Shown: in pieces, positions 1-52,835 of the stretch | How the letters are laid out: each line of letters starts with the position of its first letter | How positions within the stretch are numbered: position 1 is the stretch's first letter | IMG/VR virus record: IMGVR_UViG_3300000101_000019 | Location: 1 to 52,835 of that record | Length of the DNA stretch: 52,835 bases | From: a virus | Reading direction: 5' to 3' (one strand) | Position numbers and translations under genes: made by a program | The notes under the pieces: generated by a model | What the model was told of the DNA's origin: nothing | The model's input: the letters and a program-made list of their open reading frames with translations, nothing else | Databases searched by the model: none

Positions 1-12
1 TATCTTTTATTA

Positions 13-41
13 TTGGATAAACTTAAAAACTTTGTTATAAT
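13..41 (+). promoter_or_regulatory. sigma70-type promoter for the dNMP kinase gene
   Basis: A perfect TATAAT at 36-41 is preceded by a weak -35 (TTGGAT, 13-18) with a 17-base spacer. The ATG at 48 lies only seven bases beyond the last base of the -10, so the transcript would start at or next to the start codon. There is no room for a Shine-Dalgarno sequence, suggesting a leaderless message. The -10 is clear; the -35 matches at only three positions. Confidence 0.55.
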
Positions 42-47
42 AAACAC

Positions 48-659
48 ATGATTATAGGATTGATAGGACTTATAGGTTCTGGCAAAGGCACTGTTGGCGA
101 TATGCTAACAGAGCAAGGATACCAGCATCAGAGCTTTGCTACTCCGTTAAAAGATGCTTGTGCAAGTATTTTTAATTGGGATAGACAGATGCTTGAAGGT
201 GATACCTTACAGAGCAGATCGTGGAGAGAACAGGTGGATCCATGGTGGAGTAAGCGTCTTAACATCCCAGAATTTACTCCGCGGCTAGCATTACAACTAG
301 TTGGAACAGACGTTTTCCGTAACCATTTCCATCAAGATATTTGGATACTAAGCATGGAGTCTAGATTGCAAGGTAATATTGTAATTACTGATGCTAGGTT
401 TCCTAATGAAGTTAATATGATTAGAAACGTTGGTGGAGTAATTGTACGTGTTAAGCGAGGCGACGATCCAGAATGGTTTGACATTGCGGCTAAAACACCT
501 GATAGTATGGCAACACTATTTCCTGATACTCATGCAAGTGAGTATAGTTGGTGTGGCACTCAGCCAGATTATATGATACTGAATGACGGAAGTTTACAAG
601 ATTTACAAAGTACTGTTACAGATCTTCTTCAAGATCTCCCTGAGTCCAGCCAGTCTTAG
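48..659 (+). CDS. 1: Deoxynucleoside monophosphate kinase (T4 gp1-like)
   Basis: A 203-residue P-loop kinase. The N-terminus carries GLIGSGKGTVGDML (about residues 6-19), a Walker A loop typical of nucleotide monophosphate kinases, and ITDARFPNEV near residue 115 matches the phage dNMP kinase family. The T4 enzyme phosphorylates dTMP, dGMP and hydroxymethyl-dCMP in the cytoplasm to supply dNTPs for phage replication. Length is close to T4 gp1 (241 aa). The gene has its own sigma70-like promoter and no ribosome binding site. Its 3' end overlaps the convergent gene at 616-957 by 44 bases. Family assignment is firm; exact substrate range is inferred. Confidence 0.88.
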   Translation: MIIGLIGLIGSGKGTVGDMLTEQGYQHQSFATPLKDACASIFNWDRQMLEGDTLQSRSWREQVDPWWSKRLNIPEFTPRLALQLVGTDVFRNHFHQDIWILSMESRLQGNIVITDARFPNEVNMIRNVGGVIVRVKRGDDPEWFDIAAKTPDSMATLFPDTHASEYSWCGTQPDYMILNDGSLQDLQSTVTDLLQDLPESSQS

Positions 660-957
660 ATAATTCAAAATTACAATTTAAGCATACTGTTTTTAAATTT
701 TGAACAGCAATATGCTGTTGGTTTCTACTAGTATTAAAAACACGTAACTGCTCTTGCATTACTGGTTTAAACCCACATTTTTCACAAGTATTTTTTTTCT
801 TGTAACCTGCTAACTGCCATCTTTCTTTAGATGCGGATTTTTTCTTAGCATTGTTCCTGTTGCACCTATCACATAATTTTCTATAGTAAACTTTACCATG
901 TTTGTGATAGTTTATAGCTCTAGGATACGTTCCGCATTGTAAACATAACTGGCGCAT
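616..957 (-). CDS. Zinc-binding HNH-like protein
   Basis: A 113-residue basic protein with four CxxC-type pairs: CLQC (5-8), CDRC (about 29-32), CEKC (about 58-61) and CLNC (about 92-95). The C-terminal NLKTVCLNCN is a signature seen in phage HNH-type proteins, with a nearby QHI that could supply the active-site His. Such proteins are small homing-type or recombination-associated nucleases, or simply zinc-binding DNA proteins; a complete HNH catalytic triad is not obvious, so activity is uncertain. It is the only reverse-strand gene in the first 35 kb and lies tail to tail with the dNMP kinase gene, as expected for a mobile or independently regulated insertion. Confidence 0.6.
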   Translation of the reverse strand: MRQLCLQCGTYPRAINYHKHGKVYYRKLCDRCNRNNAKKKSASKERWQLAGYKKKNTCEKCGFKPVMQEQLRVFNTSRNQQHIAVQNLKTVCLNCNFELSKTGWTQGDLEEDL

Positions 958-1021
958 GTATATACTTATCGTAATGAACCTTTAAAGGGCATGCCTAAGA
1001 CAGGGTATTTGTAGTTAATAA

Positions 1022-1030
1022 CATAAATAC
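1022..1030 (+). promoter_or_regulatory. T4-type late promoter motif upstream of gp18
   Basis: CATAAATAC differs from the T4 late consensus TATAAATA at the first base. It lies 35 bases before the sheath ATG, with AAAGGA as the ribosome binding site between them. Close variants precede gp19 and the next tail gene, which supports a real late-promoter role. Confidence 0.6.
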
Positions 1031-1064
1031 TACAAATGAATTCTTTGCAAAGGAATATAGAAAC

Positions 1065-4000
1065 ATGGCTTTAGTATCACCAGGCGTAGAAGTCACAGTA
1101 ATAGACGAAAGTAACTTTGTTGCTAATCAAGCAGGAACAGTAGCTTCGCTCATTGTTGCGACCGCCCAAGATAAAACAAGTGGAACCGGAACTGGAACAG
1201 CTGCCGGCACCACATCAGCAAATGCTGGAAAAACATACTTAATCAGTAGTCAGAGGGATTTGGTATCCACATTTGGAAATCCAAGTTTTTACCAGACTGC
1301 TGCAGGTACACCAATTCATGGATATGAAATTAACGAATATGGATTAATGGCAGCGTACAGTTTGCTTGGTGTTAGTAACCGAGTTTATGTAACTCGCGCC
1401 GCAGTTAACTTATCTGAGTTAGCTAGCTCAACGTCACGCCCAGTAGGATCCCCAGCTGGCGGAACAATTTGGTTTGATACTGGAACTGATACACGATGGG
1501 GTGTATTTGAGTGGAGTAAGTCATCTGATACTTTTACTAACAAATCAGATATTACTGTTATTACTAGTACAACTGACTTAACTGGTGGTGTTCCAAAGAC
1601 AAGTATCGGAGCCATTGGTTCTTATGCCGTTGTTGCTACTAATGTTAGTAACCCACTATACTACAAAAATCGTAGCAATGCTTGGGTACTAGTAGGTAGC
1701 ACATCATGGCAAACATCATGGCCATCAATTGCAGGCACAAGTGCAAGTCCAACTCTTACAAACAATAATAGTATTGTACTTAATGGCACCACTGTTACAC
1801 TAAGTGGAACGACTGTAGCACAACTTGCTGCTAATATTACTAGTGCAAGCATCACAGGTGTTACAGCAGCCGCAGTGGATAACAAAATTGAAATTTACGC
1901 TACAAGTTCTGCAGCAAGTGATGGTTCAACCACAGATGGTAAAGTTACACTAGCAAATGGTTCAGGAACTATATTAACAAACACTGGCTTAACAGCAGGA
2001 ACATATGCATGTCCAAAGATTCAACAAAGTGAACATTATAGTGTTCCAGAATACAAAACTACAGACACAACACCACGCCCAACAGGCAGTATTTGGATTA
2101 AAACAACAGCTACAAATACTGGTGCAAGTTTTGATATTAGTGTGTATGATACCGCAACTGCCGCATTTAGTGCAGTAACAGCACCGCTTTATGAGAACGA
2201 CCAAACTGCACTTAAAAATCTAGATGCAACTGGTGGCAAGACCATAGCTGCCGGATCTTATTATGTACAGTTTGACGTTTCAGAAAACGATACCGTAACA
2301 TATAAAATTTTCCGAAGATATGCTGCTGGTATTTTAGAAGTTACAGGCAATATTAATGCTGCAACTCCGCTTACTGGTAGTGAAACATTTACTATTCAAG
2401 CTAGTGCAGCAAATAGTACAACGCTAACCAGTGCAGTATCAGTAACACTAAGTGGTACTGCATTAGCAGACATGGCTAGCGACATTAACGCAGCAAACGT
2501 TGCAAACGTAAGTGCAGCAGTAACCGCAGACGGATTTTTAACAATCTCACATAGCTTAGGCGGAAGTTTGCTTCTTAAAGATACAAGTGGTACACCACTT
2601 ACAGATGCAGGAATTGTAACTACACTAACAACTGGACAGGTACGTGCTGGTAATAGCAGTGACTTAATTGTAAGTAACTGGGTTGCTCCAACACATACAG
2701 CTAGTGCAACTTCACCAAGTGCAGATCCAACAGCGGATCGTTATTGGTACCATGGTGGCACAGAAGCTGACATCTTAATTAGTGACGGAACAAACTGGAA
2801 AGGTTATCAAAACGTAACCAGTGATGCACGTGGTTTTAATCTTAGTAATACAGACCCCGACGGTGTAATTTTTAGTGCAACTGCTCCTACTACACAGAGC
2901 GACGAGACTGCACTAGTAGTTGGTGACTTGTGGTTAGATACAAGCGACTTAGAAAACTATCCAAAATTATACCGTTATGAAGTAGTATCAAGTGAAAATC
3001 GCTGGGTACTAATTGATAATACAGACCAAACAACTGAAGATGGTATACTATTTGCTGATGCTCGCTTTATGGGAGATACAAGCACAGATGTTATTACTGG
3101 AACACTAGCAACAACTAAGAGCTTACTTACAAGTGATGTTGTTGATATTGACAGACCAGACCCAACATTATACCCAAGAGGCATGTTATTGTTTAACACA
3201 CGTCGTAGTAGTTATAATGTTAAGCAGTTTAAGAGTGATTACTTCAGCAGAACTAACTTCTCAGACACTACACTTTACCCAACACTTCCAACAGAGAAAG
3301 ATGCGTGGGTAACATCAAGCGGTAACAAGAGTGACGGCTCACCATTTATGGGACGTAAAGCAGTACGTTCAGTTGTTTCAGCAAGTATGAAGTCAGCTAT
3401 TGATGGCAGTGAAGAGCTTCGTGAAGATGCAAGAACATTTAATGTAATTGCCGCACCTGGATATCCAGAGCTTATTCCTAACATGGTTAGTTTAAACAAT
3501 GATAGACGTTCTACTGGCTTTGTAGTTGGTGATACTCCGCTACGTTTAGCAGCAACAGGTACAGCAATCCAAAGTTGGGCAAGCAATCAAGTTGCATCCG
3601 CAGTAGATGGTGAAGATGGTTTAACTACTTCTGATCCCTACTTAGGTGTGTTTTATCCAGCAGGACAAACTAACGATCTAAGTGGAAACACTATTGTAGT
3701 TCCATCAAGTCATATGGCACTTAGAACAATTAGCAGAAGCGATGATCAGAGTTTCCCATGGTTAGCACCAGCTGGTAGCCGACGTGGACTTGTTGATAAT
3801 GCAACTGCTATTGGTTTTATTAATAGCGCAACAGGTGAATTTACAGGTGATAATGTTAGAGAAAGCCTACGTGATACACTGTATCAACAGAGAGTAAATC
3901 CAATTACATTCTTTAATGGTGTTGGAATTATGAACTACGGTAATAAAACAAGAGCAGCAGCAACAAGCTCACTAGACCGTATTAACGTTGCAAGGCTTGT

Positions 4001-4316
4001 TGCATACCTACGTAAAACAATGCAAGAAACTGCACTAGGCTTTGTGTTCGAACCTAATGATAAAATTACTAGAGACGAACTAAAAGAGCAAATAGAGCAG
4101 TTAATGAATGATTTGGTAGCAAAACGTGGTATTTACGATTACTTGGTAGTGTGTGATGATACAAACAATACACCAACAAGAATTGATCGTAATGAGCTAT
4201 ATGTAGACATTGCTATTGAACCAGTTAAAGCAGCAGAGTTCATCTTTATTCCAATTAGATTGAAAAATACAGGTGAAATTTCAAGTGGTAACGTAGCCGC
4301 AGCAAACGCTGTTTAA
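1065..4316 (+). CDS. 18: Contractile tail sheath protein (gp18)
   Basis: A 1083-residue sheath subunit, far longer than T4 gp18 (659 aa). The N-terminus (SPGVEVTVIDES), the conserved block around residues 90-110 (EYGLMAAYSLLGVSNRVYV) and the C-terminal domain from about residue 800 (pages of PGYPELIP, FNGVGIMNYGNKT, and the VDIAIEPVKAAEFIFIPI end) are characteristic. The extra length lies between about residues 115 and 650. It is rich in Thr, Ser and Ala and contains two diverged copies of a module around VTLSGT (about 240 and 460), plus repeated GTIW/GSIW/GDLW beta-motifs. Sheath subunits assemble around the gp19 tube and contract during injection; the insertions probably face outward. It has a late promoter upstream and a terminator downstream. 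Confidence 0.95.
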   Translation: MALVSPGVEVTVIDESNFVANQAGTVASLIVATAQDKTSGTGTGTAAGTTSANAGKTYLISSQRDLVSTFGNPSFYQTAAGTPIHGYEINEYGLMAAYSLLGVSNRVYVTRAAVNLSELASSTSRPVGSPAGGTIWFDTGTDTRWGVFEWSKSSDTFTNKSDITVITSTTDLTGGVPKTSIGAIGSYAVVATNVSNPLYYKNRSNAWVLVGSTSWQTSWPSIAGTSASPTLTNNNSIVLNGTTVTLSGTTVAQLAANITSASITGVTAAAVDNKIEIYATSSAASDGSTTDGKVTLANGSGTILTNTGLTAGTYACPKIQQSEHYSVPEYKTTDTTPRPTGSIWIKTTATNTGASFDISVYDTATAAFSAVTAPLYENDQTALKNLDATGGKTIAAGSYYVQFDVSENDTVTYKIFRRYAAGILEVTGNINAATPLTGSETFTIQASAANSTTLTSAVSVTLSGTALADMASDINAANVANVSAAVTADGFLTISHSLGGSLLLKDTSGTPLTDAGIVTTLTTGQVRAGNSSDLIVSNWVAPTHTASATSPSADPTADRYWYHGGTEADILISDGTNWKGYQNVTSDARGFNLSNTDPDGVIFSATAPTTQSDETALVVGDLWLDTSDLENYPKLYRYEVVSSENRWVLIDNTDQTTEDGILFADARFMGDTSTDVITGTLATTKSLLTSDVVDIDRPDPTLYPRGMLLFNTRRSSYNVKQFKSDYFSRTNFSDTTLYPTLPTEKDAWVTSSGNKSDGSPFMGRKAVRSVVSASMKSAIDGSEELREDARTFNVIAAPGYPELIPNMVSLNNDRRSTGFVVGDTPLRLAATGTAIQSWASNQVASAVDGEDGLTTSDPYLGVFYPAGQTNDLSGNTIVVPSSHMALRTISRSDDQSFPWLAPAGSRRGLVDNATAIGFINSATGEFTGDNVRESLRDTLYQQRVNPITFFNGVGIMNYGNKTRAAATSSLDRINVARLVAYLRKTMQETALGFVFEPNDKITRDELKEQIEQLMNDLVAKRGIYDYLVVCDDTNNTPTRIDRNELYVDIAIEPVKAAEFIFIPIRLKNTGEISSGNVAAANAV

Positions 4317-4337
4317 AGTACCTAGAAAGCATGAAAT

Positions 4338-4369
4338 AATGGGGCGGTTGTAAAAATTGCCCCATTTTT
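4338..4369 (+). terminator. Rho-independent terminator after gp18
   Basis: An eight-base perfect stem (AATGGGGC at 4338-4345 with GCCCCATT at 4359-4366) closes a 13-base loop and runs into a T tract. It separates gp18 from the gp19 promoter. Confidence 0.85.
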
Positions 4370-4383
4370 CATGAACACTTTCA

Positions 4384-4392
4384 GATAAATAT
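4384..4392 (+). promoter_or_regulatory. T4-type late promoter motif upstream of gp19
   Basis: GATAAATAT lies just after the gp18 terminator and 25 bases before the gp19 ATG. A strong AAGGAGG ribosome binding site sits between, at 4402-4408. Confidence 0.65.
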
Positions 4393-4416
4393 TATTATAT
4401 TAAGGAGGCAGATTAC

Positions 4417-5034
4417 ATGTCAGTTTCATCATTATTAAAATTTACTGTACCTTTGGACAGTGATCAGTCAGCTAATGCACAAGGCTTGTTAATGCCTAAA
4501 CTAAAATACCGGTTCCGTGCATTATTTGAGAATCTTGGCGTGTCTACTCCACGTACAGAATTAACAAAGCAGGTAATGGATATTACTCGCCCTAGCATTA
4601 CATTTGAAGAAATGGAAGTTCCAATTTATAACTCACGTGTTTACCTAGCAGGTAAGCATAGTTGGGATATGGTAACAGTTAACTTCCGCGACGATGTAAA
4701 TGGTAGCGTAAGCAGACTACTTGGAGAGCAAGTGCAAAAGCAGTTCGACGTTATGGAACAGGCTAGTGCAAGTGCAGGTATTGACTATAAGTTCATTACA
4801 AGATTTGAAATCTTGGACGGTGGTAACGGAGCAAGCGAAGCTAACGTATTAGAAACTTGGGAATTATATGGTTGTTTCTTACAGAACGTTAACTATAATG
4901 ATCTCAACTATGCGTCAAATGAGCCAGTTACAATTACAGCAAGCATGAGATTCGATAATGCAATTCAGAGCCCAATTGGCGATGGTGTTGGTGCTGCTGT
5001 TGCAAGAGCCGTAGGCCAAACCGTAACAGGTTAA
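4417..5034 (+). CDS. 19: Tail tube protein (gp19)
   Basis: A 205-residue protein, larger than T4 gp19 (163 aa), directly following the sheath gene as in other T4-like genomes. Family features include an N-terminal segment with PKLKYRFRALFEN (about 27-40), the central TRPSITFEEMEVPIYNSRVY block (about 60-80), and the later LETWELYGCFLQNVNYNDL stretch. It polymerises as hexameric rings forming the tail channel inside the sheath. The gene is a single transcription unit between its own late promoter and terminator, suiting a high-copy structural protein. A strong ribosome binding site supports the start. Confidence 0.93.
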   Translation: MSVSSLLKFTVPLDSDQSANAQGLLMPKLKYRFRALFENLGVSTPRTELTKQVMDITRPSITFEEMEVPIYNSRVYLAGKHSWDMVTVNFRDDVNGSVSRLLGEQVQKQFDVMEQASASAGIDYKFITRFEILDGGNGASEANVLETWELYGCFLQNVNYNDLNYASNEPVTITASMRFDNAIQSPIGDGVGAAVARAVGQTVTG

Positions 5035-5063
5035 TTTAAACAAGTAAAAGTTTTTAAGATAAG

Positions 5064-5089
5064 ACCCTCCATTATATGGGGGGTTTTTT
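5064..5089 (+). terminator. Rho-independent terminator after gp19
   Basis: ACCCTCC (5064-5070) pairs with GGGGGGT (5078-5084), with one G-U pair and a seven-base loop, followed by six T residues. Confidence 0.82.
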
Positions 5090-5093
5090 CTTG

Positions 5094-5103
5094 TAATAAA
5101 TAC
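5094..5103 (+). promoter_or_regulatory. T4-type late promoter motif upstream of the 5122 gene
   Basis: TAATAAATAC follows the gp19 terminator. The GTG start at 5122 has AGGAG at 5111-5115 as its ribosome binding site. This is the third terminator/late-promoter boundary pattern in the sheath-tube region. Confidence 0.6.
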
Positions 5104-5121
5104 TGTATATAGGAGTACTCT

Positions 5122-6522
5122 GTGGCAAGCGTTAATAGCACATTAAATGCAATAGGTAAAAGCGATCAGATTAAAGATTTCGCACATGCCTCACGATTGT
5201 TTGTTGACAATAACTATGAGTTACAACCACGTTACTCACACCTGTTCCATGTTGTTTTTAACTTAACACCTCAAGCAGCAAAGTTATTTGGCAATCAAGA
5301 AAAACTAGAAATTAATATGCTGGTTAAAAGTATTGATTTGCCCAGCTTTAATATGGATATTCAAACACACAATCAATATAACAGACAGGTACATAGCCAG
5401 CATAAAATTAATTATAATCCGGTAAACATTGCATTTCATGATGATCAAAATGATTTAATTAGAAGCCTACTACACAGTTATGCTTCATTTTATTATCAAG
5501 ATTCTCGGTATGCTAGCAACGATAGAGCTTATAGTACTAATGATAGATATGGAGCTTACAGTAATAGCTCCTATGGTTTAGCTTCAGGACAAGATAGATT
5601 TTTTAGAGATATTAGAGTATATAGCATGCTACAAAAACGATTTGCAGAGTATACACTTATAAATCCTATTGTTAATGCGTTTAACCACGATACCCATTCA
5701 TATGCCAGTGGTAATTTAATGCAGCATACTATGCAAGTAAATTATGAAACTGTAAAATATGCCACTGGGTTTGTTAACAATGTTAATCCTAAAGGCTTTG
5801 GTGAAGTTCATTATGACAAAACCCCAAGTCCACTGGGTGTATTTGGGTCTGGCACAGATAATAGCATATTCTTCCGTGGCGGATTTGTTGATGCAGTTAA
5901 TACTGTAGCCAGAGATTTAGCAGATGGAAATATACTTGGCGCAATAGCACGTGGTGCTACTATTTTTAATAATACAAAAGATGTTGATCTTGGCAGAGTG
6001 TTAGAGAAAGACTTAACTAGAGTATTGGGCGGAGTATTGCGTGGGAAAAATCCACTAAGTGATGTCGTATTGCCTAATATCTTTGGCCTTGACACTGGAA
6101 AACTTATTGGTGACATTGTTGGCACAGACGGCGATCGTGTAGGCGGCACTGGCGCACCAGTTGATCGTACGTTTAATAGTGGAAGTCAGCAAGTCGCATT
6201 TAGTAACGGCAGTAATCGAAGTACATCAGTGTTTAACCAAGGAACAAGTTTTGTAGAAGATATTATTGATCGTGGACTTTCTGTAATTGCCCCTAGTTTG
6301 TCAAGATCGCCAGCATCGCCTAGATTTTTAAGTGATGGTACTAGAATTAGCTCGTCTAGTTCGTTAACTAATTCGAAACTAACCAACAGGATCTTCTTAG
6401 AAAATCGTATCCAGCAACTAGACGCTGAGATTGCGGATAATCCAAGAACTGTTCCTCAATTTGTTATTAACGAACGAAATGCTATTAAACAAAGATTAGC
6501 ATTGGAGTTTGGACTTAAATGA
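5122..6522 (+). CDS. Tail-tube-fold structural protein (gp19/gp54-related)
   Basis: A 466-residue protein with a GTG start supported by AGGAG seven bases upstream. Residues about 30-220 look like a tube-fold domain: an F-x-V-x-F strand, VKSIDLPSFN, NQYNRQ and INYNPVNIAFHDD blocks are typical of gp19-type proteins and of baseplate-tube junction proteins. The C-terminal half is low in complexity, Ser/Asn-rich, and lacks recognisable motifs. Its position after gp18-gp19 and its own late promoter indicate a virion tail protein. It may be the tube initiator (gp54-like) or a tail terminator; I cannot decide from sequence. It overlaps the next gene by four bases (ATGA). Confidence 0.65.
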   Translation: MASVNSTLNAIGKSDQIKDFAHASRLFVDNNYELQPRYSHLFHVVFNLTPQAAKLFGNQEKLEINMLVKSIDLPSFNMDIQTHNQYNRQVHSQHKINYNPVNIAFHDDQNDLIRSLLHSYASFYYQDSRYASNDRAYSTNDRYGAYSNSSYGLASGQDRFFRDIRVYSMLQKRFAEYTLINPIVNAFNHDTHSYASGNLMQHTMQVNYETVKYATGFVNNVNPKGFGEVHYDKTPSPLGVFGSGTDNSIFFRGGFVDAVNTVARDLADGNILGAIARGATIFNNTKDVDLGRVLEKDLTRVLGGVLRGKNPLSDVVLPNIFGLDTGKLIGDIVGTDGDRVGGTGAPVDRTFNSGSQQVAFSNGSNRSTSVFNQGTSFVEDIIDRGLSVIAPSLSRSPASPRFLSDGTRISSSSSLTNSKLTNRIFLENRIQQLDAEIADNPRTVPQFVINERNAIKQRLALEFGLK

Positions 6523-6749
6523 CAGTTTGGAAAAAAATTAAACTATGGTTTGACCCGGATCATAGACTAACAGTAGTGCATATGGGAAAAAAGAAAGTCT
6601 TTGAAGTATGCTCCTTTGGAAGCAAAAAAGATACTAAACTTTCAGGAACTACTATCGATGGGAAATCTTTCTTGTTAAAAAGCGAGCTACCCATGGAGTA
6701 TGAAATTATTCAAATGGATCTAGACGATAAAGCATATAAGGTAAAATAA
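6519..6749 (+). CDS. Small hypothetical protein in the tail/head operon
   Basis: A 76-residue Lys-rich protein I do not recognise. It begins WKKIKLWFDPDHR, has a predicted beta-rich middle (RLTVVHMGKKKVFEV) and ends DLDDKAYKVK. The ATG overlaps the stop of the preceding tail gene by four bases, so translation is probably coupled. It has no signal peptide, membrane segment or cysteine motif. Context suggests a virion assembly role, but that is only positional inference. Confidence 0.6.
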   Translation: MTVWKKIKLWFDPDHRLTVVHMGKKKVFEVCSFGSKKDTKLSGTTIDGKSFLLKSELPMEYEIIQMDLDDKAYKVK

Positions 6750-6750
6750 A

Positions 6751-7116
6751 ATGACAGACACTAGTTTACCAGTAGTTAATATTAACGATGAAATTGATAG
6801 AAGAGTAAATGCATACTTTGAACAATTCTTTTTATCAAAAGTTAAAATAACAGAAAACGACTATGAATTAATTAAATCATTCTGCATTGCTAGGACACAA
6901 AGTGAGACAGCCGCGGCCGCCTTGTCTGCAGCAATAATTAATGTAGTTAATGAACTAGATTTATACGCACCAGATGTTATAGAGCAGTTTGCAAATTCTA
7001 ATCCAAAAGCTACTATTCCATTATTCCTTAATTTAAGTAGACAAGGAGTTAGCTTGCTTGGGTATGTTAATGACAAAGTTGTCCCTCCAAGAGTAAAACA
7101 ACAGATACTGACGTAA
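6751..7116 (+). CDS. Conserved-looking hypothetical virion-operon protein
   Basis: A 121-residue, mostly helical protein starting one base after the previous stop. It contains DEIDRRVNAYFEQFF (about 12-26), an Ala-rich helix SETAAAALSAAIINVV (about 51-66) and PLFLNLSRQGVSLLGY (about 90-105). No catalytic motif or membrane segment stands out. It sits between the tube-fold gene and gp4, so a tail or neck assembly role is likely. Function unknown. Confidence 0.6.
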   Translation: MTDTSLPVVNINDEIDRRVNAYFEQFFLSKVKITENDYELIKSFCIARTQSETAAAALSAAIINVVNELDLYAPDVIEQFANSNPKATIPLFLNLSRQGVSLLGYVNDKVVPPRVKQQILT

Positions 7117-7117
7117 T

Positions 7118-7552
7118 ATGGCAAATTGGGCAAATGGTATATATGAGGTTGCAAATGCAGACAAATACGCAGGCAATCGCAAGCCACGCTACAGAAGTAG
7201 CTGGGAACATGCATTTATGCGATTTGCAGACAATCATCCCAGTGTAATACAATGGGCAAGTGAAAGTATAAAGATACCATATAGAAATCCTCTAACAGGC
7301 AGACAAAGTGTATACGTGCCTGATTTTGTTTTAATTTACCAAGACAAGGGCGGAAAACGTAGAGGTGAGCTTATAGAAATTAAACCTAGTAGTCAGACAA
7401 CAATGACCCCAAAGACTAGAGACAGAGAAAAATTGCAAATAGCCCTAAACCATGCCAAGTGGGAAGCCGCGGCAAAATGGTGCAGGCTTAAAGGATTGCA
7501 TTTTAGAATAGTTACAGAACATGATATTTTTCATGGTGGAAATAAACGCTAA
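7118..7552 (+). CDS. 4: Head completion protein (gp4), nuclease-fold
   Basis: A 144-residue protein matching the T4 gp4 (gp50) head-completion family. It has RYRSSWEHAFMRFADNHP near residues 25-42, VPDFVLIYQD (about 67-76) and ELIEIKPSSQ (about 85-94). PDF plus E-x-K is the core of a TnsA/restriction-endonuclease-like fold. The T4 protein acts on the packaged head before neck attachment. The gene begins one base after the preceding stop without a clear ribosome binding site, implying coupling. The family call is strong; whether the nuclease core is active is unknown. Confidence 0.85.
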   Translation: MANWANGIYEVANADKYAGNRKPRYRSSWEHAFMRFADNHPSVIQWASESIKIPYRNPLTGRQSVYVPDFVLIYQDKGGKRRGELIEIKPSSQTTMTPKTRDREKLQIALNHAKWEAAAKWCRLKGLHFRIVTEHDIFHGGNKR

Positions 7553-7560
7553 GTATTAAT

Positions 7561-8049
7561 ATGACAAAAAAACTTGAATCCCTATTTGACTTACCTGACG
7601 TTAAAGACGATGTTGATTATAGTGCCAATGGCACTGAAACTGAAGTAACAGCGGACGATTTGCCTGTTATAAAGAATACATTGGACGCTGTAGACAAAAT
7701 TGATGCTGCTCTGCCAACTATTAGAGACTTGGAAACTAGTGACAAAGAGCTAGACGATATCGCTGATACAGCAAAAAGTACTTTTCAAGATCTAATGGAT
7801 CTGGGTATGAATGTAGAAGCAAGGTTTGCTGGTGAAATATTCAACAATGCTAGCAGGATGCTAGACACAGCTCTTACAGCAAAAAGCAATAAAATTAACA
7901 AAAAACTTAAAATGGTAGACCTACAACTAAAGAAAGCCAACTTGGACCTTAAAAAAGGCAACGAAAGCTATGGGGAAACAGCAGACGGAGATGGTGTTGT
8001 GCTGGATCGTAACACATTATTGCAAGAAATTTTAGGCAAAAAAGCATAA
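7561..8049 (+). CDS. 16: Small terminase subunit (gp16)
   Basis: A 162-residue protein, nearly the length of T4 gp16 (164 aa). It has an acidic N-terminus and a long helical central region containing FQDLMDLGMNVEARFAGEIF (about 78-97), followed by a Lys-rich helical tail (KSNKINKKLKMVDLQLKK, about 109-126) and an NTLLQEIL end. This pattern matches T4-type small terminases, which form rings that recognise concatemeric DNA and stimulate the gp17 ATPase. The large terminase follows 2.2 kb downstream rather than adjacent, with four other genes inserted between. Confidence 0.82.
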   Translation: MTKKLESLFDLPDVKDDVDYSANGTETEVTADDLPVIKNTLDAVDKIDAALPTIRDLETSDKELDDIADTAKSTFQDLMDLGMNVEARFAGEIFNNASRMLDTALTAKSNKINKKLKMVDLQLKKANLDLKKGNESYGETADGDGVVLDRNTLLQEILGKKA

Positions 8050-8052
8050 ATA
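8045..8052 (+). promoter_or_regulatory. T4-type late promoter motif upstream of the 8070 gene
   Basis: CATAAATA overlaps the stop codon of the small terminase gene and lies 18 bases before the next ATG, with AGGA between. It is one base off the T4 consensus. Confidence 0.5.
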
Positions 8053-8069
8053 TAATATAGGATGATAAT

Positions 8070-8573
8070 ATGAAAAGTTTGAAAACATACCTTACAGAGA
8101 GTGAGCACACTTATAGTTTTAAAATAAAGCTAGCTGAGAAGTGTGATGACGAGACCATGGATAAACTAGAAACAGCTCTAGAAAAATACGAGCTTAAGAG
8201 CTTATCCAAGCCTAAGCGTACTCCAGTACAAGAACATCCAATGGATTTTCAGACATTACAAAATTCAGAAGTACATATTATGGATGCTGAAGTAAGCTAT
8301 CCTGTTACAGCGCATCAACTTTACACATATCTTAGTGAAGTTGTAGGTATTCCAGAGAGTCACCTAGTAGTTATTAACAAAGATCATCCAGAAGAAATAG
8401 CTCGTGAGGAAGCACTCAAAGAAGAGGGTGACGAATATACTTCTAAACTTGAAGACGCCGATTACAAGGATGCACCTGATGCTAAGTCAGAAGATTCTTT
8501 TGGCGACAAATACAACGAGAACATGTTAAAAGAACTAGAAACTCGCAAGTATGAGTTTGCAAAGGAAAAATAA
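8070..8573 (+). CDS. Acidic capsid-associated candidate with N-terminal cleavage-type signal
   Basis: A 167-residue acidic protein without an enzymatic motif. Its N-terminus, MKSLKTYLTES, has the shape of a T4 capsid-targeting sequence: a short amphipathic segment ending in L-x-E followed by a small residue, which is the gp21 prohead protease cleavage pattern. The middle (PVTAHQLYTYLSEVVGIPESHLVVIN, about residues 89-114) looks like a folded alpha/beta domain and the C-terminal 40 residues are strongly charged. Similar proteins occur in marine T4-like genomes as putative virion proteins. A capsid-internal role is inferred from the N-terminal signal and the late promoter. Confidence 0.6.
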   Translation: MKSLKTYLTESEHTYSFKIKLAEKCDDETMDKLETALEKYELKSLSKPKRTPVQEHPMDFQTLQNSEVHIMDAEVSYPVTAHQLYTYLSEVVGIPESHLVVINKDHPEEIAREEALKEEGDEYTSKLEDADYKDAPDAKSEDSFGDKYNENMLKELETRKYEFAKEK

Positions 8574-8574
8574 A

Positions 8575-9456
8575 ATGCATATGATAGACGTAATGAGCAA
8601 ACTCAAGGAGATTGCAGAAAGTGGATACGACAACGAAGATATACAGCGTGGCATTGATGCCGCAGCTACACACGTATTTGCAGAAGATGAAACAATGGAA
8701 GGTAAGTCACAAGGCAAGGCTTGGTATCGCGAACAAGAAGCACAAGAGATGGCTAAAAAAGATGGAAAAGACTGGAGTCGGATGCCATATGGCGATAAAG
8801 AAGATTATCGTGCAAAAGTCAAAGCTAAGTATGAAGATACAACAACTGAATCTGATGAAAATGATATTTTAGAAGATGCAGATATAGAAGAAGTTCACGA
8901 AGCAGTAGAAGAAGATCACGATGAGTTAGCTGATATCCTCAAGCTCGCTGGTAAATCCGGCGTTATTGGAATGGCCAAGCCGCAAACTATTATTGCCGAA
9001 GACATTGAGCTTGAAGAAGAAGAAATTGAAGAAACAGATTACGACACAACAGCTAATGAAGATTCTGCTGAAGCAGAAACTGCTATTAGTGAAGAAGAAA
9101 TAGAAAAAGTTTTAAACGACGAACTAGAAGAAGAAGCTGTTGAAGAAACAGTTGAAGTTCCTGTTACAGCATTAGCAGACTTAATGAAGCTAGCTGGATA
9201 TTCCGACTACCAAGAACAAGTAGAAGAGTATGCCAACGAACCTACACAAGAGTACATGGATGCTGAAGAGCAGTTAATTGGTCTCAGTGGTGGAATGAAT
9301 GGTCCTAAGAAGGCCTATGCAGCAGCCGCTGGTGGCGATAACGCTATGGCACAGGAACCACGTGAGATTGAAGAATCAGACGTAGATCTTGAAACTACAT
9401 TTGAGTCTTTTTACAAAAAGTATGACGCTTTTGTAGAAGACTTAAAGTCGACTTAA
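8575..9456 (+). CDS. Highly acidic virion-type protein
   Basis: A 293-residue protein, very rich in Glu and Asp, starting at the ATG at 8575 where AAGGA lies about eight bases upstream. The first 20 residues (SKLKEIAESGYDN) contain an I-A-E/S site resembling the prohead protease consensus. Later motifs DELADILKLAGKSG (about 115-128) and TALADLMKLAGYSDY (about 198-212) are an internal repeat of a DxLKLAG-type helix, separated by Glu-rich linkers. The C-terminus ends FESFYKKYDAFVEDLKST. Likely a scaffold, core or packaged internal protein; no enzyme fold is visible. Confidence 0.6.
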   Translation: MHMIDVMSKLKEIAESGYDNEDIQRGIDAAATHVFAEDETMEGKSQGKAWYREQEAQEMAKKDGKDWSRMPYGDKEDYRAKVKAKYEDTTTESDENDILEDADIEEVHEAVEEDHDELADILKLAGKSGVIGMAKPQTIIAEDIELEEEEIEETDYDTTANEDSAEAETAISEEEIEKVLNDELEEEAVEETVEVPVTALADLMKLAGYSDYQEQVEEYANEPTQEYMDAEEQLIGLSGGMNGPKKAYAAAAGGDNAMAQEPREIEESDVDLETTFESFYKKYDAFVEDLKST

Positions 9457-9571
9457 AGTCAGAATAGTAAACCTAGTAAAGCACGTATAAATCTGCTTGA
9501 ATTGTTCCATTAAGTACTAGCAGTGATTTATAGAGTAAATACATCACGCTACAATCGGAAGGAGTAAGACC

Positions 9572-9742
9572 ATGGGAATTATAACTTGGGTCAAAGACCG
9601 TATTAGTGAACGAACATCTTGGGACGGAGGAGTTTTAATAGCTATATCTATTTTAGCACTTATCGCTAGCCCAATAATTAAATGGGTTGCCTATGCTGGT
9701 TTAGTATATGGCGCATGGACAATTATCTCAAAAGAAGATTAA
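9572..9742 (+). CDS. Small membrane protein (56 aa)
   Basis: A 56-residue reading frame with AAGGAG placed well upstream of its ATG. The sequence has a charged N-terminus (WVKDRISERTSWDGG), a hydrophobic segment (VLIAISILALIASPII, about 21-36), a second hydrophobic stretch (VAYAGLVYGAWTII, about 39-52), and ends SKED. I recognise the shape as a small membrane protein common in marine T4-like phages. It may act in the host membrane. A terminator follows immediately. Confidence 0.75.
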   Translation: MGIITWVKDRISERTSWDGGVLIAISILALIASPIIKWVAYAGLVYGAWTIISKED

Positions 9743-9758
9743 GCACACATAAACTTAG

Positions 9759-9795
9759 AAAAGGGGGAGGATAAAAACTTCCTCTTTTTCTTTTT
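9759..9795 (+). terminator. Rho-independent terminator after the small membrane protein gene
   Basis: AAGGGGGAG (9761-9769) pairs with CTTCCTCTT (9779-9787), with two G-U pairs and a nine-base loop, followed by a T-rich tract. Confidence 0.72.
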
Positions 9796-9810
9796 AGTGT
9801 AAATATTAAT

Positions 9811-10245
9811 ATGAAGTATAACAGAGAAGTATACCACGCACCATTGCGACAAGTAATAAAAGAAACTTCAGTGGAAACTGGATATATACTGCCAGTCCAA
9901 GTTGAACTGTACGTAGTAGAGCTCTTAGTATATTATATTGATCGGCCAAATTTTCTACCTGAGCAAACCTTTGCTGAGTCTTTATACAAACTTAACCATA
10001 GATCAAGTTTTTCAGCAAAAGATTTAGGAGATACGTGTTTATTTGTAACTGGAGTTTTCCCTAAGTATGGAAGAAAATATGGATTAAACAAGAGTTACTA
10101 TAAAAATATTGGCAAAACTAGTTACGACCAAGCAAGTAGAATATTAAATCATGAACTTTTTTCTGTGTTATGTACACATTTTGAAGTTATCGGTAAGTTT
10201 ATTAATAAAGCCACAAATCCACGTCAAACACCACTAATAGGATAA
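9811..10245 (+). CDS. Hypothetical protein preceding the large terminase
   Basis: A 144-residue, mainly helical protein ending two bases before the gp17 ATG. It contains VQVELYVVELLVYYIDRPNF (about 30-49), an FAESLYKLNH block and a KDLGDTCLFVTGVFPKYG segment (about 71-88). No catalytic residues stand out. Tight coupling to gp17 suggests a role in packaging or head assembly. A TAAATATTAATATG start context resembles a weak late motif but it lies too close to the ATG to be trusted. Function unknown. Confidence 0.62.
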   Translation: MKYNREVYHAPLRQVIKETSVETGYILPVQVELYVVELLVYYIDRPNFLPEQTFAESLYKLNHRSSFSAKDLGDTCLFVTGVFPKYGRKYGLNKSYYKNIGKTSYDQASRILNHELFSVLCTHFEVIGKFINKATNPRQTPLIG

Positions 10246-10247
10246 TT

Positions 10248-11813
10248 ATGTCAACATCATTAGACGGAGTATTAATTAAGAAAGCAAATAAGCAAGAAAC
10301 ATATACTCGCGAGCAAATTGAAGACTTTGCTAAATGTGCTGACAGTACACATGGCCCCATGTACTTTCTTAATAACTACTTTCACATTCAACATCCTGTA
10401 CAAGGGCAAATGGTTTATAAGCCCTTTGACTATCAGGTAAAATTACTAGACACATATCATAACTTTAGGTTTAATGTTAACATGTTGCCCAGACAAACCG
10501 GCAAGACTACGACAGCGGCAGGATACCTATTATGGCGAGCAATGTTTGTTCCTGATAGTATTATTCTAATCGCGGCACACAAGTATGCTGGTGCTCAGGA
10601 GATTATGCAACGTATACGCTATGCCTACGAACTATGCCCTAATTACATCAGAGCAGGTGCTACTAGTTACAACAAAGGAAGCATTGAATTTGATAATGGT
10701 AGTCGTATCGTAGCACAAGCAACTACTGATAATACTGGACGAGGCATGTCCATCTCATTACTATACTGTGACGAGTTTGCATTTGTGCGCCCTAGCATTG
10801 CTAGAGAGTTTTGGACCAGTATTTCTCCTACACTAGCAACTGGTGGTAGTGCTATTATTACTAGTACGCCAAACAGCGATGAAGATCAGTTTGCTATAAT
10901 ATGGCGTGATGCTAACAAGTGTTTTGATTCACACGGCAATGAAACAGATATAGGTATAAATGGATTTAAATCATATCGTAGTTACTGGCAAGATCATCCA
11001 GACAGGGACGATATATGGAAACAAGAAGAGCTGGGGCGTATTGGCGAAGAGCGATTTAGACGTGAACATGAGTGTGAATTTATTATTAATGATGAAACAC
11101 TTGTAGACAGTTTGGTATTAACTAATATGCATGGGTATGACCCAATACAAAAGCAAGGCACAGTACGTTGGTATAAGATGCCAGAAAAAGGTATGACTTA
11201 CATGGTAGCACTTGATCCTAGCTTGGGAACAGGCGGCGATCCAGCGGCTATACAAGTTTTTGAAGCACCTAGCATGGTACAAGTAGCAGAATGGTGCCAT
11301 AATAAGAGTGCTATTCCACAACAAATAGATATTCTTGTTAACATATGTAAATTTATAGCAGACGAAATACAAGCAGAAAATAGTGTTTACTACAGTGTAG
11401 AGAATAATACACTGGGAGAAGCAGCACTAGTAAGTATCGCTGAACGTGGCGAGGATAGAATACCAGGTATCTTTTTAAGTGAAAGCAAAGTACATGGTAA
11501 TAGTAGACGATTTAGAAAAGGATTTAATACGACACAACGAAGCAAGTTAACTTATTGCAGTAAGTTAAAAACACTGGTAGAAACAAATAGAATGAAGGTA
11601 AAAAGCAAGCTATTAGTTAGCGAACTTAAGAACTTTATTGCTAATGGTACCAGTTATGCTGCAAAAGTAGGCGAGACTGACGATCTTGTTATGGCTACTA
11701 TATTAGCTGTACGTATGGCTAATGAGATAAAAAATTACCTCCCAGAGTTAGATAGTGCTATGCGAGATGGCAGTGACCAATCCATACAGCCTATGCCCTT
11801 CGTTATCATGTAA
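10248..11813 (+). CDS. 17: Terminase large subunit (gp17)
   Basis: A 521-residue packaging ATPase/nuclease (T4 gp17 is 610 aa). The ATPase domain has Walker A PRQTGKTT (81-88), Walker B LLYCDEFAF (about 172-180) and the coupling ITSTPNS motif (about 205). The C-terminal RNase H-like nuclease domain shows VALDPSLGTGGDP (first acidic residue, about 322), SVENNTLGEAA (about 382) and GETDDLVMATILAV (about 475). The enzyme powers DNA translocation into the prohead and cuts headful genomes. All expected motifs are present. It is coupled to the gene upstream by two bases. Confidence 0.96.
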   Translation: MSTSLDGVLIKKANKQETYTREQIEDFAKCADSTHGPMYFLNNYFHIQHPVQGQMVYKPFDYQVKLLDTYHNFRFNVNMLPRQTGKTTTAAGYLLWRAMFVPDSIILIAAHKYAGAQEIMQRIRYAYELCPNYIRAGATSYNKGSIEFDNGSRIVAQATTDNTGRGMSISLLYCDEFAFVRPSIAREFWTSISPTLATGGSAIITSTPNSDEDQFAIIWRDANKCFDSHGNETDIGINGFKSYRSYWQDHPDRDDIWKQEELGRIGEERFRREHECEFIINDETLVDSLVLTNMHGYDPIQKQGTVRWYKMPEKGMTYMVALDPSLGTGGDPAAIQVFEAPSMVQVAEWCHNKSAIPQQIDILVNICKFIADEIQAENSVYYSVENNTLGEAALVSIAERGEDRIPGIFLSESKVHGNSRRFRKGFNTTQRSKLTYCSKLKTLVETNRMKVKSKLLVSELKNFIANGTSYAAKVGETDDLVMATILAVRMANEIKNYLPELDSAMRDGSDQSIQPMPFVIM

Positions 11814-11814
11814 G

Positions 11815-11823
11815 CATAAATAC
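11815..11823 (+). promoter_or_regulatory. T4-type late promoter motif after gp17
   Basis: CATAAATAC directly follows the gp17 stop and ends seven bases before the ATG at 11830. Transcription from it would start near that ATG, leaving essentially no leader. No Shine-Dalgarno sequence is visible for the downstream gene. Confidence 0.5.
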
Positions 11824-11829
11824 AATATA

Positions 11830-14424
11830 ATGGCAAATACAATATCACAAGATCTATTTAATAAAGTACGTGGACAATTCAGCAATATGACGCTGGGTCG
11901 TGCAGACGGACAACAAACACTGGATGCTAAAGATGCAGTATTTTTTGAGTTTGACTATGTTAAAAAAGGCCAGGATCTAGGCAGTGTAGTAGTTAGTTTA
12001 GTAGACGATGGCGCACTAAAGGTATACTTTAATAATGATATTGTAACAGAACAAGATCAAGAGACAACGCAGGGTTTTTATAATTTCCTAGGAAGTTTAA
12101 AAAAGTTTGCTGTTGGTAAGTTGCTTAATTATGAAGCAAAAAATATCAGCAAGTCCAGGTTAGACAAAAAAGATTTTGATTTTCTTGCCCAACAGAATAA
12201 GATAGAGGATGAGCTTACCATGGAAAGCAAATTATACGGTAGCAGACAAAAAAGCTACCAGGACCTAAACGGAGCAAAACTTATTGTTCAGCATACTCAG
12301 TCAGTAGACGAAGAACGTCACGGTGCTAGAAGTAGGAACATCAAGGCCATTTATATTGAAAATAGCGACGGGGAACGTTACAGATTTGAAAACAATTACC
12401 TCCCAGGCGCAAGAGCAATGGCTCGTCATGTTAGCAACGGCGGGTATACCAAGGACGATCACGGCCAACACATTTCAGAGATCATGGCAGAAATGGGACA
12501 GCTAAAGACATTTGTTCGTGGAGTTAAGCGACAAGATTATGTAAATGAAGATGCTCAAGATATTATTGAAAAAGCTACAGGTAGATATTACGGGCTTAAA
12601 AGCACACTAGAAAGTATTAGTAAGCAAAAAGGTTACGCAAACTACTTTGAAAACTTTGTTCCAGACGAAATTGATGTTACTGAAGATGACTTAAATGACA
12701 TTAAAGCAAGACTTACACGTCAGGTATTTGACGACAAGTTACAAGACAGTCTTGGTGCTGTAGGAAAAGCTATGAAATTGCAGGAAAAGAAGAGCGGTGA
12801 TTTTTATGACTGGGACGATTGGTCAAGATCAGCGAAGCAAAATGGTGCAGAAATACAAGGTGATATTGAACACGCTGTGGCAGTAGTTGACGGAAAAGAG
12901 ATTGGTGAATGGAACCAGGACGAACAAGATCGTACCGGTGATAAGATCGCTAGCAGATTTAAGAAGCCTGGCTATGGTGAACTTAATGTAGATGCTGTTG
13001 ACCGTGATGAAACGCCAGAGCGTGACTTCCAGTTGCCAACTGAGTTAAAACTTATTCCAGGTGCGATGGCACCGTTAAAGCAAGCATCAGATAATAAAGC
13101 AATTCTTCAAATGGTACTAGTAGATATTGCTAGTCGTGCAATTGATGACGAAGTCAGCATTTTTGCAGCTGATATGGCAGAAAAACTTGGTAGTGTTGGT
13201 GATCCTTTTGGACAACGAATGACACCAGAATTTAAAGCACAAAAGATAAAAGCTGTGGATTTAGCTAAGATGTACCTTAAACAGCATAGTGGTAAAAAAG
13301 CAGAGAGCGTTGAAGCTGAAGAAGTTCCACGTAAACGCCCAGAAGATCCATTTGAATCATACCAGCAGTCCATGGAAGACATTGTTCTAGCAAAAGATGC
13401 AAACGTTGATGAAGGTAGCTTTAATAAAGATGGAAGCTACAATACATCCGACGACGAAGCAAACGAGTTTGACGACTATGACGACGACAGCGAAGATGAT
13501 AAAGAAGCACAAGGCGAAACAATCCATGCTTGGTGGGAAACGCAAAAAGGCCCCGGCGGCATGGGAGGTCAGGTACTACGTTACTTTAAAAAGAATGAAG
13601 ATTATGATCCTAATGCTGTAGGATTACGGAACGGCCCTTATTTTACACCAAGTCTTGATTGGTGGCCAAGTGTTGAAGACTTTGAACAAGGCAAGCAAGG
13701 CTTTAGCAACAAAACTAAAGACGATGCAGAAGGTTGGGAAATACATGATCTCAAATCAGACGCACTATCTGCTATCAAAGGTACCGACGAAGGTACAGTT
13801 GAAGAAGCTGCAAAGCCAGACTTTTTAGACTTTGATAAAGATGGCGACAAAGACGAGCCAATGAAAAAAGCACTCAAAGATAAAGAAAAGAAAAACAAGA
13901 AAGACGAGTCCATTAAAGAAGGCAGAATGAGCGACATTGAACAGGAAGTTGTAGAAATGATCCAGGATGGTGCTGATGATACAGAGATTATGGCAAAGTT
14001 TCCTGGCATAGTTAGTCAGGAATACTTGGACGATATGAGAGCAGCTTCCGACGAAAAACAATATGACGATTACGAAATGGAAAGTCAAGTTGAAGAAGGC
14101 AGAATGGGCTTTAAAGATCTAGAAAAGCTAGGTAGAGAAAATGCTAGTAAAGTAGACATTGAAGCAAGACGCCGAGGCAGTGCTGATATGGAACCAGGTG
14201 ATGCTGATCGACTACGTTACAAAGTAGCAAAAGAAATGGGCTTAGTAGAGGCAACAGTTCAAGAAGATGATGACATGGCATGGCTTAGGAAAGCAGCAGG
14301 CATTGGATCAGGCGCTAAGAGTAACCACGGAATCCACGAAGGTGAAGAAGGTTACCAAATTACACCAAGAAGTTTAGTAGCCCGTGAGATACGCAAACTT
14401 CAGGATCTAGCACTAGGTAAATGA
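11830..14424 (+). CDS. Large virion-type protein with EF-hand-like motif
   Basis: An 864-residue protein starting MANTISQDLF; the upstream in-frame extension is unlikely because it overlaps gp17. Residues 1-450 are a folded alpha/beta region without an enzyme motif I recognise. The rest is acidic and repetitive. It has a calcium-loop-like FLDFDKDGDKDE (about 670), an adjoining Lys-rich run, and repeated EGRM cores (SIKEGRMSD, QVEEGRMGF). IKE/G, IHE/G and LVE/A sites fit the prohead protease consensus. Similar long proteins occur in T4-like pelagiphages as virion components. Position, late motif and cleavage-like sites suggest packaging in the capsid. It overlaps the next gene by four bases. 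Confidence 0.62.
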   Translation: MANTISQDLFNKVRGQFSNMTLGRADGQQTLDAKDAVFFEFDYVKKGQDLGSVVVSLVDDGALKVYFNNDIVTEQDQETTQGFYNFLGSLKKFAVGKLLNYEAKNISKSRLDKKDFDFLAQQNKIEDELTMESKLYGSRQKSYQDLNGAKLIVQHTQSVDEERHGARSRNIKAIYIENSDGERYRFENNYLPGARAMARHVSNGGYTKDDHGQHISEIMAEMGQLKTFVRGVKRQDYVNEDAQDIIEKATGRYYGLKSTLESISKQKGYANYFENFVPDEIDVTEDDLNDIKARLTRQVFDDKLQDSLGAVGKAMKLQEKKSGDFYDWDDWSRSAKQNGAEIQGDIEHAVAVVDGKEIGEWNQDEQDRTGDKIASRFKKPGYGELNVDAVDRDETPERDFQLPTELKLIPGAMAPLKQASDNKAILQMVLVDIASRAIDDEVSIFAADMAEKLGSVGDPFGQRMTPEFKAQKIKAVDLAKMYLKQHSGKKAESVEAEEVPRKRPEDPFESYQQSMEDIVLAKDANVDEGSFNKDGSYNTSDDEANEFDDYDDDSEDDKEAQGETIHAWWETQKGPGGMGGQVLRYFKKNEDYDPNAVGLRNGPYFTPSLDWWPSVEDFEQGKQGFSNKTKDDAEGWEIHDLKSDALSAIKGTDEGTVEEAAKPDFLDFDKDGDKDEPMKKALKDKEKKNKKDESIKEGRMSDIEQEVVEMIQDGADDTEIMAKFPGIVSQEYLDDMRAASDEKQYDDYEMESQVEEGRMGFKDLEKLGRENASKVDIEARRRGSADMEPGDADRLRYKVAKEMGLVEATVQEDDDMAWLRKAAGIGSGAKSNHGIHEGEEGYQITPRSLVAREIRKLQDLALGK

Positions 14425-15269
14425 GAGCCCGCGATTTTTTAATTGAGGGTCAGGTTGAACCTGAACACATTAATCACGCAAAAAACCGTGCAAAGAAAGC
14501 CGGCCGGCTCTGCAGAGAACTTGGCAGTGGATTAATACTATATCGTGGTATGAACACACGCGGCATGGGACGTTACGGTATGTTAACTAAAATGACCCCT
14601 CGAGAGACACAGTTTAGAACATACGGAGCACAGCCTTCTCAAAATAGAATTCTTGAGCATTTTGATATGAAAAATCCTGTGTTCTGCTACAATCAATCTC
14701 GTTCATCTATCTTTGGTCCACTAGGGATTGTTATTCCAGAACGTCCGTTCAGAGCTATTTGGAGTGACGTAGTTCTTGATATGGGCGGCGAAAGCGCAAA
14801 GTTTTTTCAGGGGATTGACCTTGAGAATTCAGAACAAGTAGCAGCAAAGATTGACGAAGCATATAACGTATCTGACAAGCAATTGCCTCAAAAGCATGAC
14901 GGCGAAGTTGTTGTTAATTGTGATCACTACTATTATATGCACGCAGAGACATTTGTTAAATCAGTCTTAGGTAAGAATCGAGCAGAAAAATACAGTCGTG
15001 AATACACTGATCGCAGTGGATTGAAACAGAAGCATCTTGATCTTACTAAAATGTCCGAAGATATCAAAACGTATAAAGACCTTGCTTGGTGGTTTGAAGA
15101 GCGCCTATATGGTTATCTAGAATGGGTTGAGAAACAGTATTACAGCGATCCAAGAGACGTTGAACGCCAGCGTAATATGCGTAAGCAAGATGCTGAAAAC
15201 AAAAAGAAAGCAGCCCAACTAGATCTAGACGGTGATGGCGATAAAATTGAATATAAACCAAATGTTTAA
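14421..15269 (+). CDS. Candidate capsid-packaged ADP-ribosyltransferase (Alt-like)
   Basis: A 282-residue protein. The N-terminus MRARDFLIEG ends in L-I-E/G, matching the T4 prohead protease site used for capsid-targeted internal proteins. LILYRGM (about 38-44, Arg42) resembles the conserved Arg strand of mono-ADP-ribosyltransferases. A QSRSSIFG block (92-99), FRAIWSDVVLD (110-120) and GEVVVNCDHYYY (161-172, Glu162) resemble later motifs of a phage ADP-ribosyltransferase-like family. T4 Alt is likewise packaged, processed and injected to modify host RNA polymerase. The C-terminus has a DLDGDGDKIE loop. The function is inferred; the usual E-x-E is not intact. The ATG overlaps the preceding stop. 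Confidence 0.5.
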   Translation: MRARDFLIEGQVEPEHINHAKNRAKKAGRLCRELGSGLILYRGMNTRGMGRYGMLTKMTPRETQFRTYGAQPSQNRILEHFDMKNPVFCYNQSRSSIFGPLGIVIPERPFRAIWSDVVLDMGGESAKFFQGIDLENSEQVAAKIDEAYNVSDKQLPQKHDGEVVVNCDHYYYMHAETFVKSVLGKNRAEKYSREYTDRSGLKQKHLDLTKMSEDIKTYKDLAWWFEERLYGYLEWVEKQYYSDPRDVERQRNMRKQDAENKKKAAQLDLDGDGDKIEYKPNV

Positions 15270-15328
15270 TCTGATAATTTAAATGAAGCACCAAAAGATT
15301 TTGATGGTAAGAACATAAGTTAAACTTA

Positions 15329-15359
15329 AAGGGGAGCATTTATTGCTCCTCTTTTTTTT
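15329..15359 (+). terminator. Rho-independent terminator ending the virion block
   Basis: AAGGGGAGCA (15329-15338) pairs with TGCTCCTCTT (15344-15353), one G-U pair and a five-base loop, followed by a run of T. Confidence 0.88.
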
Positions 15360-15392
15360 GAGCAAAAAACCATAAAAAATGCAATTAAAATA

Positions 15393-15422
15393 TTGACTAG
15401 ATAAATACATATGTTATATACT
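15393..15422 (+). promoter_or_regulatory. Overlapping sigma70-type and late-type promoter for gp32
   Basis: TTGACT (15393-15398) and TATACT (15417-15422) are separated by 18 bases. A late-like GATAAATAC (15400-15408) lies inside the spacer. The leader to the gp32 ATG is about 70 bases, AU-rich, with one small hairpin (15441-15446 with 15454-15459) and a good AAAGGAG ribosome binding site. T4 gp32 represses its own translation by binding its leader, so this leader is a plausible operator. Confidence 0.6.
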
Positions 15423-15499
15423 GTAGAGACAATAAAGACAGTATGTATCTTAGGCATACAAATAGGCTATAAACAATAGGCAAAGGAGAAATAGGCACT

Positions 15500-16519
15500 A
15501 TGGCATCACTAGCAGAAATCCGTGCAAAACTAAAAGCACAAGAGTCACGCACAGAGCGTACAGGCGGCGGCGACAACGCAATTTACCCACATTGGAATAT
15601 TCCAGAAGGATCAACGGCAGTAGTTCGTTTCCTACAGGATAGCGATGAGTCAAACACTTTCTTTTGGAAAGAACGTTTGATGATTCGGTTACCCTTTAAC
15701 GGTGTAAAGGGTGGCGACATGAATAACAAAAATGTTGTTGTTCAAGTTCCATGCGTTGAAATGTGGAACGATACTTGCCCAGTACTTTCAGAAGTACGAG
15801 GGTGGTTTAAAGACAAGAGTCTAGAAGACATGGGTCGTAAGTATTGGAAAAAACGTTCATATATTTTTCAGGGCTTTGTGAACGAAAACCCAATGACAGA
15901 CGATAACACACCAGACAGTCCAATACGTCGGTTTGTTATTAGCCCAAGCATCTTTGGAATTATCAAGGACGCACTAATGGATCCAGACATCCAAGAGCTT
16001 CCCACTGACCCAGAGATGGGACTAGACTTCCGTATTACTAAAACCACAAAGGGACAGTATGCAGACTATTCCACTAGTAAATGGGCCCGCAAAGAAACTG
16101 CGCTAACAGCTGAACAGAAAGCAGCTATTGAAACCCATGGGTTACATAACCTATCTGACTTTCTACCAAAGCGTCCAGGCGAGGTAGAAATAAACGCTAT
16201 CAAGGAGATGTTTGAAGCATCCGTAGATGGCGAAGCATATGACGTTGAGCGTTTTGGACAATACTATCGTCCATATGGCGTTGATGCTCCTGCAGGTTCC
16301 TCAAGTACGTCTACACCTGCACCAGTAGCAACTCCAGCGTCAACAGCCGCTGACACCAGTACCAATACCAATACGGTAGCAGAAGGTCAAACTGAGGCTA
16401 AGCCAGTAACTGCTAGTACTGAATCGGCTCCTGCTCCAGTAGCAGCAGCGGCTGAAAAATCCGATGGTAAGAGTGCAGATGACATTCTTGCTATGATTCG
16501 TGCAAGGCAAAAAGCCTAA
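15500..16519 (+). CDS. 32: Single-stranded DNA-binding protein (gp32)
   Basis: A 339-residue protein (T4 gp32 is 301 aa). The basic N-terminus MASLAEIRAKLKAQESR is the cooperativity (B) domain. The core has HWNIPEGSTAVVRFLQDSD (about 31-49) and an F-W-K-E-R segment. CVEMWNDTCPV (about 85-95) contains two zinc-coordinating-type Cys in the position of the gp32 zinc site. From about residue 250 the tail is low in complexity (Ala, Pro, Ser, Thr), ending in the DILAMIRARQ helix. gp32 coats single-stranded DNA at forks and recombination intermediates and works with UvsX and UvsY, both encoded downstream. Confidence 0.93.
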   Translation: MASLAEIRAKLKAQESRTERTGGGDNAIYPHWNIPEGSTAVVRFLQDSDESNTFFWKERLMIRLPFNGVKGGDMNNKNVVVQVPCVEMWNDTCPVLSEVRGWFKDKSLEDMGRKYWKKRSYIFQGFVNENPMTDDNTPDSPIRRFVISPSIFGIIKDALMDPDIQELPTDPEMGLDFRITKTTKGQYADYSTSKWARKETALTAEQKAAIETHGLHNLSDFLPKRPGEVEINAIKEMFEASVDGEAYDVERFGQYYRPYGVDAPAGSSSTSTPAPVATPASTAADTSTNTNTVAEGQTEAKPVTASTESAPAPVAAAAEKSDGKSADDILAMIRARQKA

Positions 16520-16528
16520 GTAATAACA

Positions 16529-16550
16529 GGGGAGGGGGAAACCTCTCCCC
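16529..16550 (+). terminator. Strong hairpin after gp32
   Basis: A nine-base stem (16529-16537 with 16542-16550, one G-U pair) closes a GAAA-type tetraloop. The following sequence is AT-rich but lacks a clean T run, so it may act as an mRNA-stabilising hairpin as well as a terminator. Confidence 0.72.
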
Positions 16551-16613
16551 ATTATTTCTATATTTTAACAAGATAAAATACTCAGTAGATATCTGGTGGA
16601 GTAGACAGAAGCA

Positions 16614-16869
16614 ATGCTAGAATTTGAGTATAAAAATTATAATCAAATAAAAGATATTCCTGACGACACAAAGCAAATTAGGCTTAACGATCATATTGAA
16701 GGTTTTAACAAATATTATAAAAATGACTTACTAGATATCCTTAACACGTCATGACTGGCATGAAATGTACTTAACAGAGCAAGATAACATCGAATATAAC
16801 TATAACCATTACTATAGTAAAGAATACCTAACATGTTTAAAACAGTTTGACAAATCTAACAACGCATAG
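16614..16869 (+). pseudogene. Possible frameshifted small gene
   Basis: Two open stretches in adjacent frames lie in an otherwise gene-free interval between gp32 and uvsX. The first begins at the ATG at 16614 and ends at TGA 16752-16754 (46 codons, MLEFEYKNYNQIKDI...). The second is open from about 16735 to TAG 16867-16869 and reads as HDWHEMYLTEQDN... Together they would make one charged, Tyr/Asn-rich protein of about 85 residues. A single-base indel between 16735 and 16754 would join them. The ribosome binding site is weak. It may be a decayed gene, two tiny genes or noncoding sequence. Confidence 0.3.
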
Positions 16870-16875
16870 TATAAT
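16847..16875 (+). promoter_or_regulatory. Consensus sigma70 promoter for uvsX
   Basis: Exact TTGACA (16847-16852), 17-base spacer, exact TATAAT (16870-16875). Expected transcription start is near 16882, giving a short leader that contains GAAGGA before the ATG at 16900. It overlaps the end of the putative broken gene. Confidence 0.88.
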
Positions 16876-16899
16876 AATATATAAATGAAGGAAACAACA

Positions 16900-18009
16900 A
16901 TGGCAAAACCGTTTGACGTAAGCAAATTTCGCAAGGACATTACAAAGAGCATTGATGGCCTTAGTATTGGCTTCCACGATCCTACTGATTGGATTAGTAC
17001 TGGCAACTATGCGCTTAACTACTTGGTAAGCGGAGACTTTTACAAAGGAGTTCCGCTAGGGAAAGTAACAGTATTTGCTGGTGAATCAGGAGCAGGCAAG
17101 AGTTACTTTGCAGCTGGCAACATCGTAAAACATGCACAAGATCAAGGTATCTTTGTTGTGCTTATTGACTCAGAAAACGCACTGGATGAGTCCTGGCTAC
17201 TTGCACTGGGTGTTGATACTGACGAGAGTAAGTTGCTTAAACTAGCGATGTCGATGATTGATGATGTTGCTAAAACTATCAGTACGTTTATGAAAGACTA
17301 CAAAGCAATGGAGGAAGAAGAACGCCCTAAAGTATTGTTTGTTATTGATAGTTTGGGAATGATGATGACTCCTACAGACGTTAACCAGTTTGAATCTGGT
17401 GACATGAAGGGCGACATGGGTCGTAAACCTAAAGCATTGTCGTCATTAGTACGTAACACAGTTAACATGATTGGTAGTTACAATGTAGGAATGGTTTGTA
17501 CTAACCACACGTATGCAAGTCAAGACATGTTTGATCCAGACGATAAGATCAGTGGTGGACAGGGCTTTATCTATGCTAGTAGTATTGTTGTTGCTATGCG
17601 TAAACTTAAACTAAAAGAAGACGCAGACGGCAATAAGACAAGTACTGTTAATGGTATTAGAGCAGCATGTAAAGTAATGAAGACACGTTACTCCAAGCCG
17701 TTTGAAAGCGTACAGGTTAAGATTCCATACGAAACAGGCATGGATCCTTACAGTGGGCTACTTGACATGTTTGAAACACAGGGGTTGCTTACAAAACAAG
17801 GAAACCGTCTTAAGTATACAACAGCGTCAGGTGATGAAATGTTGGAGTTTCGCAAAGGATGGACAGGAGATAAGCTAGAAGTAATAATGGCAGATATTGT
17901 TGCTAGTGATGAACTAAATAGTACCGTAGAGGTTGACGGAGAATTAAATGATCAGCCACTTAATGATCTGCCTGAACAGGGCGATTTAGACGAACAAGTA
18001 GAGGAATAG
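16900..18009 (+). CDS. uvsX: UvsX RecA-like recombinase
   Basis: A 369-residue RecA-family recombinase (T4 UvsX is 391 aa). I chose the ATG at 16900 because GAAGGA lies seven to eight bases upstream; the ATG at 16885 would overlap that site. Walker A is GESGAGKS (61-68), followed by VVLIDSENALDESW (about 83-96) and Walker B VLFVIDSLGMM (about 142-152). The L2-type region has SGGQGFIYASSIV (about 216-228). The C-terminus is acidic. It forms filaments on gp32-coated DNA with help from UvsY and drives strand exchange and recombination-dependent replication. Confidence 0.94.
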   Translation: MAKPFDVSKFRKDITKSIDGLSIGFHDPTDWISTGNYALNYLVSGDFYKGVPLGKVTVFAGESGAGKSYFAAGNIVKHAQDQGIFVVLIDSENALDESWLLALGVDTDESKLLKLAMSMIDDVAKTISTFMKDYKAMEEEERPKVLFVIDSLGMMMTPTDVNQFESGDMKGDMGRKPKALSSLVRNTVNMIGSYNVGMVCTNHTYASQDMFDPDDKISGGQGFIYASSIVVAMRKLKLKEDADGNKTSTVNGIRAACKVMKTRYSKPFESVQVKIPYETGMDPYSGLLDMFETQGLLTKQGNRLKYTTASGDEMLEFRKGWTGDKLEVIMADIVASDELNSTVEVDGELNDQPLNDLPEQGDLDEQVEE

Positions 18010-18014
18010 ATTGC

Positions 18015-18227
18015 ATGGATGATGAGCTCCTAGTAGAGACCTGGACGATTCTTAAAGAGTACATCAAAGACAAGCAAAGTGCGGCAGATCATTGGATTGG
18101 CGAACTAATTGATCTTGGTATTGGAGACGAAACTTTAGATGTACTAGCCGCACAAGACAAGTACTTAGCAAAGGCAGTGCAATACAATGATGACGATAGC
18201 GATCCGTATTACTCTGACGATGAGTAA
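18015..18227 (+). CDS. Small acidic hypothetical protein after uvsX
   Basis: A 70-residue acidic protein starting five bases after the uvsX stop, so probably co-transcribed. The first 45 residues form a likely helical domain (ETWTILKEYIKDKQSAADHWIGELIDLG). The C-terminal 15 residues are almost all Asp, Ser and Tyr (DDDSDPYYSDDE). No family recognised. The acidic tail could mimic DNA or contact a recombination protein; that is speculation from composition and context. Confidence 0.6.
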   Translation: MDDELLVETWTILKEYIKDKQSAADHWIGELIDLGIGDETLDVLAAQDKYLAKAVQYNDDDSDPYYSDDE

Positions 18228-18248
18228 CGCAACTTAGTCTAAGATGTG

Positions 18249-18277
18249 TTGACAAATTCACATTAAAAGTATATAAT
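18249..18277 (+). promoter_or_regulatory. Consensus sigma70 promoter, leaderless for the uvsY-like gene
   Basis: Exact TTGACA (18249-18254), 17-base spacer, exact TATAAT (18272-18277). The gene's ATG at 18284 is seven bases after the -10, the expected position of the transcription start itself. No Shine-Dalgarno sequence is possible, implying a leaderless transcript. Confidence 0.88.
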
Positions 18278-18283
18278 ACTACT

Positions 18284-18742
18284 ATGATAAACTGGTACAG
18301 TAAAGTTACGCAAGATCTGGGAGCAATTCCAGACTTTATTACACATTATGAAAATGAACTTCTACTGGCTCGTAAAGAGGTAGGTATACACGGATTAGTT
18401 GAGCAGTCAATTAAAGAATTGCCTGCTATAACTGAAATACGTTTTGGCCAATTACAAGAGGTTGAAGCAGTACTTAATCATCTTAATATACAGTTACGTA
18501 AAATAAGAAGAAAGCACTTTGCAAAGTACTTGGAAAACTATCCTCGTGCCTTAACTAGTCGTGATGCTGAGAAGTATGTTGATGGCGAAGATGAAGTCAT
18601 TGACTTTGAAACTATTATTAATGAAGTTGCTCTGCTCCGTAATAGATGGTTGGGTATTATGAAAGGTACAGAGTCTAAAAACTTTATGCTAGGCCATATT
18701 GTTAGACTACGTACTGCTGGCATGGAAGATGTACAAGTTTGA
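18284..18742 (+). CDS. uvsY: UvsY-like recombination mediator
   Basis: A 152-residue helical protein (T4 UvsY is 137 aa). The region LRKIRRKHFAKYLENYPRAL (about 71-90), SRDAEKYVDGEDEVID (about 92-107) and INEVALLRNRWLGIMKG (about 111-127) follows the layout of UvsY-type proteins of marine T4-like phages, ending in a short IVRLRTAG helix. UvsY loads UvsX onto gp32-coated single strands. Its position just downstream of uvsX supports the call. It has its own consensus promoter. The stop overlaps the next ATG. Confidence 0.68.
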   Translation: MINWYSKVTQDLGAIPDFITHYENELLLARKEVGIHGLVEQSIKELPAITEIRFGQLQEVEAVLNHLNIQLRKIRRKHFAKYLENYPRALTSRDAEKYVDGEDEVIDFETIINEVALLRNRWLGIMKGTESKNFMLGHIVRLRTAGMEDVQV

Positions 18743-19062
18743 TGGACTTACACCAGAGAACTTTAGCATTAATGGAACAGCTAGACAACTTAACAAATAA
18801 ATTTGATACTGAACAAAAAACCATGCTTAAAGGCATGAGAGAAAAACAAGCAACTAAAGCTGGGTGGACTAGATACAGAGACTGTCAGAAGTTTTTTACT
18901 AATGCTAGAAAAGAACTAAACAGTGCTACTAATGATTGCTTATCAGCAGTTAACAAGCCCAGCATAAGTAAAATTAAAACTATTGAAGCTAGAATACAAG
19001 TATTTGATGATAGCTGGCAAATTGCTAGACAATATAGTATGATTGGATTATTATCAGGATGA
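18742..19062 (+). CDS. Small coiled-coil hypothetical protein
   Basis: A 106-residue, largely helical protein beginning at the ATG at 18742, which overlaps the preceding stop (TGATG). It has heptad-like patterns in LHQRTLALMEQLDNLTNKFDTEQ (two pieces, about 3-24) and ISKIKTIEARIQVFDDSW (about 77-94), with a basic middle. No family recognised. Coupling to the UvsY-like gene and the following methyltransferase places it at the junction of the recombination and accessory regions. Confidence 0.6.
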   Translation: MDLHQRTLALMEQLDNLTNKFDTEQKTMLKGMREKQATKAGWTRYRDCQKFFTNARKELNSATNDCLSAVNKPSISKIKTIEARIQVFDDSWQIARQYSMIGLLSG

Positions 19063-19826
19063 TTTTTGCAAGTGAACTTGACAGTCATCAGCACAGTTTA
19101 GATACATTAAATCGCTTAAACAGTCATTATGACTTTAAAATAAGTGTTGGAAGTGTTCTAGATGTAGGTTGCGCTACAGAGCTCATGGACCTAAGGTACT
19201 GGGCTAATTTAACGGACGAGCTTAATGCAAATGAGCCTAACAAGTCTTTAAACATAAATTGTGTTGGGTTAAGCAATCTAGACATTCCAAAACCAACTGA
19301 AAAAAATATTAAATTTAGAAAGCAGGACTTCAACGTTGATCATGGCTTTGGTAAATTTAAAACTCAGTTTGATGTAGTATGGTGTCATGATGTAATGCAG
19401 TATAGCTGGAGTCCAATTTGGTTTTTAAACAATATTAACCAGGTTATGTCAGATGGAGCAATGCTTTATTTGTGTGTTCCTAGTACTGTTAATGTACTAT
19501 ATAATCAGTTTACTAGTTATACGCCTAGTCATTGCTATAACACGTTTACAATAACACAAATACTTTATTTGTTAGCACTGAATGGCTTTGAGATCAAGGA
19601 TTTCCATATAAAGAAAGAGCCTTTTGTAGACATAATTGAAGCAGTTACTTATAAAAATACTGAACCATTGGACTATAATACTACGTGGTATGACTTAATG
19701 GAAAAAGATTTGCTATCAGATAGTATGGCAGAGATTGTACAACGTAACGGGTATCTTACTAATCAAGGCCTTATTAGCAAATGGTTGGATGGTACTGTAT
19801 ATGACTATCGATACGAAGCTAGATGA
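19059..19826 (+). CDS. Class I SAM-dependent methyltransferase
   Basis: A 255-residue protein with a Rossmann methyltransferase core. VGSVLDVGCATELMDLRYW (about 31-48) is the SAM-binding motif I, NINCVGLSNLDI (about 66-77) fits motif II, FDVVWCHDVMQYSW (about 107-120) motif IV, and GAMLYLCVPS (about 134-143) the later strand. It resembles UbiE/type-11 methyltransferases that act on small molecules or sugars. The substrate is unknown. It opens the accessory cassette and overlaps both neighbours by four bases. Confidence 0.75.
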   Translation: MIFASELDSHQHSLDTLNRLNSHYDFKISVGSVLDVGCATELMDLRYWANLTDELNANEPNKSLNINCVGLSNLDIPKPTEKNIKFRKQDFNVDHGFGKFKTQFDVVWCHDVMQYSWSPIWFLNNINQVMSDGAMLYLCVPSTVNVLYNQFTSYTPSHCYNTFTITQILYLLALNGFEIKDFHIKKEPFVDIIEAVTYKNTEPLDYNTTWYDLMEKDLLSDSMAEIVQRNGYLTNQGLISKWLDGTVYDYRYEAR

Positions 19827-20686
19827 GAATAACACACTTTCCAAATAACTTACCAACTAACCAAAATCTTGTATATCCACAACTAATTAACGCTATTAAA
19901 TCAACAGACGAACTTGTTGAAAGTGACTGGGATGCTGATGTTGCACTGATATGGAGCGTACTCTGGTTTGGCAAAATGAGTGCTAACAAACGAGTATGGG
20001 AAAAGTTTCGTGAAGCTGGAAAGCCAGTTATTGTAATTGAAGTTGGTGGTCTAATACGTAACGAAACCTGGAAGTTAGGTATAAACGGAATTAATCGCGA
20101 TGCTGATTTTGCATTAGATTTAGGAATAAACCGTGACAGACTATCCAAATTTAACTTGTCTAAACAACCCTGGGTTATGGGCGATAAGCCTTATATTTTA
20201 GTATGTGGACAACACGCCCATAGTTTACAGTGGGAACACATGCCAGACATGGACACCTACTTTAGAGATACTGTAACTGATATACGCAAGTACAGTGATA
20301 AAACTATAGTACTTAGAGCGCACCCACGTTTTAGGGAAAACGTGCATTTTCCATTAAGTGATCCAGACTGGTACAAGGAACAAAACTGCGAATGGAATAT
20401 TGCTAAACATGTACATAAAACCTATGATAGTTTTGACTTAGAAGATCAGCTTAAAGAAACTTGTATGACTGTAAGTTTTAGTAGTAACGCTGGAGTAAAT
20501 AGTGTTATACAAGGTATACCTACTGTGGTTAGTAAACATAGTTTAGCATGGGATATGAGTAGCACGTATAAAGAGTTTAAGTTTCCGTCCAGAACAAAAT
20601 GGTTGCATACTATGGCTAACATTGAATATTTTCCAGACGAAATTGATATACAGTGGAAACGAATTAGACAAAAGTTAGAGGGATAA
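19823..20686 (+). CDS. GT-B-like glycosyltransferase paralogue 1
   Basis: A 287-residue protein. It shares a pattern with those at 28557, 31507 and 32319: an ITDIRKYSD-type helix followed by a strand with R-x-H/K-P (here TIVLRAHPRF, about 156-165), then near the C-terminus a Ser/Asn turn and a GIP-V motif (VSFSSNAGVNSVIQGIPTVV, about 216-235). This layout fits GT-B-type capsular polysaccharide or glycerophosphotransferase-like enzymes. Donor and acceptor are unknown. It starts in a four-base overlap with the methyltransferase gene. The catalytic call is inferred from fold-like motifs. Confidence 0.5.
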   Translation: MRITHFPNNLPTNQNLVYPQLINAIKSTDELVESDWDADVALIWSVLWFGKMSANKRVWEKFREAGKPVIVIEVGGLIRNETWKLGINGINRDADFALDLGINRDRLSKFNLSKQPWVMGDKPYILVCGQHAHSLQWEHMPDMDTYFRDTVTDIRKYSDKTIVLRAHPRFRENVHFPLSDPDWYKEQNCEWNIAKHVHKTYDSFDLEDQLKETCMTVSFSSNAGVNSVIQGIPTVVSKHSLAWDMSSTYKEFKFPSRTKWLHTMANIEYFPDEIDIQWKRIRQKLEG

Positions 20687-20694
20687 GTAATTAT

Positions 20695-21600
20695 ATGCGT
20701 ACAATAGCAGTGTTTAGTACCTGGCATCCAACCGGATATAAAAAGTATGGCAAAGACTTTGTTAAGGGTTTTTTGCAAAACTGGCCCACGGAAGTTAACT
20801 TAACAATATATGCTGAAGATCATGAGCCTGAAACATATAATGCAGATAATATTGAAGTATTAGACCAAGTAGCTACATTGCCTGATTTAAAATCCTGGCA
20901 GGCACGGCACAAAGATAACGACTCAGCACATGGATGGAACAAAGATCATACTAAGAAAAGTTTTTTATGGGATGCTAGTAGGTTTGCTAACAAGGTCTTT
21001 GCCTTATGGCATTTCGCTAAATACACAAAAGCAGATATAATGATCTGGTGTGATGGAGATGTAAGGACCCACACGCCCATGCCTTTCGATTTTTTACAAG
21101 ATATAGCTCCAAAAGAAGATCAACTTGTAACATTCTTAGGAAGAAAGACTTGGCCAGAGTGCGGATGGATGATGTTTAATAGGCATCACCCTGATTTTGA
21201 TAGTTTTATGGATCAGTGGCGATGGATTTACGAAAGTGACGACATCTTTAATCATGTTGAATATCACGATAGTTTTATATTTGGCGAACTAGTACAAGAC
21301 TTTGTTCAGTCAGGAACAGCGGTTAATAATCTTGGTGGCCCTGATCAAGGCGGTCACATTTTTATTAATACTGCTCTTGGAAAGTACATGGATCATCTTA
21401 AAGGGTTCCGTAAGGAAGTAGGCAAAAGCCTGGCTGGAGATCTCACCGGACAATTCAATCATCACGATAACCCATGGTGGCAAGACGTACGACAAGTCAC
21501 AAAGGCAGAGATACGTGCAGAAAAAATGAAGAAGCCGCATGAGTATGATGTGGAACAACAACAAAAATCAGGCGGCTTACAAAAAAAATGGAAAGATTAA
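20695..21600 (+). CDS. GT-A-like glycosyltransferase
   Basis: A 301-residue protein. A DxD-type motif occurs in ADIMIWCDGDVRTHTPMP (about 113-130), preceded by FANKVFALWHFAKYT. The region GRKTWPECGWMMFNRHHPDF (about 149-168) and YHDSFIFGELVQD (about 190-202) fit sugar-nucleotide-dependent GT-A enzymes of phage accessory regions. The acceptor is unknown. The spacing of eight bases from the upstream gene suggests co-transcription. It directly precedes the fibre-like gene, so glycosylation of that protein is possible but unproven. Confidence 0.6.
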   Translation: MRTIAVFSTWHPTGYKKYGKDFVKGFLQNWPTEVNLTIYAEDHEPETYNADNIEVLDQVATLPDLKSWQARHKDNDSAHGWNKDHTKKSFLWDASRFANKVFALWHFAKYTKADIMIWCDGDVRTHTPMPFDFLQDIAPKEDQLVTFLGRKTWPECGWMMFNRHHPDFDSFMDQWRWIYESDDIFNHVEYHDSFIFGELVQDFVQSGTAVNNLGGPDQGGHIFINTALGKYMDHLKGFRKEVGKSLAGDLTGQFNHHDNPWWQDVRQVTKAEIRAEKMKKPHEYDVEQQQKSGGLQKKWKD

Positions 21601-21619
21601 ATCAAAGGAATCAATTGAT

Positions 21620-23470
21620 ATGAGCGCAGAACAAGATAAAGCCAATGCTCAGGCTAGAAAATCACAAGAGGAGCAAAAGAAGTCACAAGCGGAGAGTCAA
21701 AAGCATCAAGCTGAGTTGCAAGAACAATCCGCTAACCAAAACAAAGCAGCAGCACAGTCTAAGCAAGAAGCCGCCGCCACTCAACAAAAACAAGCAGAAG
21801 CAGATGCTGCTAAAGCACAAGCTGACCATGATGCAGCCGTTGCAGACGAACAGCAAAAAGCAGACGAATATGCGGCGGCCCAAGCACAAGTTGCTCAGTC
21901 TGCTGCAATGGTCGAACAAGTTAGTAAACCACAATATACAGTTTCAGTAGGCGCACACGTTGCAACTGCGGTTGCTCAACAAGTAGGAAATGACCAAGCA
22001 GGAGCAAGTTATGAAGCAGAAGCTCATGCAGGTGCTGAAGCAGGCGCAAGTGCTGGTTATGAAGTAACTGATCATAGTGTTGCGGCAGGGGCAGAAGTTC
22101 ATGCTAGCGCAGAAGCAGGGGCAAGCACAAGTGGTGAAGCACATGCTGAACAAGAACTTGCTCCTGGTCTTACAGCCCACACAAGTGCTGAAGGTACTGC
22201 TGAAGCACATGCTAGTGCAGAAGCAGAAGCACACGCTGAAGGCAGTGCAGGCTGGGACGGAAGTGATGCAACTGCGGCTGCTGACATTGGAGCAAGCGCA
22301 AGTGCAGAAGCTGGTGTAAGCGGAAGTGTTGATGCTGAAGTTGGTCTAGATACACCACTAGGTGATGTTAGTGTAGATGCTGGTGCAGACGGTGATGCCA
22401 GCGTACACGCAGAAGCATATGCAGAAGCTGGTGCTCATGCAAGTGTAGGTGAACATGGAGTTGACGTAGGTGGCGGTGCTATTGCCGGTGCAAACGTTGG
22501 CGCCGGTGCAGAAGGATCTGCTCACTTAGGTGGCGCAGAAGTAAGTGCAGGTACAGAAGTAAGTATCGGTGCACAGATTGGTGCTCAAGGCTCTGCTCAT
22601 GCTACATACGAAGATGACACAATCTCGTTTGGTATTGACGGACAAGCGGCTTTGCTAGTTGGACTAGATGTTGACGTAAATGTTGACATTGATATTGGCC
22701 CACTAGTTGACGGTGCTAATGCAATCTTAGATGCAGGCGGAACCATTGATGAAGCAATGGATCATGTTACAGATGGAATTGACAAAGCACAAGACGAAGC
22801 AATTAAAGTTGCTAAAGAAGCAGAACAAACAGCAAAAGACGTTGCTATAGTTGCAGACAAAGCATACAAAGGTGCTCAGTCAGCAGTTGTGTCAACAGAG
22901 CAAGCAGCCAATGATGCCGCTAAAGCATGCACCCAGGCCGCAAACGAAGTTGCACACTGGGGTAATGAAGTAGCAAACTGGACAAACCAAGCGTTTAGTG
23001 CTAAAAGCGTGGCTAATGCTGCTAGCAGTACTATTAATGCTTGTAATGGAGCGATTAACGATTGTAATAACGCTATTAATAGTGCAACAAAAGCAATCAA
23101 TGATGCCGCGGCAGCAGCTCAGAAAGCTGCCGAACAGGCCGCCGCCGCGACAGCTAAAGCCGCTAAAGATGCGGCAGATTGGTCTAAGAAGGCTGCTAAA
23201 GATACTGGCAAAGCGTTTAAGAAAGCGTTTAAGTGGAGTGACAGTAGACTTAAAGCAAATATCGAGTTTGCTTATGCTCATGAAGATATGAACGTATATA
23301 CATACAACTATATCTGGAGTAAAGAACTTGAAAAAGGCGTAATAGCCCAAGAATTACTTGAAACAAAATATGCTGATGCAGTAGAAATGCATGAGTCAGG
23401 ATATTATCAAGTAGACTATAATAGGTTACCACCACTTGAAGAAGCTACTACCTCTATTATAGAGGTATAA
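21620..23470 (+). CDS. Ala-rich fibre-like protein with C-terminal S74 chaperone domain
   Basis: A 616-residue protein with AAGGA before the ATG. Residues about 1-85 are a Gln/Lys/Ala coiled coil. About 100-340 are Ala/Gly/Glu/His-rich and repetitive (AGAEVHASAEAGAS type). About 370-530 are a second Ala-rich helical region. The C-terminal 75 residues match the S74 intramolecular chaperone: SDSRLKANIEFA with the self-cleaving Ser, YTYNYIW, KGVIAQELLE, and YYQVDYNRL. S74 domains trimerise fibres and adhesins and then cut themselves off. It is likely a tail fibre, whisker or decoration protein. It has no known receptor-binding module. Confidence 0.72.
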   Translation: MSAEQDKANAQARKSQEEQKKSQAESQKHQAELQEQSANQNKAAAQSKQEAAATQQKQAEADAAKAQADHDAAVADEQQKADEYAAAQAQVAQSAAMVEQVSKPQYTVSVGAHVATAVAQQVGNDQAGASYEAEAHAGAEAGASAGYEVTDHSVAAGAEVHASAEAGASTSGEAHAEQELAPGLTAHTSAEGTAEAHASAEAEAHAEGSAGWDGSDATAAADIGASASAEAGVSGSVDAEVGLDTPLGDVSVDAGADGDASVHAEAYAEAGAHASVGEHGVDVGGGAIAGANVGAGAEGSAHLGGAEVSAGTEVSIGAQIGAQGSAHATYEDDTISFGIDGQAALLVGLDVDVNVDIDIGPLVDGANAILDAGGTIDEAMDHVTDGIDKAQDEAIKVAKEAEQTAKDVAIVADKAYKGAQSAVVSTEQAANDAAKACTQAANEVAHWGNEVANWTNQAFSAKSVANAASSTINACNGAINDCNNAINSATKAINDAAAAAQKAAEQAAAATAKAAKDAADWSKKAAKDTGKAFKKAFKWSDSRLKANIEFAYAHEDMNVYTYNYIWSKELEKGVIAQELLETKYADAVEMHESGYYQVDYNRLPPLEEATTSIIEV

Positions 23471-24043
23471 GTGCAAAAGGTAGACTTATATCGAGTACAG
23501 TATTTGACTGGGTGTTTTGAAAAAGTAAACACCCAGTCGATTGCTCTAAAGGTATTAAAAAAATATTACGCTAAAAAAAATATGAGTGACAGCGTTCACA
23601 GTATTCGTCATGAAGACATTAGAATAGATTTTGATAGCGAAATACAGGATCTAGGACAACTACAGATAAACGCATGGAAAAATGCATATGGTGATGACAT
23701 TGAATGGTGCTGGGATAGTACTATGACAGAAGACGATCCAAATACAGCAGCCTGGGCAGTAGTTCATGGAAAAGGAGAATCAACTAACTTACATTCCCAT
23801 GAAACAGAAGACAACTACTCTGGCGGAGCTCATGTAAGTAGTGCGTTTTGGGTACAATGCCCGCCAGACAGTGGAGACTTTGTCTTTCAATATAAAACTA
23901 ACCCTTATAATACTGAACAGCATGAAATTACACCTAAAGTTGGCCATTTCGCTATGTTTGACAGTACCCTTCCGCATTATGTTACTAAAAACTTTACAGA
24001 CCAATTACGTATTGTTATTAGTATGAATTTTAAACTGGTATAA
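23471..24043 (+). CDS. Putative 2OG-Fe(II) oxygenase (phage type)
   Basis: A 190-residue protein starting at a GTG immediately after the fibre stop. The C-terminal half has NLHSHETEDNYSGGAHVSSAFWV (two pieces, about 102-123) with an H-x-H metal-binding pair, then KVGHFAMFDSTLPHYVTKN (about 157-175) with the distal His, and LRIVISMNF (about 180-188) with the oxoglutarate-binding Arg. This matches the putative 2OG-Fe(II) oxygenase family frequent in T4-like cyanophages. These enzymes hydroxylate proteins or small molecules. The substrate is unknown. Its contact with the fibre gene hints at a virion substrate. Confidence 0.7.
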   Translation: MQKVDLYRVQYLTGCFEKVNTQSIALKVLKKYYAKKNMSDSVHSIRHEDIRIDFDSEIQDLGQLQINAWKNAYGDDIEWCWDSTMTEDDPNTAAWAVVHGKGESTNLHSHETEDNYSGGAHVSSAFWVQCPPDSGDFVFQYKTNPYNTEQHEITPKVGHFAMFDSTLPHYVTKNFTDQLRIVISMNFKLV

Positions 24044-24051
24044 TATACGCA

Positions 24052-24059
24052 TATAAATA
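24052..24059 (+). promoter_or_regulatory. Perfect T4 late promoter motif before the second oxygenase
   Basis: An exact TATAAATA lies nine bases after the previous stop, 76 bases before the ATG at 24135. Nothing else between 24044 and 24134 is clearly coding. Confidence 0.6.
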
Positions 24060-24134
24060 AAGCTATAGATAAGGAAATTCAATTAATGGTTACTGATTCA
24101 CTGAACATTCTGGAAAAAATGTAAGGAAGTTTAC

Positions 24135-24905
24135 ATGGAAAATATAAGCGTATTGCAAAATCTTCATACTGTCTTTAATCATCCTTATCCTCATATTTGT
24201 ATTGAGGATGCGTTGCCTGATAGTGTGTATGATGAATTAGAGGACACTTTTCCAGAAGAATTAGTTACTAGTACACAACCACACGACAATGGGATATGTT
24301 ATAGATATAAAGCAAACCCTGCGCTAGTGGATAAAGTAATCCCACAAATTTGGCAAGACTTTTTTGAGTATCACACAAGCAAAGAGTATTTCTTACAATG
24401 CATTAATGCTTTTGAACCGCATATTGAAAAAAGATATCCAGACTTATTAGAAAAGTTGTATGCTGGCACTGTAGCTATACGTGATGTTGATAAAGATGGA
24501 GACTACGTAACTGATTGTCAGTTTGTAGTACATGAGCCTGTGGATCAAACAGGAACTAGTCGAACTCCACACATTGATAATCCAGTGGAAATATATGCTG
24601 GACTGTTATATATGCGTAAACCCGGAGATGAAAGTGCTGGTGGTAACTTTACTATCCATGAATGTACTGGAGAAATTGTTCAAGTAAACAAAACACTGGG
24701 CAGACAGGTAGACGATAATTTACATACTCCAATTAAACAAGTACCATACAAGCGTAATACATTTTGTATGTTCTTAAATGTGCTAGGAAGTGTGCATAGT
24801 GTTACGCCACGTATTAACCCTGAGCATCGTAGACATAGTATTAACATTATTGGAGAGTTTAACGGCACTGGCAAGATGTGGAAAGTTAAAGAAATTAAAA
24901 GTTAA
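24135..24905 (+). CDS. 2OG-Fe(II) oxygenase (prolyl-hydroxylase-like)
   Basis: A 256-residue protein. TPHIDNPVEIYAGLLYMR (about 138-155) carries the H-x-D metal pair. VPYKRNTFCMFLN (about 202-214), then SVHSVTPR (about 218-225) with the distal His, and RRHSINIIGEF (about 232-242) complete the double-stranded beta-helix signature. The family oxidises peptides, sugars or lipids. This protein is distinct in sequence from the oxygenase just upstream. Its stop overlaps the next ATG. GGAAG about eight bases upstream supports the start. The substrate is unknown. Confidence 0.72.
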   Translation: MENISVLQNLHTVFNHPYPHICIEDALPDSVYDELEDTFPEELVTSTQPHDNGICYRYKANPALVDKVIPQIWQDFFEYHTSKEYFLQCINAFEPHIEKRYPDLLEKLYAGTVAIRDVDKDGDYVTDCQFVVHEPVDQTGTSRTPHIDNPVEIYAGLLYMRKPGDESAGGNFTIHECTGEIVQVNKTLGRQVDDNLHTPIKQVPYKRNTFCMFLNVLGSVHSVTPRINPEHRRHSINIIGEFNGTGKMWKVKEIKS

Positions 24906-26128
24906 TGAAAGACAACAGATATGCTATCGGTAAAAGCAGTGGTGTTTTCATTAATGAAGATTCTGTTGTTAAGATATTTAATATTCGAAACAAAGGTATT
25001 AAAGCTGCTCGCGGAAGTTATGAGTTATGTTGGCTTAGAGAAGTAGAATGTTTAACTAGACTAGAAGGGCAAATACACTTTCCGCAGATCCTAGAACATC
25101 ACAAAGATCATCTTGGTCTTAGAATGACAACTGTTGGAGAAAGTTTATTTGACACCTGGCAAGAACATAATTTAAAGCTGTATATCGATCAAGCACATAC
25201 TATTGCAGATTCACTTGAAGCGGCAAATATACAATATTTTTACCCAGGCATGGATCCTGCAAGTAAAACAAAACAGTACACAAAGTTTCCTTTAAGTAAT
25301 TTTTGTATTGAAGATGGAGAAATAAGTTTAATAGATTACGAGTTAGCAAATCCGGTTGGTGGTAAATCTGAACCACAAATGAGCGATAGACTCAGATATC
25401 TATATGATAATTATAATAAAGACCATTTTAGACAATCACTGATTAACGCCTTGGAAAATCCGCAGGAGTGTTATCAGTCTGAATTAATGGCTAAGTTGGT
25501 TGACAAGGATAAGTTTCCTATGTTAGCATCAAAGAACCCTAGAGAGGTATGGAAGTCAATGACAGCATTTACACAACCCAGCGAAAAAATTGTTAAAGAA
25601 TGGAAGCGTTACCAAAAACGCTACGGTATCAATGATGCAACTGATCGTGTTGAACGTATGAAGCTCAGTGAAGTATGCAAGCCTGAAGATAAGTTGCTCG
25701 ACATCGGCTGTAATGATGGTTACATTACTATGTTAGTTGCTCCAATGGTTGCAAGTGCAACTGGAGTTGAACCACATGTAGAGTTACCTAGAACAAAACC
25801 CAGTAATGTTAAGTGGATAAAATCAACATTTAACGAGTTCCTAGAGGACACATACAAGCAATATGATGTACTATTAAGCCTGGCAGTTAGCATTCAGTTA
25901 CGTGATTTTGGCGGACTTACTGAACAAGAAATTGTAGATGGATATGCTAGTCTATTAGTACCCGGTGGCATTGTTGTACACGAAACGCAGAAACTCCATG
26001 AACGGCCAAATAATCAGGAACACACTGCTAACATGTTGGATGCATTTGCTACTAAGTTTGAGCAAATTGATCACGGTAACGCAAGACCCAGCGGAGGTCG
26101 CGAGTACTATCATTTTAGGAAAAAGTAG
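24905..26128 (+). CDS. Kinase-fold / methyltransferase fusion
   Basis: A 407-residue two-domain protein. The N-terminal half resembles a small-molecule or protein kinase: an SSGVF loop (about 10-14), SVVKIFNIR (about 20-28) with the likely ATP-binding Lys, LREVECLTRL (about 46-55) with the paired Glu, and LSNFCIEDGEISLIDYELANP (about 129-149) with catalytic-loop Asn and metal-binding Asp. The canonical H/R-D is missing. From about residue 250 it is a class I methyltransferase: LLDIGCNDGYITML (about 264-277), GVEPHVELP and a later LLVPGGIVVHE strand. The combination suggests phosphorylation and methylation of one substrate. The substrate is unknown. Confidence 0.6.
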   Translation: MKDNRYAIGKSSGVFINEDSVVKIFNIRNKGIKAARGSYELCWLREVECLTRLEGQIHFPQILEHHKDHLGLRMTTVGESLFDTWQEHNLKLYIDQAHTIADSLEAANIQYFYPGMDPASKTKQYTKFPLSNFCIEDGEISLIDYELANPVGGKSEPQMSDRLRYLYDNYNKDHFRQSLINALENPQECYQSELMAKLVDKDKFPMLASKNPREVWKSMTAFTQPSEKIVKEWKRYQKRYGINDATDRVERMKLSEVCKPEDKLLDIGCNDGYITMLVAPMVASATGVEPHVELPRTKPSNVKWIKSTFNEFLEDTYKQYDVLLSLAVSIQLRDFGGLTEQEIVDGYASLLVPGGIVVHETQKLHERPNNQEHTANMLDAFATKFEQIDHGNARPSGGREYYHFRKK

Positions 26129-26941
26129 ATGGCATTTAACAATATTATGCAGTTAGCAACTGCTCACATTACTAAACATTTACAACCTAACCCTACTGTA
26201 GTAGAGTGGGGAAATCAAAGGTTTAGGTACAGTAAAAAATGGACAGACAAGTGTAGTGAAGTTGCAGGAAAATCTATACGTGAACCAGTGCAGTATGTTT
26301 GGGAATATTTTGAGGATCTAGGTTTTAGTGACTATCTGGCAATTGACATTAATACTAAGTTACGTAGTATTGCAATGGATTTAAATTTTATACTTAAAGA
26401 CAAGTATAAGTACACGCAGCAATTTGATTTAGTAACTAACAATGGCACTGGAGAACATATCTTTGATCAAAGAACTGTATTTGAAAATATGCACAATTTA
26501 TGCAAGGTTGGTGGAGTTATGCTATGCGTATTGCCACTTGCTCCCTGGTTTAATCATGGCTTTTATAATTATCATCCTCAGTTATTCCGTGACATAGCCG
26601 CGGCAAACGGATATAAATGGGTTAACTTTTGGTTAGCACAAAACACTGGCAAGTATATAGAAGCACCAGTAGACATGGAAAGCTGGGGGTTTTATGAACA
26701 AAAGAAGCCACGCACACCGCTCAGTGAATTAGAAAGAGCCTATGACGATTTACATGAACGTGATGCTGGCAGGCCACATAATATCAGTATAGTGTCAGCC
26801 TATATGAAAACAAAAGACGATCCATTTAATATCCCAATGCAAGGACGTTATGTTAATGATGTAGTAGCTGAGCTAAAGACAGAATACAGTAACAACAACG
26901 TTGATGTAAGACAAAAGGATCACACCAGCGCAACTTATTAG
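26129..26941 (+). CDS. Class I methyltransferase-like protein
   Basis: A 270-residue protein starting at the ATG directly after the preceding stop. The SAM core appears as PTVVEWGNQRFR (about 22-33, replacing the usual G-x-G loop), YLAIDINTK (about 69-77), FDLVTNNGTGEHIF (about 99-112) and VGGVMLCVLPLAPWFNHGFYN (two pieces, about 127-147). The last block matches small-molecule methyltransferases of phage and cell-surface loci. The degenerate motif I may mean weak or altered SAM binding. The substrate is unknown; neighbours are methyltransferase, kinase and radical SAM genes. Confidence 0.6.
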   Translation: MAFNNIMQLATAHITKHLQPNPTVVEWGNQRFRYSKKWTDKCSEVAGKSIREPVQYVWEYFEDLGFSDYLAIDINTKLRSIAMDLNFILKDKYKYTQQFDLVTNNGTGEHIFDQRTVFENMHNLCKVGGVMLCVLPLAPWFNHGFYNYHPQLFRDIAAANGYKWVNFWLAQNTGKYIEAPVDMESWGFYEQKKPRTPLSELERAYDDLHERDAGRPHNISIVSAYMKTKDDPFNIPMQGRYVNDVVAELKTEYSNNNVDVRQKDHTSATY

Positions 26942-26952
26942 TAAATAGATAC

Positions 26953-28560
26953 ATGAAACCAAAGATACTGCTGGTATACCCAAATCTTCCACTAATGATG
27001 TCTCCGGCAATGAGCATGGCGATAATAAATGCCATTGGTAAACGTGAAGGCTGTGAAGTAGAAATATTTGAAACTACACAATACAGTAGTGAATTTAGTA
27101 ACAAGCACATTAGGCAAAGTGAAATCGGTGCCGTTAGAGCCAACAAAGACGATGAAGTCAAAGACATGTTTTATGTTGCTGACCCAAGTCAAATTATTCC
27201 AGATTTCTTAGCGCATGTAAACAAGTTTAAACCTGACATCATCATGATGAGTGTCCAAGAAGACGTTTATCGCATGGGCTTACAACTACTAGAAAGTATT
27301 AAACATTTAAACATACCAAACGTACTTGGTGGTGTATTAGTTATGAGCGATCCTATGCTAGTAGTATCTAACCCACTGGTACATCAGGTTTGTGTATACG
27401 AAGGCGAACGTGTAGTATTAGACATTATTAACTGTCTTAAAGCCGGAAAACGTATCAAAAACGTAAAAGGTACCTGGTACAAAGAACGTGACACATTTGC
27501 TATATATAAAAATCCACCACAGCCATTAACTGACATTACAGAAGTTATACCAGACTATACATGCTTTGACGTTAAACGCTGGAACAGGCCCATGGGCGGC
27601 AGAACATTTAATGCCGCAGTCAGCATGGAAACTTATCGCGGGTGTCCATATAATTGTACATACTGCAATTCACCTAATACTCGCAACATTGCAAATGTAT
27701 TTGATGTTGGTAATTTTATTAGGCGAAAAGATGCCAGCGTAGTGGAATCTGAGTTACTTGAGTTTAAAGAATTATATGATCCAGACTTAATTATGATACA
27801 GGACGACAGTTTCCTTGCACGACCAGCAAAAGAGATATATGCATTTTGTGAGATGTGGAGCAAGTATAAGATTCCATTTTGGATGAATACACGTATTGAA
27901 AACTGTAGACCAGAGTATTTGGAAGCTCTTAAAGAGGCTGGCATATATCGTATTAGTTTGGGTATTGAAAGTGGTAATGCAGAGTACAGAGAAAACGTAC
28001 TCTTGCGTAAAGTAAAAAACGAGAAGTATCAGCAATTTTTATCACATATTAATGACAGCAATATACCATATGGGTTAAACGTTATTGTTGGTATGCCATA
28101 TGAAACTCGCGATATGATAATGGAAACTGCTAGAATGGTTCGTGATGCTAGAGGATATGATGGCATTAACATTAGTATCTTCCAACCTTATAGAGGAACT
28201 AAACTCAGACAAATAGCAGTAGACGCTGGCTTTATGGATCCGGATCATATTAATGGTTGGGACAGTGGAGAGATAGGTGGTGGATTTATGGACAAGTGGG
28301 CTCTTACAATGCCTGAACCTTATATACAGGAAGCAGATCTTAAAGGAATAATTAAAACATTTGCATTATATTCTTTTTATGGCGACGAACACTGGCCACG
28401 TATACGTGAAGCTGAAACTAATGATGATCTAAGACAAGAATACATGGAAGATTATACAGCAAAGTTCTTTGATCCTCTGCAACAAGGAGGCGCAGATCGT
28501 ATACAAAAGTTTTGTGCAATGCACGACCATTCCAGTACCTATCAGTGGGTAGAAGCATGA
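26953..28560 (+). CDS. B12-binding-type radical SAM enzyme
   Basis: A 535-residue protein. Residues about 1-160 look like the cobalamin-binding Rossmann domain of class B radical SAM enzymes (KILLVYPNLPLMMS; DIIMMSVQEDVYRMG; VLGGVLVMSDP). The expected D-x-H-x-x-G has Tyr in place of His, so a lower axial His ligand is absent. The iron-sulfur motif is C-x3-C-x2-C at Cys231, Cys235 and Cys238, followed by a TIM-barrel with ISLGIESGN and a GMPYET segment. Family members methylate unreactive carbons or rearrange sugars and antibiotics. The substrate here is unknown. The 3' end overlaps the next ATG by four bases. Confidence 0.75.
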   Translation: MKPKILLVYPNLPLMMSPAMSMAIINAIGKREGCEVEIFETTQYSSEFSNKHIRQSEIGAVRANKDDEVKDMFYVADPSQIIPDFLAHVNKFKPDIIMMSVQEDVYRMGLQLLESIKHLNIPNVLGGVLVMSDPMLVVSNPLVHQVCVYEGERVVLDIINCLKAGKRIKNVKGTWYKERDTFAIYKNPPQPLTDITEVIPDYTCFDVKRWNRPMGGRTFNAAVSMETYRGCPYNCTYCNSPNTRNIANVFDVGNFIRRKDASVVESELLEFKELYDPDLIMIQDDSFLARPAKEIYAFCEMWSKYKIPFWMNTRIENCRPEYLEALKEAGIYRISLGIESGNAEYRENVLLRKVKNEKYQQFLSHINDSNIPYGLNVIVGMPYETRDMIMETARMVRDARGYDGINISIFQPYRGTKLRQIAVDAGFMDPDHINGWDSGEIGGGFMDKWALTMPEPYIQEADLKGIIKTFALYSFYGDEHWPRIREAETNDDLRQEYMEDYTAKFFDPLQQGGADRIQKFCAMHDHSSTYQWVEA

Positions 28561-29483
28561 AAGTATTAGCATTTAGGCATCAATTTCAGGGCGCATTAGC
28601 AAATATGCGGTTTAGTCATCCAGAGATAGAGATAGTAGATTGGTTCGACAATCCATATCCAGAAGCAGATCATTACATTACATGTAACATATATTGCGAC
28701 AAGTTTAGGGAAGACCCAGTATTTTCTTTTGTTAAGATGAGTAACAAACCTTATATGATATTTGAGACCGCAGTGTTTAAAAGACAAGCACGTACAGGGG
28801 ATTGGCTAGATTGGCACTGGCGTTTAGGTTGGTGGCACTTGCTAGCACCTGGAAAGTTTAACAATAAGAACTCGCCTCCTGACAGATGGTTAGCACTTAA
28901 ACAAAGACAAGAACTAGAAGTACTGCCCTGGCGCAAACAAGGGGAACATATACTAATACCATTGCAAAAGAATAATGATAGTGTAGTACAAACTATGATG
29001 GACAGATATGGAAGTATGCGTAACTGGCTTAATCGCACAATACAAGATATACGTAAGTACAGTGATCGTCCTATACTAATACGTCCCAGCGCAAAAACAA
29101 ACCCATTAAGCTGGGCAGATGCTGAGAGGCTTCCGAATGTAAGTATAAGTACTACTTATAAAGACAACCCAAGCACAGACGGAACGAAGTTTACAAAAAA
29201 CATAGAGGGCGGGCCGGGATTATTGACAGAGCTAGCAGACGCATGGGCAGTTGTAGGTTATAACACAAGTACACTATTTGAAAGTATAACAGATGGTATA
29301 CCCACAGTAAGTTTAGATCCAGATGCACTCACTGTTCCTTGTAGTATAGAACTAGAGGATATTGAAGATCCTCCCATGAATATAGACCGCGAGCAATGGT
29401 TATATGACATGGCATATATAAGTTGGAGTATGGACGAAATGCAACGTGGTGTTGCATGGGAACATCTAAAAGGAAAGTATTAA
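28557..29483 (+). CDS. GT-B-like glycosyltransferase paralogue 2
   Basis: A 308-residue protein, starting at the ATG that overlaps the radical SAM stop (ATGA). Shared family features are LPWRKQGEHILIPL (about 123-136), TIQDIRKYSDRPILIRPSAK (about 160-179), DAWAVVGYNTSTLFESITDGIP (two pieces, about 230-251) and the C-terminal R-x-Q-W ... AYISWSMDEMQRG block. The N-terminal MKVLAFRHQFQG resembles the first strand of a Rossmann half. No signal peptide. The enzyme activity is inferred from the family layout only. It is followed directly by an overlapping small gene. Confidence 0.5.
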   Translation: MKVLAFRHQFQGALANMRFSHPEIEIVDWFDNPYPEADHYITCNIYCDKFREDPVFSFVKMSNKPYMIFETAVFKRQARTGDWLDWHWRLGWWHLLAPGKFNNKNSPPDRWLALKQRQELEVLPWRKQGEHILIPLQKNNDSVVQTMMDRYGSMRNWLNRTIQDIRKYSDRPILIRPSAKTNPLSWADAERLPNVSISTTYKDNPSTDGTKFTKNIEGGPGLLTELADAWAVVGYNTSTLFESITDGIPTVSLDPDALTVPCSIELEDIEDPPMNIDREQWLYDMAYISWSMDEMQRGVAWEHLKGKY

Positions 29484-29866
29484 TGTTTGGCCCTATTACT
29501 ATACCATATGAATGTGTAATGTTATATAACACTGCGACATTAAAGCCTGGAATAGACTTTGATGATGTTGAATTTGCTATTGCAGAGATGTGTCAACTTG
29601 TAAAAGATACATATCCAGACTTTATTGCTGGACAAGTGTTTAAATATGCTGGCTTTATAAGTGAAGAAGGCAGTGTTGGAGCACCAGGAGAAACTGAAGA
29701 GCATATCGCTATTGTCACATATTGGACTGACTTTGACACTCATGAGCAAAGTCATAAAGATGAAAAGTTTAAAACTGCATTTTCAGGTTTAATGGAATAC
29801 TGTACAGACACTAAAGAACTAGGATACGAGTTGCTCTGGCAGGGCGAGGCGGAGACAGATGTTTGA
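29483..29866 (+). CDS. Small hypothetical protein, possible dimeric alpha/beta-barrel fold
   Basis: A 127-residue protein that starts within the previous stop (TAATG). The C-terminal half, EHIAIVTYWTDFDTHEQSH (about 73-91) through FSGLMEYCTDTKEL to YELLWQGEAE, resembles the strand-helix pattern of antibiotic-biosynthesis monooxygenase-type ferredoxin-like domains. The N-terminal half has FDDVEFAIAEMCQLVKDTYPD. No catalytic residue is certain. It is coupled to a radical SAM gene, overlapping it by eight bases. Confidence 0.5.
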   Translation: MFGPITIPYECVMLYNTATLKPGIDFDDVEFAIAEMCQLVKDTYPDFIAGQVFKYAGFISEEGSVGAPGETEEHIAIVTYWTDFDTHEQSHKDEKFKTAFSGLMEYCTDTKELGYELLWQGEAETDV

Positions 29867-30815
29867 GATAGACAGAGCCGTTATAGAAATAAACGGAGGC
29901 TGTAACTATACTTGTCAGATGTGTCCGCAAACTAATCCTGACGGCTCAACTGGTGCTAGAGGTAAACCCTGGCTTAAAAAAATGCCAATCGCTATGTTCG
30001 AAGAGGCAGTTGCACAATGTGCTGAAGCAGGATTGGGCGTTGTTAATTTAGACGGTAGCGGAGAAGCAACCTTAAACAGAAACATGGCAGAGTATATTGC
30101 TATTGTAAAAAAATACGACGTTAAGTGTTTTATTTTTAGCAATGGATACCGCATGCATGGACAGTTTATGGAAGAATGTGTAGATGCTGGCTTAGACTTT
30201 TACAGGTTTAGTATCATTGGTTATAATAAAGAAACATACAAGACTTGGATGAACGTTGATAACTTTGATAAGGTTATAGAAAATTTACACGCTATGATGG
30301 ACTACAGCAAGGGAACTAACTGCCAAGTAGCCACTTATCATTTAATATTAGATAACGATAACATAGACTATGAAACAGAACAATACCGTAAAATAGTAGA
30401 CGCCGCTGGATGTAATACTGAGATATGGAAAATGCATAACTGGAGTGGCGTATATGATCCTGATTACTCTAGAGAAGGCAGAATCAAAACATGCGGAAGA
30501 CCATTTAGTCCGGACATTGTAATACGTGCAGGTGGCAATGATGGCAAAACAGGTGCAGTTCATCCGTGTTGTCAGGTATTAGGCAATGACAGTGCCGCAG
30601 TACTAGGACATTTTAGTGAAATGACTGTACAAGAAATTATGACAGGCGATTTATACGAAGAGCTTAGAGAACAACACCGCACAGGTAACTATCCAGATTT
30701 TTGTAAAACCTGTGACTTCTTAATTGATGATCCAGAAACCATGGTATACACTAACAGCGGCCGTAGCGAAATGCACATGAACGGAACTAAGTTTAGTCTT
30801 AATGATTACAGATAA
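29859..30815 (+). CDS. Radical SAM protein with SPASM-like C-terminus
   Basis: A 318-residue protein. The iron-sulfur cluster motif is C-x3-C-x2-C at Cys15, Cys19 and Cys22 (NGGCNYTCQMCPQ). The GE-type motif follows in VVNLDGSGEATLN (about 61-73). The C-terminal 100 residues contain CGRPF (about 209), HPCCQVLGN (about 229-237) and FCKTCDFL (about 286-293), fitting auxiliary cluster binding in a SPASM or twitch domain. Such enzymes modify peptides, sugars or cofactors. The next gene encodes an SGNH-type protein, a pairing repeated at 45.7-49.2 kb. The substrate is unknown. Confidence 0.75.
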   Translation: MFEIDRAVIEINGGCNYTCQMCPQTNPDGSTGARGKPWLKKMPIAMFEEAVAQCAEAGLGVVNLDGSGEATLNRNMAEYIAIVKKYDVKCFIFSNGYRMHGQFMEECVDAGLDFYRFSIIGYNKETYKTWMNVDNFDKVIENLHAMMDYSKGTNCQVATYHLILDNDNIDYETEQYRKIVDAAGCNTEIWKMHNWSGVYDPDYSREGRIKTCGRPFSPDIVIRAGGNDGKTGAVHPCCQVLGNDSAAVLGHFSEMTVQEIMTGDLYEELREQHRTGNYPDFCKTCDFLIDDPETMVYTNSGRSEMHMNGTKFSLNDYR

Positions 30816-30836
30816 TGTTTGTGGATAAGATATATC

Positions 30837-31526
30837 ATGATTATAAATGATTTAGAAATTTATGGAAGACGTAGTAACAAAACAATTGAGTTTATACACA
30901 TGTATACACAAAAACCTCTGGGAATTAAATGTAAATTTAACGAATGGGGGTTCCGCGGCCCAGACTATAATGAGTATGTTGGGCTTCCAGTTAATATATG
31001 TCTTGGAGACAGCTTTACAGTAAACACAGGCGGACCAGTAGAAGATTGCTGGGCAAGCCAATTAGAAGAAATACTGGGCTACCCTACACTCAACTTTGGA
31101 TTAGATGGTGCAGGGAACGATGCTATGAAGCTAATCTACGACCGTGTTATTAATTACTTTGACATACGGAATGTATTTGTTATGTATTCCTTTCTTCATA
31201 GACGACTAATACATGGCTTATTATCACAATCAGCAGAGTCAGACTTAGATATGAACATACGATATTTTGAACAACAATTTATACCAAACGCCCATTATAC
31301 ATTTATACCAGAATGGTGCTGGAGCGACGAAGAAGCTAATTATATTAGAGCAGAGTATCCACAACAATTGCCGGATAGTTATACTCAGTGGCAAGCAACT
31401 GGATACGCAAAAAAGAAACATCGTATACAGGCTTTAGACAAAGATCTATTTAATTCAGACGGTATGCACATGAGTCGAGAACGCAACCAATCAGTGGCAG
31501 AATACTTTGCTAAACTTATATTATAA
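30837..31526 (+). CDS. SGNH/GDSL hydrolase-like protein 1
   Basis: A 229-residue protein. The nucleophile block is VNICLGDSFTVNTGG (Ser in GDSF, about residue 61), the Gly/Asn blocks lie in LNFGLDGAGNDAMKLIYD (about 90-107), and the C-terminal Asp/His pair is in SDGMHMSRERNQSVAEYF (about 207-224). These are the SGNH esterase or O-acyltransferase motifs. I chose the ATG at 30837; an in-frame TTG at 30819 is possible, and the ribosome binding site is poor for both. Family members act on acetyl or acyl groups of glycans. It overlaps the next gene by about 20 bases. Confidence 0.6.
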   Translation: MIINDLEIYGRRSNKTIEFIHMYTQKPLGIKCKFNEWGFRGPDYNEYVGLPVNICLGDSFTVNTGGPVEDCWASQLEEILGYPTLNFGLDGAGNDAMKLIYDRVINYFDIRNVFVMYSFLHRRLIHGLLSQSAESDLDMNIRYFEQQFIPNAHYTFIPEWCWSDEEANYIRAEYPQQLPDSYTQWQATGYAKKKHRIQALDKDLFNSDGMHMSRERNQSVAEYFAKLIL

Positions 31527-32319
31527 TACTAATAATGAAGACAGTAAATGCAATTGGCTTATGGATAGTTTATTGCAAGGATGGCCTGGCTCAGCAACTG
31601 GAAACAGACATGCACCAGTAGATGCTCCTGGTGCGTTCTGGGGATTTATCCAAAACAATCATGTACTAATAGCAGACCATCAACGCCTGGAGTTTGACTG
31701 GTGGTTCTGGGACATGCCTTATTGGGGACGCTGGAACGGACTAAAAGAAGCGTTAAATCCAGATCAGGATTTTTACTGGAGAGTTAGTAGGAATAAAATA
31801 CATGAAACTGAAATACTAGAGCGACCGCGTGATAGGTTTGCTAATTGGAATATGCCGGTTTATCCGTGGAAAAAGACTGGATCAGAGATAATTGTTTGCC
31901 CTAGTAGCAATACAATGAGTGAATGGTGTACTAATAAAAACGAGCAAGAATGGACTGAGTCAACAATTAAAGAGCTAAAAAAACACACTGATAGACCAAT
32001 TAGAGTACGTTATAAACCCAGAGCTCAGGGAACCAGTGGTCCTAGTGTAGCACTGGTTCCATTTAATGAAGATATTAAAGACGCCTGGGCTGTAGTAACC
32101 AGTGTTAGCATGTGTGCTGTAGAAGCAATTTCAGCAGGCGTCCCAGTGTTTTGTGATCCTATCAGTTTTACTAGACCTGTTGGCAAAACCGAGCTAAGTA
32201 AAATAGAACAACCAGTTTATGGCAACAGAGAGCCCTGGTTTAATCACTTAGCGTATTGTCAATTTACACAAAAAGAAATTAAGTCTGGGATGGCTTATAG
32301 TATATTAACGGATCAATAA
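31507..32319 (+). CDS. GT-B-like glycosyltransferase paralogue 3
   Basis: A 270-residue frame from a TTG start; the true start is unclear. An ATG at 31561 (MDSLLQGWPGS) is the first in-frame methionine. Family features are VYPWKKTGSEIIVCPS (about 119-134), TIKELKKHTDRPIRVRYKPR (about 153-172), AWAVVTSVSMCAVEAISAGVPV (two pieces, about 196-217), and the best-preserved C-terminal block, REPWFNHLAYCQFTQKEIKSG (about 241-261). The protein lacks the longer N-terminal strands seen in its relatives. It ends in a one-base overlap with paralogue 4. Confidence 0.5.
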   Translation: MLNLYYNTNNEDSKCNWLMDSLLQGWPGSATGNRHAPVDAPGAFWGFIQNNHVLIADHQRLEFDWWFWDMPYWGRWNGLKEALNPDQDFYWRVSRNKIHETEILERPRDRFANWNMPVYPWKKTGSEIIVCPSSNTMSEWCTNKNEQEWTESTIKELKKHTDRPIRVRYKPRAQGTSGPSVALVPFNEDIKDAWAVVTSVSMCAVEAISAGVPVFCDPISFTRPVGKTELSKIEQPVYGNREPWFNHLAYCQFTQKEIKSGMAYSILTDQ

Positions 32320-33236
32320 TGGCAAAAAAGACTGTAATAGTTTATAGCACTGGACGACACAAGACCACAAAGTTAATGTTAAGGTTTGCTAGTGGAATAA
32401 ACCTTTTAGATGGTGCATGGTGTGCAGAGTTTAGAGGTATTGATCATTTTCTAGTCCATGGACTAGATCCTAAAGCTGATGCCATAGCAGTACTGGGTAT
32501 ACTACGTGGCACTGGTCTAGCAATGCAAGCCGCTGCAAGTAAAAATATTCCTAGATTTTATGTAGATCATGCATACTTTGATTCAGGTTATTCTGGCAAA
32601 GGCTGGATGCGTATTAGTAAAAACAGACACACTATGAACTACGTAAAGGATGTTGCCAAGGACAGATGGAAACTTTACTTCCAGGATCATAATGAGATAA
32701 TGCCCTGGAAAACTCGCAGTAACCGCGGAAACAAAATACTAGTATTGCCTCCAACTCATGCAGTACAGTGGTATTTTAACGCACAAGGATGGACAAACGA
32801 AATACTAAAGATTCTTCATGAGTCATTACCTAAACACATGCATGGCGATATTAAAGTTAGAACTAAACCTAATGAACCTATAGTAGACAAAGCAGGTAAT
32901 CTATTAAGATTAGATAGTCATAAAGACGAAAATCCAGTGTCACTAGAGCAAGATTTAGCAGAAAGTAATGTTGTAATATGTTACAACAGTAACGTAGCAT
33001 TGCAGGCTACCTTGCAGGGTATACCAGTTATATCTAACCTTCACTGTAGCACATATCCAATAAGCTATAGTATACACGACTTAGTTAAAGATACAAACAA
33101 TCCAGTATTTGACGCCGAACCTGACAGGTATGGGTTATGCAAATGGTTAGCATACAGTCAATTTAAAGCGGGAGAAATAGAAAATGGAAAAGCATGGAAC
33201 ATGTTGCTAAAGATGCAGGAAGATGCAGGAAATTAA
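32319..33236 (+). CDS. GT-B-like glycosyltransferase paralogue 4
   Basis: A 305-residue protein. The N-terminus KKTVIVYSTGRHKT starts with a Rossmann-type strand. IMPWKTRSNRGNKILVLPPT (about 127-146), GDIKVRTKPNEP (about 178-189), VVICYNSNVALQATLQGIPV (about 218-237) and KWLAYSQFKAGEIENGKAW (about 281-299) align with paralogue 3, which it directly follows. The two look like a tandem duplication that has diverged greatly. Together they may act on successive steps of one glycan. The activity is inferred. Confidence 0.52.
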   Translation: MAKKTVIVYSTGRHKTTKLMLRFASGINLLDGAWCAEFRGIDHFLVHGLDPKADAIAVLGILRGTGLAMQAAASKNIPRFYVDHAYFDSGYSGKGWMRISKNRHTMNYVKDVAKDRWKLYFQDHNEIMPWKTRSNRGNKILVLPPTHAVQWYFNAQGWTNEILKILHESLPKHMHGDIKVRTKPNEPIVDKAGNLLRLDSHKDENPVSLEQDLAESNVVICYNSNVALQATLQGIPVISNLHCSTYPISYSIHDLVKDTNNPVFDAEPDRYGLCKWLAYSQFKAGEIENGKAWNMLLKMQEDAGN

Positions 33237-34325
33237 ATGGCAGTTAATTTTGGAAAATTAAAAATCATTACTGGTTTAGATGATGACGTTTTTAAGGTAG
33301 AGAAGTTACAACGTTTTGAAAGTGTGGAGCAAATACCAGGCTGGAAAGAAGTTGGGCATAAACGACCTAAAGAACTTATTGAGTATCTAGAAGGTATCCT
33401 AGACAAACCCAGATATGCTGCACAGGTGTTAGACATTGGACAGGTTGGGCAAGTACAAACTTATCATAATGACGCTAATCAAAAACGCATTACTGCCGCC
33501 TATGGATTTAAGGTGAAACAAATGCTAGGAATGGGAAAAGACGGTCAAACATATGAAGCAACCAGATACTTGGATTATAAAGTAGATCAAAAGTATGTTG
33601 TAAAGATGTTAAGTGAATATGCCAAGGAGTATCATGCACATACCCAGCAGTTGTTTGAAATTTTAGATATGTTAGGGAACCCCTGGCATGCCATGATTCA
33701 AAAAAATACTGTAGTTAAAGGTGACTTTATGTATTACCCCATGGATTTACCCTATACAGACGTTATACCCAACAGAGGTAACATGCTTAAACAGTATGCT
33801 GAATTAGCTAACTTTAATAAATGGTTAATTAAAAATACTGGCTTTTTATTCTGGGACATGGGGTTTACTAATGGTAGAAACTTTATGATGGACTCAAACG
33901 AGAACCTTGTATGGGTTGACTACGGCGGTGCAGGTTTACTAAAAACTCCAACATTTAAAAGCATATGCAAAGAGTTAAAAATTAAAAATTTTAAAGGTAC
34001 TGGGTTAGGCGATGTTAAAAAAGAAATGCTAGTAAATGCAGACAGTAAGTTTATAATGGCTGAATTTTTATTAAACATCGATTACTGGTTTACTAAGTAC
34101 GAGACAGATCGCGGCAATGCACAGAGCAATGATGCTGATCTATACAGTAGCTTTATACAACTACGTAAGTCAGTATGCTATAACATTGTTGACAATCTTC
34201 TAGAACACGCACTTAATACTGATGTTGCCCAAGGACTATACCAGGCCACTAAAGAAAAAAACTGGGTTCAAGACAATACTTGGAAAGACGTTTGGAGATT
34301 CTTAGACGACTTTGAAATAGAATGA
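33237..34325 (+). CDS. Protein-kinase-fold protein
   Basis: A 362-residue protein. Its kinase-like core includes a glycine-rich loop, MLGMGKDGQTYEATRY (about 97-112), a VVKML strand (about 121-125) with the likely ATP Lys, and the catalytic region FLFWDMGFTNGRNFMMD (about 202-218) with Asp and Asn. WVDYGGAG (about 224-231) takes the place of DFG. The N-terminal 95 residues and the C-terminal 100 are unlike known kinases to me. It could phosphorylate a protein, a sugar or a lipid. Starting one base after the previous stop, it belongs to the accessory operon. The next ATG overlaps its stop. Confidence 0.55.
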   Translation: MAVNFGKLKIITGLDDDVFKVEKLQRFESVEQIPGWKEVGHKRPKELIEYLEGILDKPRYAAQVLDIGQVGQVQTYHNDANQKRITAAYGFKVKQMLGMGKDGQTYEATRYLDYKVDQKYVVKMLSEYAKEYHAHTQQLFEILDMLGNPWHAMIQKNTVVKGDFMYYPMDLPYTDVIPNRGNMLKQYAELANFNKWLIKNTGFLFWDMGFTNGRNFMMDSNENLVWVDYGGAGLLKTPTFKSICKELKIKNFKGTGLGDVKKEMLVNADSKFIMAEFLLNIDYWFTKYETDRGNAQSNDADLYSSFIQLRKSVCYNIVDNLLEHALNTDVAQGLYQATKEKNWVQDNTWKDVWRFLDDFEIE

Positions 34326-35362
34326 AAGTTTTTAACTTTACAGACACCTGCAGACAGATATTTCCTAACAGTATTGTTGTTGACGCAGCCTTGCATTATC
34401 CCATAACTGACAAAGGCTGGGATATTGACATGCCTGGACCAGAAGATATTGGAGACAGATTTGATGATTCTGACTTTAAGTTAATACTTAACTTACAAGA
34501 CATGCTTACTACCAAAAGCACTGGGCATATAGGTGATAGTTTTGTATTCTATGACATACCACTAGAGCTAGCTAAGATACGTAACTTTTATAAAGACTGG
34601 GCTCCTAGTAATCAGATTATTGTTGTAGTATGGCCAATTGACTTAGTAGACGCATGGCCAAAAAAAGAATTTCATGTTGTAGAGTTTAGTTCACATCAAT
34701 ACGAAACTTGGTTAAGTTACAAGTCTGGCGAAGATGTATTACGTGAAGCATTTAGTTATACAGATAAAGATTTTGAAGATAACTTCTTGTGCATGAATCG
34801 CATAAACAAACCACATAGGCAAGATTTATACGACAGATTATCAAGTTTAACATGCGGTAATATTAGCTTACAAAGTGCAGGTCATGAACTAAAATACCCA
34901 GGACTAGACTTTGTTACATATGACAGACACTATGATAATCTAAGTAACTTACTCAGTATTAAACGTAACTTCCAAACAAGTATGTTTAGCCTAGTAACAG
35001 AAAGCCAGTATGAAGAACGTTTTGGTATTATTACAGAAAAAACACTTAATGCCATTGTAGCCGGGCATCCTTTTATAGTTGCTGGGCATCAAGGGTGTCT
35101 AGACGATATAAAAGGCCTGGGATTTAAAACATATCCCACTATCTTTAATGAAGAATATCAGTATTTTGAAAATGACGAGCGTATTGATGCAATGCTAGAT
35201 TTAAATGGTGCGTACTTTACTCGTATTACTACAACAGCATTACACGATTTAGTGGACGAGCATCGTGACATTATAGACTATAATCGTGATTACTTTTTTG
35301 ATAGTTTTGGCCCAGACAGACTGGAATGGCTTAGAACACAACTACTCAATATTTGGGAGTAG
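34322..35362 (+). CDS. Glycosyltransferase-like protein (GT10-like C-terminal motif)
   Basis: A 346-residue protein. The most informative region is FSLVTESQYEERFGIITEKT through LNAIVAGHPFIVAG (about residues 219-252). It resembles the acceptor/nucleotide-binding segment of GT10 fucosyltransferase-like and related GT-B proteins (an ITEK-x-x-x-A motif). The N-terminal 140 residues have Rossmann-like strands (IIVVVWPIDLVDAWP). It ends in a 21-base overlap with the convergent gene at 35342. The donor sugar is unknown. Confidence 0.5.
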   Translation: MKVFNFTDTCRQIFPNSIVVDAALHYPITDKGWDIDMPGPEDIGDRFDDSDFKLILNLQDMLTTKSTGHIGDSFVFYDIPLELAKIRNFYKDWAPSNQIIVVVWPIDLVDAWPKKEFHVVEFSSHQYETWLSYKSGEDVLREAFSYTDKDFEDNFLCMNRINKPHRQDLYDRLSSLTCGNISLQSAGHELKYPGLDFVTYDRHYDNLSNLLSIKRNFQTSMFSLVTESQYEERFGIITEKTLNAIVAGHPFIVAGHQGCLDDIKGLGFKTYPTIFNEEYQYFENDERIDAMLDLNGAYFTRITTTALHDLVDEHRDIIDYNRDYFFDSFGPDRLEWLRTQLLNIWE

Positions 35363-36106
35363 ATGTTGCTTGCCAAAGTCTGTATCCCAGGGGTCTGGTT
35401 CTCCGTGAAATACTACTAAGCTACATTGTGGGTCTATAATCCAGGGCTGGTCAGGATACACGTATTTACTGGGTTTAGCTGGCCATTTATTGTGTTCGTC
35501 TAAACCAGTGCCACTTTCTATTAGCCCGCCTCTAAAGCAATCCCATTTAAAACTTTGACACCAAGATTCTGGCCACCATGCCTTCTCATCTCCAGCCCGG
35601 AACCAGTGTGTAATAAAATCTTGATCTCCGCGAAAACGATTTATATATCCCGGAATATCTTTTTTAAATTCTTTATATATTGAATAGTAGTCGGGTGCAT
35701 GAAAACACATTACACTGGTATTACTTACTTCGTAATTTTTAATCCATCGTCTATTAAAGTCTTGACAAACAGAAAATTTTTCGGAATAGCTGATAAACTT
35801 ATCGATATTATCAACAATAATTATATCTAGATCTAAGTAAAATACTGTGTCAGTAAATCCCCACTTAGGATTAAACATCTGCATCTTGTACCACCAATAC
35901 TTTTGGTTACCATTAGCGTCTGGCCAATCTGGTACATGATGTGTTATAATATCAGGTTGCTGATAAAATGGATCATTTGGGGAGTCTGTAAGGACATGAA
36001 ACGTATAGGGCAGTGTAAGATGACGTTTAACGCCTGCGTACAACTGCCCTACATGTAACTTTGGAGAGTATTTTCCTCCTACACAGACGCAAACTAAATT
36101 AATCAT
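35342..36106 (-). CDS. GT-A glycosyltransferase
   Basis: A 254-residue protein on the reverse strand. MINLVCVCVGGKYSPKLH starts a nucleotide-binding strand. TDTVFYLDLDIIIVDNID (about 88-105) contains the D-x-D metal/donor motif, VSNTSVMCFHAPDY (about 127-140) follows, and WWPESWCQSFKWDCFRGG (about 177-194) and a late FHGEPDPWDT complete it. This is a GT8-like or related retaining enzyme. It is first read after the overlapping cupin gene (36099-36479), with eight bases of overlap. The acceptor is unknown. Confidence 0.65.
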   Translation of the reverse strand: MINLVCVCVGGKYSPKLHVGQLYAGVKRHLTLPYTFHVLTDSPNDPFYQQPDIITHHVPDWPDANGNQKYWWYKMQMFNPKWGFTDTVFYLDLDIIIVDNIDKFISYSEKFSVCQDFNRRWIKNYEVSNTSVMCFHAPDYYSIYKEFKKDIPGYINRFRGDQDFITHWFRAGDEKAWWPESWCQSFKWDCFRGGLIESGTGLDEHNKWPAKPSKYVYPDQPWIIDPQCSLVVFHGEPDPWDTDFGKQHLLPNIE

Positions 36107-36479
36107 TTTCCATCAGTGTCTGTTTTCCGTTTTTGGCACTATAACCTACTGTGTCACGATCTATGTCATTATGGTCAAATTCTGCCCAATATAACTCGAA
36201 AGCTACAGTATCTTCGAATGCTTCAAACTGATGCAATTCGCCTGGTTTAACTTGTGTAAAGTCTCCAGGGAGAAGTATAGTTTCATCTACTAATTCGTAA
36301 TCATTCTTCCATGCACGAATTATTAGCTTTCCTGATTCTACAAAAAAACCATTCCACTTATACTTGTGTTTATGTTTACTGCAAACTCCGCCCTTGTGAG
36401 CTTCTATGCGGTGAAACTCAAGAACGCCATTGGCGTGTATTAACTCTGTTTGACCCCACACTTTTCCAGCCTTCATCAT
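36099..36479 (-). CDS. Cupin-fold protein
   Basis: A 126-residue single-domain cupin. Motif 1 appears in CSKHKHKYKWNGFFVESGKL (about 33-52) with H-x-H and the downstream Glu/Gly. Motif 2 appears in LLPGDFTQVKPGELHQFEAF (about 69-88). Such domains occur in sugar isomerases, epimerases and sensors. It resembles the C-terminal half of the fusion protein at 36709-37500 in general fold, and may bind a similar ligand. It lies between the glycosyltransferase and the small Lys/Ala-rich gene, all on the reverse strand. Confidence 0.68.
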   Translation of the reverse strand: MMKAGKVWGQTELIHANGVLEFHRIEAHKGGVCSKHKHKYKWNGFFVESGKLIIRAWKNDYELVDETILLPGDFTQVKPGELHQFEAFEDTVAFELYWAEFDHNDIDRDTVGYSAKNGKQTLMEND

Positions 36480-36545
36480 GCCTTTATACCTCGACTATAG
36501 TAGATTGATTGGTCCTTACAGTATCAATAACGATAAAGTTATTAC

Positions 36546-36725
36546 TTACATACCGTTCTTTTTTTCTTGGATTTCTTTACGGCGTTCTTTAACAAGTTTA
36601 CCAATTTCACCCAAGTGCTTACGGGCACGAGCTGCCGCAGCTTTTACGCCTTTTTCTTCAAAACTAGCATGCTCTTTAACATACCCTTCAACGTGTTCTA
36701 GAATTTTATCATGATGTAATGACAT
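36546..36725 (-). CDS. Small Lys/Ala-rich histone-H1-like protein
   Basis: A 59-residue basic protein. I start it at the ATG at 36725, which has AAAGGAAAA upstream, rather than at the longer open frame. LHHDKILEHVEGYVKEHASF (about 3-22) forms one helix, and the second half, VKAAAARARKHLGEIGKLVK (about 26-45) plus KERRKEIQEKK, a second. The pattern matches small histone-H1-like proteins of marine T4-like phages and would be expected to bind DNA or acidic proteins. It overlaps the upstream fusion gene by 17 bases. Confidence 0.65.
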   Translation of the reverse strand: MSLHHDKILEHVEGYVKEHASFEEKGVKAAAARARKHLGEIGKLVKERRKEIQEKKNGM

Positions 36726-37500
36726 TATTTTTCCTTTCAATGTCTTCTTCAATACAATTTTCACCGTACTGAATCTCAACTATTTTAAGTGGCTGGTCAG
36801 TTTCATTAGCTAGCATATGCCACTTTTCTTCATCAATCCACAACTTGTCATGGGGATTAAACACTCCCCAAAGTTCCAAGTCGCTGCTAACAGGACTAAT
36901 TGTATATACAGTAGCTTGACCTTCAGCAATAAACCAAAGTTCACTACGCTTACGATGCTTCTGCATACTTAGAGATTTACCAGGAGTAACGTCTAGTTCT
37001 TTAACTTTAACATGATTTGTTACTTCGTGTAATACTCTGTACTTCCCCCAAACTCTTTCAGTAGTTGGTTTACTCCATTCTTCCAGGATCCAACTACTAC
37101 TGTTTGCTTTGTTACTTCCCCCGACGCCAAATTCAAATTTTACAGGACTATTTCCGCTGTACACAATTTCTTCAGGAGTATTATCTACTCCACGGTCGCC
37201 ACCATTTGCAAAAATAACAACGTCTTCAGGATTCTTTTCGCCCAAAACTTTAAAAATGGCTTGGGTAGCAGTTCCATCGTCATCGTTAAACTCAATAACC
37301 TGATCAACCATTTTTAAATTTTCCAGCACTGCCTTACGCTCATTAAACGGCATAAAAGGACGTCCTTTTTTACGTTGTAACCAAGTATCACTGTTAAGAC
37401 CAACAACAAGTTTGTCTCCAAGTGTCCTTGAAACTTTAAGATAACTAATATGTCCACTATGCAAGGGGTCGAATCCCCCAGTAGCTAAAACTATTTTCAT
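36709..37500 (-). CDS. Nucleotidyltransferase-cupin fusion
   Basis: A 263-residue two-domain protein. The N-terminal domain has ATGGFDPLHSGHISYLKVSR (about 6-25), with the H-x-G-H nucleotidyltransferase motif of the HldE/TagD cytidylyltransferase superfamily, and VVGLNSDTWL (about 32-41). The C-terminal domain (about 135-263) is a cupin like the phosphomannose isomerase half of ManC: SLSMQKHRKRSELWFIAEGQ, an IDEEKWHMLAN strand, and the terminal VEIQYGENCIEEDIER signature. The fusion probably activates a sugar or polyol phosphate. AAGGAG precedes the ATG. This is the only nucleotide-activating enzyme I recognise in the cassette. Confidence 0.78.
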   Translation of the reverse strand: MKIVLATGGFDPLHSGHISYLKVSRTLGDKLVVGLNSDTWLQRKKGRPFMPFNERKAVLENLKMVDQVIEFNDDDGTATQAIFKVLGEKNPEDVVIFANGGDRGVDNTPEEIVYSGNSPVKFEFGVGGSNKANSSSWILEEWSKPTTERVWGKYRVLHEVTNHVKVKELDVTPGKSLSMQKHRKRSELWFIAEGQATVYTISPVSSDLELWGVFNPHDKLWIDEEKWHMLANETDQPLKIVEIQYGENCIEEDIERKNNVITS

Positions 37501-37513
37501 GTTTAAAACTCCT

Positions 37514-37521
37514 TATAAATA
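37514..37521 (+). promoter_or_regulatory. Perfect T4 late promoter motif before the 37577 glycosyltransferase
   Basis: TATAAATA lies in the divergent intergenic space, 56 bases before the ATG at 37577. The same interval also contains AT-rich -10-like sequence in both directions. Confidence 0.5.
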
Positions 37522-37576
37522 TATACGCATATTATATTATTATAATTATAGTTTATTATCAAGGAAAAATCAATAT

Positions 37577-38272
37577 ATGATTAACAATATTTACGTAGGT
37601 TGGGATAGCAGGGAAGACATTGCTTTCCAAGTGTGCGAACATAGTATTTATAAACGCACATACAGGGACTTTATAAATGTGGTTCCGATTAAACAACATG
37701 AGCTTAGAGAACAGGGAAAGTACTGGAGAGAAAAAGATAAACTTTCTAGTACAGAATTTACGTTTACTAGATTTCTTGTTCCATACTTAAATGATTATAA
37801 AGGTATTGCAGTTTTTTGTGACTGTGATATGGTGTGGCTAATTGATGCTTACCACATATTCATGAACGGCTTTACAAAAGACAAGGATAAAGCAGTTTGG
37901 GTAGTTAAACATGAATATGATCCAGAAGAAGGTATTAAGATGGATGGACAGTTACAGTTGCCATATCCACGTAAAAACTGGAGTAGCATGATGGTTTTTA
38001 ACTGTGAACATCCTAAAAATCGTGCATTAGATCTAGAAACAATTAATACAAAACCTGGTAGCTATTTGCATCGTTTTGAATGGTTAGATGACGATGACAT
38101 AGGTGAACTTGGTCCTGAATGGAACTGGTTAGTTGGTCACTATAAAGAGCCAGAGCATGGTACACCCAAGATATTACACTATACAGAAGGCGGCCCATGG
38201 TTTGAAAACATGCGAGATTGTGAATATGATCATGTGTGGAAGAAAGAAATTATTAACTTGTATTCATCATGA
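37577..38272 (+). CDS. GT-A glycosyltransferase (GT8-like)
   Basis: A 231-residue protein. The start at 37577 has AAGGA about eleven bases upstream; the longer frame reads through an intergenic promoter. MINNIYVGWDSRED is a typical first strand, SSTEFTFTRFLVPYL (about 56-70) precedes GIAVFCDCDMVWLIDAYHIF (about 75-94) with the D-x-D motif, and WSSMMVFNCEHP (about 135-146) and HYTEGGPWFENM (about 202-213) are conserved in phage GT8-like enzymes. The stop overlaps the GT61-like gene by four bases. Confidence 0.72.
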   Translation: MINNIYVGWDSREDIAFQVCEHSIYKRTYRDFINVVPIKQHELREQGKYWREKDKLSSTEFTFTRFLVPYLNDYKGIAVFCDCDMVWLIDAYHIFMNGFTKDKDKAVWVVKHEYDPEEGIKMDGQLQLPYPRKNWSSMMVFNCEHPKNRALDLETINTKPGSYLHRFEWLDDDDIGELGPEWNWLVGHYKEPEHGTPKILHYTEGGPWFENMRDCEYDHVWKKEIINLYSS

Positions 38273-39300
38273 TCAGAGAGTATATGACAGACGGTGTTGC
38301 ACAATTTAATTGTGTGCAGGTATTAGATTACACAGACTCAAAAAATAGTGAAGCTCTGCGTTCAGACGGTAAATTATATAATCTAGAACTAGGCAAAGGT
38401 GCCGCAAAAATTAAATTTCCCAGAGACGTAGTACATCCTATTGCTAATAAACGTGATGGAGAGTTTTTCTTATGGTGGAGCAAACCATTAATTAATTACT
38501 ATCACTTAATACTGGACGGTCTGGGGTGTTTGTATTACTATCTTGAATTGCGTAAGAAGAACCCAAACATCGTTTTGTTGCTTAATCGCACACCTAAACC
38601 TGGATATGCTGGGTATCCTCCTTTTGTTAGTGAACTATTGAACTTGTTTGACATCGACTGGGAATATACTGACCCTGCTACTGAGTACGAAACTGTATAC
38701 TTTGGAGATACACTTAATCAGAATGAGGCTGGAAAACGCCAAAAGCCAGATCCCAGGCAATGGGACTTAATTGATTATTTGGTTAACCGTTGTGTAAACA
38801 GAACAGAAGTGCCAGAGCTCAGTAAAATCTACATAAGCAGGAGAGCTCATGCCAATCCTGTTAACTTGGATCGCAAAGCAATAATTGGTGAAGATAACAC
38901 TATTAAGCGAGGATTAACTAATGAAGATCAAGTAGTAGAGATACTAAGAGATCTAGGTTACACAGAAGTATTTGGTGAAAATTATACACTGGCTCAAAAA
39001 ATTGCCTTGTTTAGTAGAATGGACAAGTATATTAGCACCGCAGGTGCCGGCGTAACTAATATGATATGGGTAAGAGATCATAAAGTGAGTGTGGGCGGAA
39101 TACATACTCCAGGGTTTCCATTTCCCAGCAACACCCACAGCAGACACATTTGTACACACAGGCCCTACAGTAAGGCAAACATTATAAATTATCCAGGTAA
39201 AGTCCTGTTTCATGATCCAGATGCAGGTGCTAAAGATTATAACAATCCCTGGTATATTAATAATCTAGATGCTTTTAAAAAATGGGCTAAAACCATATAA
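38269..39300 (+). CDS. GT61-like glycosyltransferase (DUF563)
   Basis: A 343-residue protein. WWSKPLINYYHLILDGLGCL (about 66-85) contains the conserved N-Y-x-H-x-x-x-D of the family. KIYISRRAHANPVNL (about 185-199), with the S-R pair, and LRDLGYTEVFGENYTLAQKI (about 226-245) follow. The C-terminal YISTAGAGVTNMIWV (about 255-269) is the hallmark G-A-G/x-x-N region. Family members transfer xylose or N-acetylglucosamine in eukaryotes; bacterial and phage substrates are varied. The last stop codon overlaps a late promoter motif. Confidence 0.72.
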   Translation: MIREYMTDGVAQFNCVQVLDYTDSKNSEALRSDGKLYNLELGKGAAKIKFPRDVVHPIANKRDGEFFLWWSKPLINYYHLILDGLGCLYYYLELRKKNPNIVLLLNRTPKPGYAGYPPFVSELLNLFDIDWEYTDPATEYETVYFGDTLNQNEAGKRQKPDPRQWDLIDYLVNRCVNRTEVPELSKIYISRRAHANPVNLDRKAIIGEDNTIKRGLTNEDQVVEILRDLGYTEVFGENYTLAQKIALFSRMDKYISTAGAGVTNMIWVRDHKVSVGGIHTPGFPFPSNTHSRHICTHRPYSKANIINYPGKVLFHDPDAGAKDYNNPWYINNLDAFKKWAKTI

Positions 39301-39303
39301 ATA
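39296..39303 (+). promoter_or_regulatory. Perfect T4 late promoter motif before the 39341 gene
   Basis: TATAAATA overlaps the stop of the GT61-like gene and lies 38 bases before the next ATG. It indicates late expression of that gene. Confidence 0.6.
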
Positions 39304-39340
39304 TGCTTGTACTCTTGGGGAGTTCTGGAAGTAGGTAATT

Positions 39341-39898
39341 ATGGTTGCTGAAGTATTAGCAGGCATAGCATTAGCAAAAACAGCGGTTACAGGTATTAAA
39401 AATCTTATTGACACTTGTAACACAGTGCATGACATTACGCATCACGTAGATGATTTACTTAAAGCACAGGATCAAATAGCTGCTAAAAAATCCAAACCAC
39501 AGAAGGGTAACAAAGAGTGGAATATTCATCTTACCCAGCAGTTTAAAGACGGGGATGCGTTTGAGGGTGAGTCACTTAGTGATGTTACAGCTGAAGTAAT
39601 TGAGCAAAAACAAATTGAAGAAGCTATAGCACATACTCGTAGAGTTATTAATAGACGATTCGGGCAAGGCACCTGGGACGAAATTATGGATCTCCGGGAG
39701 AAACGAGTTTCTGAAAATAAAATAAAAAGAAAAGAAGCCCTAAAAGCCTATAAGCAAAAGCAACGTCAACGTATAGATTTCTGGTATAAATTATTAATAG
39801 AAACCTCAAAGGGTGCTGCTATAATAATCTTCGCACTTGCAATGTATGGGTACATCGCAAGCCTTGCCAAAGGTCAAAATCTGCCCTGGTTCTGGTAG
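39341..39898 (+). CDS. Membrane-anchored coiled-coil protein of unknown function
   Basis: A 185-residue protein. The N-terminus MVAEVLAGIALAKTAVTGIK is a small hydrophobic helix. The middle is charged and helical (IEEAIAHTRRVINRRFGQGTWD, two pieces, about 92-113, then a Lys-rich run). The C-terminus has one clear transmembrane segment (GAAIIIFALAMYGYIA, about 158-173). I have the impression of similar proteins in T4-like marine phages, annotated only as hypothetical. The late promoter suggests a virion or lysis-phase role. It ends next to a convergent methyltransferase. Confidence 0.6.
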   Translation: MVAEVLAGIALAKTAVTGIKNLIDTCNTVHDITHHVDDLLKAQDQIAAKKSKPQKGNKEWNIHLTQQFKDGDAFEGESLSDVTAEVIEQKQIEEAIAHTRRVINRRFGQGTWDEIMDLREKRVSENKIKRKEALKAYKQKQRQRIDFWYKLLIETSKGAAIIIFALAMYGYIASLAKGQNLPWFW

Positions 39899-40582
39899 TT
39901 ACTTAGTACACAAATAATATGGACGTTCCAGTGTTTGACCCGGAATATGTTTTACTTCTGTAAACAATTTATTAGCAGTCTCTAAAAAAACCTCTTCAGC
40001 ATAGTTTGTATCCTGAGTCCACTTGTGGCCTTTTTTGTCACGTTCTGTGGGGAACTCAAACAGTACGTGTTTGTTGCTCTTACTAGCAAAGTCTCCAACT
40101 AGTTTATCCATATCTCGATACTGTTCAGTACGATCATAAAGATGATGTATAACATTAAACACTGTTAACAAATCATATGTGTCACTACACGTGACCCAGC
40201 CCTCTAAATTGCTATGAGTAAAACTAGAATCTCTTAACAGGTCTTGATGTCTAGCTTTAATACTCTGACAAACACCAATGTATTCCATGTTGTAGTCTAC
40301 TCCCATGCTAGGGATACGTGCTATTGAACTTAAAAATACATAAAAACCCAGGTTACAGCCAAAGTCAGCGTAAGTCCTGGGTCGGATATCGTTAATAATT
40401 TCTTTAAAGAACTCGCTTTTAACTTTTGTATCAGTCCAAGGCCGTGACTTTGTGGGGTTGCTGGATGCTGAAATTGCGTGATCTGATACTGTATAATTTT
40501 GATAGCCACGCACAATCGTTGCGTCGCTCTCATGCCCGCCATAGTCGATACTTTCTATATCTGCACGTTCTAGTGTCTGCAT
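39899..40582 (-). CDS. Class I methyltransferase
   Basis: A 227-residue protein on the reverse strand. RTYADFGCNLGFYVFLSSIA (about 69-88) is the SAM-binding motif I, SMGVDYNMEYIGVCQSI (about 92-108) contains the acidic motif II, and YDLLTVFNVIHHLYDR (about 135-150) fits motif IV with a His pair typical of small-molecule methyltransferases. It is the fourth methyltransferase in the accessory region. Its 5' side carries several tiny reverse-strand genes. The substrate is unknown. Confidence 0.72.
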   Translation of the reverse strand: MQTLERADIESIDYGGHESDATIVRGYQNYTVSDHAISASSNPTKSRPWTDTKVKSEFFKEIINDIRPRTYADFGCNLGFYVFLSSIARIPSMGVDYNMEYIGVCQSIKARHQDLLRDSSFTHSNLEGWVTCSDTYDLLTVFNVIHHLYDRTEQYRDMDKLVGDFASKSNKHVLFEFPTERDKKGHKWTQDTNYAEEVFLETANKLFTEVKHIPGQTLERPYYLCTK

Positions 40583-40594
40583 GCTGTATTTACC

Positions 40595-40729
40595 TTAGCT
40601 ATGGCAGTAGAAAAAAATACCAAGAAGTACTGCTAAAATTATAATAACCCATCCAATAAAACTTAACACACTGGGAAAAAACTGAGCTAAGAGTATAATA
40701 ATTATAACAAGCAGTAAAAAATGCAACAT
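40595..40729 (-). CDS. Tiny double-spanning membrane protein (44 aa)
   Basis: A 44-residue frame with two hydrophobic segments: LLLVIIIILLAQFF (about 5-18) and VIIILAVLLGIFF (about 28-40), separated by a PSVLSFIGW turn. Its ATG overlaps the stop of the gene upstream by one base (TAATG on the reverse strand), which supports translation. Unknown family. It could be a membrane-perturbing or holin-like peptide, but nothing specific shows this. Confidence 0.55.
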   Translation of the reverse strand: MLHFLLLVIIIILLAQFFPSVLSFIGWVIIILAVLLGIFFYCHS

Positions 40730-40905
40730 TAATTTAGCCTTCCAAAGTACCTGTTAAGATGCGCTATTACTTCTGTCCAGTAATTCTTACCCCATTCACC
40801 AGTGCAATTATTATATGCTTGACGAGCATTAGTTACCAGCCTAAGATACTGCTCTTCATTAAGTGAATCTACATTTCCAGTTTGGGATCTTACTACGTGT
40901 TTCAT
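40729..40905 (-). CDS. Small hypothetical protein (58 aa)
   Basis: A 58-residue frame read from the ATG at 40905, next to the stop of the 40906-41190 gene. It has a helical LNEEQYLRLVTNARQAYNN (about 15-33) and a C-terminal WTEVIAHLNRYFGRLN. Aromatic residues are frequent. No family recognised. The one-base junctions on both sides indicate a coupled mini-operon of four reverse-strand genes downstream of the DNA ligase. Confidence 0.55.
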   Translation of the reverse strand: MKHVVRSQTGNVDSLNEEQYLRLVTNARQAYNNCTGEWGKNYWTEVIAHLNRYFGRLN

Positions 40906-41190
40906 TTAATGGCCTTTTCCGTGGTTTAACAAAGGAACATCGTCCGGGATAACTGAATCCACAGTCCCACATGTTGATGCGGCCATGTCTGTCATTGCTC
41001 TAAGCATTGCGCCAAACATTTGTTCGCCTTTGCGATCGTTAGGCTTGTCATATCGATAAACACAACTAGCAGTAACACTATCCTGTGATTGTACTGCCTC
41101 TCTTGCAAACATACAACTTTCCATGTTTTTAAATTGGGCACTTCCTACCATTGTACTGCCTACTAGGGTAACCATAACTATGGTGTTCAT
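40906..41190 (-). CDS. Small exported Cys-containing protein
   Basis: A 94-residue protein with a strong GGAG ribosome binding site. MNTIVMVTLVGSTMVGSAQF looks like a short signal peptide with small residues at the cleavage region. The mature part has three Cys (about 26, 43 and 74) and a basic RYDKPNDRKG segment. It likely acts in the periplasm or envelope. Function unknown; I have only a loose impression of similar short exported proteins in other marine phages. Confidence 0.6.
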   Translation of the reverse strand: MNTIVMVTLVGSTMVGSAQFKNMESCMFAREAVQSQDSVTASCVYRYDKPNDRKGEQMFGAMLRAMTDMAASTCGTVDSVIPDDVPLLNHGKGH

Positions 41191-41208
41191 AAAATATCTC
41201 CTAAGTTG

Positions 41209-42312
41209 TTAAACATTTCGCTTACCGTCCCAGATATGGTATACAACCGGGAACCTAGGTATCCCATCACTTGTTAAGTTTTGAAACCTAACTGTTGCTT
41301 CACTATTTGGCTCAAGTTCCTTGCTCATTAGTTTCAACAAGTATTCTTGATTGCCTTTAATACCACTGTTAAACTCTTTGCCGTCTTTGTTTCTTAGAGT
41401 TAAGGATTTAATATAACCAGTGTAGTTACCCTGGCCTTCGTTTAAAGAAACAATTGTAAACTCTTCATCAACAAACTCTTTTCGCTTCAGCAAGTTCTTA
41501 GAACGCTTATCTTCGTATAATGAATTACCTTTACGCAACATCTGACCTTCTTGGCCGTCAGCCAAGTAACCAGCATATAATTCATCCATTTGCTCTTGGT
41601 TGGTTACCTTAACAGTTGGAGTTACAACTAATCTTGTATCATTGAACCTACCCATTTGCCGCTTGATTACTTCTAACCGTTTTACAAATGGAATAGTGTC
41701 AGACACAATATCATATATCCAATACTCTAAATTTTCAGCACTCTCAACTAAGTTTTCAGCAGTTGGCTTGGACTTTTTAGCAAGTGATATTAACTTTTCA
41801 AAGTCATCTCTTAGGTGTGATGCATATAGTTCGCCATCAAAAATTAAACCAGGGTCAAGCTCAAAGTGTTTCTTTAATGCTTCCATGATGTGTGGCGCAC
41901 TAACGATTGGCTTGCCACCACGAGAGAACATACCGTCTTTGCTAACCAAACACCGCATGCCATCTAATTTAGGCTGGCTATATGTGTCTTCAAAATCTAT
42001 AGGATAAGCACCATACTTATGGGCTAACATAGCCTTAACAAACTTACTTGCGCCTATGTTCTTTATGTCACGATGGTAATGTTTCTCTAACTGTTTGGTA
42101 AACTTTGCGGTTGCTTCTGCTATCGCTTGCTCTTCGTCAGACGTTTCATTTGCTTTGCCAGTATTCTTGCCAAAGCATTCTGTCCAACTAGCAGTAGTTA
42201 ATTTACCACCAACCTGACCAGAGATTGAACGTAATTTATTACCCTCAACTTCAATGGTCCATTGTTGCGTAGCACCAGTAGCAGTCTTTTTATAAATCGT
42301 ATCAAACATCAT
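41209..42312 (-). CDS. 30: ATP-dependent DNA ligase with WGR-like N-terminus
   Basis: A 367-residue protein. The N-terminal 70 residues (NKLRSISGQVGGKL; GKNTGKANETSDEEQA) resemble a WGR-like DNA-binding domain. The ligase core has motif I QPKLDGMR with the adenylated Lys115, motif III FDGELYA (about 157-163), motif IV EGQMLRKG (about 252-259) and motif V IKSLTLRN (about 299-306). The C-terminal OB-fold ends RFPVVYHIWDGKR. It seals nicks during phage replication and recombination. It is shorter than T4 gp30 (487 aa), so the symbol is by function. Its start overlaps the upstream stop (ATGA). Confidence 0.9.
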   Translation of the reverse strand: MMFDTIYKKTATGATQQWTIEVEGNKLRSISGQVGGKLTTASWTECFGKNTGKANETSDEEQAIAEATAKFTKQLEKHYHRDIKNIGASKFVKAMLAHKYGAYPIDFEDTYSQPKLDGMRCLVSKDGMFSRGGKPIVSAPHIMEALKKHFELDPGLIFDGELYASHLRDDFEKLISLAKKSKPTAENLVESAENLEYWIYDIVSDTIPFVKRLEVIKRQMGRFNDTRLVVTPTVKVTNQEQMDELYAGYLADGQEGQMLRKGNSLYEDKRSKNLLKRKEFVDEEFTIVSLNEGQGNYTGYIKSLTLRNKDGKEFNSGIKGNQEYLLKLMSKELEPNSEATVRFQNLTSDGIPRFPVVYHIWDGKRNV

Positions 42313-42653
42313 GTAGTATACTTTTCACCAGTAAACAGGTTAACCATATCAACACCGGGACCCATAGCGGCCTGAGCTTCAAAACGCTCTTCAGCAATTT
42401 GCTCTGGAGTACGTGCTGCTTGAGCCTGTCTATAAATTTCCATGTTCTGTTTTACGCTGATTGAACGAGCAACTTTTGTAGCTTCTACATGTTGCTCAGT
42501 AACCAAACCAGCTTCAAGCAATTCTTTCATGGCATCCGCCATCAAAGGACGGTGCTCATACCCACCATCAAAACCTTCTGCAAACTCCCAACCACATACA
42601 AAGTCTTTGACAACAACTTCACCGTCTTGGAATTGCTCAATAATATAAGTCAT
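42309..42653 (-). CDS. Hypothetical protein coupled to DNA ligase
   Basis: A 114-residue acidic protein. It starts MTYIIEQFQDGEVVVKDF and has a helical middle (MADAMKELLEAGLVTEQHVE, about 38-57), an Ala/Gln/Glu-rich segment and VDMVNLFTGEKYTT at the end. No family recognised. Its stop overlaps the ligase start by four bases, so expression is coupled. It is the first gene after copy A of the repeated early promoter, with AAAGGA in the leader as its ribosome binding site. Confidence 0.62.
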   Translation of the reverse strand: MTYIIEQFQDGEVVVKDFVCGWEFAEGFDGGYEHRPLMADAMKELLEAGLVTEQHVEATKVARSISVKQNMEIYRQAQAARTPEQIAEERFEAQAAMGPGVDMVNLFTGEKYTT

Positions 42654-42713
42654 TTGTTGGTCCTTTGTGTTGTTTAACTATACATATAATAACACAGATC
42701 TAAGTCTGGTCAA
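42654..42713 (-). promoter_or_regulatory. Early promoter-leader module, copy A (reverse strand)
   Basis: On the reverse strand TTGACC (42713-42708) and TATTAT (42691-42686) are 16 bases apart, with TGT before the -10 (extended -10). The leader continues ATGTATAGTTAAACAACAC and ends with AAAGGACCAA before the ATG at 42653. It is nearly the same as copy D in the -10 to leader part, and they face away from each other. Confidence 0.72.
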
Positions 42714-42719
42714 CCAATT

Positions 42720-42842
42720 CTAAGAAAAAACATACCAAAAAATTGCAGAAACAGCAATTATATCAGCACAAATACTCCATACAATGTATGCTTTAAATGC
42801 CCATGGCGCCATGGACTTTACTAGGTTCTGGGTCTTCAGCAT
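42720..42842 (-). CDS. Tiny single-span membrane protein (40 aa)
   Basis: A 40-residue frame with GAGGGG seven bases before its ATG at 42842. A hydrophobic segment (IVWSICADIIAVSAIFWYVF, about 20-39) occupies the second half, with a basic N-terminus (MLKTQNLVKSM) that would stay inside. It sits between the divergent promoters A and D. Function unknown; the hydrophobic profile and ribosome binding site are the only support. Confidence 0.45.
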   Translation of the reverse strand: MLKTQNLVKSMAPWAFKAYIVWSICADIIAVSAIFWYVFS

Positions 42843-42914
42843 CGCAAGACCCCTCTAAAGTTTGTAAAAAAATCATAATTTATGCCTTTTTTTGTTGATA
42901 TTTATCCTTTCTGG

Positions 42915-42942
42915 TTGACCATAGATAAATTTGTGTTACTCT
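42915..42942 (+). promoter_or_regulatory. Early promoter-leader module, copy D
   Basis: TTGACC (42915-42920), 16 bases, then TACTCT (42937-42942), with TGT just before it. The downstream ATGTATAGTTAAACAACAC matches copy A. The -10 is weaker than in the other copies. The gene it serves starts at 42974 with GGAG upstream. Confidence 0.6.
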
Positions 42943-42973
42943 ATGTATAGTTAAACAACACGGAGCGAAAAGC

Positions 42974-43267
42974 ATGGCATTTGCGGCAGAAACAACTTAC
43001 TTTGACAAGGGCGATTCCAGCATAATCGGGTCATTTTTTGAGAAAGACCACGGACATTTGTTTGAGTTTAGCGAAAACCGTGAAGAGTGGAACACAGACT
43101 ATCCACATAAAGTTTGGGTAACAACACCTTGGCACATGGATTGTGGATGGCGTTTTGCCAAAGTGTTAAAGACTGTTGTATATGTTCTTACTAATGATGA
43201 GGACGGCAACGATGTCGTTGAGAAATGGGATATTAAAAACCAGAAAGAATATTCCAGAAACGGTTGA
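42974..43267 (+). CDS. Small hypothetical early protein (97 aa)
   Basis: A 97-residue acidic protein rich in aromatic residues, e.g. FFEKDHGHLFEFSENREEW (about 22-40) and WVTTPWHMDCGWRFAKVLKT (about 47-66). No family recognised. Its stop overlaps the -35 of promoter copy B. T4-type phages carry many such small early genes that retarget host functions; the position under an early-type promoter suggests similar use. Confidence 0.62.
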   Translation: MAFAAETTYFDKGDSSIIGSFFEKDHGHLFEFSENREEWNTDYPHKVWVTTPWHMDCGWRFAKVLKTVVYVLTNDEDGNDVVEKWDIKNQKEYSRNG

Positions 43268-43291
43268 CGTTTGCTGTACCTGTGTTATTAT
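43264..43291 (+). promoter_or_regulatory. Early promoter-leader module, copy B
   Basis: TTGACG (43264-43269), 16 bases, TATTAT (43286-43291) with an extended -10 TGT. It begins a 50-base stretch (43278-43327) identical to copy C. Confidence 0.75.
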
Positions 43292-43330
43292 ATGTATAGT
43301 TAGAGAAAACGAAACAAAGGACCAAATGAA

Positions 43331-43567
43331 ATGACGCATACAAATAAAGTAGAAATTGGAACAAACTTAACTGGTAACTGGGGCGGATATATGCCGTTAT
43401 CGTTGGGCGTAGTTACTGCTATTAATGGCGATACATGTACTGTTAAATGGGACGACATGGGCGATGCAAAGTATGAGATTTCAGAGTTAAAGTCCGCTTT
43501 GTTAACTGCTGACGAAGTTAACAGCAGTACTTACCACCGCACTATTGGTGTTTGGATTGAAGATTAA
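43331..43567 (+). CDS. Small hypothetical early protein (78 aa)
   Basis: A 78-residue protein. The pattern VEIGTNLTGNWGGYMPLSLG, VVTAINGDTCTVKWDDMGDA (about 28-47) and KYEISELKSA looks like a small SH3-like beta barrel, with a T-x-x-W/K-W-D-D strand typical of such folds. No family recognised with certainty. AAAGGA is eight bases before the ATG; a short ATG-AAA-TGA at 43326 precedes it and would stop at once. Confidence 0.6.
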   Translation: MTHTNKVEIGTNLTGNWGGYMPLSLGVVTAINGDTCTVKWDDMGDAKYEISELKSALLTADEVNSSTYHRTIGVWIED

Positions 43568-43579
43568 TTTAAAAAATGG

Positions 43580-43607
43580 TTGACTAATACTCGACCTGTG
43601 TTATTAT
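43580..43607 (+). promoter_or_regulatory. Early promoter-leader module, copy C
   Basis: TTGACT (43580-43585), 16 bases, TATTAT (43602-43607), extended -10 TGT, followed by the same leader as copy B. The gene starts at 43647. Confidence 0.75.
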
Positions 43608-43646
43608 ATGTATAGTTAGAGAAAACGAAACAAAGGACCAAATAAG

Positions 43647-43895
43647 ATGATTAATTATGTAGATGCTCAAGACGGTGGAATTAAAATGTTTTACGGCGAA
43701 GGTCGTGGAAGCAAAGGCCAATTTAAAGACTTTGTTTTTGGTACAACTCCTGAAGAACTTGCCAAGCACATGACAGAGATTGGTCTCGCAGAAACAGTTA
43801 TGGGTGGTAGCAGCATGGACTTCGCTAGCGAAGAAGGTTTTGATACTGATGATGGTGCTCAGCTTCTTCTTAAACGTGCATTTGAGTTAATATAA
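43647..43895 (+). CDS. Small hypothetical early protein (82 aa)
   Basis: An 82-residue protein. MINYVDAQDGGIKMFYGEGR starts a beta-rich N-terminus, TTPEELAKHMTEIGLAETVM (about 32-51) is helical, and the C-terminus is acidic (EEGFDTDDGAQLLLKRAFEL). No family recognised. The stop overlaps the next ATG (TAATG), so it forms a three-gene coupled unit with the next two genes. Confidence 0.6.
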   Translation: MINYVDAQDGGIKMFYGEGRGSKGQFKDFVFGTTPEELAKHMTEIGLAETVMGGSSMDFASEEGFDTDDGAQLLLKRAFELI

Positions 43896-44068
43896 TGATC
43901 AGGTATGAAGTTAAGACTCCACATAAGTCCTTTGTAGGCTGTGAGAGCACCATTGAAGAAGCAACCGATTATATTGCTTCCCTGGTAGATGCTGGTGTTG
44001 AAATTCTTAAAGTAGAGTATTTTGACCGTGATGAACGAGTTGATGCTATAAGGAAAGGTTTAGTTTAA
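43895..44068 (+). CDS. Small hypothetical early protein (57 aa)
   Basis: A 57-residue frame coupled at both ends by TAATG junctions. IRYEVKTPHKSFVGCESTIE (about 2-21) and EATDYIASLVDAGVEILKVEY (two pieces, about 22-42) give a small alpha/beta protein ending DAIRKGLV. It resembles a short antiparallel strand-helix fold with no catalytic residues. Unknown function. Confidence 0.62.
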   Translation: MIRYEVKTPHKSFVGCESTIEEATDYIASLVDAGVEILKVEYFDRDERVDAIRKGLV

Positions 44069-44337
44069 TGACGATGTTATTTCAGTGCTTTGGACGAAAT
44101 CGTGAGACTGGAGAGATGTTAGAAAATCCAGTTTATGTTAACGCTACATCAGTTGATCATGCATTTGATATACTTGATGAAATGCTTGGTCATGCGGTGC
44201 AATGGAAATCAGTTCACGTCGAAGGTGATTGGATAACATGGAACGACGTTAAACCGCCCCATCAACGCTGGGACGCTATGATGGACGCAATGTCAGACAG
44301 AAAAAAAGGTTTGAATCCAAACTTGATGGGAAAATAG
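44068..44337 (+). CDS. Small hypothetical early protein (89 aa)
   Basis: An 89-residue protein. FQCFGRNRETGEMLENPVYV (about 5-24) and SVDHAFDILDEMLGHAVQWK (about 29-48) are followed by VEGDWITWNDVKPPHQRWDA (about 52-71). No family recognised. Its TAG stop (44335-44337) is included in the left arm of the inverted repeat downstream, so RNA folding there could affect translation termination or message stability. Confidence 0.6.
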   Translation: MTMLFQCFGRNRETGEMLENPVYVNATSVDHAFDILDEMLGHAVQWKSVHVEGDWITWNDVKPPHQRWDAMMDAMSDRKKGLNPNLMGK

Positions 44338-44489
44338 TTGTTTAGTATGCAACCGTGTAGGAGATTAATAGAAGACGTGCTCACTTGATCGTTGACTATT
44401 ATATTAAGCAAGGCACTTGGCCCAGATGGCTTTAATCTTATATTGTTAACTAACAAATGCCGGTTGGTGCGGTTGCATTCTAAACAACT
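44336..44489 (+). ncRNA. Candidate structured RNA bounded by a 20-base inverted repeat
   Basis: The left arm at 44336-44355 and the right arm at 44470-44489 are complementary at 19 of 20 positions. They would close a 114-base interior. The interior has a second complementary pair (GATTAA at 44363-44368 with TTAATC at 44432-44437) and a duplicate CGGTTG (44461-44466) that could compete with the right arm. No open reading frame or tRNA consensus is visible inside. It may be a noncoding RNA, a long-range terminator, or a structure controlling the ATPase gene downstream. The arms are directly visible; the function is unknown. Confidence 0.5.
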
Positions 44490-44506
44490 AAAAGATAAAT
44501 TTTTGA

Positions 44507-44534
44507 TTGACTATATAGCAGAATCTGCTATTAT
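44507..44534 (+). promoter_or_regulatory. Early promoter module, copy E, for the AAA+ gene
   Basis: TTGACT (44507-44512), 16 bases, TATTAT (44529-44534). The leader is longer and differs from copies A-D, with a very strong GGAGGAG ribosome binding site before the ATG at 44575. Confidence 0.72.
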
Positions 44535-44574
44535 GTATGAGTAAGTTAAATTAACGCTTGGAGGAGCAAACAAC

Positions 44575-45627
44575 ATGAACTACGTTCTTATTAAGTCAGG
44601 TACATACCAAAAGTTGCAAGTTGCTGACAAGGTATTCCCTGTAATCAAGGAATTTAAGACTGGCGCCCGTGGATCTTACATCACTGTGGATGGTACTATC
44701 CTTGGTAGCGACTATGCTCGCCCAGTTCGTATTAAATGCACAAAAGCAGACATTGTAGATGTTGAGCAAGATGCATATGATCGTCAACTTTCCGCAGAAG
44801 CAGTTAATAAAGATATTAAGACTGCTGGCGATTTAGACAGCTTTACTACAGAACAAGATGAAAAGCGGATGCAAGAAATTGAAGACCGTTTTGAAATCTT
44901 AAATGAAATGACTGGCGCTCTTAAGAGTGGCGATATCCGTGCAATGATTGTAACGGGCCCTCCAGGTGTTGGCAAGAGTTACGGTGTTACACAGACTCTT
45001 GAAGAGCAAAGCATCTTTGAAGATGTTGCTAGTCACAAACGCAAGTTTGAGGTTGTCAAAGGTGCAATGACTGCACTGGGCTTGTATGCTAAATTGTATG
45101 AGTTTAGCGAAAAAGGCAGCGTACTAGTATTTGACGATTGCGATAGTGTGCTAATGGACGATTTAGCCCTTAACATTCTTAAAGCCGCATTGGACTCAGG
45201 CAAAAAGCGCAAGATCTTTTGGAACGCAGATTCATCTAAGTTACGTAGTGAAGGTATTCCTAATAATTTTGAGTTTAGAGGTACTGCTTGCTTTATTACT
45301 AACATTAAGTTTGAAAACGTACGGAGCCGCCGTTTGCAGGATCACTTAGAAGCTCTGCAATCACGTTGCCATTATCTGGATCTTACACTGGATACGATGC
45401 GTGACAAGTATCTTCGCATTAAACAGATTGCACGTACTGGTAAATTATTTGGTTCTGACTACGGATTTACTCCAGAGCAAGAGCAAGAAGTCCTGGACTT
45501 CATGTTTGAGAATCGTAACAAGCTCCGTGAAATGAGCCTGCGTATGGCCCTTAAAGTTGCAGATCTCAAGAAGATCTCAGACAAGTGGCGTGTACTTGCA
45601 GAATCAACTTGCATGAAACGAGCATAA
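44575..45627 (+). CDS. AAA+ family ATPase
   Basis: A 350-residue protein. Walker A is GPPGVGKS (128-135), Walker B VLVFDDCDSVL (about 182-192), and a sensor-like CFITNIKFENVRSRRL region (about 239-254) contains an Arg pair. The N-terminal 60 residues form a separate beta-rich part, and a DEKRMQEIEDRF helix precedes the ATPase. The C-terminal part is helical. It is more like a DnaA/Cdc48-type AAA+ protein than the clamp loader. It may remodel a replication or host complex. The strong ribosome binding site predicts high expression. Confidence 0.78.
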   Translation: MNYVLIKSGTYQKLQVADKVFPVIKEFKTGARGSYITVDGTILGSDYARPVRIKCTKADIVDVEQDAYDRQLSAEAVNKDIKTAGDLDSFTTEQDEKRMQEIEDRFEILNEMTGALKSGDIRAMIVTGPPGVGKSYGVTQTLEEQSIFEDVASHKRKFEVVKGAMTALGLYAKLYEFSEKGSVLVFDDCDSVLMDDLALNILKAALDSGKKRKIFWNADSSKLRSEGIPNNFEFRGTACFITNIKFENVRSRRLQDHLEALQSRCHYLDLTLDTMRDKYLRIKQIARTGKLFGSDYGFTPEQEQEVLDFMFENRNKLREMSLRMALKVADLKKISDKWRVLAESTCMKRA

Positions 45628-45637
45628 AGATACGTTA

Positions 45638-45678
45638 GCTGTACCACTTGCTCCTCCTCCTCTCCTCCAAGGTACAGC
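45638..45678 (+). other. Hairpin with pyrimidine-rich loop
   Basis: GCTGTACC (45638-45645) and GGTACAGC (45671-45678) form a perfect eight-base stem. The 25-base loop is almost all C and T with repeated CTCC, complementary to Shine-Dalgarno sequences. It lies ten bases after the ATPase stop. Confidence 0.5.
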
Positions 45679-45686
45679 CAAACGCA

Positions 45687-45716
45687 GGCGGTGTGTTTAG
45701 AAATAGACACACCGCC
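45687..45716 (+). terminator. Strong hairpin after the AAA+ gene
   Basis: A 13-base stem (45687-45699 with 45704-45716, one G-U pair) closes a GAAA tetraloop. It is the strongest hairpin in the window. There is no T tract after it, so it may protect the 3' end of the message or need a factor to terminate. Confidence 0.65.
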
Positions 45717-45739
45717 GTCCTTATGTTAGAATATATATA

Positions 45740-46369
45740 ATGAAAAAAGTAGCTCTAGGCGATAGTTTTACATACGGAGAGGAATTAGCTGATAGGAATA
45801 ATGCATATCCAGCATTGCTTGGATATGAAAACTGGGGATTAAAAGGTGCCAGTAATGAATATATCTTTCGTAAGGCTGTTGAACTAGCACCAAAAGCAGA
45901 TAATATGATAATAGCCTGGAGTGACAGCGGGCGTTATGAGCTATACACTAATAAAAAAATAAATATATCTAACAGATACATTCAACATAACGGCATAGTA
46001 CAAGTTAATCCAGGATGGACCCAACTAAGTCCATGGTTTAAAGAATTGTACGGCAACTATAGTGATCAAGAACACCAGTTCTTAAAAACAATATCTTACA
46101 TGGTTGCAATTCAAGACGTACTAATGGTTAATAACGTAGATTATATACAAACATCTAGCTTTGGTAACCAAGATTTATTTGTAAAGTACCAGGACAGTGA
46201 TTTAATTAAGCCCTGGATTGCTAGGCTAGATAAGACTAAGTATATAGACTATCCCCATGGATTAGTAGAATGGGCATACGGAACACCGCAAGGACCAGCT
46301 GGACATCCACTTGAGGAAGGACATCAACAGATTGCAGAACAAATCAGAAAATATCTTACAGATCCCTGA
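45740..46369 (+). CDS. SGNH/GDSL hydrolase-like protein 2
   Basis: A 209-residue protein. KKVALGDSFTYGEEL (about 2-16) has the nucleophile Ser9, YENWGLKGASNEYIFRKA (about 30-47) the Gly/Asn blocks, and GPAGHPLEEGHQQIAEQI (about 187-204) the C-terminal His. A matching nearby Asp is less certain. Family members deacylate or acylate glycans or lipids. It overlaps the radical SAM gene that follows. Compared with SGNH protein 3 (48547) it shares the MIIAWSDSGRYELYT-type block after the second strand (there IVWTEHARYELPY). Confidence 0.65.
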   Translation: MKKVALGDSFTYGEELADRNNAYPALLGYENWGLKGASNEYIFRKAVELAPKADNMIIAWSDSGRYELYTNKKINISNRYIQHNGIVQVNPGWTQLSPWFKELYGNYSDQEHQFLKTISYMVAIQDVLMVNNVDYIQTSSFGNQDLFVKYQDSDLIKPWIARLDKTKYIDYPHGLVEWAYGTPQGPAGHPLEEGHQQIAEQIRKYLTDP

Positions 46370-47507
46370 GTTTAATTCTGAGGCTGAGTGTGAGCAATGG
46401 TTAAAAGACAATCCTTACTACTGCGCCAAGCCATTTTACAGTAGAGAGCTTACACAAACCAATGAATCTATTTGGTGTTGTCACTGGGGTAGTCCTTTTA
46501 AGACAATAGATGAACTTAACAGTTACGATAAAACTGTTTTTAAAAAAGATCAGCCTATATCAGATTGCAGTTATTGTTATAAGATTGAAGAGTCTGGAAC
46601 TACTAGTGAAAGATTTACGGACAGTTTATATGCACTGGTACATCAACGAGATTGGCTTGACAACACAGACGTTAAAAGTTTAAAACTCAGGTTAGATAAT
46701 GTATGTAACGTATCTTGTCAAATGTGTAATGCAAACAATAGCTCGTTGTATGATAAAGTAACAGGCGGTAATGTAGGCATCATTGGATTAAATGATCAAA
46801 TTTGGAAAGCAACTTTAGAAGACTTAAAATCAGCAGATATATTATCATTACTAGGCGGTGAAACTTTCCTCTCGCCTAAAACAGAAATTATTTTAAATGC
46901 AGAGCATAGTCTTAAACAAGTTCAGTTTCAAACAAATTGCACTGTTTATAAAAAAAATATTCTAGATTACCTTAACAGAGTACCCAGTGTAGATTTTGGT
47001 TTAAGCATTGATGGTGTAGGAGTAGTTAACGAGTACACTAGATGGCCCAGTAAGTGGGATAAAATTAAACGTAACGTAGAACGATTCTTCCAGTACAATT
47101 TTAACTTTATAGGTTCTCCGGTAGTAAACATTTATACTGCCCTATATTTAGATGAACTAGTAGAGTTTTACTATCCATATATGAAAGATGGTGTGGACAT
47201 TATTATTACTCCGTATTTTTGTATAGAGCCTGAGTGGATGGATATGAGTATCTTACCTGCAAATGCATTAAATGCAATTGAACAGAGATCCATTAAGTTG
47301 TTGGATCATCCAGTTATAACTGAATTTCCATTACAAACAACAGGATTGGTGGAAAGTTTAAATAGTATTATTAACGTTTGTCAAAACTCATTGCCTAATC
47401 CTGACACCTGGGATGAGTTTGTAGTTAATAATGCTATGTGGGATAAAATCCAAGATACTAGTTTTAAAGATAGTTTACCAGAGTTATATAGTTTAATATA
47501 CGCATGA
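46332..47507 (+). CDS. Radical SAM protein (twitch/SPASM type) 1
   Basis: A protein of about 391 residues. I place the start at the TTG at 46332, which has AGGAAGGA about nine bases upstream; a TTG at 46311 would extend it by seven residues. The iron-sulfur motif DNVCNVSCQMCNANNSS gives C-x3-C-x2-C near residue 130, followed by LSLLGGETFLSPK and a FGLSIDGVG barrel strand. The N-terminal 100 residues contain several Cys (YYCAKPF, IWCCHWG, DCSYCYK). Its length and N-terminal Cys region differ from the rSAM at 29859. The stop overlaps the next start by four bases. Confidence 0.72.
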   Translation: MQNKSENILQIPEFNSEAECEQWLKDNPYYCAKPFYSRELTQTNESIWCCHWGSPFKTIDELNSYDKTVFKKDQPISDCSYCYKIEESGTTSERFTDSLYALVHQRDWLDNTDVKSLKLRLDNVCNVSCQMCNANNSSLYDKVTGGNVGIIGLNDQIWKATLEDLKSADILSLLGGETFLSPKTEIILNAEHSLKQVQFQTNCTVYKKNILDYLNRVPSVDFGLSIDGVGVVNEYTRWPSKWDKIKRNVERFFQYNFNFIGSPVVNIYTALYLDELVEFYYPYMKDGVDIIITPYFCIEPEWMDMSILPANALNAIEQRSIKLLDHPVITEFPLQTTGLVESLNSIINVCQNSLPNPDTWDEFVVNNAMWDKIQDTSFKDSLPELYSLIYA

Positions 47508-48550
47508 AATTTTTAAACATACCAGATATTCAGCAAGTAAACGTAGAGATATCTAGTCATTGCAATGCCGCTTGTCCATTATGCACTCGTAATTATAACG
47601 GGTACGGAGTAAGAGATAACTTTCCTTTACGAGATATGACACCAGCTGAATTTAAACATTTGTTAGATCCAGTGTTACCTAACTCAAACATTCTTATACA
47701 TTTTTGCGGAACGTATGGTGACCCTGCAGCTAATAAACACTGTCTAGACATATTAGAGTATGCATACTCAAGAAATCCAAAACTAAGACTAATGTTGAGC
47801 AGTAATGCTAGTATGAAAACACCAGCATGGTGGGCAAAATTTGGTAAGTTTCCAGATCTTAAAATTGAGTTTGCACTAGACGGACTTGCAGATACTCACA
47901 GCATTTATAGGCAGAATACAGATTGGCACAAGGTCATTGAAAACGCTACGGCATTTATTGAAGCAGGCGGGTATGCTATATGGCAGTTTATATCATTTGA
48001 ACATAATAAACATCAACTTGAAGAATGTAAGATTCTTTCTAAAAAACTAGGGTTCTCTGAGTTTAAAAGTTTTGACGATAACAGAGCAAATGCCCTAGCT
48101 TTTACTCCTGACGGAACACCGTTTGTGCTGGGAGATCAACCTCAAAATATTATTACAGCTAACGAGTTTGTAGCTCAAGAAAAGTATCTACAAAAACAGT
48201 ATGAACTAAACTATCAGTTTCAGCAGGAGCGTGGCCTTAAGGTAGACAGCATTGACTGTTATAGCCAAAAAGGAAATATCTATGTTGCTGTTAATGGTGA
48301 TATATGGCCTTGTTGCTGGTTGGGTGGTACATTTCCTATGACCAGTGACAGTGACAACGGATGGCAACTTAAAAAACTTCCCCTTGTGCTTAATGGTTTA
48401 GAAAATAGTTTAGAAGAAGTTATTGCTAGTTGGAATTATATCAGTGACACCTGGAATACTGAAGAGCCATTAAGCACCTGTGTTAAGATGTGTGGAAAAT
48501 GTAATACTTACTCTGGCATGCAACCTGTTGGAGTTAGGTCAATATTATGA
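47504..48550 (+). CDS. Radical SAM protein with SPASM domain 2
   Basis: A 348-residue protein. The iron-sulfur motif is C-x3-C-x2-C at Cys20, Cys24 and Cys27 (SSHCNAACPLCTRN). LIHFCGTYGDPAAN (about 64-77) is the glycine-rich motif; FALDGLADTHSIYRQNT (about 124-140) is a barrel strand with the polar residues usual for substrate contact. The C-terminal SPASM region has IDCYSQKGNIYVAVNGDIW (about 247-265), CCWLGG (267-272) and VKMCGKCNTYSG (about 328-339). SPASM enzymes typically modify peptides. No precursor peptide gene is obvious next to it. Stops and starts overlap on both sides. Confidence 0.75.
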   Translation: MKFLNIPDIQQVNVEISSHCNAACPLCTRNYNGYGVRDNFPLRDMTPAEFKHLLDPVLPNSNILIHFCGTYGDPAANKHCLDILEYAYSRNPKLRLMLSSNASMKTPAWWAKFGKFPDLKIEFALDGLADTHSIYRQNTDWHKVIENATAFIEAGGYAIWQFISFEHNKHQLEECKILSKKLGFSEFKSFDDNRANALAFTPDGTPFVLGDQPQNIITANEFVAQEKYLQKQYELNYQFQQERGLKVDSIDCYSQKGNIYVAVNGDIWPCCWLGGTFPMTSDSDNGWQLKKLPLVLNGLENSLEEVIASWNYISDTWNTEEPLSTCVKMCGKCNTYSGMQPVGVRSIL

Positions 48551-49167
48551 AACTTTTAACTAACGGCTGTAGTTTTACACAGGGCATATATGATAACTTT
48601 GAAGAGAAGAACGCCTGGCCCTATCAGTTAGGAAAACTACTAGACTGGGATGTGGCAAATCTAGCTGAAGGAGGCGGCAGCAATGCTAGAATATTCCGTA
48701 CTACCATGGAATACCTTTTAGATAATACACCAGACTATGCAGCTATTGTGTGGACAGAACATGCAAGGTATGAGCTTCCTTATCATACTGGAGATATCAT
48801 ACGTGTTATGCATAGTATGGCATTGCCTGAGCAAGACGAAACTGTAGATGATATTCCTGAACTTAGAGAGTTTTGGTACAAGCATTGTCATAATGAACTT
48901 GCATCTCAGCAAAGAACAGTGTATTATATAAGATGTATAAAGATGATACTAGAGGGTAAGTCTATTCCATATACTATGAGTTCTAGTTTTAATATAGATA
49001 TCAATGAACCCTTTAGCAATTGGTTATGTCCGGGATCTAGTATGCAAACAGAACTAGCTCACTTACCTAAAGCAGATATCCATGGTCATCCTGGTATAGA
49101 AGGACAAACATTGTGGGCAAATTTAATGTTAGAGAGTATAAATGAAACCTTGCGTACTGCACGTTAA
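48547..49167 (+). CDS. SGNH/GDSL hydrolase-like protein 3
   Basis: A 206-residue protein. The nucleophile block is LLTNGCSFTQGIYD (Ser9; GCS instead of GDS), VANLAEGGGSNARIFRTT (about 36-53) holds the Gly/Asn blocks, and KADIHGHPGIEGQTLWANL (about 175-193) the Asp/His pair. The replacement of the usual Asp by Cys in GDS is common in O-acyltransferase-like SGNH proteins. The start overlaps the radical SAM stop and its end overlaps UvsW by 26 bases. Likely glycan or lipid esterase or transferase; substrate unknown. Confidence 0.65.
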   Translation: MKLLTNGCSFTQGIYDNFEEKNAWPYQLGKLLDWDVANLAEGGGSNARIFRTTMEYLLDNTPDYAAIVWTEHARYELPYHTGDIIRVMHSMALPEQDETVDDIPELREFWYKHCHNELASQQRTVYYIRCIKMILEGKSIPYTMSSSFNIDINEPFSNWLCPGSSMQTELAHLPKADIHGHPGIEGQTLWANLMLESINETLRTAR

Positions 49168-50599
49168 AGATGAAGTAAACGTCAAGATAGAAGGTTTAGA
49201 TTTGGATACCAGGCGTAAGCTGAGTAACCGGTTTAAGTATGACATTCCTGGTGCTAGATATATGCCGGCAGTTAGATTAGGTCGCTGGGACGGCAAGGTT
49301 GCTTTTTTCCAAATGGGAGGCAGTACTTACATTAACTTGTTACCAGAAATTCTTCCTGTATTGCAGAGTGACGGATATGATGTTACGTTAAACGACTTAC
49401 GTGATTATCAGATAGACCTGGATTTAGAGCCTGTAACAGCAGATAGTTATGCTGAGTTTTCATGGCCTGACAAACATCCAGCCGCAGGGCAACCTATTAT
49501 GTTGCGTGACTATCAGGTAGATGTTATTAATAACTTCCTAAAGAATCCACAGAGCATGCAGGAAGTAGCAACAGGTGCTGGTAAGACACTTATTACAGCC
49601 GTGCTAAGTCACAGATGCGAAGCACATGGCAGAACAGTTATTATTGTTCCTAACAAGAGCCTGGTAACGCAAACCGAAGAAGACTACATTAACATGGGAT
49701 TAGATGTTGGCGTATATTATGGTGACCGCAAGGAGTTTGGCAAAACACACACCATTTGTACCTGGCAGAGTTTAAACATACTGTTAAAAAATACCAAGAA
49801 TCAGAGAGCAGAGATTACTATTGGAGACTTCCTAGAAGATGTAGTTTGCATTATGGTAGACGAAGTACACATGGCAAAAGCAGATGCACTCAAGACATTG
49901 TTAACAGGAGTAATGAGTCATATACCTGTACGCTGGGGATTAACTGGGACAATACCCAAGGAAGATTTCGAAAAGCAAAGTTTGTTTTGTAGCATTGGAC
50001 CAGTAACCGGCAGCATCAGTGCTAAAGAGTTGCAAGACAAAGGAGTTCTTGCAAATTGCGAAGTGAATGTGTTACAATTAATAGATGTAAAAGAGTATAC
50101 AAACTATCAGAGTGAACTTAAATACTTACTGGAAGCTACTGATAGATTAGATTACATTGGTGGTGTAATAGATAATATTAAAGATACCGGTAATACGCTG
50201 GTACTAGTGGACAGAATAAATGCAGGAAAAGAATTACAGAAAAGGATTCCGTCTTCCGTTTTTGTTAGCGGTGGAACGAAGGCACAAGAACGCAAGGATC
50301 ATTATGATGAGGTGGCTGACGCAACTGGTAAAGTTATTATTGCTACTTATGGTGTTGCCAGTGTTGGTATTAATATTCCCCGTATATTTAATCTGGTACT
50401 GTTGGAACCGGGAAAAAGTTTCGTCCGTGTTATCCAAAGTATCGGAAGAGGAATTAGAAAAGCAGAAGACAAAGACTTTGTCCAGATATGGGATGTTACA
50501 TCGACGTGTAGGTTCGCGAAGAGGCACCTTACCAAAAGGAAAGCATTCTATAAAGAAGCAAACTACCCCTTTACGGTTCAAAAAGTAGACTGGACTTAA
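49142..50599 (+). CDS. uvsW: UvsW-type superfamily 2 helicase
   Basis: A 485-residue helicase (T4 UvsW is 503 aa). The N-terminal 110 residues (DTRRKLSNRFKYDIPGARYM; VRLGRWDGKVAFFQ) form the UvsW substrate-binding domain. The helicase core has LRDYQVDVINNF (Q-motif, about 121-132), Walker A ATGAGKT (about 143-149), DEVH box MVDEVHMAKA (about 239-248), motif III WGLTGTIP (about 264-271), and motif VI VIQSIGRGIRKAED (about 431-444). It unwinds branched DNA and R-loops, promoting the switch to recombination-dependent replication. The start ATG overlaps the SGNH gene's 3' end. Confidence 0.92.
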   Translation: MKPCVLHVKDEVNVKIEGLDLDTRRKLSNRFKYDIPGARYMPAVRLGRWDGKVAFFQMGGSTYINLLPEILPVLQSDGYDVTLNDLRDYQIDLDLEPVTADSYAEFSWPDKHPAAGQPIMLRDYQVDVINNFLKNPQSMQEVATGAGKTLITAVLSHRCEAHGRTVIIVPNKSLVTQTEEDYINMGLDVGVYYGDRKEFGKTHTICTWQSLNILLKNTKNQRAEITIGDFLEDVVCIMVDEVHMAKADALKTLLTGVMSHIPVRWGLTGTIPKEDFEKQSLFCSIGPVTGSISAKELQDKGVLANCEVNVLQLIDVKEYTNYQSELKYLLEATDRLDYIGGVIDNIKDTGNTLVLVDRINAGKELQKRIPSSVFVSGGTKAQERKDHYDEVADATGKVIIATYGVASVGINIPRIFNLVLLEPGKSFVRVIQSIGRGIRKAEDKDFVQIWDVTSTCRFAKRHLTKRKAFYKEANYPFTVQKVDWT

Positions 50600-50633
50600 T
50601 TAATAAACTTATGAATATAACAAGGATAACTTT

Positions 50634-51134
50634 ATGCGAATTTTAACACTAGAAGATACAGCCTACGAAATGAATGAAATACCTGACGAGGTAGAGGATC
50701 TTCTATTTGCTATCCTAGACAACAGTGATCCGCAAAACCCAGATTACTTTTTTAGACCTCTTATATTTTTGGAGAGTTTCAATGCTCCAGCTCTGGTATT
50801 GGATATTGCTGGCAACAGAATTAAGATGCCAGTTGATTGGAAAATACTTATAGGGGAACCAGATCATGGCGATTTAGAAATGGCAAATTTAAGTAGTTTA
50901 AACGATCGTGGATTCAAGGCTTTTAGTTTTAATCCTATTAGCGGCTTTATTGCTGACTACTTGCCCATAGACATTGTAGATTTGTACACAGATGTAAAAT
51001 GGTTCTTTCCTAAACTTAAACAAGGGCAAATATTAGCTATCCCTATTCAAGTTGGTAACAAACCCAAATGTGTTTATTGTGCTAAAGAAATAAACAAGCA
51101 AAATGAAGTTGTAGATATTACCAAGGCATTTTAA
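50634..51134 (+). CDS. Conserved-type hypothetical protein with C-terminal CxxC
   Basis: A 166-residue acidic protein. The middle (FRPLIFLESFNAPALVLDIA, about 42-61) is hydrophobic and beta-rich. LSSLNDRGFKAFSFNPISGF (about 87-106) follows, and the C-terminus has NKPKCVYCAKEINKQNEVVD (about 141-160) with a half zinc ribbon. AAGGA lies upstream of the ATG. No family recognised. It lies in the replication gene block between UvsW and the clamp-loader subunit, so a DNA-replication or transcription role is plausible. Confidence 0.62.
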   Translation: MRILTLEDTAYEMNEIPDEVEDLLFAILDNSDPQNPDYFFRPLIFLESFNAPALVLDIAGNRIKMPVDWKILIGEPDHGDLEMANLSSLNDRGFKAFSFNPISGFIADYLPIDIVDLYTDVKWFFPKLKQGQILAIPIQVGNKPKCVYCAKEINKQNEVVDITKAF

Positions 51135-51136
51135 AC

Positions 51137-51418
51137 ATGGGTCAACAGTTATATCGGTTGATCAAAAAGAACGATTACAGACAATTTGAGTATCGTGTTA
51201 ATCCAGAAAATGACACTCACTATTTTATAATTAGAGATTTCTTCCCACGTTTGGAAAAATATTTTAAAGATCGACCTCAAATACAAGCAGAGCGTAAAAT
51301 ATACAGTAGTAACAGTAACAGATACTATACTATAACATTTGCTGACTTAGCGGAAGCCCGCATGTTTGAGTTGCATTTTGCAGAACATATAAGAACTAAC
51401 GGTACAAGATATGACTGA
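51137..51418 (+). CDS. Small hypothetical protein (93 aa)
   Basis: A 93-residue basic protein. LYRLIKKNDYRQFEYRVNPE (about 5-24), THYFIIRDFFPRLEKYFKDR (about 27-46) and YYTITFADLAEARMFELHFA (about 62-81) suggest a compact alpha/beta domain. It begins two bases after the previous stop and overlaps the gp62-like gene by eight bases, so it is part of the replication operon. No family recognised. Confidence 0.6.
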   Translation: MGQQLYRLIKKNDYRQFEYRVNPENDTHYFIIRDFFPRLEKYFKDRPQIQAERKIYSSNSNRYYTITFADLAEARMFELHFAEHIRTNGTRYD

Positions 51419-51848
51419 TTTACCTCTTAACCAAGTACTGGGCGCACTGGATAACAAGGACATGGAGTTCTGGGATCGTTGCACTCCAGAACAGCAAAAG
51501 AAAATTGCACCCTTCTTGTTGAATCGTTATATGAGTCTGGTAAAAGGTAATACAGAACTAGCGTCATATTACTTAATGGCTACTAACCAACGTGTTAATT
51601 CTAACTACTTTGCACTAAACAAACATCCTAAATTGGTATGGCAATTGTTGTGTACAGTGAGTCCTGGCATGGGAAAACAATTCCATCAGTGGGTAGGTAA
51701 TAAGAAAAAGAAGAAAGACAAGAGTAACGAGATACGCAAGACACTGGCTGAGATGTATCCCAATATGAAAAATGACGAACTAGACTTAATGACCAGTATC
51801 ACTACTACCAAAGAACTAAAAGCTCACGCCACTGAGTCAGGGGAATGA
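51411..51848 (+). CDS. 62: Clamp-loader small subunit (gp62-like)
   Basis: A 145-residue helical protein, shorter than T4 gp62 (187 aa). PFLLNRYMSLVKGNTELASY (about 35-54) and SPGMGKQFHQWVGNKKKKK (about 84-102), then IRKTLAEMYPNMKNDELDLM (about 107-126), follow the layout of gp62-type proteins in marine T4-like phages, where a K-x-F-x-x-W segment precedes the C-terminal helix. gp62 with gp44 loads the gp45 sliding clamp. Neither gp44 nor gp45 is in the window. Its neighbours overlap by four to eight bases. Confidence 0.68.
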   Translation: MTDLPLNQVLGALDNKDMEFWDRCTPEQQKKIAPFLLNRYMSLVKGNTELASYYLMATNQRVNSNYFALNKHPKLVWQLLCTVSPGMGKQFHQWVGNKKKKKDKSNEIRKTLAEMYPNMKNDELDLMTSITTTKELKAHATESGE

Positions 51849-52576
51849 GCGACTTGACTAACGTTATAGTAGATGCTATAATGAATAAACAAATGGTAGA
51901 TAAAGAGTTTGAATGTCGTTACTGTGGCAAAAAGTATCGCAAGGAAAGTACCCTTGCGGCACATCTTTGTGAGCCAAAGCGCAGAGCACAACAGGAAAAA
52001 GAACCTGGTGTGCAGATTGGATTAGCGGCATATCTGCGTTTTTATGAGATAACACAGGGGTCAGCTAAGTTTAAAACATATGCAGACTTTGCAACTGGTC
52101 CATACTATAATGCATTTGTAAAGTTTGGCAGGCATTGTCAGAATATACGTGCAATTAACATTGCTGGGTTTATTGAATACGTTATTAAAGAAAACAAAAA
52201 GCTGGATCACTGGTGCAAGGATCAGTTTTATCAGGACTTTTTGTTTAACCATTTACGTCGTGAGAGTGTGCAGGATGCACTAGAGCGTAGTATGGAAACC
52301 ATGGTATCCTGGGCAGAAGAGAAAGAAAGCATATACAGCCATTACTTCTTGTATGCTAATCCTAATCGTGTTACACATGATATTACTACAGGACGCATCA
52401 GTCCCTGGGTAATATTTAATTGTGCTAGTGGTATTGAAATGCTGGATAAGTTAAGTCCAGAGCAGATTGAAATAGCGTTCCCTTACATAGATACTGATTT
52501 TTGGAAACGTAAGTTTGTAGACTACTTGGCTGACACTGAGTGGGTTAAACATATTTTAAGTGAGGCTAAATTATGA
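51845..52576 (+). CDS. Zinc-finger protein of unknown function
   Basis: A 243-residue protein. FECRYCGKKYRKESTLAAHLC (two pieces, about 23-43) has C-x2-C and then H-x-C, a single zinc finger. The rest is helical and aromatic: AAYLRFYEITQGSAKFKTYA (about 63-82), FVKFGRHCQNIRAINIAGFI (about 92-111) and RISPWVIFNCASGIEML (about 185-201). No known family. The overlaps with the gp62-like and DnaE-like genes tie it to replication. It could be a transcription or primase accessory factor; this is positional inference. Confidence 0.62.
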   Translation: MSDLTNVIVDAIMNKQMVDKEFECRYCGKKYRKESTLAAHLCEPKRRAQQEKEPGVQIGLAAYLRFYEITQGSAKFKTYADFATGPYYNAFVKFGRHCQNIRAINIAGFIEYVIKENKKLDHWCKDQFYQDFLFNHLRRESVQDALERSMETMVSWAEEKESIYSHYFLYANPNRVTHDITTGRISPWVIFNCASGIEMLDKLSPEQIEIAFPYIDTDFWKRKFVDYLADTEWVKHILSEAKL

Positions 52577-52835
52577 TCGATTTACCAGATATTGATATAG
52601 ATTTTAAAAACAGAACTCAGGTACTGGGACTAATTAGCAATACTGGTGCTAGGTTAGAAACAGGAAAACAGCATAATACAGGAGTTTACTTTACAGACAT
52701 TCCCAGTGGCAGTGATGGTTTGGCTACTGTTGATCACAAAGCGGCAGAACAACTAGGTTATTTTAAGCTGGATCTACTTAATGTTAGCGTGTATGAACAG
52801 GTACGTGATGAAGTTCACTTAGTAGAACTAATGAC
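52573..52835 (+). CDS. Short DnaE-like protein, cut by window end
   Basis: 87 codons are visible from the ATG overlapping the previous stop (ATGA); the 3' end is outside the window. LPDIDIDFKNRTQVLGLI (about 4-21) matches the catalytic PDxDxDF motif of DNA polymerase III alpha, with both Asp kept. KAAEQLGYFKLDLLNV (about 57-72) resembles the later K-x-D/F-L strand of DnaE. In DnaE these two are much further apart, so this is a shortened relative, not a whole polymerase. I recall similar short proteins in marine T4-like phages. Function unknown. Confidence 0.5.
   Translation, partial: MIDLPDIDIDFKNRTQVLGLISNTGARLETGKQHNTGVYFTDIPSGSDGLATVDHKAAEQLGYFKLDLLNVSVYEQVRDEVHLVELM

What the first reader, a model, noticed from the sequence alone, without database searches (positions are those of the whole stretch)
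19059..49167. A large phage-encoded surface-chemistry cassette
Between recombination genes lie four GT-B-like and five other glycosyltransferase-like proteins, four methyltransferase domains beyond replication needs, four radical SAM enzymes, three SGNH proteins, two 2OG-Fe(II) oxygenases, two kinase-fold proteins and one sugar-activating fusion. Most neighbours overlap by 1-8 bases, indicating coupled translation. Known families make this look like assembly and decoration of a glycan, on the virion fibre or the host envelope. No sugar nucleotide pathway is complete, so it would draw on host precursors. The target is inference.
Basis: partly seen in the sequence, partly recalled or inferred. 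Interest (0 to 1): 0.8.

Follow-up and report, generated by a model that had tools for sequence, protein, structure and literature searches.

The report
Late-expressed phage sugar-coating gene island
A stretch of a marine virus of bacteria carries a variable, late-switched set of sugar-attaching and sugar-tailoring enzymes, found at the same spot in many related viral fragments, which probably coats the virus's own particles (or else the infected cell's surface) with a custom glycan.

Summary
The finding holds, with corrections. The window belongs to a 55.6-kb IMG/VR record of a marine T4-like myophage related to jumbo phages. Between uvsY (18284-18742) and uvsW (49142-50599) lie about 25 genes of glycan chemistry: 19059-40582, then 45740-49167. 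An early DNA-metabolism block separates the two parts. All 17 related intervals examined carry variable genes at this site; named relatives lack them. Shared core: a cytidylyltransferase-cupin fusion (g41, 15/17), a GT8/WbbM-like transferase (g42, 14/17), a DxD protein (g23, 13/17) and a paralogous GT-B family (g22/g30/g34/g35; 57 members in 14/17). The GT-B model (pTM 0.86) matches retaining beta-Kdo transferases KpsC/WbbB/KrkA, although no window copy keeps both catalytic signatures. New evidence on timing: T4-type late promoters precede g41 (35/61), g22 and g23, as they do tail and terminase genes, but almost never uvsX/uvsY/uvsW (2/316). A predicted virion protein (g24) travels with oxygenase g25. 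Cultured Caulobacter phage CcrColossus has homologous transferases between its tail and lysis genes. I favour late virion glycosylation (about 0.5) over envelope modification (about 0.35). Glycosyltransferase-rich phage islands are known, so this is a new variant.

The parts
18284..18742 (+). g19 UvsY-like recombination mediator: left anchor of the variable site; perfect sigma-70 promoter at 18249-18277
   Evidence: PHROG 231 E=3e-13; promoter 12/12
19059..19826 (+). g21 methyltransferase
   Evidence: Methyltransf_23; 6/17 intervals
19823..20686 (+). g22 GT-B paralogue, keeps RxHP motif, QHAHS instead of QxxxD
   Evidence: family of 57, motifs
20695..21600 (+). g23 transferase-like core protein with conserved DxD
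   Evidence: 13/17 intervals; invariant D120 and D122; no database hit
21539..23470 (+). g24 predicted virion protein, Ala-rich, C-terminal S74 chaperone; likely starts at a later ATG (MSAEQDK)
   Evidence: Peptidase_S74, PHROG 6121 virion structural protein
23471..24043 (+). g25 2OG-Fe(II) oxygenase, travels with g24
   Evidence: 2OG-FeII_Oxy_5 E=4e-10; pair in L292 and L294
24052..24059 (+). late promoter octamer TATAAATA before g26
24135..24905 (+). g26 2OG-Fe(II) oxygenase-like
   Evidence: below cut-off; related genes in several relatives
24905..26128 (+). g27 kinase-like domain + methyltransferase fusion
   Evidence: Methyltransf_23; fold search Ark1/Bud32 and NodS
26129..26941 (+). g28 methyltransferase
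26953..28560 (+). g29 radical SAM with B12-binding-like domain
28512..29483 (+). g30 GT-B paralogue, QKNND motif kept, HP lost; true start probably 28557
   Evidence: model pTM 0.86; KpsC/WbbB/KrkA fold; motifs
29859..30815 (+). g32 radical SAM-SPASM
30819..31526 (+). g33 SGNH-like
   Evidence: weak GDSL; motif
31507..32319 (+). g34 GT-B paralogue, both Kdo-transferase motifs lost
32319..33236 (+). g35 GT-B paralogue, both motifs lost
33237..34325 (+). g36 unknown; kinase-fold claim not confirmed
   Evidence: no Pfam or PDB hit
34322..35362 (+). g37 unknown, possible glycosyltransferase
   Evidence: no hit; conserved in G001 and G002
35342..36106 (-). g38 GT8-like transferase
   Evidence: PHROG 1962 glycosyltransferase E=3e-13; weak GT8 profile hit E=0.023
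36099..36479 (-). g39 cupin
   Evidence: Cupin_2 just below cut-off
36709..37500 (-). g41 cytidylyltransferase-like + ManP-isomerase-type cupin fusion; most conserved core gene
   Evidence: bacterial homologues
37514..37521 (+). late promoter octamer TATAAATA before g42
37577..38272 (+). g42 GT8/WbbM-like transferase (trimmed start)
38269..39300 (+). g43 GT61 glycosyltransferase
   Evidence: PF04577 E=8e-11
39296..39303 (+). late promoter octamer TATAAATA before g44 (39341-39898)
39899..40582 (-). g45 methyltransferase, late-type motif 12 nt before its start
40906..45627 (.). NOT part of the island: DNA ligase, small genes, AAA protein with early-type repeated promoters
45740..46369 (+). g54 SGNH-like
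   Evidence: weak hit and motif
46311..47507 (+). g55 radical SAM
47504..48550 (+). g56 radical SAM, SPASM-like C-terminus
48547..49167 (+). g57 SGNH-like (DUF6071)
   Evidence: E=3e-8; motif
49142..50599 (+). g58 UvsW-type helicase: right anchor
   Evidence: PHROG 16 E=6e-77

Best explanation
The region is a variable glycan-assembly island at a fixed site (uvsY-uvsW) of a group of marine T4-like myophages. Shown: gene content, site conservation, rearrangement, purifying selection, and late-promoter motifs. Inferred mechanism: late in infection g41 activates a phosphorylated sugar or polyol drawn from the host; transferases g22, g30, g34, g35, g38, g42, g43 and probably g23 build a short oligosaccharide; methyltransferases, the kinase-methyltransferase g27, SGNH proteins and radical SAM enzymes tailor and cap it. 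Because expression is timed with tail and packaging genes, the most likely acceptor is a virion protein made at the same time; in this phage the S74 protein g24, possibly hydroxylated by its partner oxygenase g25, is the best candidate. Rapid turnover of transferases would then change the particle's exterior between relatives.
For: Fixed site and core: 17 intervals; 74 of 80 best g42 loci lie beside uvsX/uvsY/uvsW and 62 of 80 beside a GT-B member. Named relatives lack the island between uvsX-uvsY and uvsW. Late timing: motif NNTAAATA[CT] within 60 nt upstream in 35/61 g41, 14/31 g22, 18/64 g23 (shuffled expectation 4.0, 1.6, 2.9), like tail tube 5/5 and terminase 16/34, versus uvsX 2/144, uvsY 0/145, uvsW 0/27. 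Strict TATAAATA runs 50:6 with the locus orientation. The only two perfect sigma-70 promoters in 14.5-34 kb precede uvsX and uvsY. Fold: the GT-B family matches KpsC/WbbB/KrkA. Virion links: g24 is S74/virion-structural; the g24-g25 pair recurs in two other phages; CcrColossus gp127-gp129 lie between tail proteins and endolysin/holin. Selection: dN/dS 0.04-0.36. No flippase, polymerase or initiating phosphoglycosyl transferase found by Pfam.
Against: No glycan has been seen on any virion of this group. g24-g25 sits in the island only in this lineage (window and G001), so it cannot be the general acceptor. Late timing does not exclude envelope modification. In the window g20-g23 directly follow sigma-70-driven uvsY with no late motif, so part may be expressed early. 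Sequences in the promoter counts are related, not independent. The enzyme families are best known from O-antigen and capsule synthesis.
Confidence: 0.5

Rival explanations
1. The enzymes modify the infected cell's LPS or capsule, for example to exclude competing phages or to stop progeny re-adsorbing to dying cells and debris.
For: Proposed in the literature for GT-rich islands of pelagimyophages (PMC7029224) and of jumbo/cyanophages (PMC7824862). The GT-B fold is that of capsule/O-antigen Kdo transferases; the g42 profile hits WbbM. SAR86 homologues of g41 sit beside wzz and nucleotide-sugar genes.
Against: Late promoters leave little time for superinfection exclusion before lysis, though they would suit release of progeny. 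No membrane glycan-export genes found by Pfam. A predicted virion protein with its oxygenase sits inside the island here.
Confidence: 0.35
2. The enzymes make a small metabolite or modify a peptide (radical SAM/SPASM, oxygenases, methyltransferases) rather than a surface glycan.
For: Four radical SAM proteins, SPASM matches and two oxygenases. A halogenated sugar/amino-acid metabolite was proposed for a second cyanophage cluster (PMC7824862).
Against: The conserved core across relatives is transferases plus a nucleotidyltransferase; the radical SAM genes of the first part, g29 and g32, are absent from the 16 other intervals except in the near-identical G001.
Confidence: 0.07
3. The transferases glycosylate phage DNA bases to resist restriction, as in T4.
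For: Phage GT-B enzymes that glucosylate DNA are well known (established knowledge); 2OG-Fe oxygenases and methyltransferases are present.
Against: No thymidylate synthase/dCMP hydroxymethylase family gene in six virus contigs of 74-203 kb (contigs incomplete). g25 and g26 match general 2OG-Fe families, not a base-oxidising family. The GT-B fold is Kdo-transferase-like. Late timing is wrong for modifying replicating DNA.
Confidence: 0.05

Closest known systems
Host recognition cluster of pelagimyophages and cyanomyophages (PMC7029224)
   Same: Variable island in marine T4-like phages with several glycosyltransferases and some radical SAM gene cassettes
   Different: That island lies between VrlC and gp14 in the structural region; this one lies between uvsY and uvsW. 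Late-promoter control and a Kdo-transferase-fold family are not mentioned in the passages read.
Capsule/LPS modification clusters of jumbo phages and cyanophages (PMC7824862)
   Same: Paralogous glycosyltransferases with HIGH-superfamily nucleotidyltransferase and cupin; methyltransferases and 2OG-Fe oxygenases in related clusters
   Different: No NAD-dependent epimerase/dehydratase genes found here; nucleotidyltransferase and cupin are fused; fixed uvsY-uvsW site; late-promoter signature
Retaining beta-Kdo transferases KpsC (GT107), WbbB (GT99), KrkA (GT140; PMC12887879)
   Same: Overall fold of the GT-B family; some relatives keep both QxxxD and (K/R)xHP
   Different: Sequence similarity nearly nil; most members, including all four in the window, lack one or both motifs
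Transferase module of Pelagibacter phage Mosig EXVC030M and Caulobacter phage CcrColossus
   Same: Homologous GT-B members in both; a g42-like transferase in both; also g23-like and g38-like genes in Mosig
   Different: Other genomic sites (Mosig: after nrdA/nrdB and ruvC; CcrColossus: between tail and lysis genes); no g41 homologue found there
Virion glycosylation of mycobacteriophages (Freeman 2023, cited in PMC12619734)
   Same: Phage-encoded glycosyltransferases decorating virions: the mechanism favoured here
   Different: There the glycan has been observed on capsid and tail tube; here it is inferred

Membership tests
Pelagimyophage host recognition cluster | Lies between VrlC and gp14 | tested here: not met
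   Lies between uvsY and uvsW in the window and in related intervals
Pelagimyophage host recognition cluster | Several glycosyltransferases, variable between relatives | tested here: met
Pelagimyophage host recognition cluster | Contains tail fibre genes | tested here: inconclusive
   Only g24, an S74 virion-structural protein not shown to be a tail fibre
Jumbo/cyanophage capsule-modification cluster | HIGH nucleotidyltransferase, cupin and paralogous glycosyltransferases | tested here: met
   g41 and the GT-B family
Jumbo/cyanophage capsule-modification cluster | NAD-dependent epimerase/dehydratase genes (complete clusters) | tested here: not met
   None among the island proteins scanned with Pfam
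Retaining beta-Kdo transferases (GT99/GT107/GT140) | Fold | tested here: met
   16 of the 18 Foldseek hits with E<0.001 are KpsC, WbbB or KrkA, TM 0.33-0.52
Retaining beta-Kdo transferases (GT99/GT107/GT140) | QxxxD nucleophile and HP CMP motif in the same protein | tested here: not met
   In no window protein; in 9 of 57 family members
Retaining beta-Kdo transferases (GT99/GT107/GT140) | Transfers Kdo from CMP-Kdo | not testable with these tools
   Needs an enzyme assay
T4-type late promoter | TATAAATA-like octamer upstream of late genes and nearly absent upstream of early ones | tested here: met
T4-type late promoter | Dependence on gp55/gp33/gp45 | not tested
   Late sigma factor was not searched for
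WbdD-type kinase-methyltransferase glycan cap | Kinase-like and methyltransferase domains fused | tested here: met
   g27; domain order reversed relative to WbdD (from memory)
WbdD-type kinase-methyltransferase glycan cap | Sequence similarity to solved WbdD | tested here: not met
   Profile search of the PDB hits only other methyltransferases
Virion glycosylation | Glycan on a virion protein made by these genes | not testable with these tools
   Needs mass spectrometry of virions
Phage DNA base glycosylation | Base-hydroxymethylating enzyme (thymidylate synthase family) in the phage | tested here: not met
   None in G002, G007, G009, G010, G011 or G022 (contigs incomplete)

The most novel reading that the evidence does not exclude
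Marine T4-like phages carry a late-expressed virion glycosylation machine built on a radiation of Kdo-transferase-fold enzymes, most of which have lost the classical nucleophile or CMP motif and so probably use other donors or mechanisms. It would be a tailed-phage counterpart of chlorovirus self-glycosylation, held at a fixed recombination-gene site and reshuffled by gene gain, loss and inversion.
Probability: 0.35. Interest if true: 0.8.

Novelty: new variant of a known kind. Interest (0 to 1): 0.55.

Why it matters
Glycosyltransferase islands are among the most conspicuous unexplained features of large marine phages, and the papers read here assign them to host-envelope change without evidence on timing. 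A late-promoter signature, a linked virion protein/oxygenase pair and homologous genes in a cultured Caulobacter phage turn 'virion or envelope' into a question that can be tested at the bench. If virions are glycosylated, ideas on adsorption and receptor recognition for abundant marine phages would need revision, and a new branch of Kdo-transferase-fold enzymes would be open to biochemistry.

Tried and rejected
(1) Near-identity DNA search of phage records with the first 25 kb: no match. (2) TATAAATA counts within the window alone: not enriched over shuffles (4 found, 6.2 expected); the signal came only from position across relatives. (3) Phase-variable inversion: block g37-g45 is inverted relative to G002, but no convincing inverted repeats bracket it in the window, so an invertible switch was not adopted. 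(4) WbdD membership for g27: no similarity. (5) Kinase fold for g36 and transferase for g37: no hits. (6) DNA glycosylation: no thymidylate-synthase-family gene in the virus contigs. (7) g24 in cultured phages: none. (8) Rfam and tRNA searches: none. (9) Virion proteomics of CcrColossus: the phiCbK genome paper has no mention of glycosyl- or sialyltransferases. (10) Polysaccharide-locus context of g41 in SAR11: in the one SAR11 genome examined (L159) it has no such neighbours, so that argument rests on the SAR86 genomes.
Full report
Identity and setting. The window is bases 1-52835 of a 55,614-base IMG/VR virus record. Tail sheath (g03), tail tube (g04), head closure (g08), terminase (g13), gp32-type SSB (g16), UvsX (g17), UvsY (g19) and UvsW-type helicase (g58) are recognisable, so it is a T4-like myophage. 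UvsX is closest among named phages to Sinorhizobium phage Phosso (469 kb, 69%) and Agrobacterium phage Atu_ph07 (490 kb). A relative with the island lies on a 335-kb contig placed in a Neomarinimicrobiota MAG (L129), so jumbo size is likely. The host is unknown.

The observation. Exceptions: a kinase fold for g36 and a transferase for g37 could not be shown; the SGNH proteins have weak hits supported by motifs. The 40906-45627 segment is not part of the island: it holds a DNA ligase and an AAA protein, with near-identical TTGACn-N16-tgnTATTAT promoter repeats. ORF 36478-36714 (+) is an artefact opposite a real Hc1 histone-like gene. Genes g21-g38 are under purifying selection against the closest relative, G001 (dN/dS 0.04-0.36; g31 gave no comparison); that contig ends in g38, so later genes were not tested.

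The site. Sixteen related intervals were read besides the window (15 spanning uvsX to uvsW, plus G018, whose contig ends first). Every one has extra, variable genes. In Phosso and Vibrio phage 2.275.O, uvsX, uvsY and uvsW lie within about 6 kb with only a few small genes between. Recurrent genes: g41 15/17, g42 14/17, g23 13/17, GT-B family 57 members in 14/17. An independent scan with g42 returned 80 loci, of which 74 lie beside uvsX/uvsY/uvsW and 62 carry a GT-B member. A few phages of the group lack most of the core (G004 has g41 but no g42 or GT-B; G007 has neither). Against G002 the block g37-g45 is cleanly inverted and g29-g33 are extra; g24-g25 occur in the island only in the window and G001.

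What the transferases are. The GT-B family had no Pfam or PHROG hit at the thresholds used. A 50-sequence profile gave WbbB (GT99) as the only solved relative, at a weak E=0.011. The AlphaFold2 model of g30 (pLDDT 85, pTM 0.86) matches KpsC, KrkA and WbbB: 16 of the 18 Foldseek hits with E<0.001. TM-scores are 0.33-0.52, so the relation is distant. Known retaining Kdo transferases carry QxxxD (nucleophile) and an HP motif, usually (K/R)xHP, that binds CMP (PMC12887879). Both occur together in 9 of 57 members by pattern; other subgroups have QxxGG, QHxxS or neither. In the window g30 keeps the first motif and g22 the second, so no window protein qualifies as a Kdo transferase by motif. g42 matches WbbM and, weakly, GT8; g38 is a PHROG glycosyltransferase with a weak GT8 hit; g43 is GT61; g23 has a conserved DxD but no database hit.

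Donor supply. g41 joins a glycerol-phosphate/ethanolamine-phosphate/LPS-core type nucleotidyltransferase to a ManP-isomerase-type cupin. Full-length relatives exist in SAR86 and SAR11 genomes. In three SAR86 loci it lies near wzz, UDP-sugar dehydrogenase, epimerase or nucleotidyltransferase genes; in the one SAR11 genome examined it does not. No complete nucleotide-sugar pathway or export system appears in the island by Pfam.

Timing. Strict TATAAATA is rare and strand-biased (56 in 1.03 Mb, 50:6); where present it typically sits 13-19 nt before the g41 start. With the relaxed motif NNTAAATA[CT] within 60 nt upstream: tail tube g04 5/5, second tube g05 6/7, terminase 16/34, g41 35/61, g22 14/31, g23 18/64; uvsX 2/144, uvsY 0/145, uvsW 0/27, gp32 0/97. 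In the window such motifs precede g03, g04, g05, g10, g12 on the structural side and g26, g42, g44, g45 in the island, while uvsX and uvsY have perfect sigma-70 promoters. Sequences are related, so counts are not independent events; the contrast between gene classes is the evidence. g20-g23 in the window directly follow uvsY without a late motif and may be expressed earlier.

Target. For the virion: timing; g24 is an S74/virion-structural protein whose partner oxygenase g25 also follows it in L292 and L294 but not in L293; CcrColossus carries two GT-B members and a g42 homologue between tail proteins and lysis genes. For the envelope: enzyme families typical of O-antigen and capsule, and published opinion. 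Against DNA: no base-hydroxymethylating gene found and late timing. My weights: virion 0.5, envelope 0.35, metabolite/peptide 0.07, DNA 0.05.

Novelty. Glycosyltransferase-rich islands in marine T4-like and jumbo phages are published (PMC7029224, PMC7824862), and glycans have been observed on mycobacteriophage capsid and tail tube (cited in PMC12619734). I found no report, in the passages and searches made here, of this site, its late-promoter signature, the Kdo-transferase-fold radiation, or the link to Mosig and CcrColossus. The literature search was limited to open-licence papers.

Noticed in passing
36546-36725 (-): Small Hc1 histone H1-like gene (59 aa, PF07432 E=6e-13) between g39 and g41, conserved in G002; the overlapping + strand ORF 36478-36714 is spurious.
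   Followed up: yes
42664-44534: Repeats of 57-84 nt carrying TTGACn-N16-TGnTATTAT promoters and a shared leader (GTATAGTTAGAGAAAACGAAACAAAGGA) before several small genes: a likely early promoter family of this phage.
   Followed up: partly
upstream of g41 and g13 in many relatives: The late octamer often starts only 13-19 nt before the ATG, so late transcripts may start at or next to the start codon (leaderless) in this phage group.
   Followed up: no
34322-40582 versus G002 interval 13146-19612: The block g37-g45 (about 6 kb) is inverted between the window and a relative with 83% identical UvsX; no convincing bracketing inverted repeats found.
   Followed up: partly
L012, L015, L017, L072, L077: g55-like radical SAM genes also occur between gp32 and uvsX or between uvsX and uvsY in relatives, so these genes spread beyond the island.
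   Followed up: no
L129 (PBPT01000016.1, 335,231 b): A contig binned in a Neomarinimicrobiota MAG carries this phage group's uvsX, island and uvsW: phage DNA in a bacterial reference genome.
   Followed up: partly
L289 gp126, L288 Mosig_00186: The cultured-phage modules also hold a gene annotated as alpha-2,3-sialyltransferase (CcrColossus; only a sub-threshold MptE-like Pfam hit here) and a sulfotransferase (Mosig; PF03567 E=4e-12), hinting at anionic glycans.
   Followed up: partly
39341-39898 (g44) and L294:6342-6812: g44 (late promoter 45 nt upstream, hydrophobic C-terminus) weakly resembles the gene next to g24-g25 in L294 (local score 76, best of 500 shuffles 55), so it may have moved with that pair.
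   Followed up: partly

Follow-up and report, generated by a model that had tools for sequence, protein, structure and literature searches.

Phage paralogues with a predicted KpsC-type fold, most of them lacking the catalytic nucleophile

Here, we report on a little-described phage protein family that is predicted to have a known fold, that of the KpsC-type glycosyltransferases, and in which most members lack the catalytic nucleophile. Bacteria employ this fold to attach Kdo, an acidic sugar, to their capsules and LPS. Four copies (g1 to g4) lie in the window, the whole 52,835-nucleotide stretch of DNA analysed here (IMG/VR record IMGVR_UViG_3300000101_000019), and their source is a marine phage related to T4. 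We think it probable that g1 to g4 are KpsC/WbbB-fold CMP-sugar transferases, as predicted from models and motifs, that make a phage-specified glycan on the host LPS or the virion.

Retaining Kdo transferases, whose origin has been described as unclear (PMC10148158), work by covalent double displacement, a mechanism that earlier candidate glycosyltransferases proved not to use (PMC9587256). A single cassette that holds old paralogues with and without the nucleophile provides natural variants for testing the gain or loss of this mechanism. In addition, a family mostly annotated as hypothetical protein, and known from hundreds of phage contigs, often marine ones, gains a testable function; our search of the open-access literature turned up no description of a KpsC-type family in phages.

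Four genes of one family

The first-pass annotation of this DNA proposed four diverged paralogues of one GT-B-like family, with starts at 19823, 28557, 31507, and 32319, and the genes are indeed there, all on the plus strand:

19823-20686, plus strand: g1, class B; Glu73 at the base position, Ser221; family profile E 4.5e-52
28557-29483, plus strand: g2, class A; Glu70, Gln137-xxx-Asp141; family profile E 1.6e-52
31507-32319, plus strand: g3, class D of the D/K clade; family profile E 3.2e-85
32319-33236, plus strand: g4, class E of the D/K clade, its start overlapping the end of g3; family profile E 2.7e-64

The g2 start is the ATG at 28557, with a TTG in frame at 28512. That the genes form one family is borne out by blastp, in which all six pairs gave E < 4e-5 (20-protein set), and by a profile built from 104 relatives, with the window proteins and their near-copies left out. 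Against the 137 window ORFs this profile matched exactly g1 to g4 (E 4.5e-52 to 3.2e-85), the next-best ORF scoring E 8.1 at Z=100000, and profiles of single classes recovered the remaining three window genes at E 2.3e-9 to 2e-57. The motifs described earlier (a PW strand, IRKYSD/KKHTD, R-x-[K/H]-P, and a Ser/Asn turn with GIP-V) were found in g1 to g4. The LAY-x-QF-xxx-EI-xx-G C-terminus is also real, but it occurs family-wide and is not restricted to the last two genes, as had been thought.

Scans of the four proteins with Pfam, PHROG, and NCBIfam gave no model above cut-off. Pfam Capsule_synth (PF05159) matched no window protein and only 5 of 110 family members, weakly (best E 0.0075), while DUF6716, a putative glycosyltransferase family, matched 21 of the 110 (E down to 1.8e-5) and none of the window proteins.

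A predicted KpsC-type fold

AlphaFold2 models of g1, the most divergent of the four window proteins, and of g3 (pLDDT 94.4 and 94.2) were compared with known structures, and g2 and g4 were placed by homology to these two. For g3, the top 28 Foldseek matches in the PDB were all retaining Kdo transferases (KpsC, WbbB, or KrkA), and for g1 the top 26 were all from these same three; VIA Z-scores to KpsC were 13.8 (g3) and 14.8 (g1) over 233-237 residues, above unrelated entries. Sequence profiles also select KpsC and WbbB from 177,635 PDB sequences, with weak E-values (0.0076-1.4), and their alignments match up the base, QXXXD, and HP columns. TagB and TagF were absent among the best 50 Foldseek or VIA matches for either model. 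On these models, g1 to g4 have the fold of the retaining beta-Kdo transferases KpsC, WbbB, and KrkA, by far the nearest known folds. The earlier guess of a GT-B-like fold related to KpsC was therefore right, and the modelled proteins did not fall into unrelated folds.

The best match for both models is KpsC (GT107), the retaining beta-Kdo transferase of group 2 capsules, with which the phage proteins share a putative base on an EDGF/DxxY loop, R-x-[H/K]-P, and the phosphate Ser; class A is also like KpsC in having E, QXXXD, and H together. Unlike the dual-module KpsC, they are single modules of 270-308 aa with 12-14% identity to it, and g1, g3, and g4 lack QXXXD while g2, g3, and g4 lack the HP histidine. 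The N-terminal module of WbbB (GT99) has the same fold and gave the strongest PDB profile match (E 0.0076), over the (K/R)XHP and NSS motifs; this module exceeds the phage proteins in length by about 100 residues. Most of the phage proteins lack its nucleophile, and WbbB is an O-antigen enzyme, whereas the phage copies are cassette genes. KrkA (GT140), of the same structural superfamily, was among the top Foldseek matches. KrkA and the pseudaminic acid transferase KpsS1 (GT118) have divergent sequences and a common fold, with a general base located elsewhere, in a YE motif (PMC12887879).

Active site across the family

Active-site residues were taken from published work (PMC10148158; PMC9587256; PMC12887879) and mapped onto the family. 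The base position is acidic (D/E) in 288 of 289 members, being Glu in g1 and g2 and Asp in g3 and g4, as aligned to KpsC Glu66 through a weak profile match. The HP histidine position holds H, K, or R in 285/289 members; among 99 representatives, the Arg of (K/R)XHP is kept in 96 (R or K in all 99) and the phosphate Ser in 94. The covalent nucleophile of QXXXD, by comparison, is retained by 32 of the 289. In the D/K clade, which includes g3 and g4, His has become Lys and the nucleophile is lost, and the acid (59/60), Arg92 (59/60), R168 (59/60), and K/R170 (60/60) are kept. This clade accounts for over half of the members identified, a sample skewed toward it by the use of D/K members as the main search seeds.

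Within the window, g2 is the sole copy with a complete nucleophile motif (Gln137, Asp141). It keeps R176 but has Ser178 at the HP histidine position, so that its RPSA does not conform to (K/R)XHP; in a 16-row alignment of class A, E70, Q137, and D141 are invariant and the H near-invariant. In g1 the QXXXD position reads Q130-H-A-H-S134, with the Asp replaced, and R165-x-H167-P168 (RAHP) conforms to (K/R)XHP. Both g3 (Asp69 at the base position, Arg92, R168-x-K170-P171, Ser201, Glu206) and g4 (Asp83 in DHAYF, R181-x-K183-P) have no QXXXD, and their RYKP and RTKP depart from (K/R)XHP.

The loss of the usual catalytic residue from most members, with other parts of the active site kept, suggests that family members without the nucleophile have an altered chemistry. 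Because QXXXD is missing from g1, g3, and g4, and the HP histidine from g2, g3, and g4, a Kdo donor is not readable from the sequence. We dropped the coupling of E with H and of D with K as independent evidence of co-evolution, since the change from H to K maps to one deep split in the tree and hence supplies one independent pair.

Age of the copies

In the tree, g1 to g4 fall in four separate classes, each with orthologues in other phages (SH-aLRT 100 for the class B clade of g1). They are thus old paralogues, from a radiation older than this phage, which rules out recent duplication as their origin and overturns the initial view of multiplication within one genome. Gene-wide dN/dS to the nearest relative was 0.065-0.19 for the three copies compared, indicating purifying selection; in one more distant relative, two copies are much more diverged than the genes around them. 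The nearest relatives of g4 that are not copies of it are about 45% identical (IMG/VR), and the side-by-side g3-g4 pair recurs in other loci. Sequential addition of different sugars would be compatible with the four distinct active-site signatures. An arms race in surface structure, which the first-pass annotation also suggested, is neither borne out nor contradicted by these divergence values.

A glycan cassette

The four genes lie in a 16 kb run (19059-35362) of genes in one direction, mostly abutting or overlapping, with an additional small ORF in the gap at 29484-29858. The organisation agrees with the operon proposed in the first-pass annotation, but promoter and terminator scans of the run gave signal at shuffle level only. 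Other genes in and beside the run include:

19059-19826, plus strand: SAM methyltransferase (PF13489, 1.2e-6)
20695-21600, plus strand: GT-A-like family (by eye, no Pfam match), near arrays in 105/145 loci
21539-23470, plus strand: tail-fibre-like, with Ala-rich repeats and a C-terminal S74 chaperone domain (PF13884, 1.3e-4); its real start is probably further downstream
23471-24043 and 24135-24905, plus strand: 2OG-Fe(II) oxygenase pair (PF13759, 4.1e-10; PF13640, 0.0015, below cut-off)
24905-26128 and 26129-26941, plus strand: methyltransferase pair (PF13489, 3.2e-7 and 5.9e-7), the former with a kinase-like N-terminal part (by eye)
26953-28560, plus strand: radical SAM enzyme with a B12-binding-like domain, adjoining g2 (PF04055, 8.1e-19)
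29859-30815, plus strand: radical SAM/SPASM enzyme (PF04055, 1.3e-14; PF13186, 7.4e-7)
30819-31526, plus strand: SGNH/GDSL-like (weak), adjoining g3 (DUF6473, 0.0037; Lipase_GDSL, 0.0061; both below cut-off)
35342-36106, minus strand: GT-A-like family (by eye, no Pfam match), at the cassette end, near arrays in 75/145 loci
36709-37500, minus strand: cytidylyltransferase-like and mannose-6-P-isomerase-type cupin fusion (PF01467, 9.6e-16; PF01050, 1e-18), by its domains a sugar-nucleotide type enzyme
37499-38272, plus strand: GT-A-like family (by eye, no Pfam match), near arrays in 116/145 loci

Elsewhere, arrays of 2-5 copies (lower bounds, some loci being incomplete) are usual, set among GT-A-like, methyltransferase, and sugar-nucleotide genes; recurrent neighbours are methyltransferases, GDP-mannose dehydratase, DegT aminotransferase, sulfotransferase, carbamoyltransferase, and GT29. 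A match on a Bradyrhizobium plasmid was rejected as a bacterial member, the replicon being a phage-plasmid. Two pattern scans of genome contigs found no bacterial chromosomal relatives, a result that does not show bacteria to be without the family because the patterns were few and some lay on poorly conserved stretches.

Discussion

What might the four enzymes do? KpsC and WbbB (GT107/GT99) have a modified GT-B fold whose C-terminal Rossmann domain binds a CMP-sugar and whose N-terminal domain provides the acceptor base, an arrangement that the four phage proteins probably share. The donor may be Kdo or another acidic sugar activated with CMP, taken from the host. Each copy would form one linkage and, together with the GT-A-like enzymes, methyltransferases, and other cassette genes, would assemble a short glycan specified by the phage, its most likely site being the host envelope (LPS/O-chain), with the tail fibre as the alternative. 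With its base Glu and nucleophile Asp, g2 could carry out a KpsC-like covalent double displacement, despite Ser in place of the HP histidine. For g1, g3, and g4, direct displacement is most likely: the conserved Asp/Glu would serve as base, and the leaving phosphate would be held by the His or Lys of R-x-[H/K]-P. More tentatively, we suggest that the D/K clade, having kept the KpsC fold and base, lost the nucleophile, and exchanged His for Lys, now acts by single displacement (probably inverting), or else preserves the inverting ancestor of the Kdo enzymes. CMP-sugar synthetase (PF02348) was missing from 28 of the 29 records searched, most of them fragments, which fits drawing on the host CMP-sugar pool and also agrees with a donor other than a CMP-sugar.

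We regard it as unlikely, though worth serious consideration, that the enzymes glycosylate the virion (tail fibre or capsid) rather than the host surface. The tail-fibre-like gene with its S74 domain and the 2OG oxygenase pair do lie inside the cassette, Caulobacter phages carry a pair of copies closely behind a tail protein, and the Bradyrhizobium phage-plasmid has its copy downstream of the portal gene. In Pelagibacter phage Mosig, however, the copies lie amid nucleotide-metabolism and methyltransferase genes, far from annotated tail genes, and the KpsC-fold enzymes with known function use lipid-linked or O-antigen glycans. Two changes, His to Lys/Arg throughout the D/K clade and loss of the Kdo-carboxylate-binding Q, would also fit a re-used KpsC-type fold with ordinary NDP-sugar (UDP/GDP) donors, in which Lys replaces His to hold the diphosphate, and GDP-mannose dehydratase genes lie near 26 of 145 loci, though none in the window. 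Set against this, the cytosine-contacting Arg of (K/R)XHP and the single-phosphate Ser are still near-invariant, and we find such a donor unlikely, though it too merits consideration.

The loss of the catalytic Asp could further mean that g1, g3, and g4 are catalytically dead partners, scaffolding or regulating a nucleophile-bearing copy, and 61 of 116 multi-copy loci do combine Q/H-type with D/K-type copies. Yet 53 such loci hold D/K members alone, dN/dS is low, and the identity of the acid, the Arg, and the Lys are conserved in the nucleophile-less clade as strictly as elsewhere or more so, making dead partners improbable. Several glycosyltransferases in a T4-related phage also bring to mind T4-style glucosylation of phage DNA. 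We rejected this as scarcely credible, as the thymidylate synthase/hydroxymethylase family (PF00303) is missing from all 10 records examined, which include fragments, the fold matches that of enzymes for capsule and O-antigen, and many of the neighbouring genes are sugar-modifying.

Comparable gene clusters and proteins occur in other viruses. The host recognition clusters of pelagimyophages, marine T4-like islands in which glycosyltransferases occur together with radical SAM and tail-fibre genes, have been proposed to alter the host O-chain; the passages of that report drawn on here name GT8 as the main family and do not mention a KpsC-type one (PMC7029224). At least four "capsule polysaccharide biosynthesis" proteins of Tetraselmis virus 1 have predicted structures that match g3 (E 2e-13 to 3e-9). 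They are 11-20% identical to g3 and belong to a giant virus, not a phage, whose host is an alga.

Family membership and fold

The source contig (55,614 bases in IMG/VR, the window covering 1-52835) is viral and belongs to a contractile-tailed, T4-related phage, based on PHROGs matches to tail sheath, tail tube, terminase, UvsX, ligase, and helicase. Its terminase is closest to those of PA5oct-type jumbo phages (53% identity). Four genes of interest sit within a one-directional gene run (19059-35362):

g1, 19823-20686, + strand, class B of the family tree
g2, 28557-29483, + strand, class A
g3, 31507-32319, + strand, class D
g4, 32319-33236, + strand, class E

Here, we propose that g1-g4 are most likely a set of predicted CMP-sugar-type transferases, one with a covalent nucleophile and three without. 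That they are four paralogues of one family, as the first-pass annotation suggested, is confirmed by a profile of 104 relatives (window sequences and near-copies left out; Z set to 100000), which picked exactly g1-g4 from 137 window ORFs (E 4.5e-52 to 3.2e-85; fifth ORF, E 8.1). Single-class profiles still recovered the other three paralogues (E 2.3e-9 to 2e-57), and chance is excluded as the source of the profile matches. No Pfam, PHROGs, or NCBIfam model scored above cut-off against any of the four.

AlphaFold models of g3 (pLDDT 94.2) and of g1, the most divergent (94.4), show that the earlier GT-B-like/KpsC lead was right in fold: every one of the best 28 Foldseek matches of g3 in the PDB, and of the best 26 for g1, is a retaining beta-Kdo transferase (KpsC, WbbB, or KrkA). 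VIA-align Z scores for g3 and g1 (210-243 residues aligned) were highest against KpsC (13.8 and 14.8), then WbbB (11.5 and 12.6) and KrkA (8.9 and 10.9); since the next rows reach 8.5 (g3) and 9.7 (g1), the g3-KrkA match scarcely stands out on this score. The Foldseek rmsd is large (6-13 Å) with a TM of ~0.5, and hence the domain arrangement may differ in detail. Independently of structure comparison, family sequence profiles searched against 177,635 PDB sequences retrieved KpsC and WbbB as best or nearly best matches, with weak E values (0.0076-1.4); for the class A subset profile, the top match was an unrelated synthase.

Active site

Retaining Kdo transferases have an Asp nucleophile in QXXXD, a CMP-holding (K/R)XHP motif, a Glu base, and phosphate-contacting serines (PMC9587256, PMC10148158, PMC12887879). 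We placed these residues on the phage family via profile alignments. An acid (D or E) fills the base column in 288 of 289 members, the HP histidine column holds K (197), H (74), R (14), or S/T (4), and QXXXD is present in only 32. Class A (g2 and 15 relatives) keeps E, Q, and D without exception and H almost always, g2 itself having Ser at the histidine position. While the fold is like that of retaining Kdo transferases, we did not class g1-g4 with that family because two of its defining motifs are each missing from three of these proteins.

Among 60 representatives of the g3/g4 clade, the acid, Arg92, and R168 (g3 numbering) are each conserved in 59, K/R170 in all 60, and Ser201 in 58, with V, I, M, or T in the nucleophile column for most. 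That the pocket is so highly conserved although the nucleophile is gone suggests an active enzyme whose chemistry differs, as opposed to a dead one. The H-to-K change is a single event on the tree and so is not usable as repeated evidence.

Age and distribution

The first-pass annotation had read the paralogues as multiplication within one genome. Instead, a tree of 99 representatives separates them into class B (g1; support 100), class A (g2), class D (g3), and class E (g4), and all four genes have orthologues in other phages. All four classes are present at locus L101 (B inverted), and a 110-kb relative, G001, carries four copies matching g1-g4 as one set, the g1 counterpart inverted. Identity between the window and G001 is patchy (radical SAM genes and g2 85-87%, g3 49%, g4 43%), and dN/dS against the nearest relative, L004, indicates purifying selection (g2 0.10, g3 0.065, g4 0.19). 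Taken together, this is an old family that has been shuffled, and its copies did not multiply recently. In L101, L103, L012, and G001, the orthologue of g1 is encoded on the opposite strand, and hence the cassette part around g1 flips; the same GT-A-like gene stands beside the inverted orthologue in L101, L103, and G001.

When 50,697 phage records were searched, g2, g3, and g4 each retrieved the same 16 (Caulobacter giant phages, Pelagibacter phage Mosig, and one freshwater podovirus); g1 as sole query matched none. Two small alignments used to scan IMG/VR yielded 327 and 65 confirmed stretches. Two to five copies occur in 129 of 154 copy-bearing sequences (153 fetched loci, some overlapping, plus the window), counts that are lower bounds because loci were cut, and at least two in 16 of 19 records searched in full. 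Named hosts are Alphaproteobacteria throughout, in a small and biased sample. The single plasmid match is a Bradyrhizobium elkanii phage-plasmid, the 67-kb pUSDA31-2 (portal, tail tube, and tape measure genes), which also encodes a GT9, a methyltransferase, and, downstream of its portal gene, the member of this family. In Tetraselmis virus 1, a giant virus of algae, at least four proteins are predicted to adopt the same fold (BFVD matches), so viruses of eukaryotes may also carry multi-copy KpsC-fold sets.

Glycan cassette

The commonest neighbours at 145 loci are three GT-A-like families unmatched in Pfam (near 116, 105, and 75 loci), followed by methyltransferases (58; both labels assigned by eye), asparagine-synthase-like genes (36), GDP-mannose dehydratase (26), and a cytidylyltransferase-cupin fusion (25); sulfotransferase, DegT aminotransferase, carbamoyltransferase, and GT29 genes also rank among them. 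The window run additionally has radical SAM enzymes, 2OG oxygenases, a GDSL-like gene, and an S74 tail-fibre-like gene. The run and these neighbourhoods are a glycan-building cassette, resembling the host recognition clusters of pelagimyophages, for which O-chain modification against co-infection has been proposed (PMC7029224).

No CMP-sugar synthetase (PF02348) was found in 28 of 29 records searched, which is compatible with a host-supplied CMP-sugar and also with a donor of another kind. The sole carrier, L155 (5.1e-29; G015, the contig of L013), has this gene within a few kilobases of family copies and is a good candidate for inferring the donor from gene context.

A small extra ORF (29483-29866; ~127 aa if read from the 29483 ATG) lies between g2 and the SPASM gene, its product resembling by eye a small ferredoxin-like monooxygenase; it is missing from L004 (95-99% identical), where the two flanking genes abut. 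By eye, 33237-34325 (WDxGxxNxxN...DYG-like motif) and the N-terminal part of 24905-26128 resemble a small-molecule or LPS-kinase fold; Pfam gave no support for the kinase-like part of the latter. Within the cassette and adjoining two 2OG oxygenases, 21539-23470 encodes a tail-fibre-like protein with low-complexity Ala/Glu/His-rich repeats followed by a terminal S74 chaperone domain.

What the first reader, a model, noticed from the sequence alone, without database searches (positions are those of the whole stretch)
45740..49167. SGNH / radical SAM / radical SAM / SGNH operon, echoed at 29.9-31.5 kb
Two SGNH proteins flank two radical SAM proteins with four-base overlaps; separately, a radical SAM gene at 29859 is followed by an SGNH gene at 30837. 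The repeated pairing implies that the two enzyme types act on the same product, for instance a carbon-modified then acylated sugar or peptide. I know of no described phage system with this set.
Basis: partly seen in the sequence, partly recalled or inferred. Interest (0 to 1): 0.72.

Follow-up and report, generated by a model that had tools for sequence, protein, structure and literature searches.

The report
Phage SGNH–radical SAM enzyme cassette
A marine virus of bacteria carries a small swappable set of genes that pairs two kinds of chemical-modifying enzyme next to a DNA-repair gene; the pairing recurs in related viruses, often beside sugar-building genes, so it probably helps decorate a sugar, but what it makes is unknown.

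Summary
The four genes are real: SGNH-fold protein, two radical SAM (rSAM) enzymes, second SGNH-fold protein, in a T4-like marine phage fragment. Two of three junctions have the four-base overlap. The set is an accessory insert between two core genes, an AAA+ ATPase and the UvsW helicase. Thirteen other contigs carry the second rSAM in this slot, always beside at least one SGNH gene; the first rSAM is in none of them. A strain 96% identical downstream has a different SGNH gene and a GIY-YIG homing endonuclease there instead. The pairing is not general: the 29.9-kb echo holds in 3 of 80 relatives, and in 79 UvsW-chosen loci the two gene types do not associate (p=0.73). But loci chosen by this SGNH subfamily have an rSAM within three genes in 30 of 80, against 6 of 79 controls (biased seeds). 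Neighbours there include a carbamoyltransferase and NDP-sugar epimerases. The SGNH family keeps Ser and His but lacks the block-III Asn. Best reading: an exchangeable cassette for sugar decoration; substrate undemonstrated. It is a variant of the rSAM modules published for CP220 and pelagimyophages.

The parts
45740..46369 (+). SGNHa: SGNH-fold protein, cytosolic (block I GDSF at residues 7-10)
   Evidence: Same profile family as SGNHb; Ser and His conserved; no acid at -2 to -4 of the His
46311..47507 (+). RSa: N-terminal twitch radical SAM enzyme; start is TTG at 46311 or 46332; extra gene of this genome
   Evidence: PF04055 33.4 bits, cut-off 29.5; NF033640 188.5 bits, cut-off 170; absent from the cassettes of 13 relatives
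47504..48550 (+). RSb: radical SAM enzyme with C-terminal SPASM/twitch-like cysteines, core of the cassette
   Evidence: PF04055 38.4 bits; SPASM below cut-off (17.5 against 21.5); CX3CX2C invariant in 13 sequences
48547..49167 (+). SGNHb: SGNH-fold protein (DUF6071), paralogue of SGNHa
   Evidence: DUF6071 over cut-off; model pLDDT 79; Z 17.4 to TesA
44575..45627 (+). AAA+ ATPase (phrog_1250), left border of the slot, core gene
   Evidence: same position in relatives
45687..45716 (+). Strong hairpin between the AAA gene and SGNHa; RNA fold of 45675-45745 z-score -6.35; no T-run, so not a canonical terminator
   Evidence: not in the list of terminator-like sites
49142..50599 (+). UvsW helicase, right border of the slot, core gene
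29859..30815 (+). RSc: radical SAM/SPASM enzyme of the echo, a widespread phage gene
30819..31526 (+). SGNHc: SGNH-family protein of the echo (ATG at 30837)
   Evidence: pairing in 3 of 80 RSc loci

Best explanation
The four genes are an exchangeable accessory (moron) cassette in a hot spot between an AAA+ ATPase gene and uvsW of a T4-like marine phage lineage. Its conserved core is one rSAM enzyme (RSb) with one or two cytosolic SGNH-fold proteins; RSa is an addition in this genome. Proposed mechanism: the rSAM enzymes use SAM and Fe-S clusters to make a radical change at carbon on a small precursor, most likely a nucleotide sugar or glycan intermediate; the SGNH proteins, with Ser-His chemistry, add or remove an acyl or similar group on that product; glycosyltransferases elsewhere in the genome place it on the virion or host surface. 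Shown: gene content, slot, recurrence, SGNH fold with conserved Ser/His, a different slot content in a near-identical strain, a homing-type endonuclease gene in the slot of relatives. Inferred: catalysis, shared product, sugar substrate, and movement driven by the endonuclease.
For: 13 of 13 contigs with RSb in the slot keep an adjacent SGNH: S-R-S 4, S-R 4, R-S 5. Four of these (L001, L002, L010, L184) were found by RSb or UvsW queries alone. SGNHa/b-type loci: rSAM within three genes in 30 of 80 against 6 of 79 controls. L182 is 96.1% identical from base 49138 but holds another SGNHa and a GIY-YIG/NUMOD3 gene in the slot. T4 segE (GIY-YIG) sits at inh/uvsW and targets uvsW (PMC2988022, passages). 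Neighbours of SGNH+rSAM elsewhere: carbamoyltransferase and APS-kinase-like gene in L363, two NDP-sugar epimerases in L411, nucleotide-sugar dehydrogenase in L290, annotated aminotransferase and carbamoyltransferase in Pelagibacter phage Mosig. The window carries GT61, HldE-like nucleotidyltransferase-cupin and methyltransferase genes.
Against: No association of SGNH and rSAM in UvsW-chosen loci with a broad SGNH profile (Fisher p=0.73). SGNH directly next to rSAM is rarer than shuffles in RSb-family loci (3 against 11.0). RSc echo in 3 of 80. No sugar gene lies inside the window cassette. Fold matches of RSb tie peptide and sugar enzymes. The 30-of-80 test used seeds mostly from rSAM loci. 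L119 has an RSb relative near a UvsW-like ORF without SGNH.
Confidence: 0.45

Rival explanations
1. Hitch-hiking only: SGNH and rSAM genes are independent morons that land in the same hot spot beside uvsW, and their contiguity says nothing about a shared product.
For: SGNH occurs without rSAM in the slot (L182, L183, L185, L190, L191) and RSa-type rSAM without SGNH (L243, L248); SGNH genes are common there anyway, 54 of 978 ORFs in 79 UvsW loci; no association overall.
Against: RSb in the slot has an adjacent SGNH in 13 of 13 contigs, and SGNH and rSAM are again close in loci away from uvsW: L359-L365 type, L396/L397, L411/L413/L414, L382.
Confidence: 0.3
2. Peptide (RiPP-like) or protein modification: RSa/RSb cross-link or epimerise a peptide or a virion protein and SGNH trims or acylates it.
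For: The RSb model matches RiPP maturases SuiB (Z 17.8) and SkfB (17.1) as well as any; the rSAM proteins show weak hits to several peptide-maturase models, all far below cut-off.
Against: No precursor-like ORF on the coding strand in the gap before SGNHa except a 30-aa TTG ORF over the hairpin; within the operon genes overlap; recurrent neighbours are sugar-type. BlsE (17.2) and DesII (17.1) tie with the maturases.
Confidence: 0.15
3. Modification of phage DNA or nucleotides: the cassette sits among replication and recombination genes because it makes a modified base.
For: Position beside uvsW; phage glycosyltransferases can glycosylate DNA (stated in passages of PMC12619734).
Against: No thymidylate synthase/dCMP hydroxymethylase family (PF00303) match in 0 of 5 long relative records, all of them fragments; the position is explained by a homing hot spot.
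Confidence: 0.05

Closest known systems
Interchangeable radical SAM modules of Campylobacter phages CP220 and CPt10 (PMC2853527, passages read)
   Same: Several adjacent rSAM genes in a T4-like phage, described as an interchangeable module of non-essential genes; RSb has relatives there (25% identity to CP220 and F379 proteins)
   Different: Those clusters have a putative glycine amidinotransferase and more rSAM genes; no SGNH-family hit in the F379 stretch that I fetched (L100); different genomic address
Radical SAM cassettes in the host recognition cluster of pelagimyophages (PMC7029224, passages read)
   Same: Variable rSAM cassettes in marine T4-like phages in a genome with LPS-type sugar genes
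   Different: They lie in the HRC between VrlC and gp14, not beside uvsW; the passages seen do not mention SGNH
NF033640 twitch domain-containing radical SAM proteins
   Same: RSa passes the curated cut-off (188.5 against 170 bits)
   Different: RSb (37.4 bits) and RSc (29.9 bits) do not pass it; function of the family is not known to me
SGNH/GDSL hydrolases (TesA, carbohydrate esterases)
   Same: Fold (Z 17.4 to TesA), catalytic Ser and His
   Different: Block-III Asn replaced by Thr/Ser/Pro with an Arg four residues on; Asp at -3 of the His in only 26 of 97
T4 segE, free-standing GIY-YIG endonuclease at inh/uvsW (PMC2988022, passages read)
   Same: A GIY-YIG gene directly upstream of uvsW in L182 and L001
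   Different: The window has none in the slot; homing of the cassette was not shown

Membership tests
SGNH hydrolase | SGNH three-layer fold | tested here: met
   SGNHb model Z 17.4, rmsd 2.5, 156 aligned to TesA; SGNHa and SGNHc by profile only
SGNH hydrolase | nucleophile Ser (block I) and catalytic His (block V) | tested here: met
   Ser 97 of 97, His 97 of 97 aligned
SGNH hydrolase | block III Asn of the oxyanion hole | tested here: not met
   No conserved Asn after strand 64-69; Thr 74, Ser 13, Pro 11 of 98, Arg74 in 96 of 98. Hence called SGNH-fold proteins, not filed as canonical SGNH hydrolases
SGNH hydrolase | Asp three residues before the His | tested here: not met
   26 of 97; absent in SGNHa and SGNHb, present in SGNHc
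Radical SAM superfamily | PF04055 over cut-off and CX3CX2C | tested here: met
   CX3CX2C of RSa and RSc read directly
NF033640 twitch rSAM | score over the curated cut-off | tested here: met
   RSa only: 188.5 against 170; RSb 37.4 and RSc 29.9 fail
CP220-type rSAM module | several rSAM genes with an amidinotransferase | tested here: inconclusive
   Two adjacent rSAM genes; no amidinotransferase among the window proteins scanned, but not all proteins were scanned and Pfam missed suspected ones elsewhere
RiPP biosynthesis cluster | precursor peptide gene next to the maturase | tested here: not met
   Only a 30-aa TTG ORF over the hairpin upstream; a distant precursor is not excluded
Surface-sugar decoration pathway | enzymes act on a nucleotide sugar or glycan | not testable with these tools
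   Needs biochemistry; only neighbour evidence here

The most novel reading that the evidence does not exclude
Phages carry exchangeable editing cassettes in which radical SAM enzymes change the carbon skeleton of a sugar and a new SGNH-fold class (Ser-His with an invariant Arg instead of the block-III Asn) transfers a group onto the product. The result is an undescribed sugar whose genes are swapped between phages by homing at uvsW and change the virion or host surface.
Probability: 0.18. Interest if true: 0.75.

Novelty: new variant of a known kind. Interest (0 to 1): 0.5.

Why it matters
Large numbers of rSAM genes in marine and other T4-like phages are an open puzzle (12 in one environmental T4-like genome, PMC5332604; 11 and 12 in CP220/CPt10, PMC2853527) with no known product. 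A two- or three-gene unit (RSb plus SGNH) is far smaller than those arrays and so is a tractable handle on the product. The strain pair window/L182 and the cassette-free slots of cultured relatives show it behaves as an exchangeable unit. If the sugar reading holds, it would tie phage rSAM genes to surface change and competition between phages.

Tried and rejected
Rejected: that SGNH and rSAM associate as superfamilies in these phages. In 79 UvsW-chosen loci there was no association; in 78 RSc loci there are 3 SGNH genes among 1,391 ORFs; of 78 bacterial RSb-family loci only 3 have an SGNH. Rejected: S-R-R-S as the conserved unit, since RSa is absent from the cassettes of 13 relatives. Considered and lowered: RiPP pathway and DNA modification.

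Led nowhere: RSa in viral contigs (no relative confirmed); SGNHa, SGNHb and SGNHc against phage records (no match); the broad SGNH alignment as scan query; a second control scan with the nucleotidyltransferase-cupin gene (only 5 loci), so UvsW loci are the only control; a search for an SGNH-rSAM fusion ORF in my loci (none). The last was prompted by a structure match to a 602-aa viral protein named Radical_SAM domain containing protein (A0A6J5LTW5, TMq 0.58), which I could not verify. The fold of RSb does not tell peptide from sugar enzymes (model pLDDT 66). Coordinates of models were not at hand, so catalytic distances were not measured.

Limits: ORFs in loci were called mechanically (60 aa or more, overlap filter; 90 aa or more for counts). 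Labels come from my own profiles; 14 of 125 SGNH calls lack a block-I match, partly because truncated. Contig ends cut neighbourhoods. UvsW control loci were not clustered. Recalled from the look of the sequence, with no family hit: glycosyltransferase-like for window genes 19823, 20695, 28512, 31507, 32319, 34322; kinase-like for 33237; amidinotransferase-like in L364 and L396; HNH-like for the 290-aa gene in L344.
Full report
What is there. The window is a 52.8-kb stretch of a 55.6-kb virus record with T4-like genes: tail sheath, ATP-dependent ligase and UvsW helicase by Pfam, terminase by match to phage records. Terminase and UvsW are closest among phage records to the jumbo phages of PA5oct type, Phosso and Atu_ph07, at 50-55% identity. 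The four ORFs and the echo pair exist as stated, except that SGNHa and RSa overlap by 38 or 59 bases from TTG starts, not by four. All three rSAM proteins pass the Pfam cut-off and RSa passes NF033640. The SGNH identity of SGNHb rests on fold, Z 17.4 to TesA; SGNHa, b and c converge in one profile. pN/pS of 0.18-0.37 for RSb, SGNHa and SGNHb shows constraint.

The slot. The genes sit between an AAA+ ATPase (phrog_1250) and UvsW. In relatives the same slot holds SGNHa-RSb-SGNHb (L001, L002, L009, L010), SGNHa-RSb (L184, L366, L415, L417) or RSb-SGNHb (L013, L014, L344, L345, L346): 13 contigs besides the window, each with an SGNH next to RSb (L010 and L366 do not reach the AAA gene). One contig, L119, has an RSb relative three genes from a UvsW-like ORF without SGNH. 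RSa is in none of the 13 cassettes; RSa-type rSAM occurs in the slot without SGNH in L243 and L248. SGNH occurs without rSAM in L182, L183, L185, L190 and L191. Of 55 slots with both borders in view, 16 were empty, 9 held SGNH, 7 rSAM, 5 both; four of the 55 came from RSb or SGNHb queries. Cultured relatives PAC2 and Atu_ph07 have UvsW followed by homologues of window genes 50634, 51411 and 51845, and Phosso by homologues of 51411 and 51845; no SGNH or rSAM hit lies in those three stretches.

Exchange. L182 matches the window at 96.1% over 3,481 bases from 49138, four bases before the UvsW start; upstream only short matches remain, and the slot holds another SGNHa and a GIY-YIG/NUMOD3 gene. 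L012 matches at 99.5% from 48865 inside SGNHb, so the cassette form also circulates. L001 has the same kind of GIY-YIG gene between SGNHb and UvsW. T4 segE is the published parallel: GIY-YIG, insertion site inh/uvsW, target uvsW (PMC2988022, passages). That such an endonuclease moves the cassette is inference.

Is the pairing more than chance? Against: 79 loci chosen by UvsW hold 54 SGNH and 12 rSAM among 978 ORFs; 5 loci have both, Fisher p=0.73. In 78 RSb-family viral loci 22 have an SGNH, but SGNH is directly next to rSAM 3 times against 11.0 in shuffles, and within three genes 22 against 20.4. RSc has an SGNH directly downstream in 3 of 80 loci and within three genes in 5 of 80. For: with a profile of the SGNHa/b kind (8 sequences), 80 loci were fetched. 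The matched SGNH has an rSAM within three genes in 30 of 80 and adjacent in 15 of 80; the UvsW control gives 6 of 79 and 3 of 79. Clustered at 70% identity it is 16 of 40 against 6 of 79, p=3.8e-5 (control not clustered). Six of the eight seeds came from loci that also hold rSAM, so this test leans in favour. Counting any SGNH of the locus, 34 of 80 have an rSAM within three genes. These loci fall into separate arrangements: the uvsW slot; arrays of twitch rSAM genes, a ~360-aa companion, one to three SGNH genes and a ~490-aa gene (L359, L362-L365, L370, L373, L377, L386, L389, L393, L418, some cut by contig ends), which is a carbamoyltransferase by Pfam in the one tested (L363); RSb beside a divergent SGNHb in L396 and L397; SGNH between two NDP-sugar epimerases with rSAM on both sides in L411, and like layouts in L413 and L414; SGNH, one gene, then RSb in L382.

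Chemistry. Across 98 SGNH sequences Ser9 is kept in 97 of 97 aligned, His181 in 97 of 97, Arg74 in 96 of 98, Gly43 in 89 of 98; where the block-III Asn is expected there is Thr (74), Ser (13) or Pro (11). Asp at -3 of the His is present in 26 of 97, and 43 of 97 have no acid at -2 to -4. So these are probably enzymes with Ser-His chemistry and a changed oxyanion site; hydrolase or transferase cannot be told. Block I starts at residue 7 in SGNHa and SGNHb, which leaves no room for a signal peptide, so they act in the cytosol (direct reading). RSb has CX3CX2C and conserved C-terminal cysteines. Its model (pLDDT 66) matches SuiB 17.8, BlsE 17.2, SkfB 17.1 and DesII 17.1, tied within one Z unit: peptide and sugar enzymes alike.

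Why sugar. In relatives recurrent or nearby genes are a carbamoyltransferase, an APS-kinase-like gene and NDP-sugar epimerases and a nucleotide-sugar dehydrogenase. In cultured Pelagibacter phage Mosig a member of the SGNH family (profile E 2.9e-34), annotated hypothetical, lies beside a gene annotated UDP-4-amino-4-deoxy-L-arabinose-oxoglutarate aminotransferase, between rSAM genes and followed by an annotated carbamoyltransferase. The window carries an HldE-type nucleotidyltransferase fused to a mannose-6-phosphate isomerase cupin, a GT61 gene and methyltransferases; in relatives homologues of some of these lie directly left of the AAA gene. No precursor peptide is present in the operon. None of this proves the substrate.

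What is known. Swappable rSAM-rich modules in phages are published: CP220 and CPt10 with 11 and 12 rSAM proteins, an interchangeable region with five rSAM genes, and amidinotransferase (PMC2853527, passages); rSAM cassettes in the host recognition cluster of pelagimyophages (PMC7029224, passages); 12 rSAM genes in a T4-like environmental genome (PMC5332604, passages). Searches for SGNH or GDSL with radical SAM and phage found no description of the pairing, within an open-access library only. So this is a variant of a known kind of accessory module, with an SGNH partner and a uvsW address that I did not find described.

Noticed in passing
L286 and L290 (contig NZHE01000012.1, binned as Rickettsiales MED657): An array of about 17 distinct rSAM ORFs in one contig by my count, with a double-rSAM ORF of 735 aa followed directly by an SGNH gene, a nucleotide-sugar dehydrogenase and a relative of window gene 34322. 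It may be a phage contig in a bacterial bin.
   Followed up: partly
L363:4320-5399, L121:11978-12784, L199:5969-6874: Companion genes of about 270-360 aa beside rSAM arrays; no Pfam match for L363 and L199 and no NCBIfam match for L363. L199 has a look-alike in the uvsW slot.
   Followed up: partly
L344, L345, L346 (uvsW region): uvsW appears as two ORFs with a 290-aa gene between them; possible homing endonuclease inside uvsW, judged by eye only.
   Followed up: no
window 29423-29866: A 147-aa gene before RSc is missing from L022, which is otherwise 94-98% identical on both sides.
   Followed up: no
window 36709-37500: One protein fuses an HldE/RfaE-type nucleotidyltransferase with a mannose-6-phosphate isomerase cupin.
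   Followed up: no
window 29859-30815: RSc is a very conserved and widespread marine phage rSAM/SPASM protein (357 relatives confirmed in one scan; 63-85% identical across 10 aligned), often with a ~275-aa gene directly upstream.
   Followed up: partly
window 45687-45716: Strong perfect-looking hairpin between the AAA gene and SGNHa, fold z-score -6.35, without a T-run.
   Followed up: partly
BFVD entry A0A6J5LTW5: A 602-aa viral protein named Radical_SAM domain containing protein matches the SGNHb model (TMq 0.58, E 2.7e-5); possibly a natural SGNH-rSAM fusion.
   Followed up: partly
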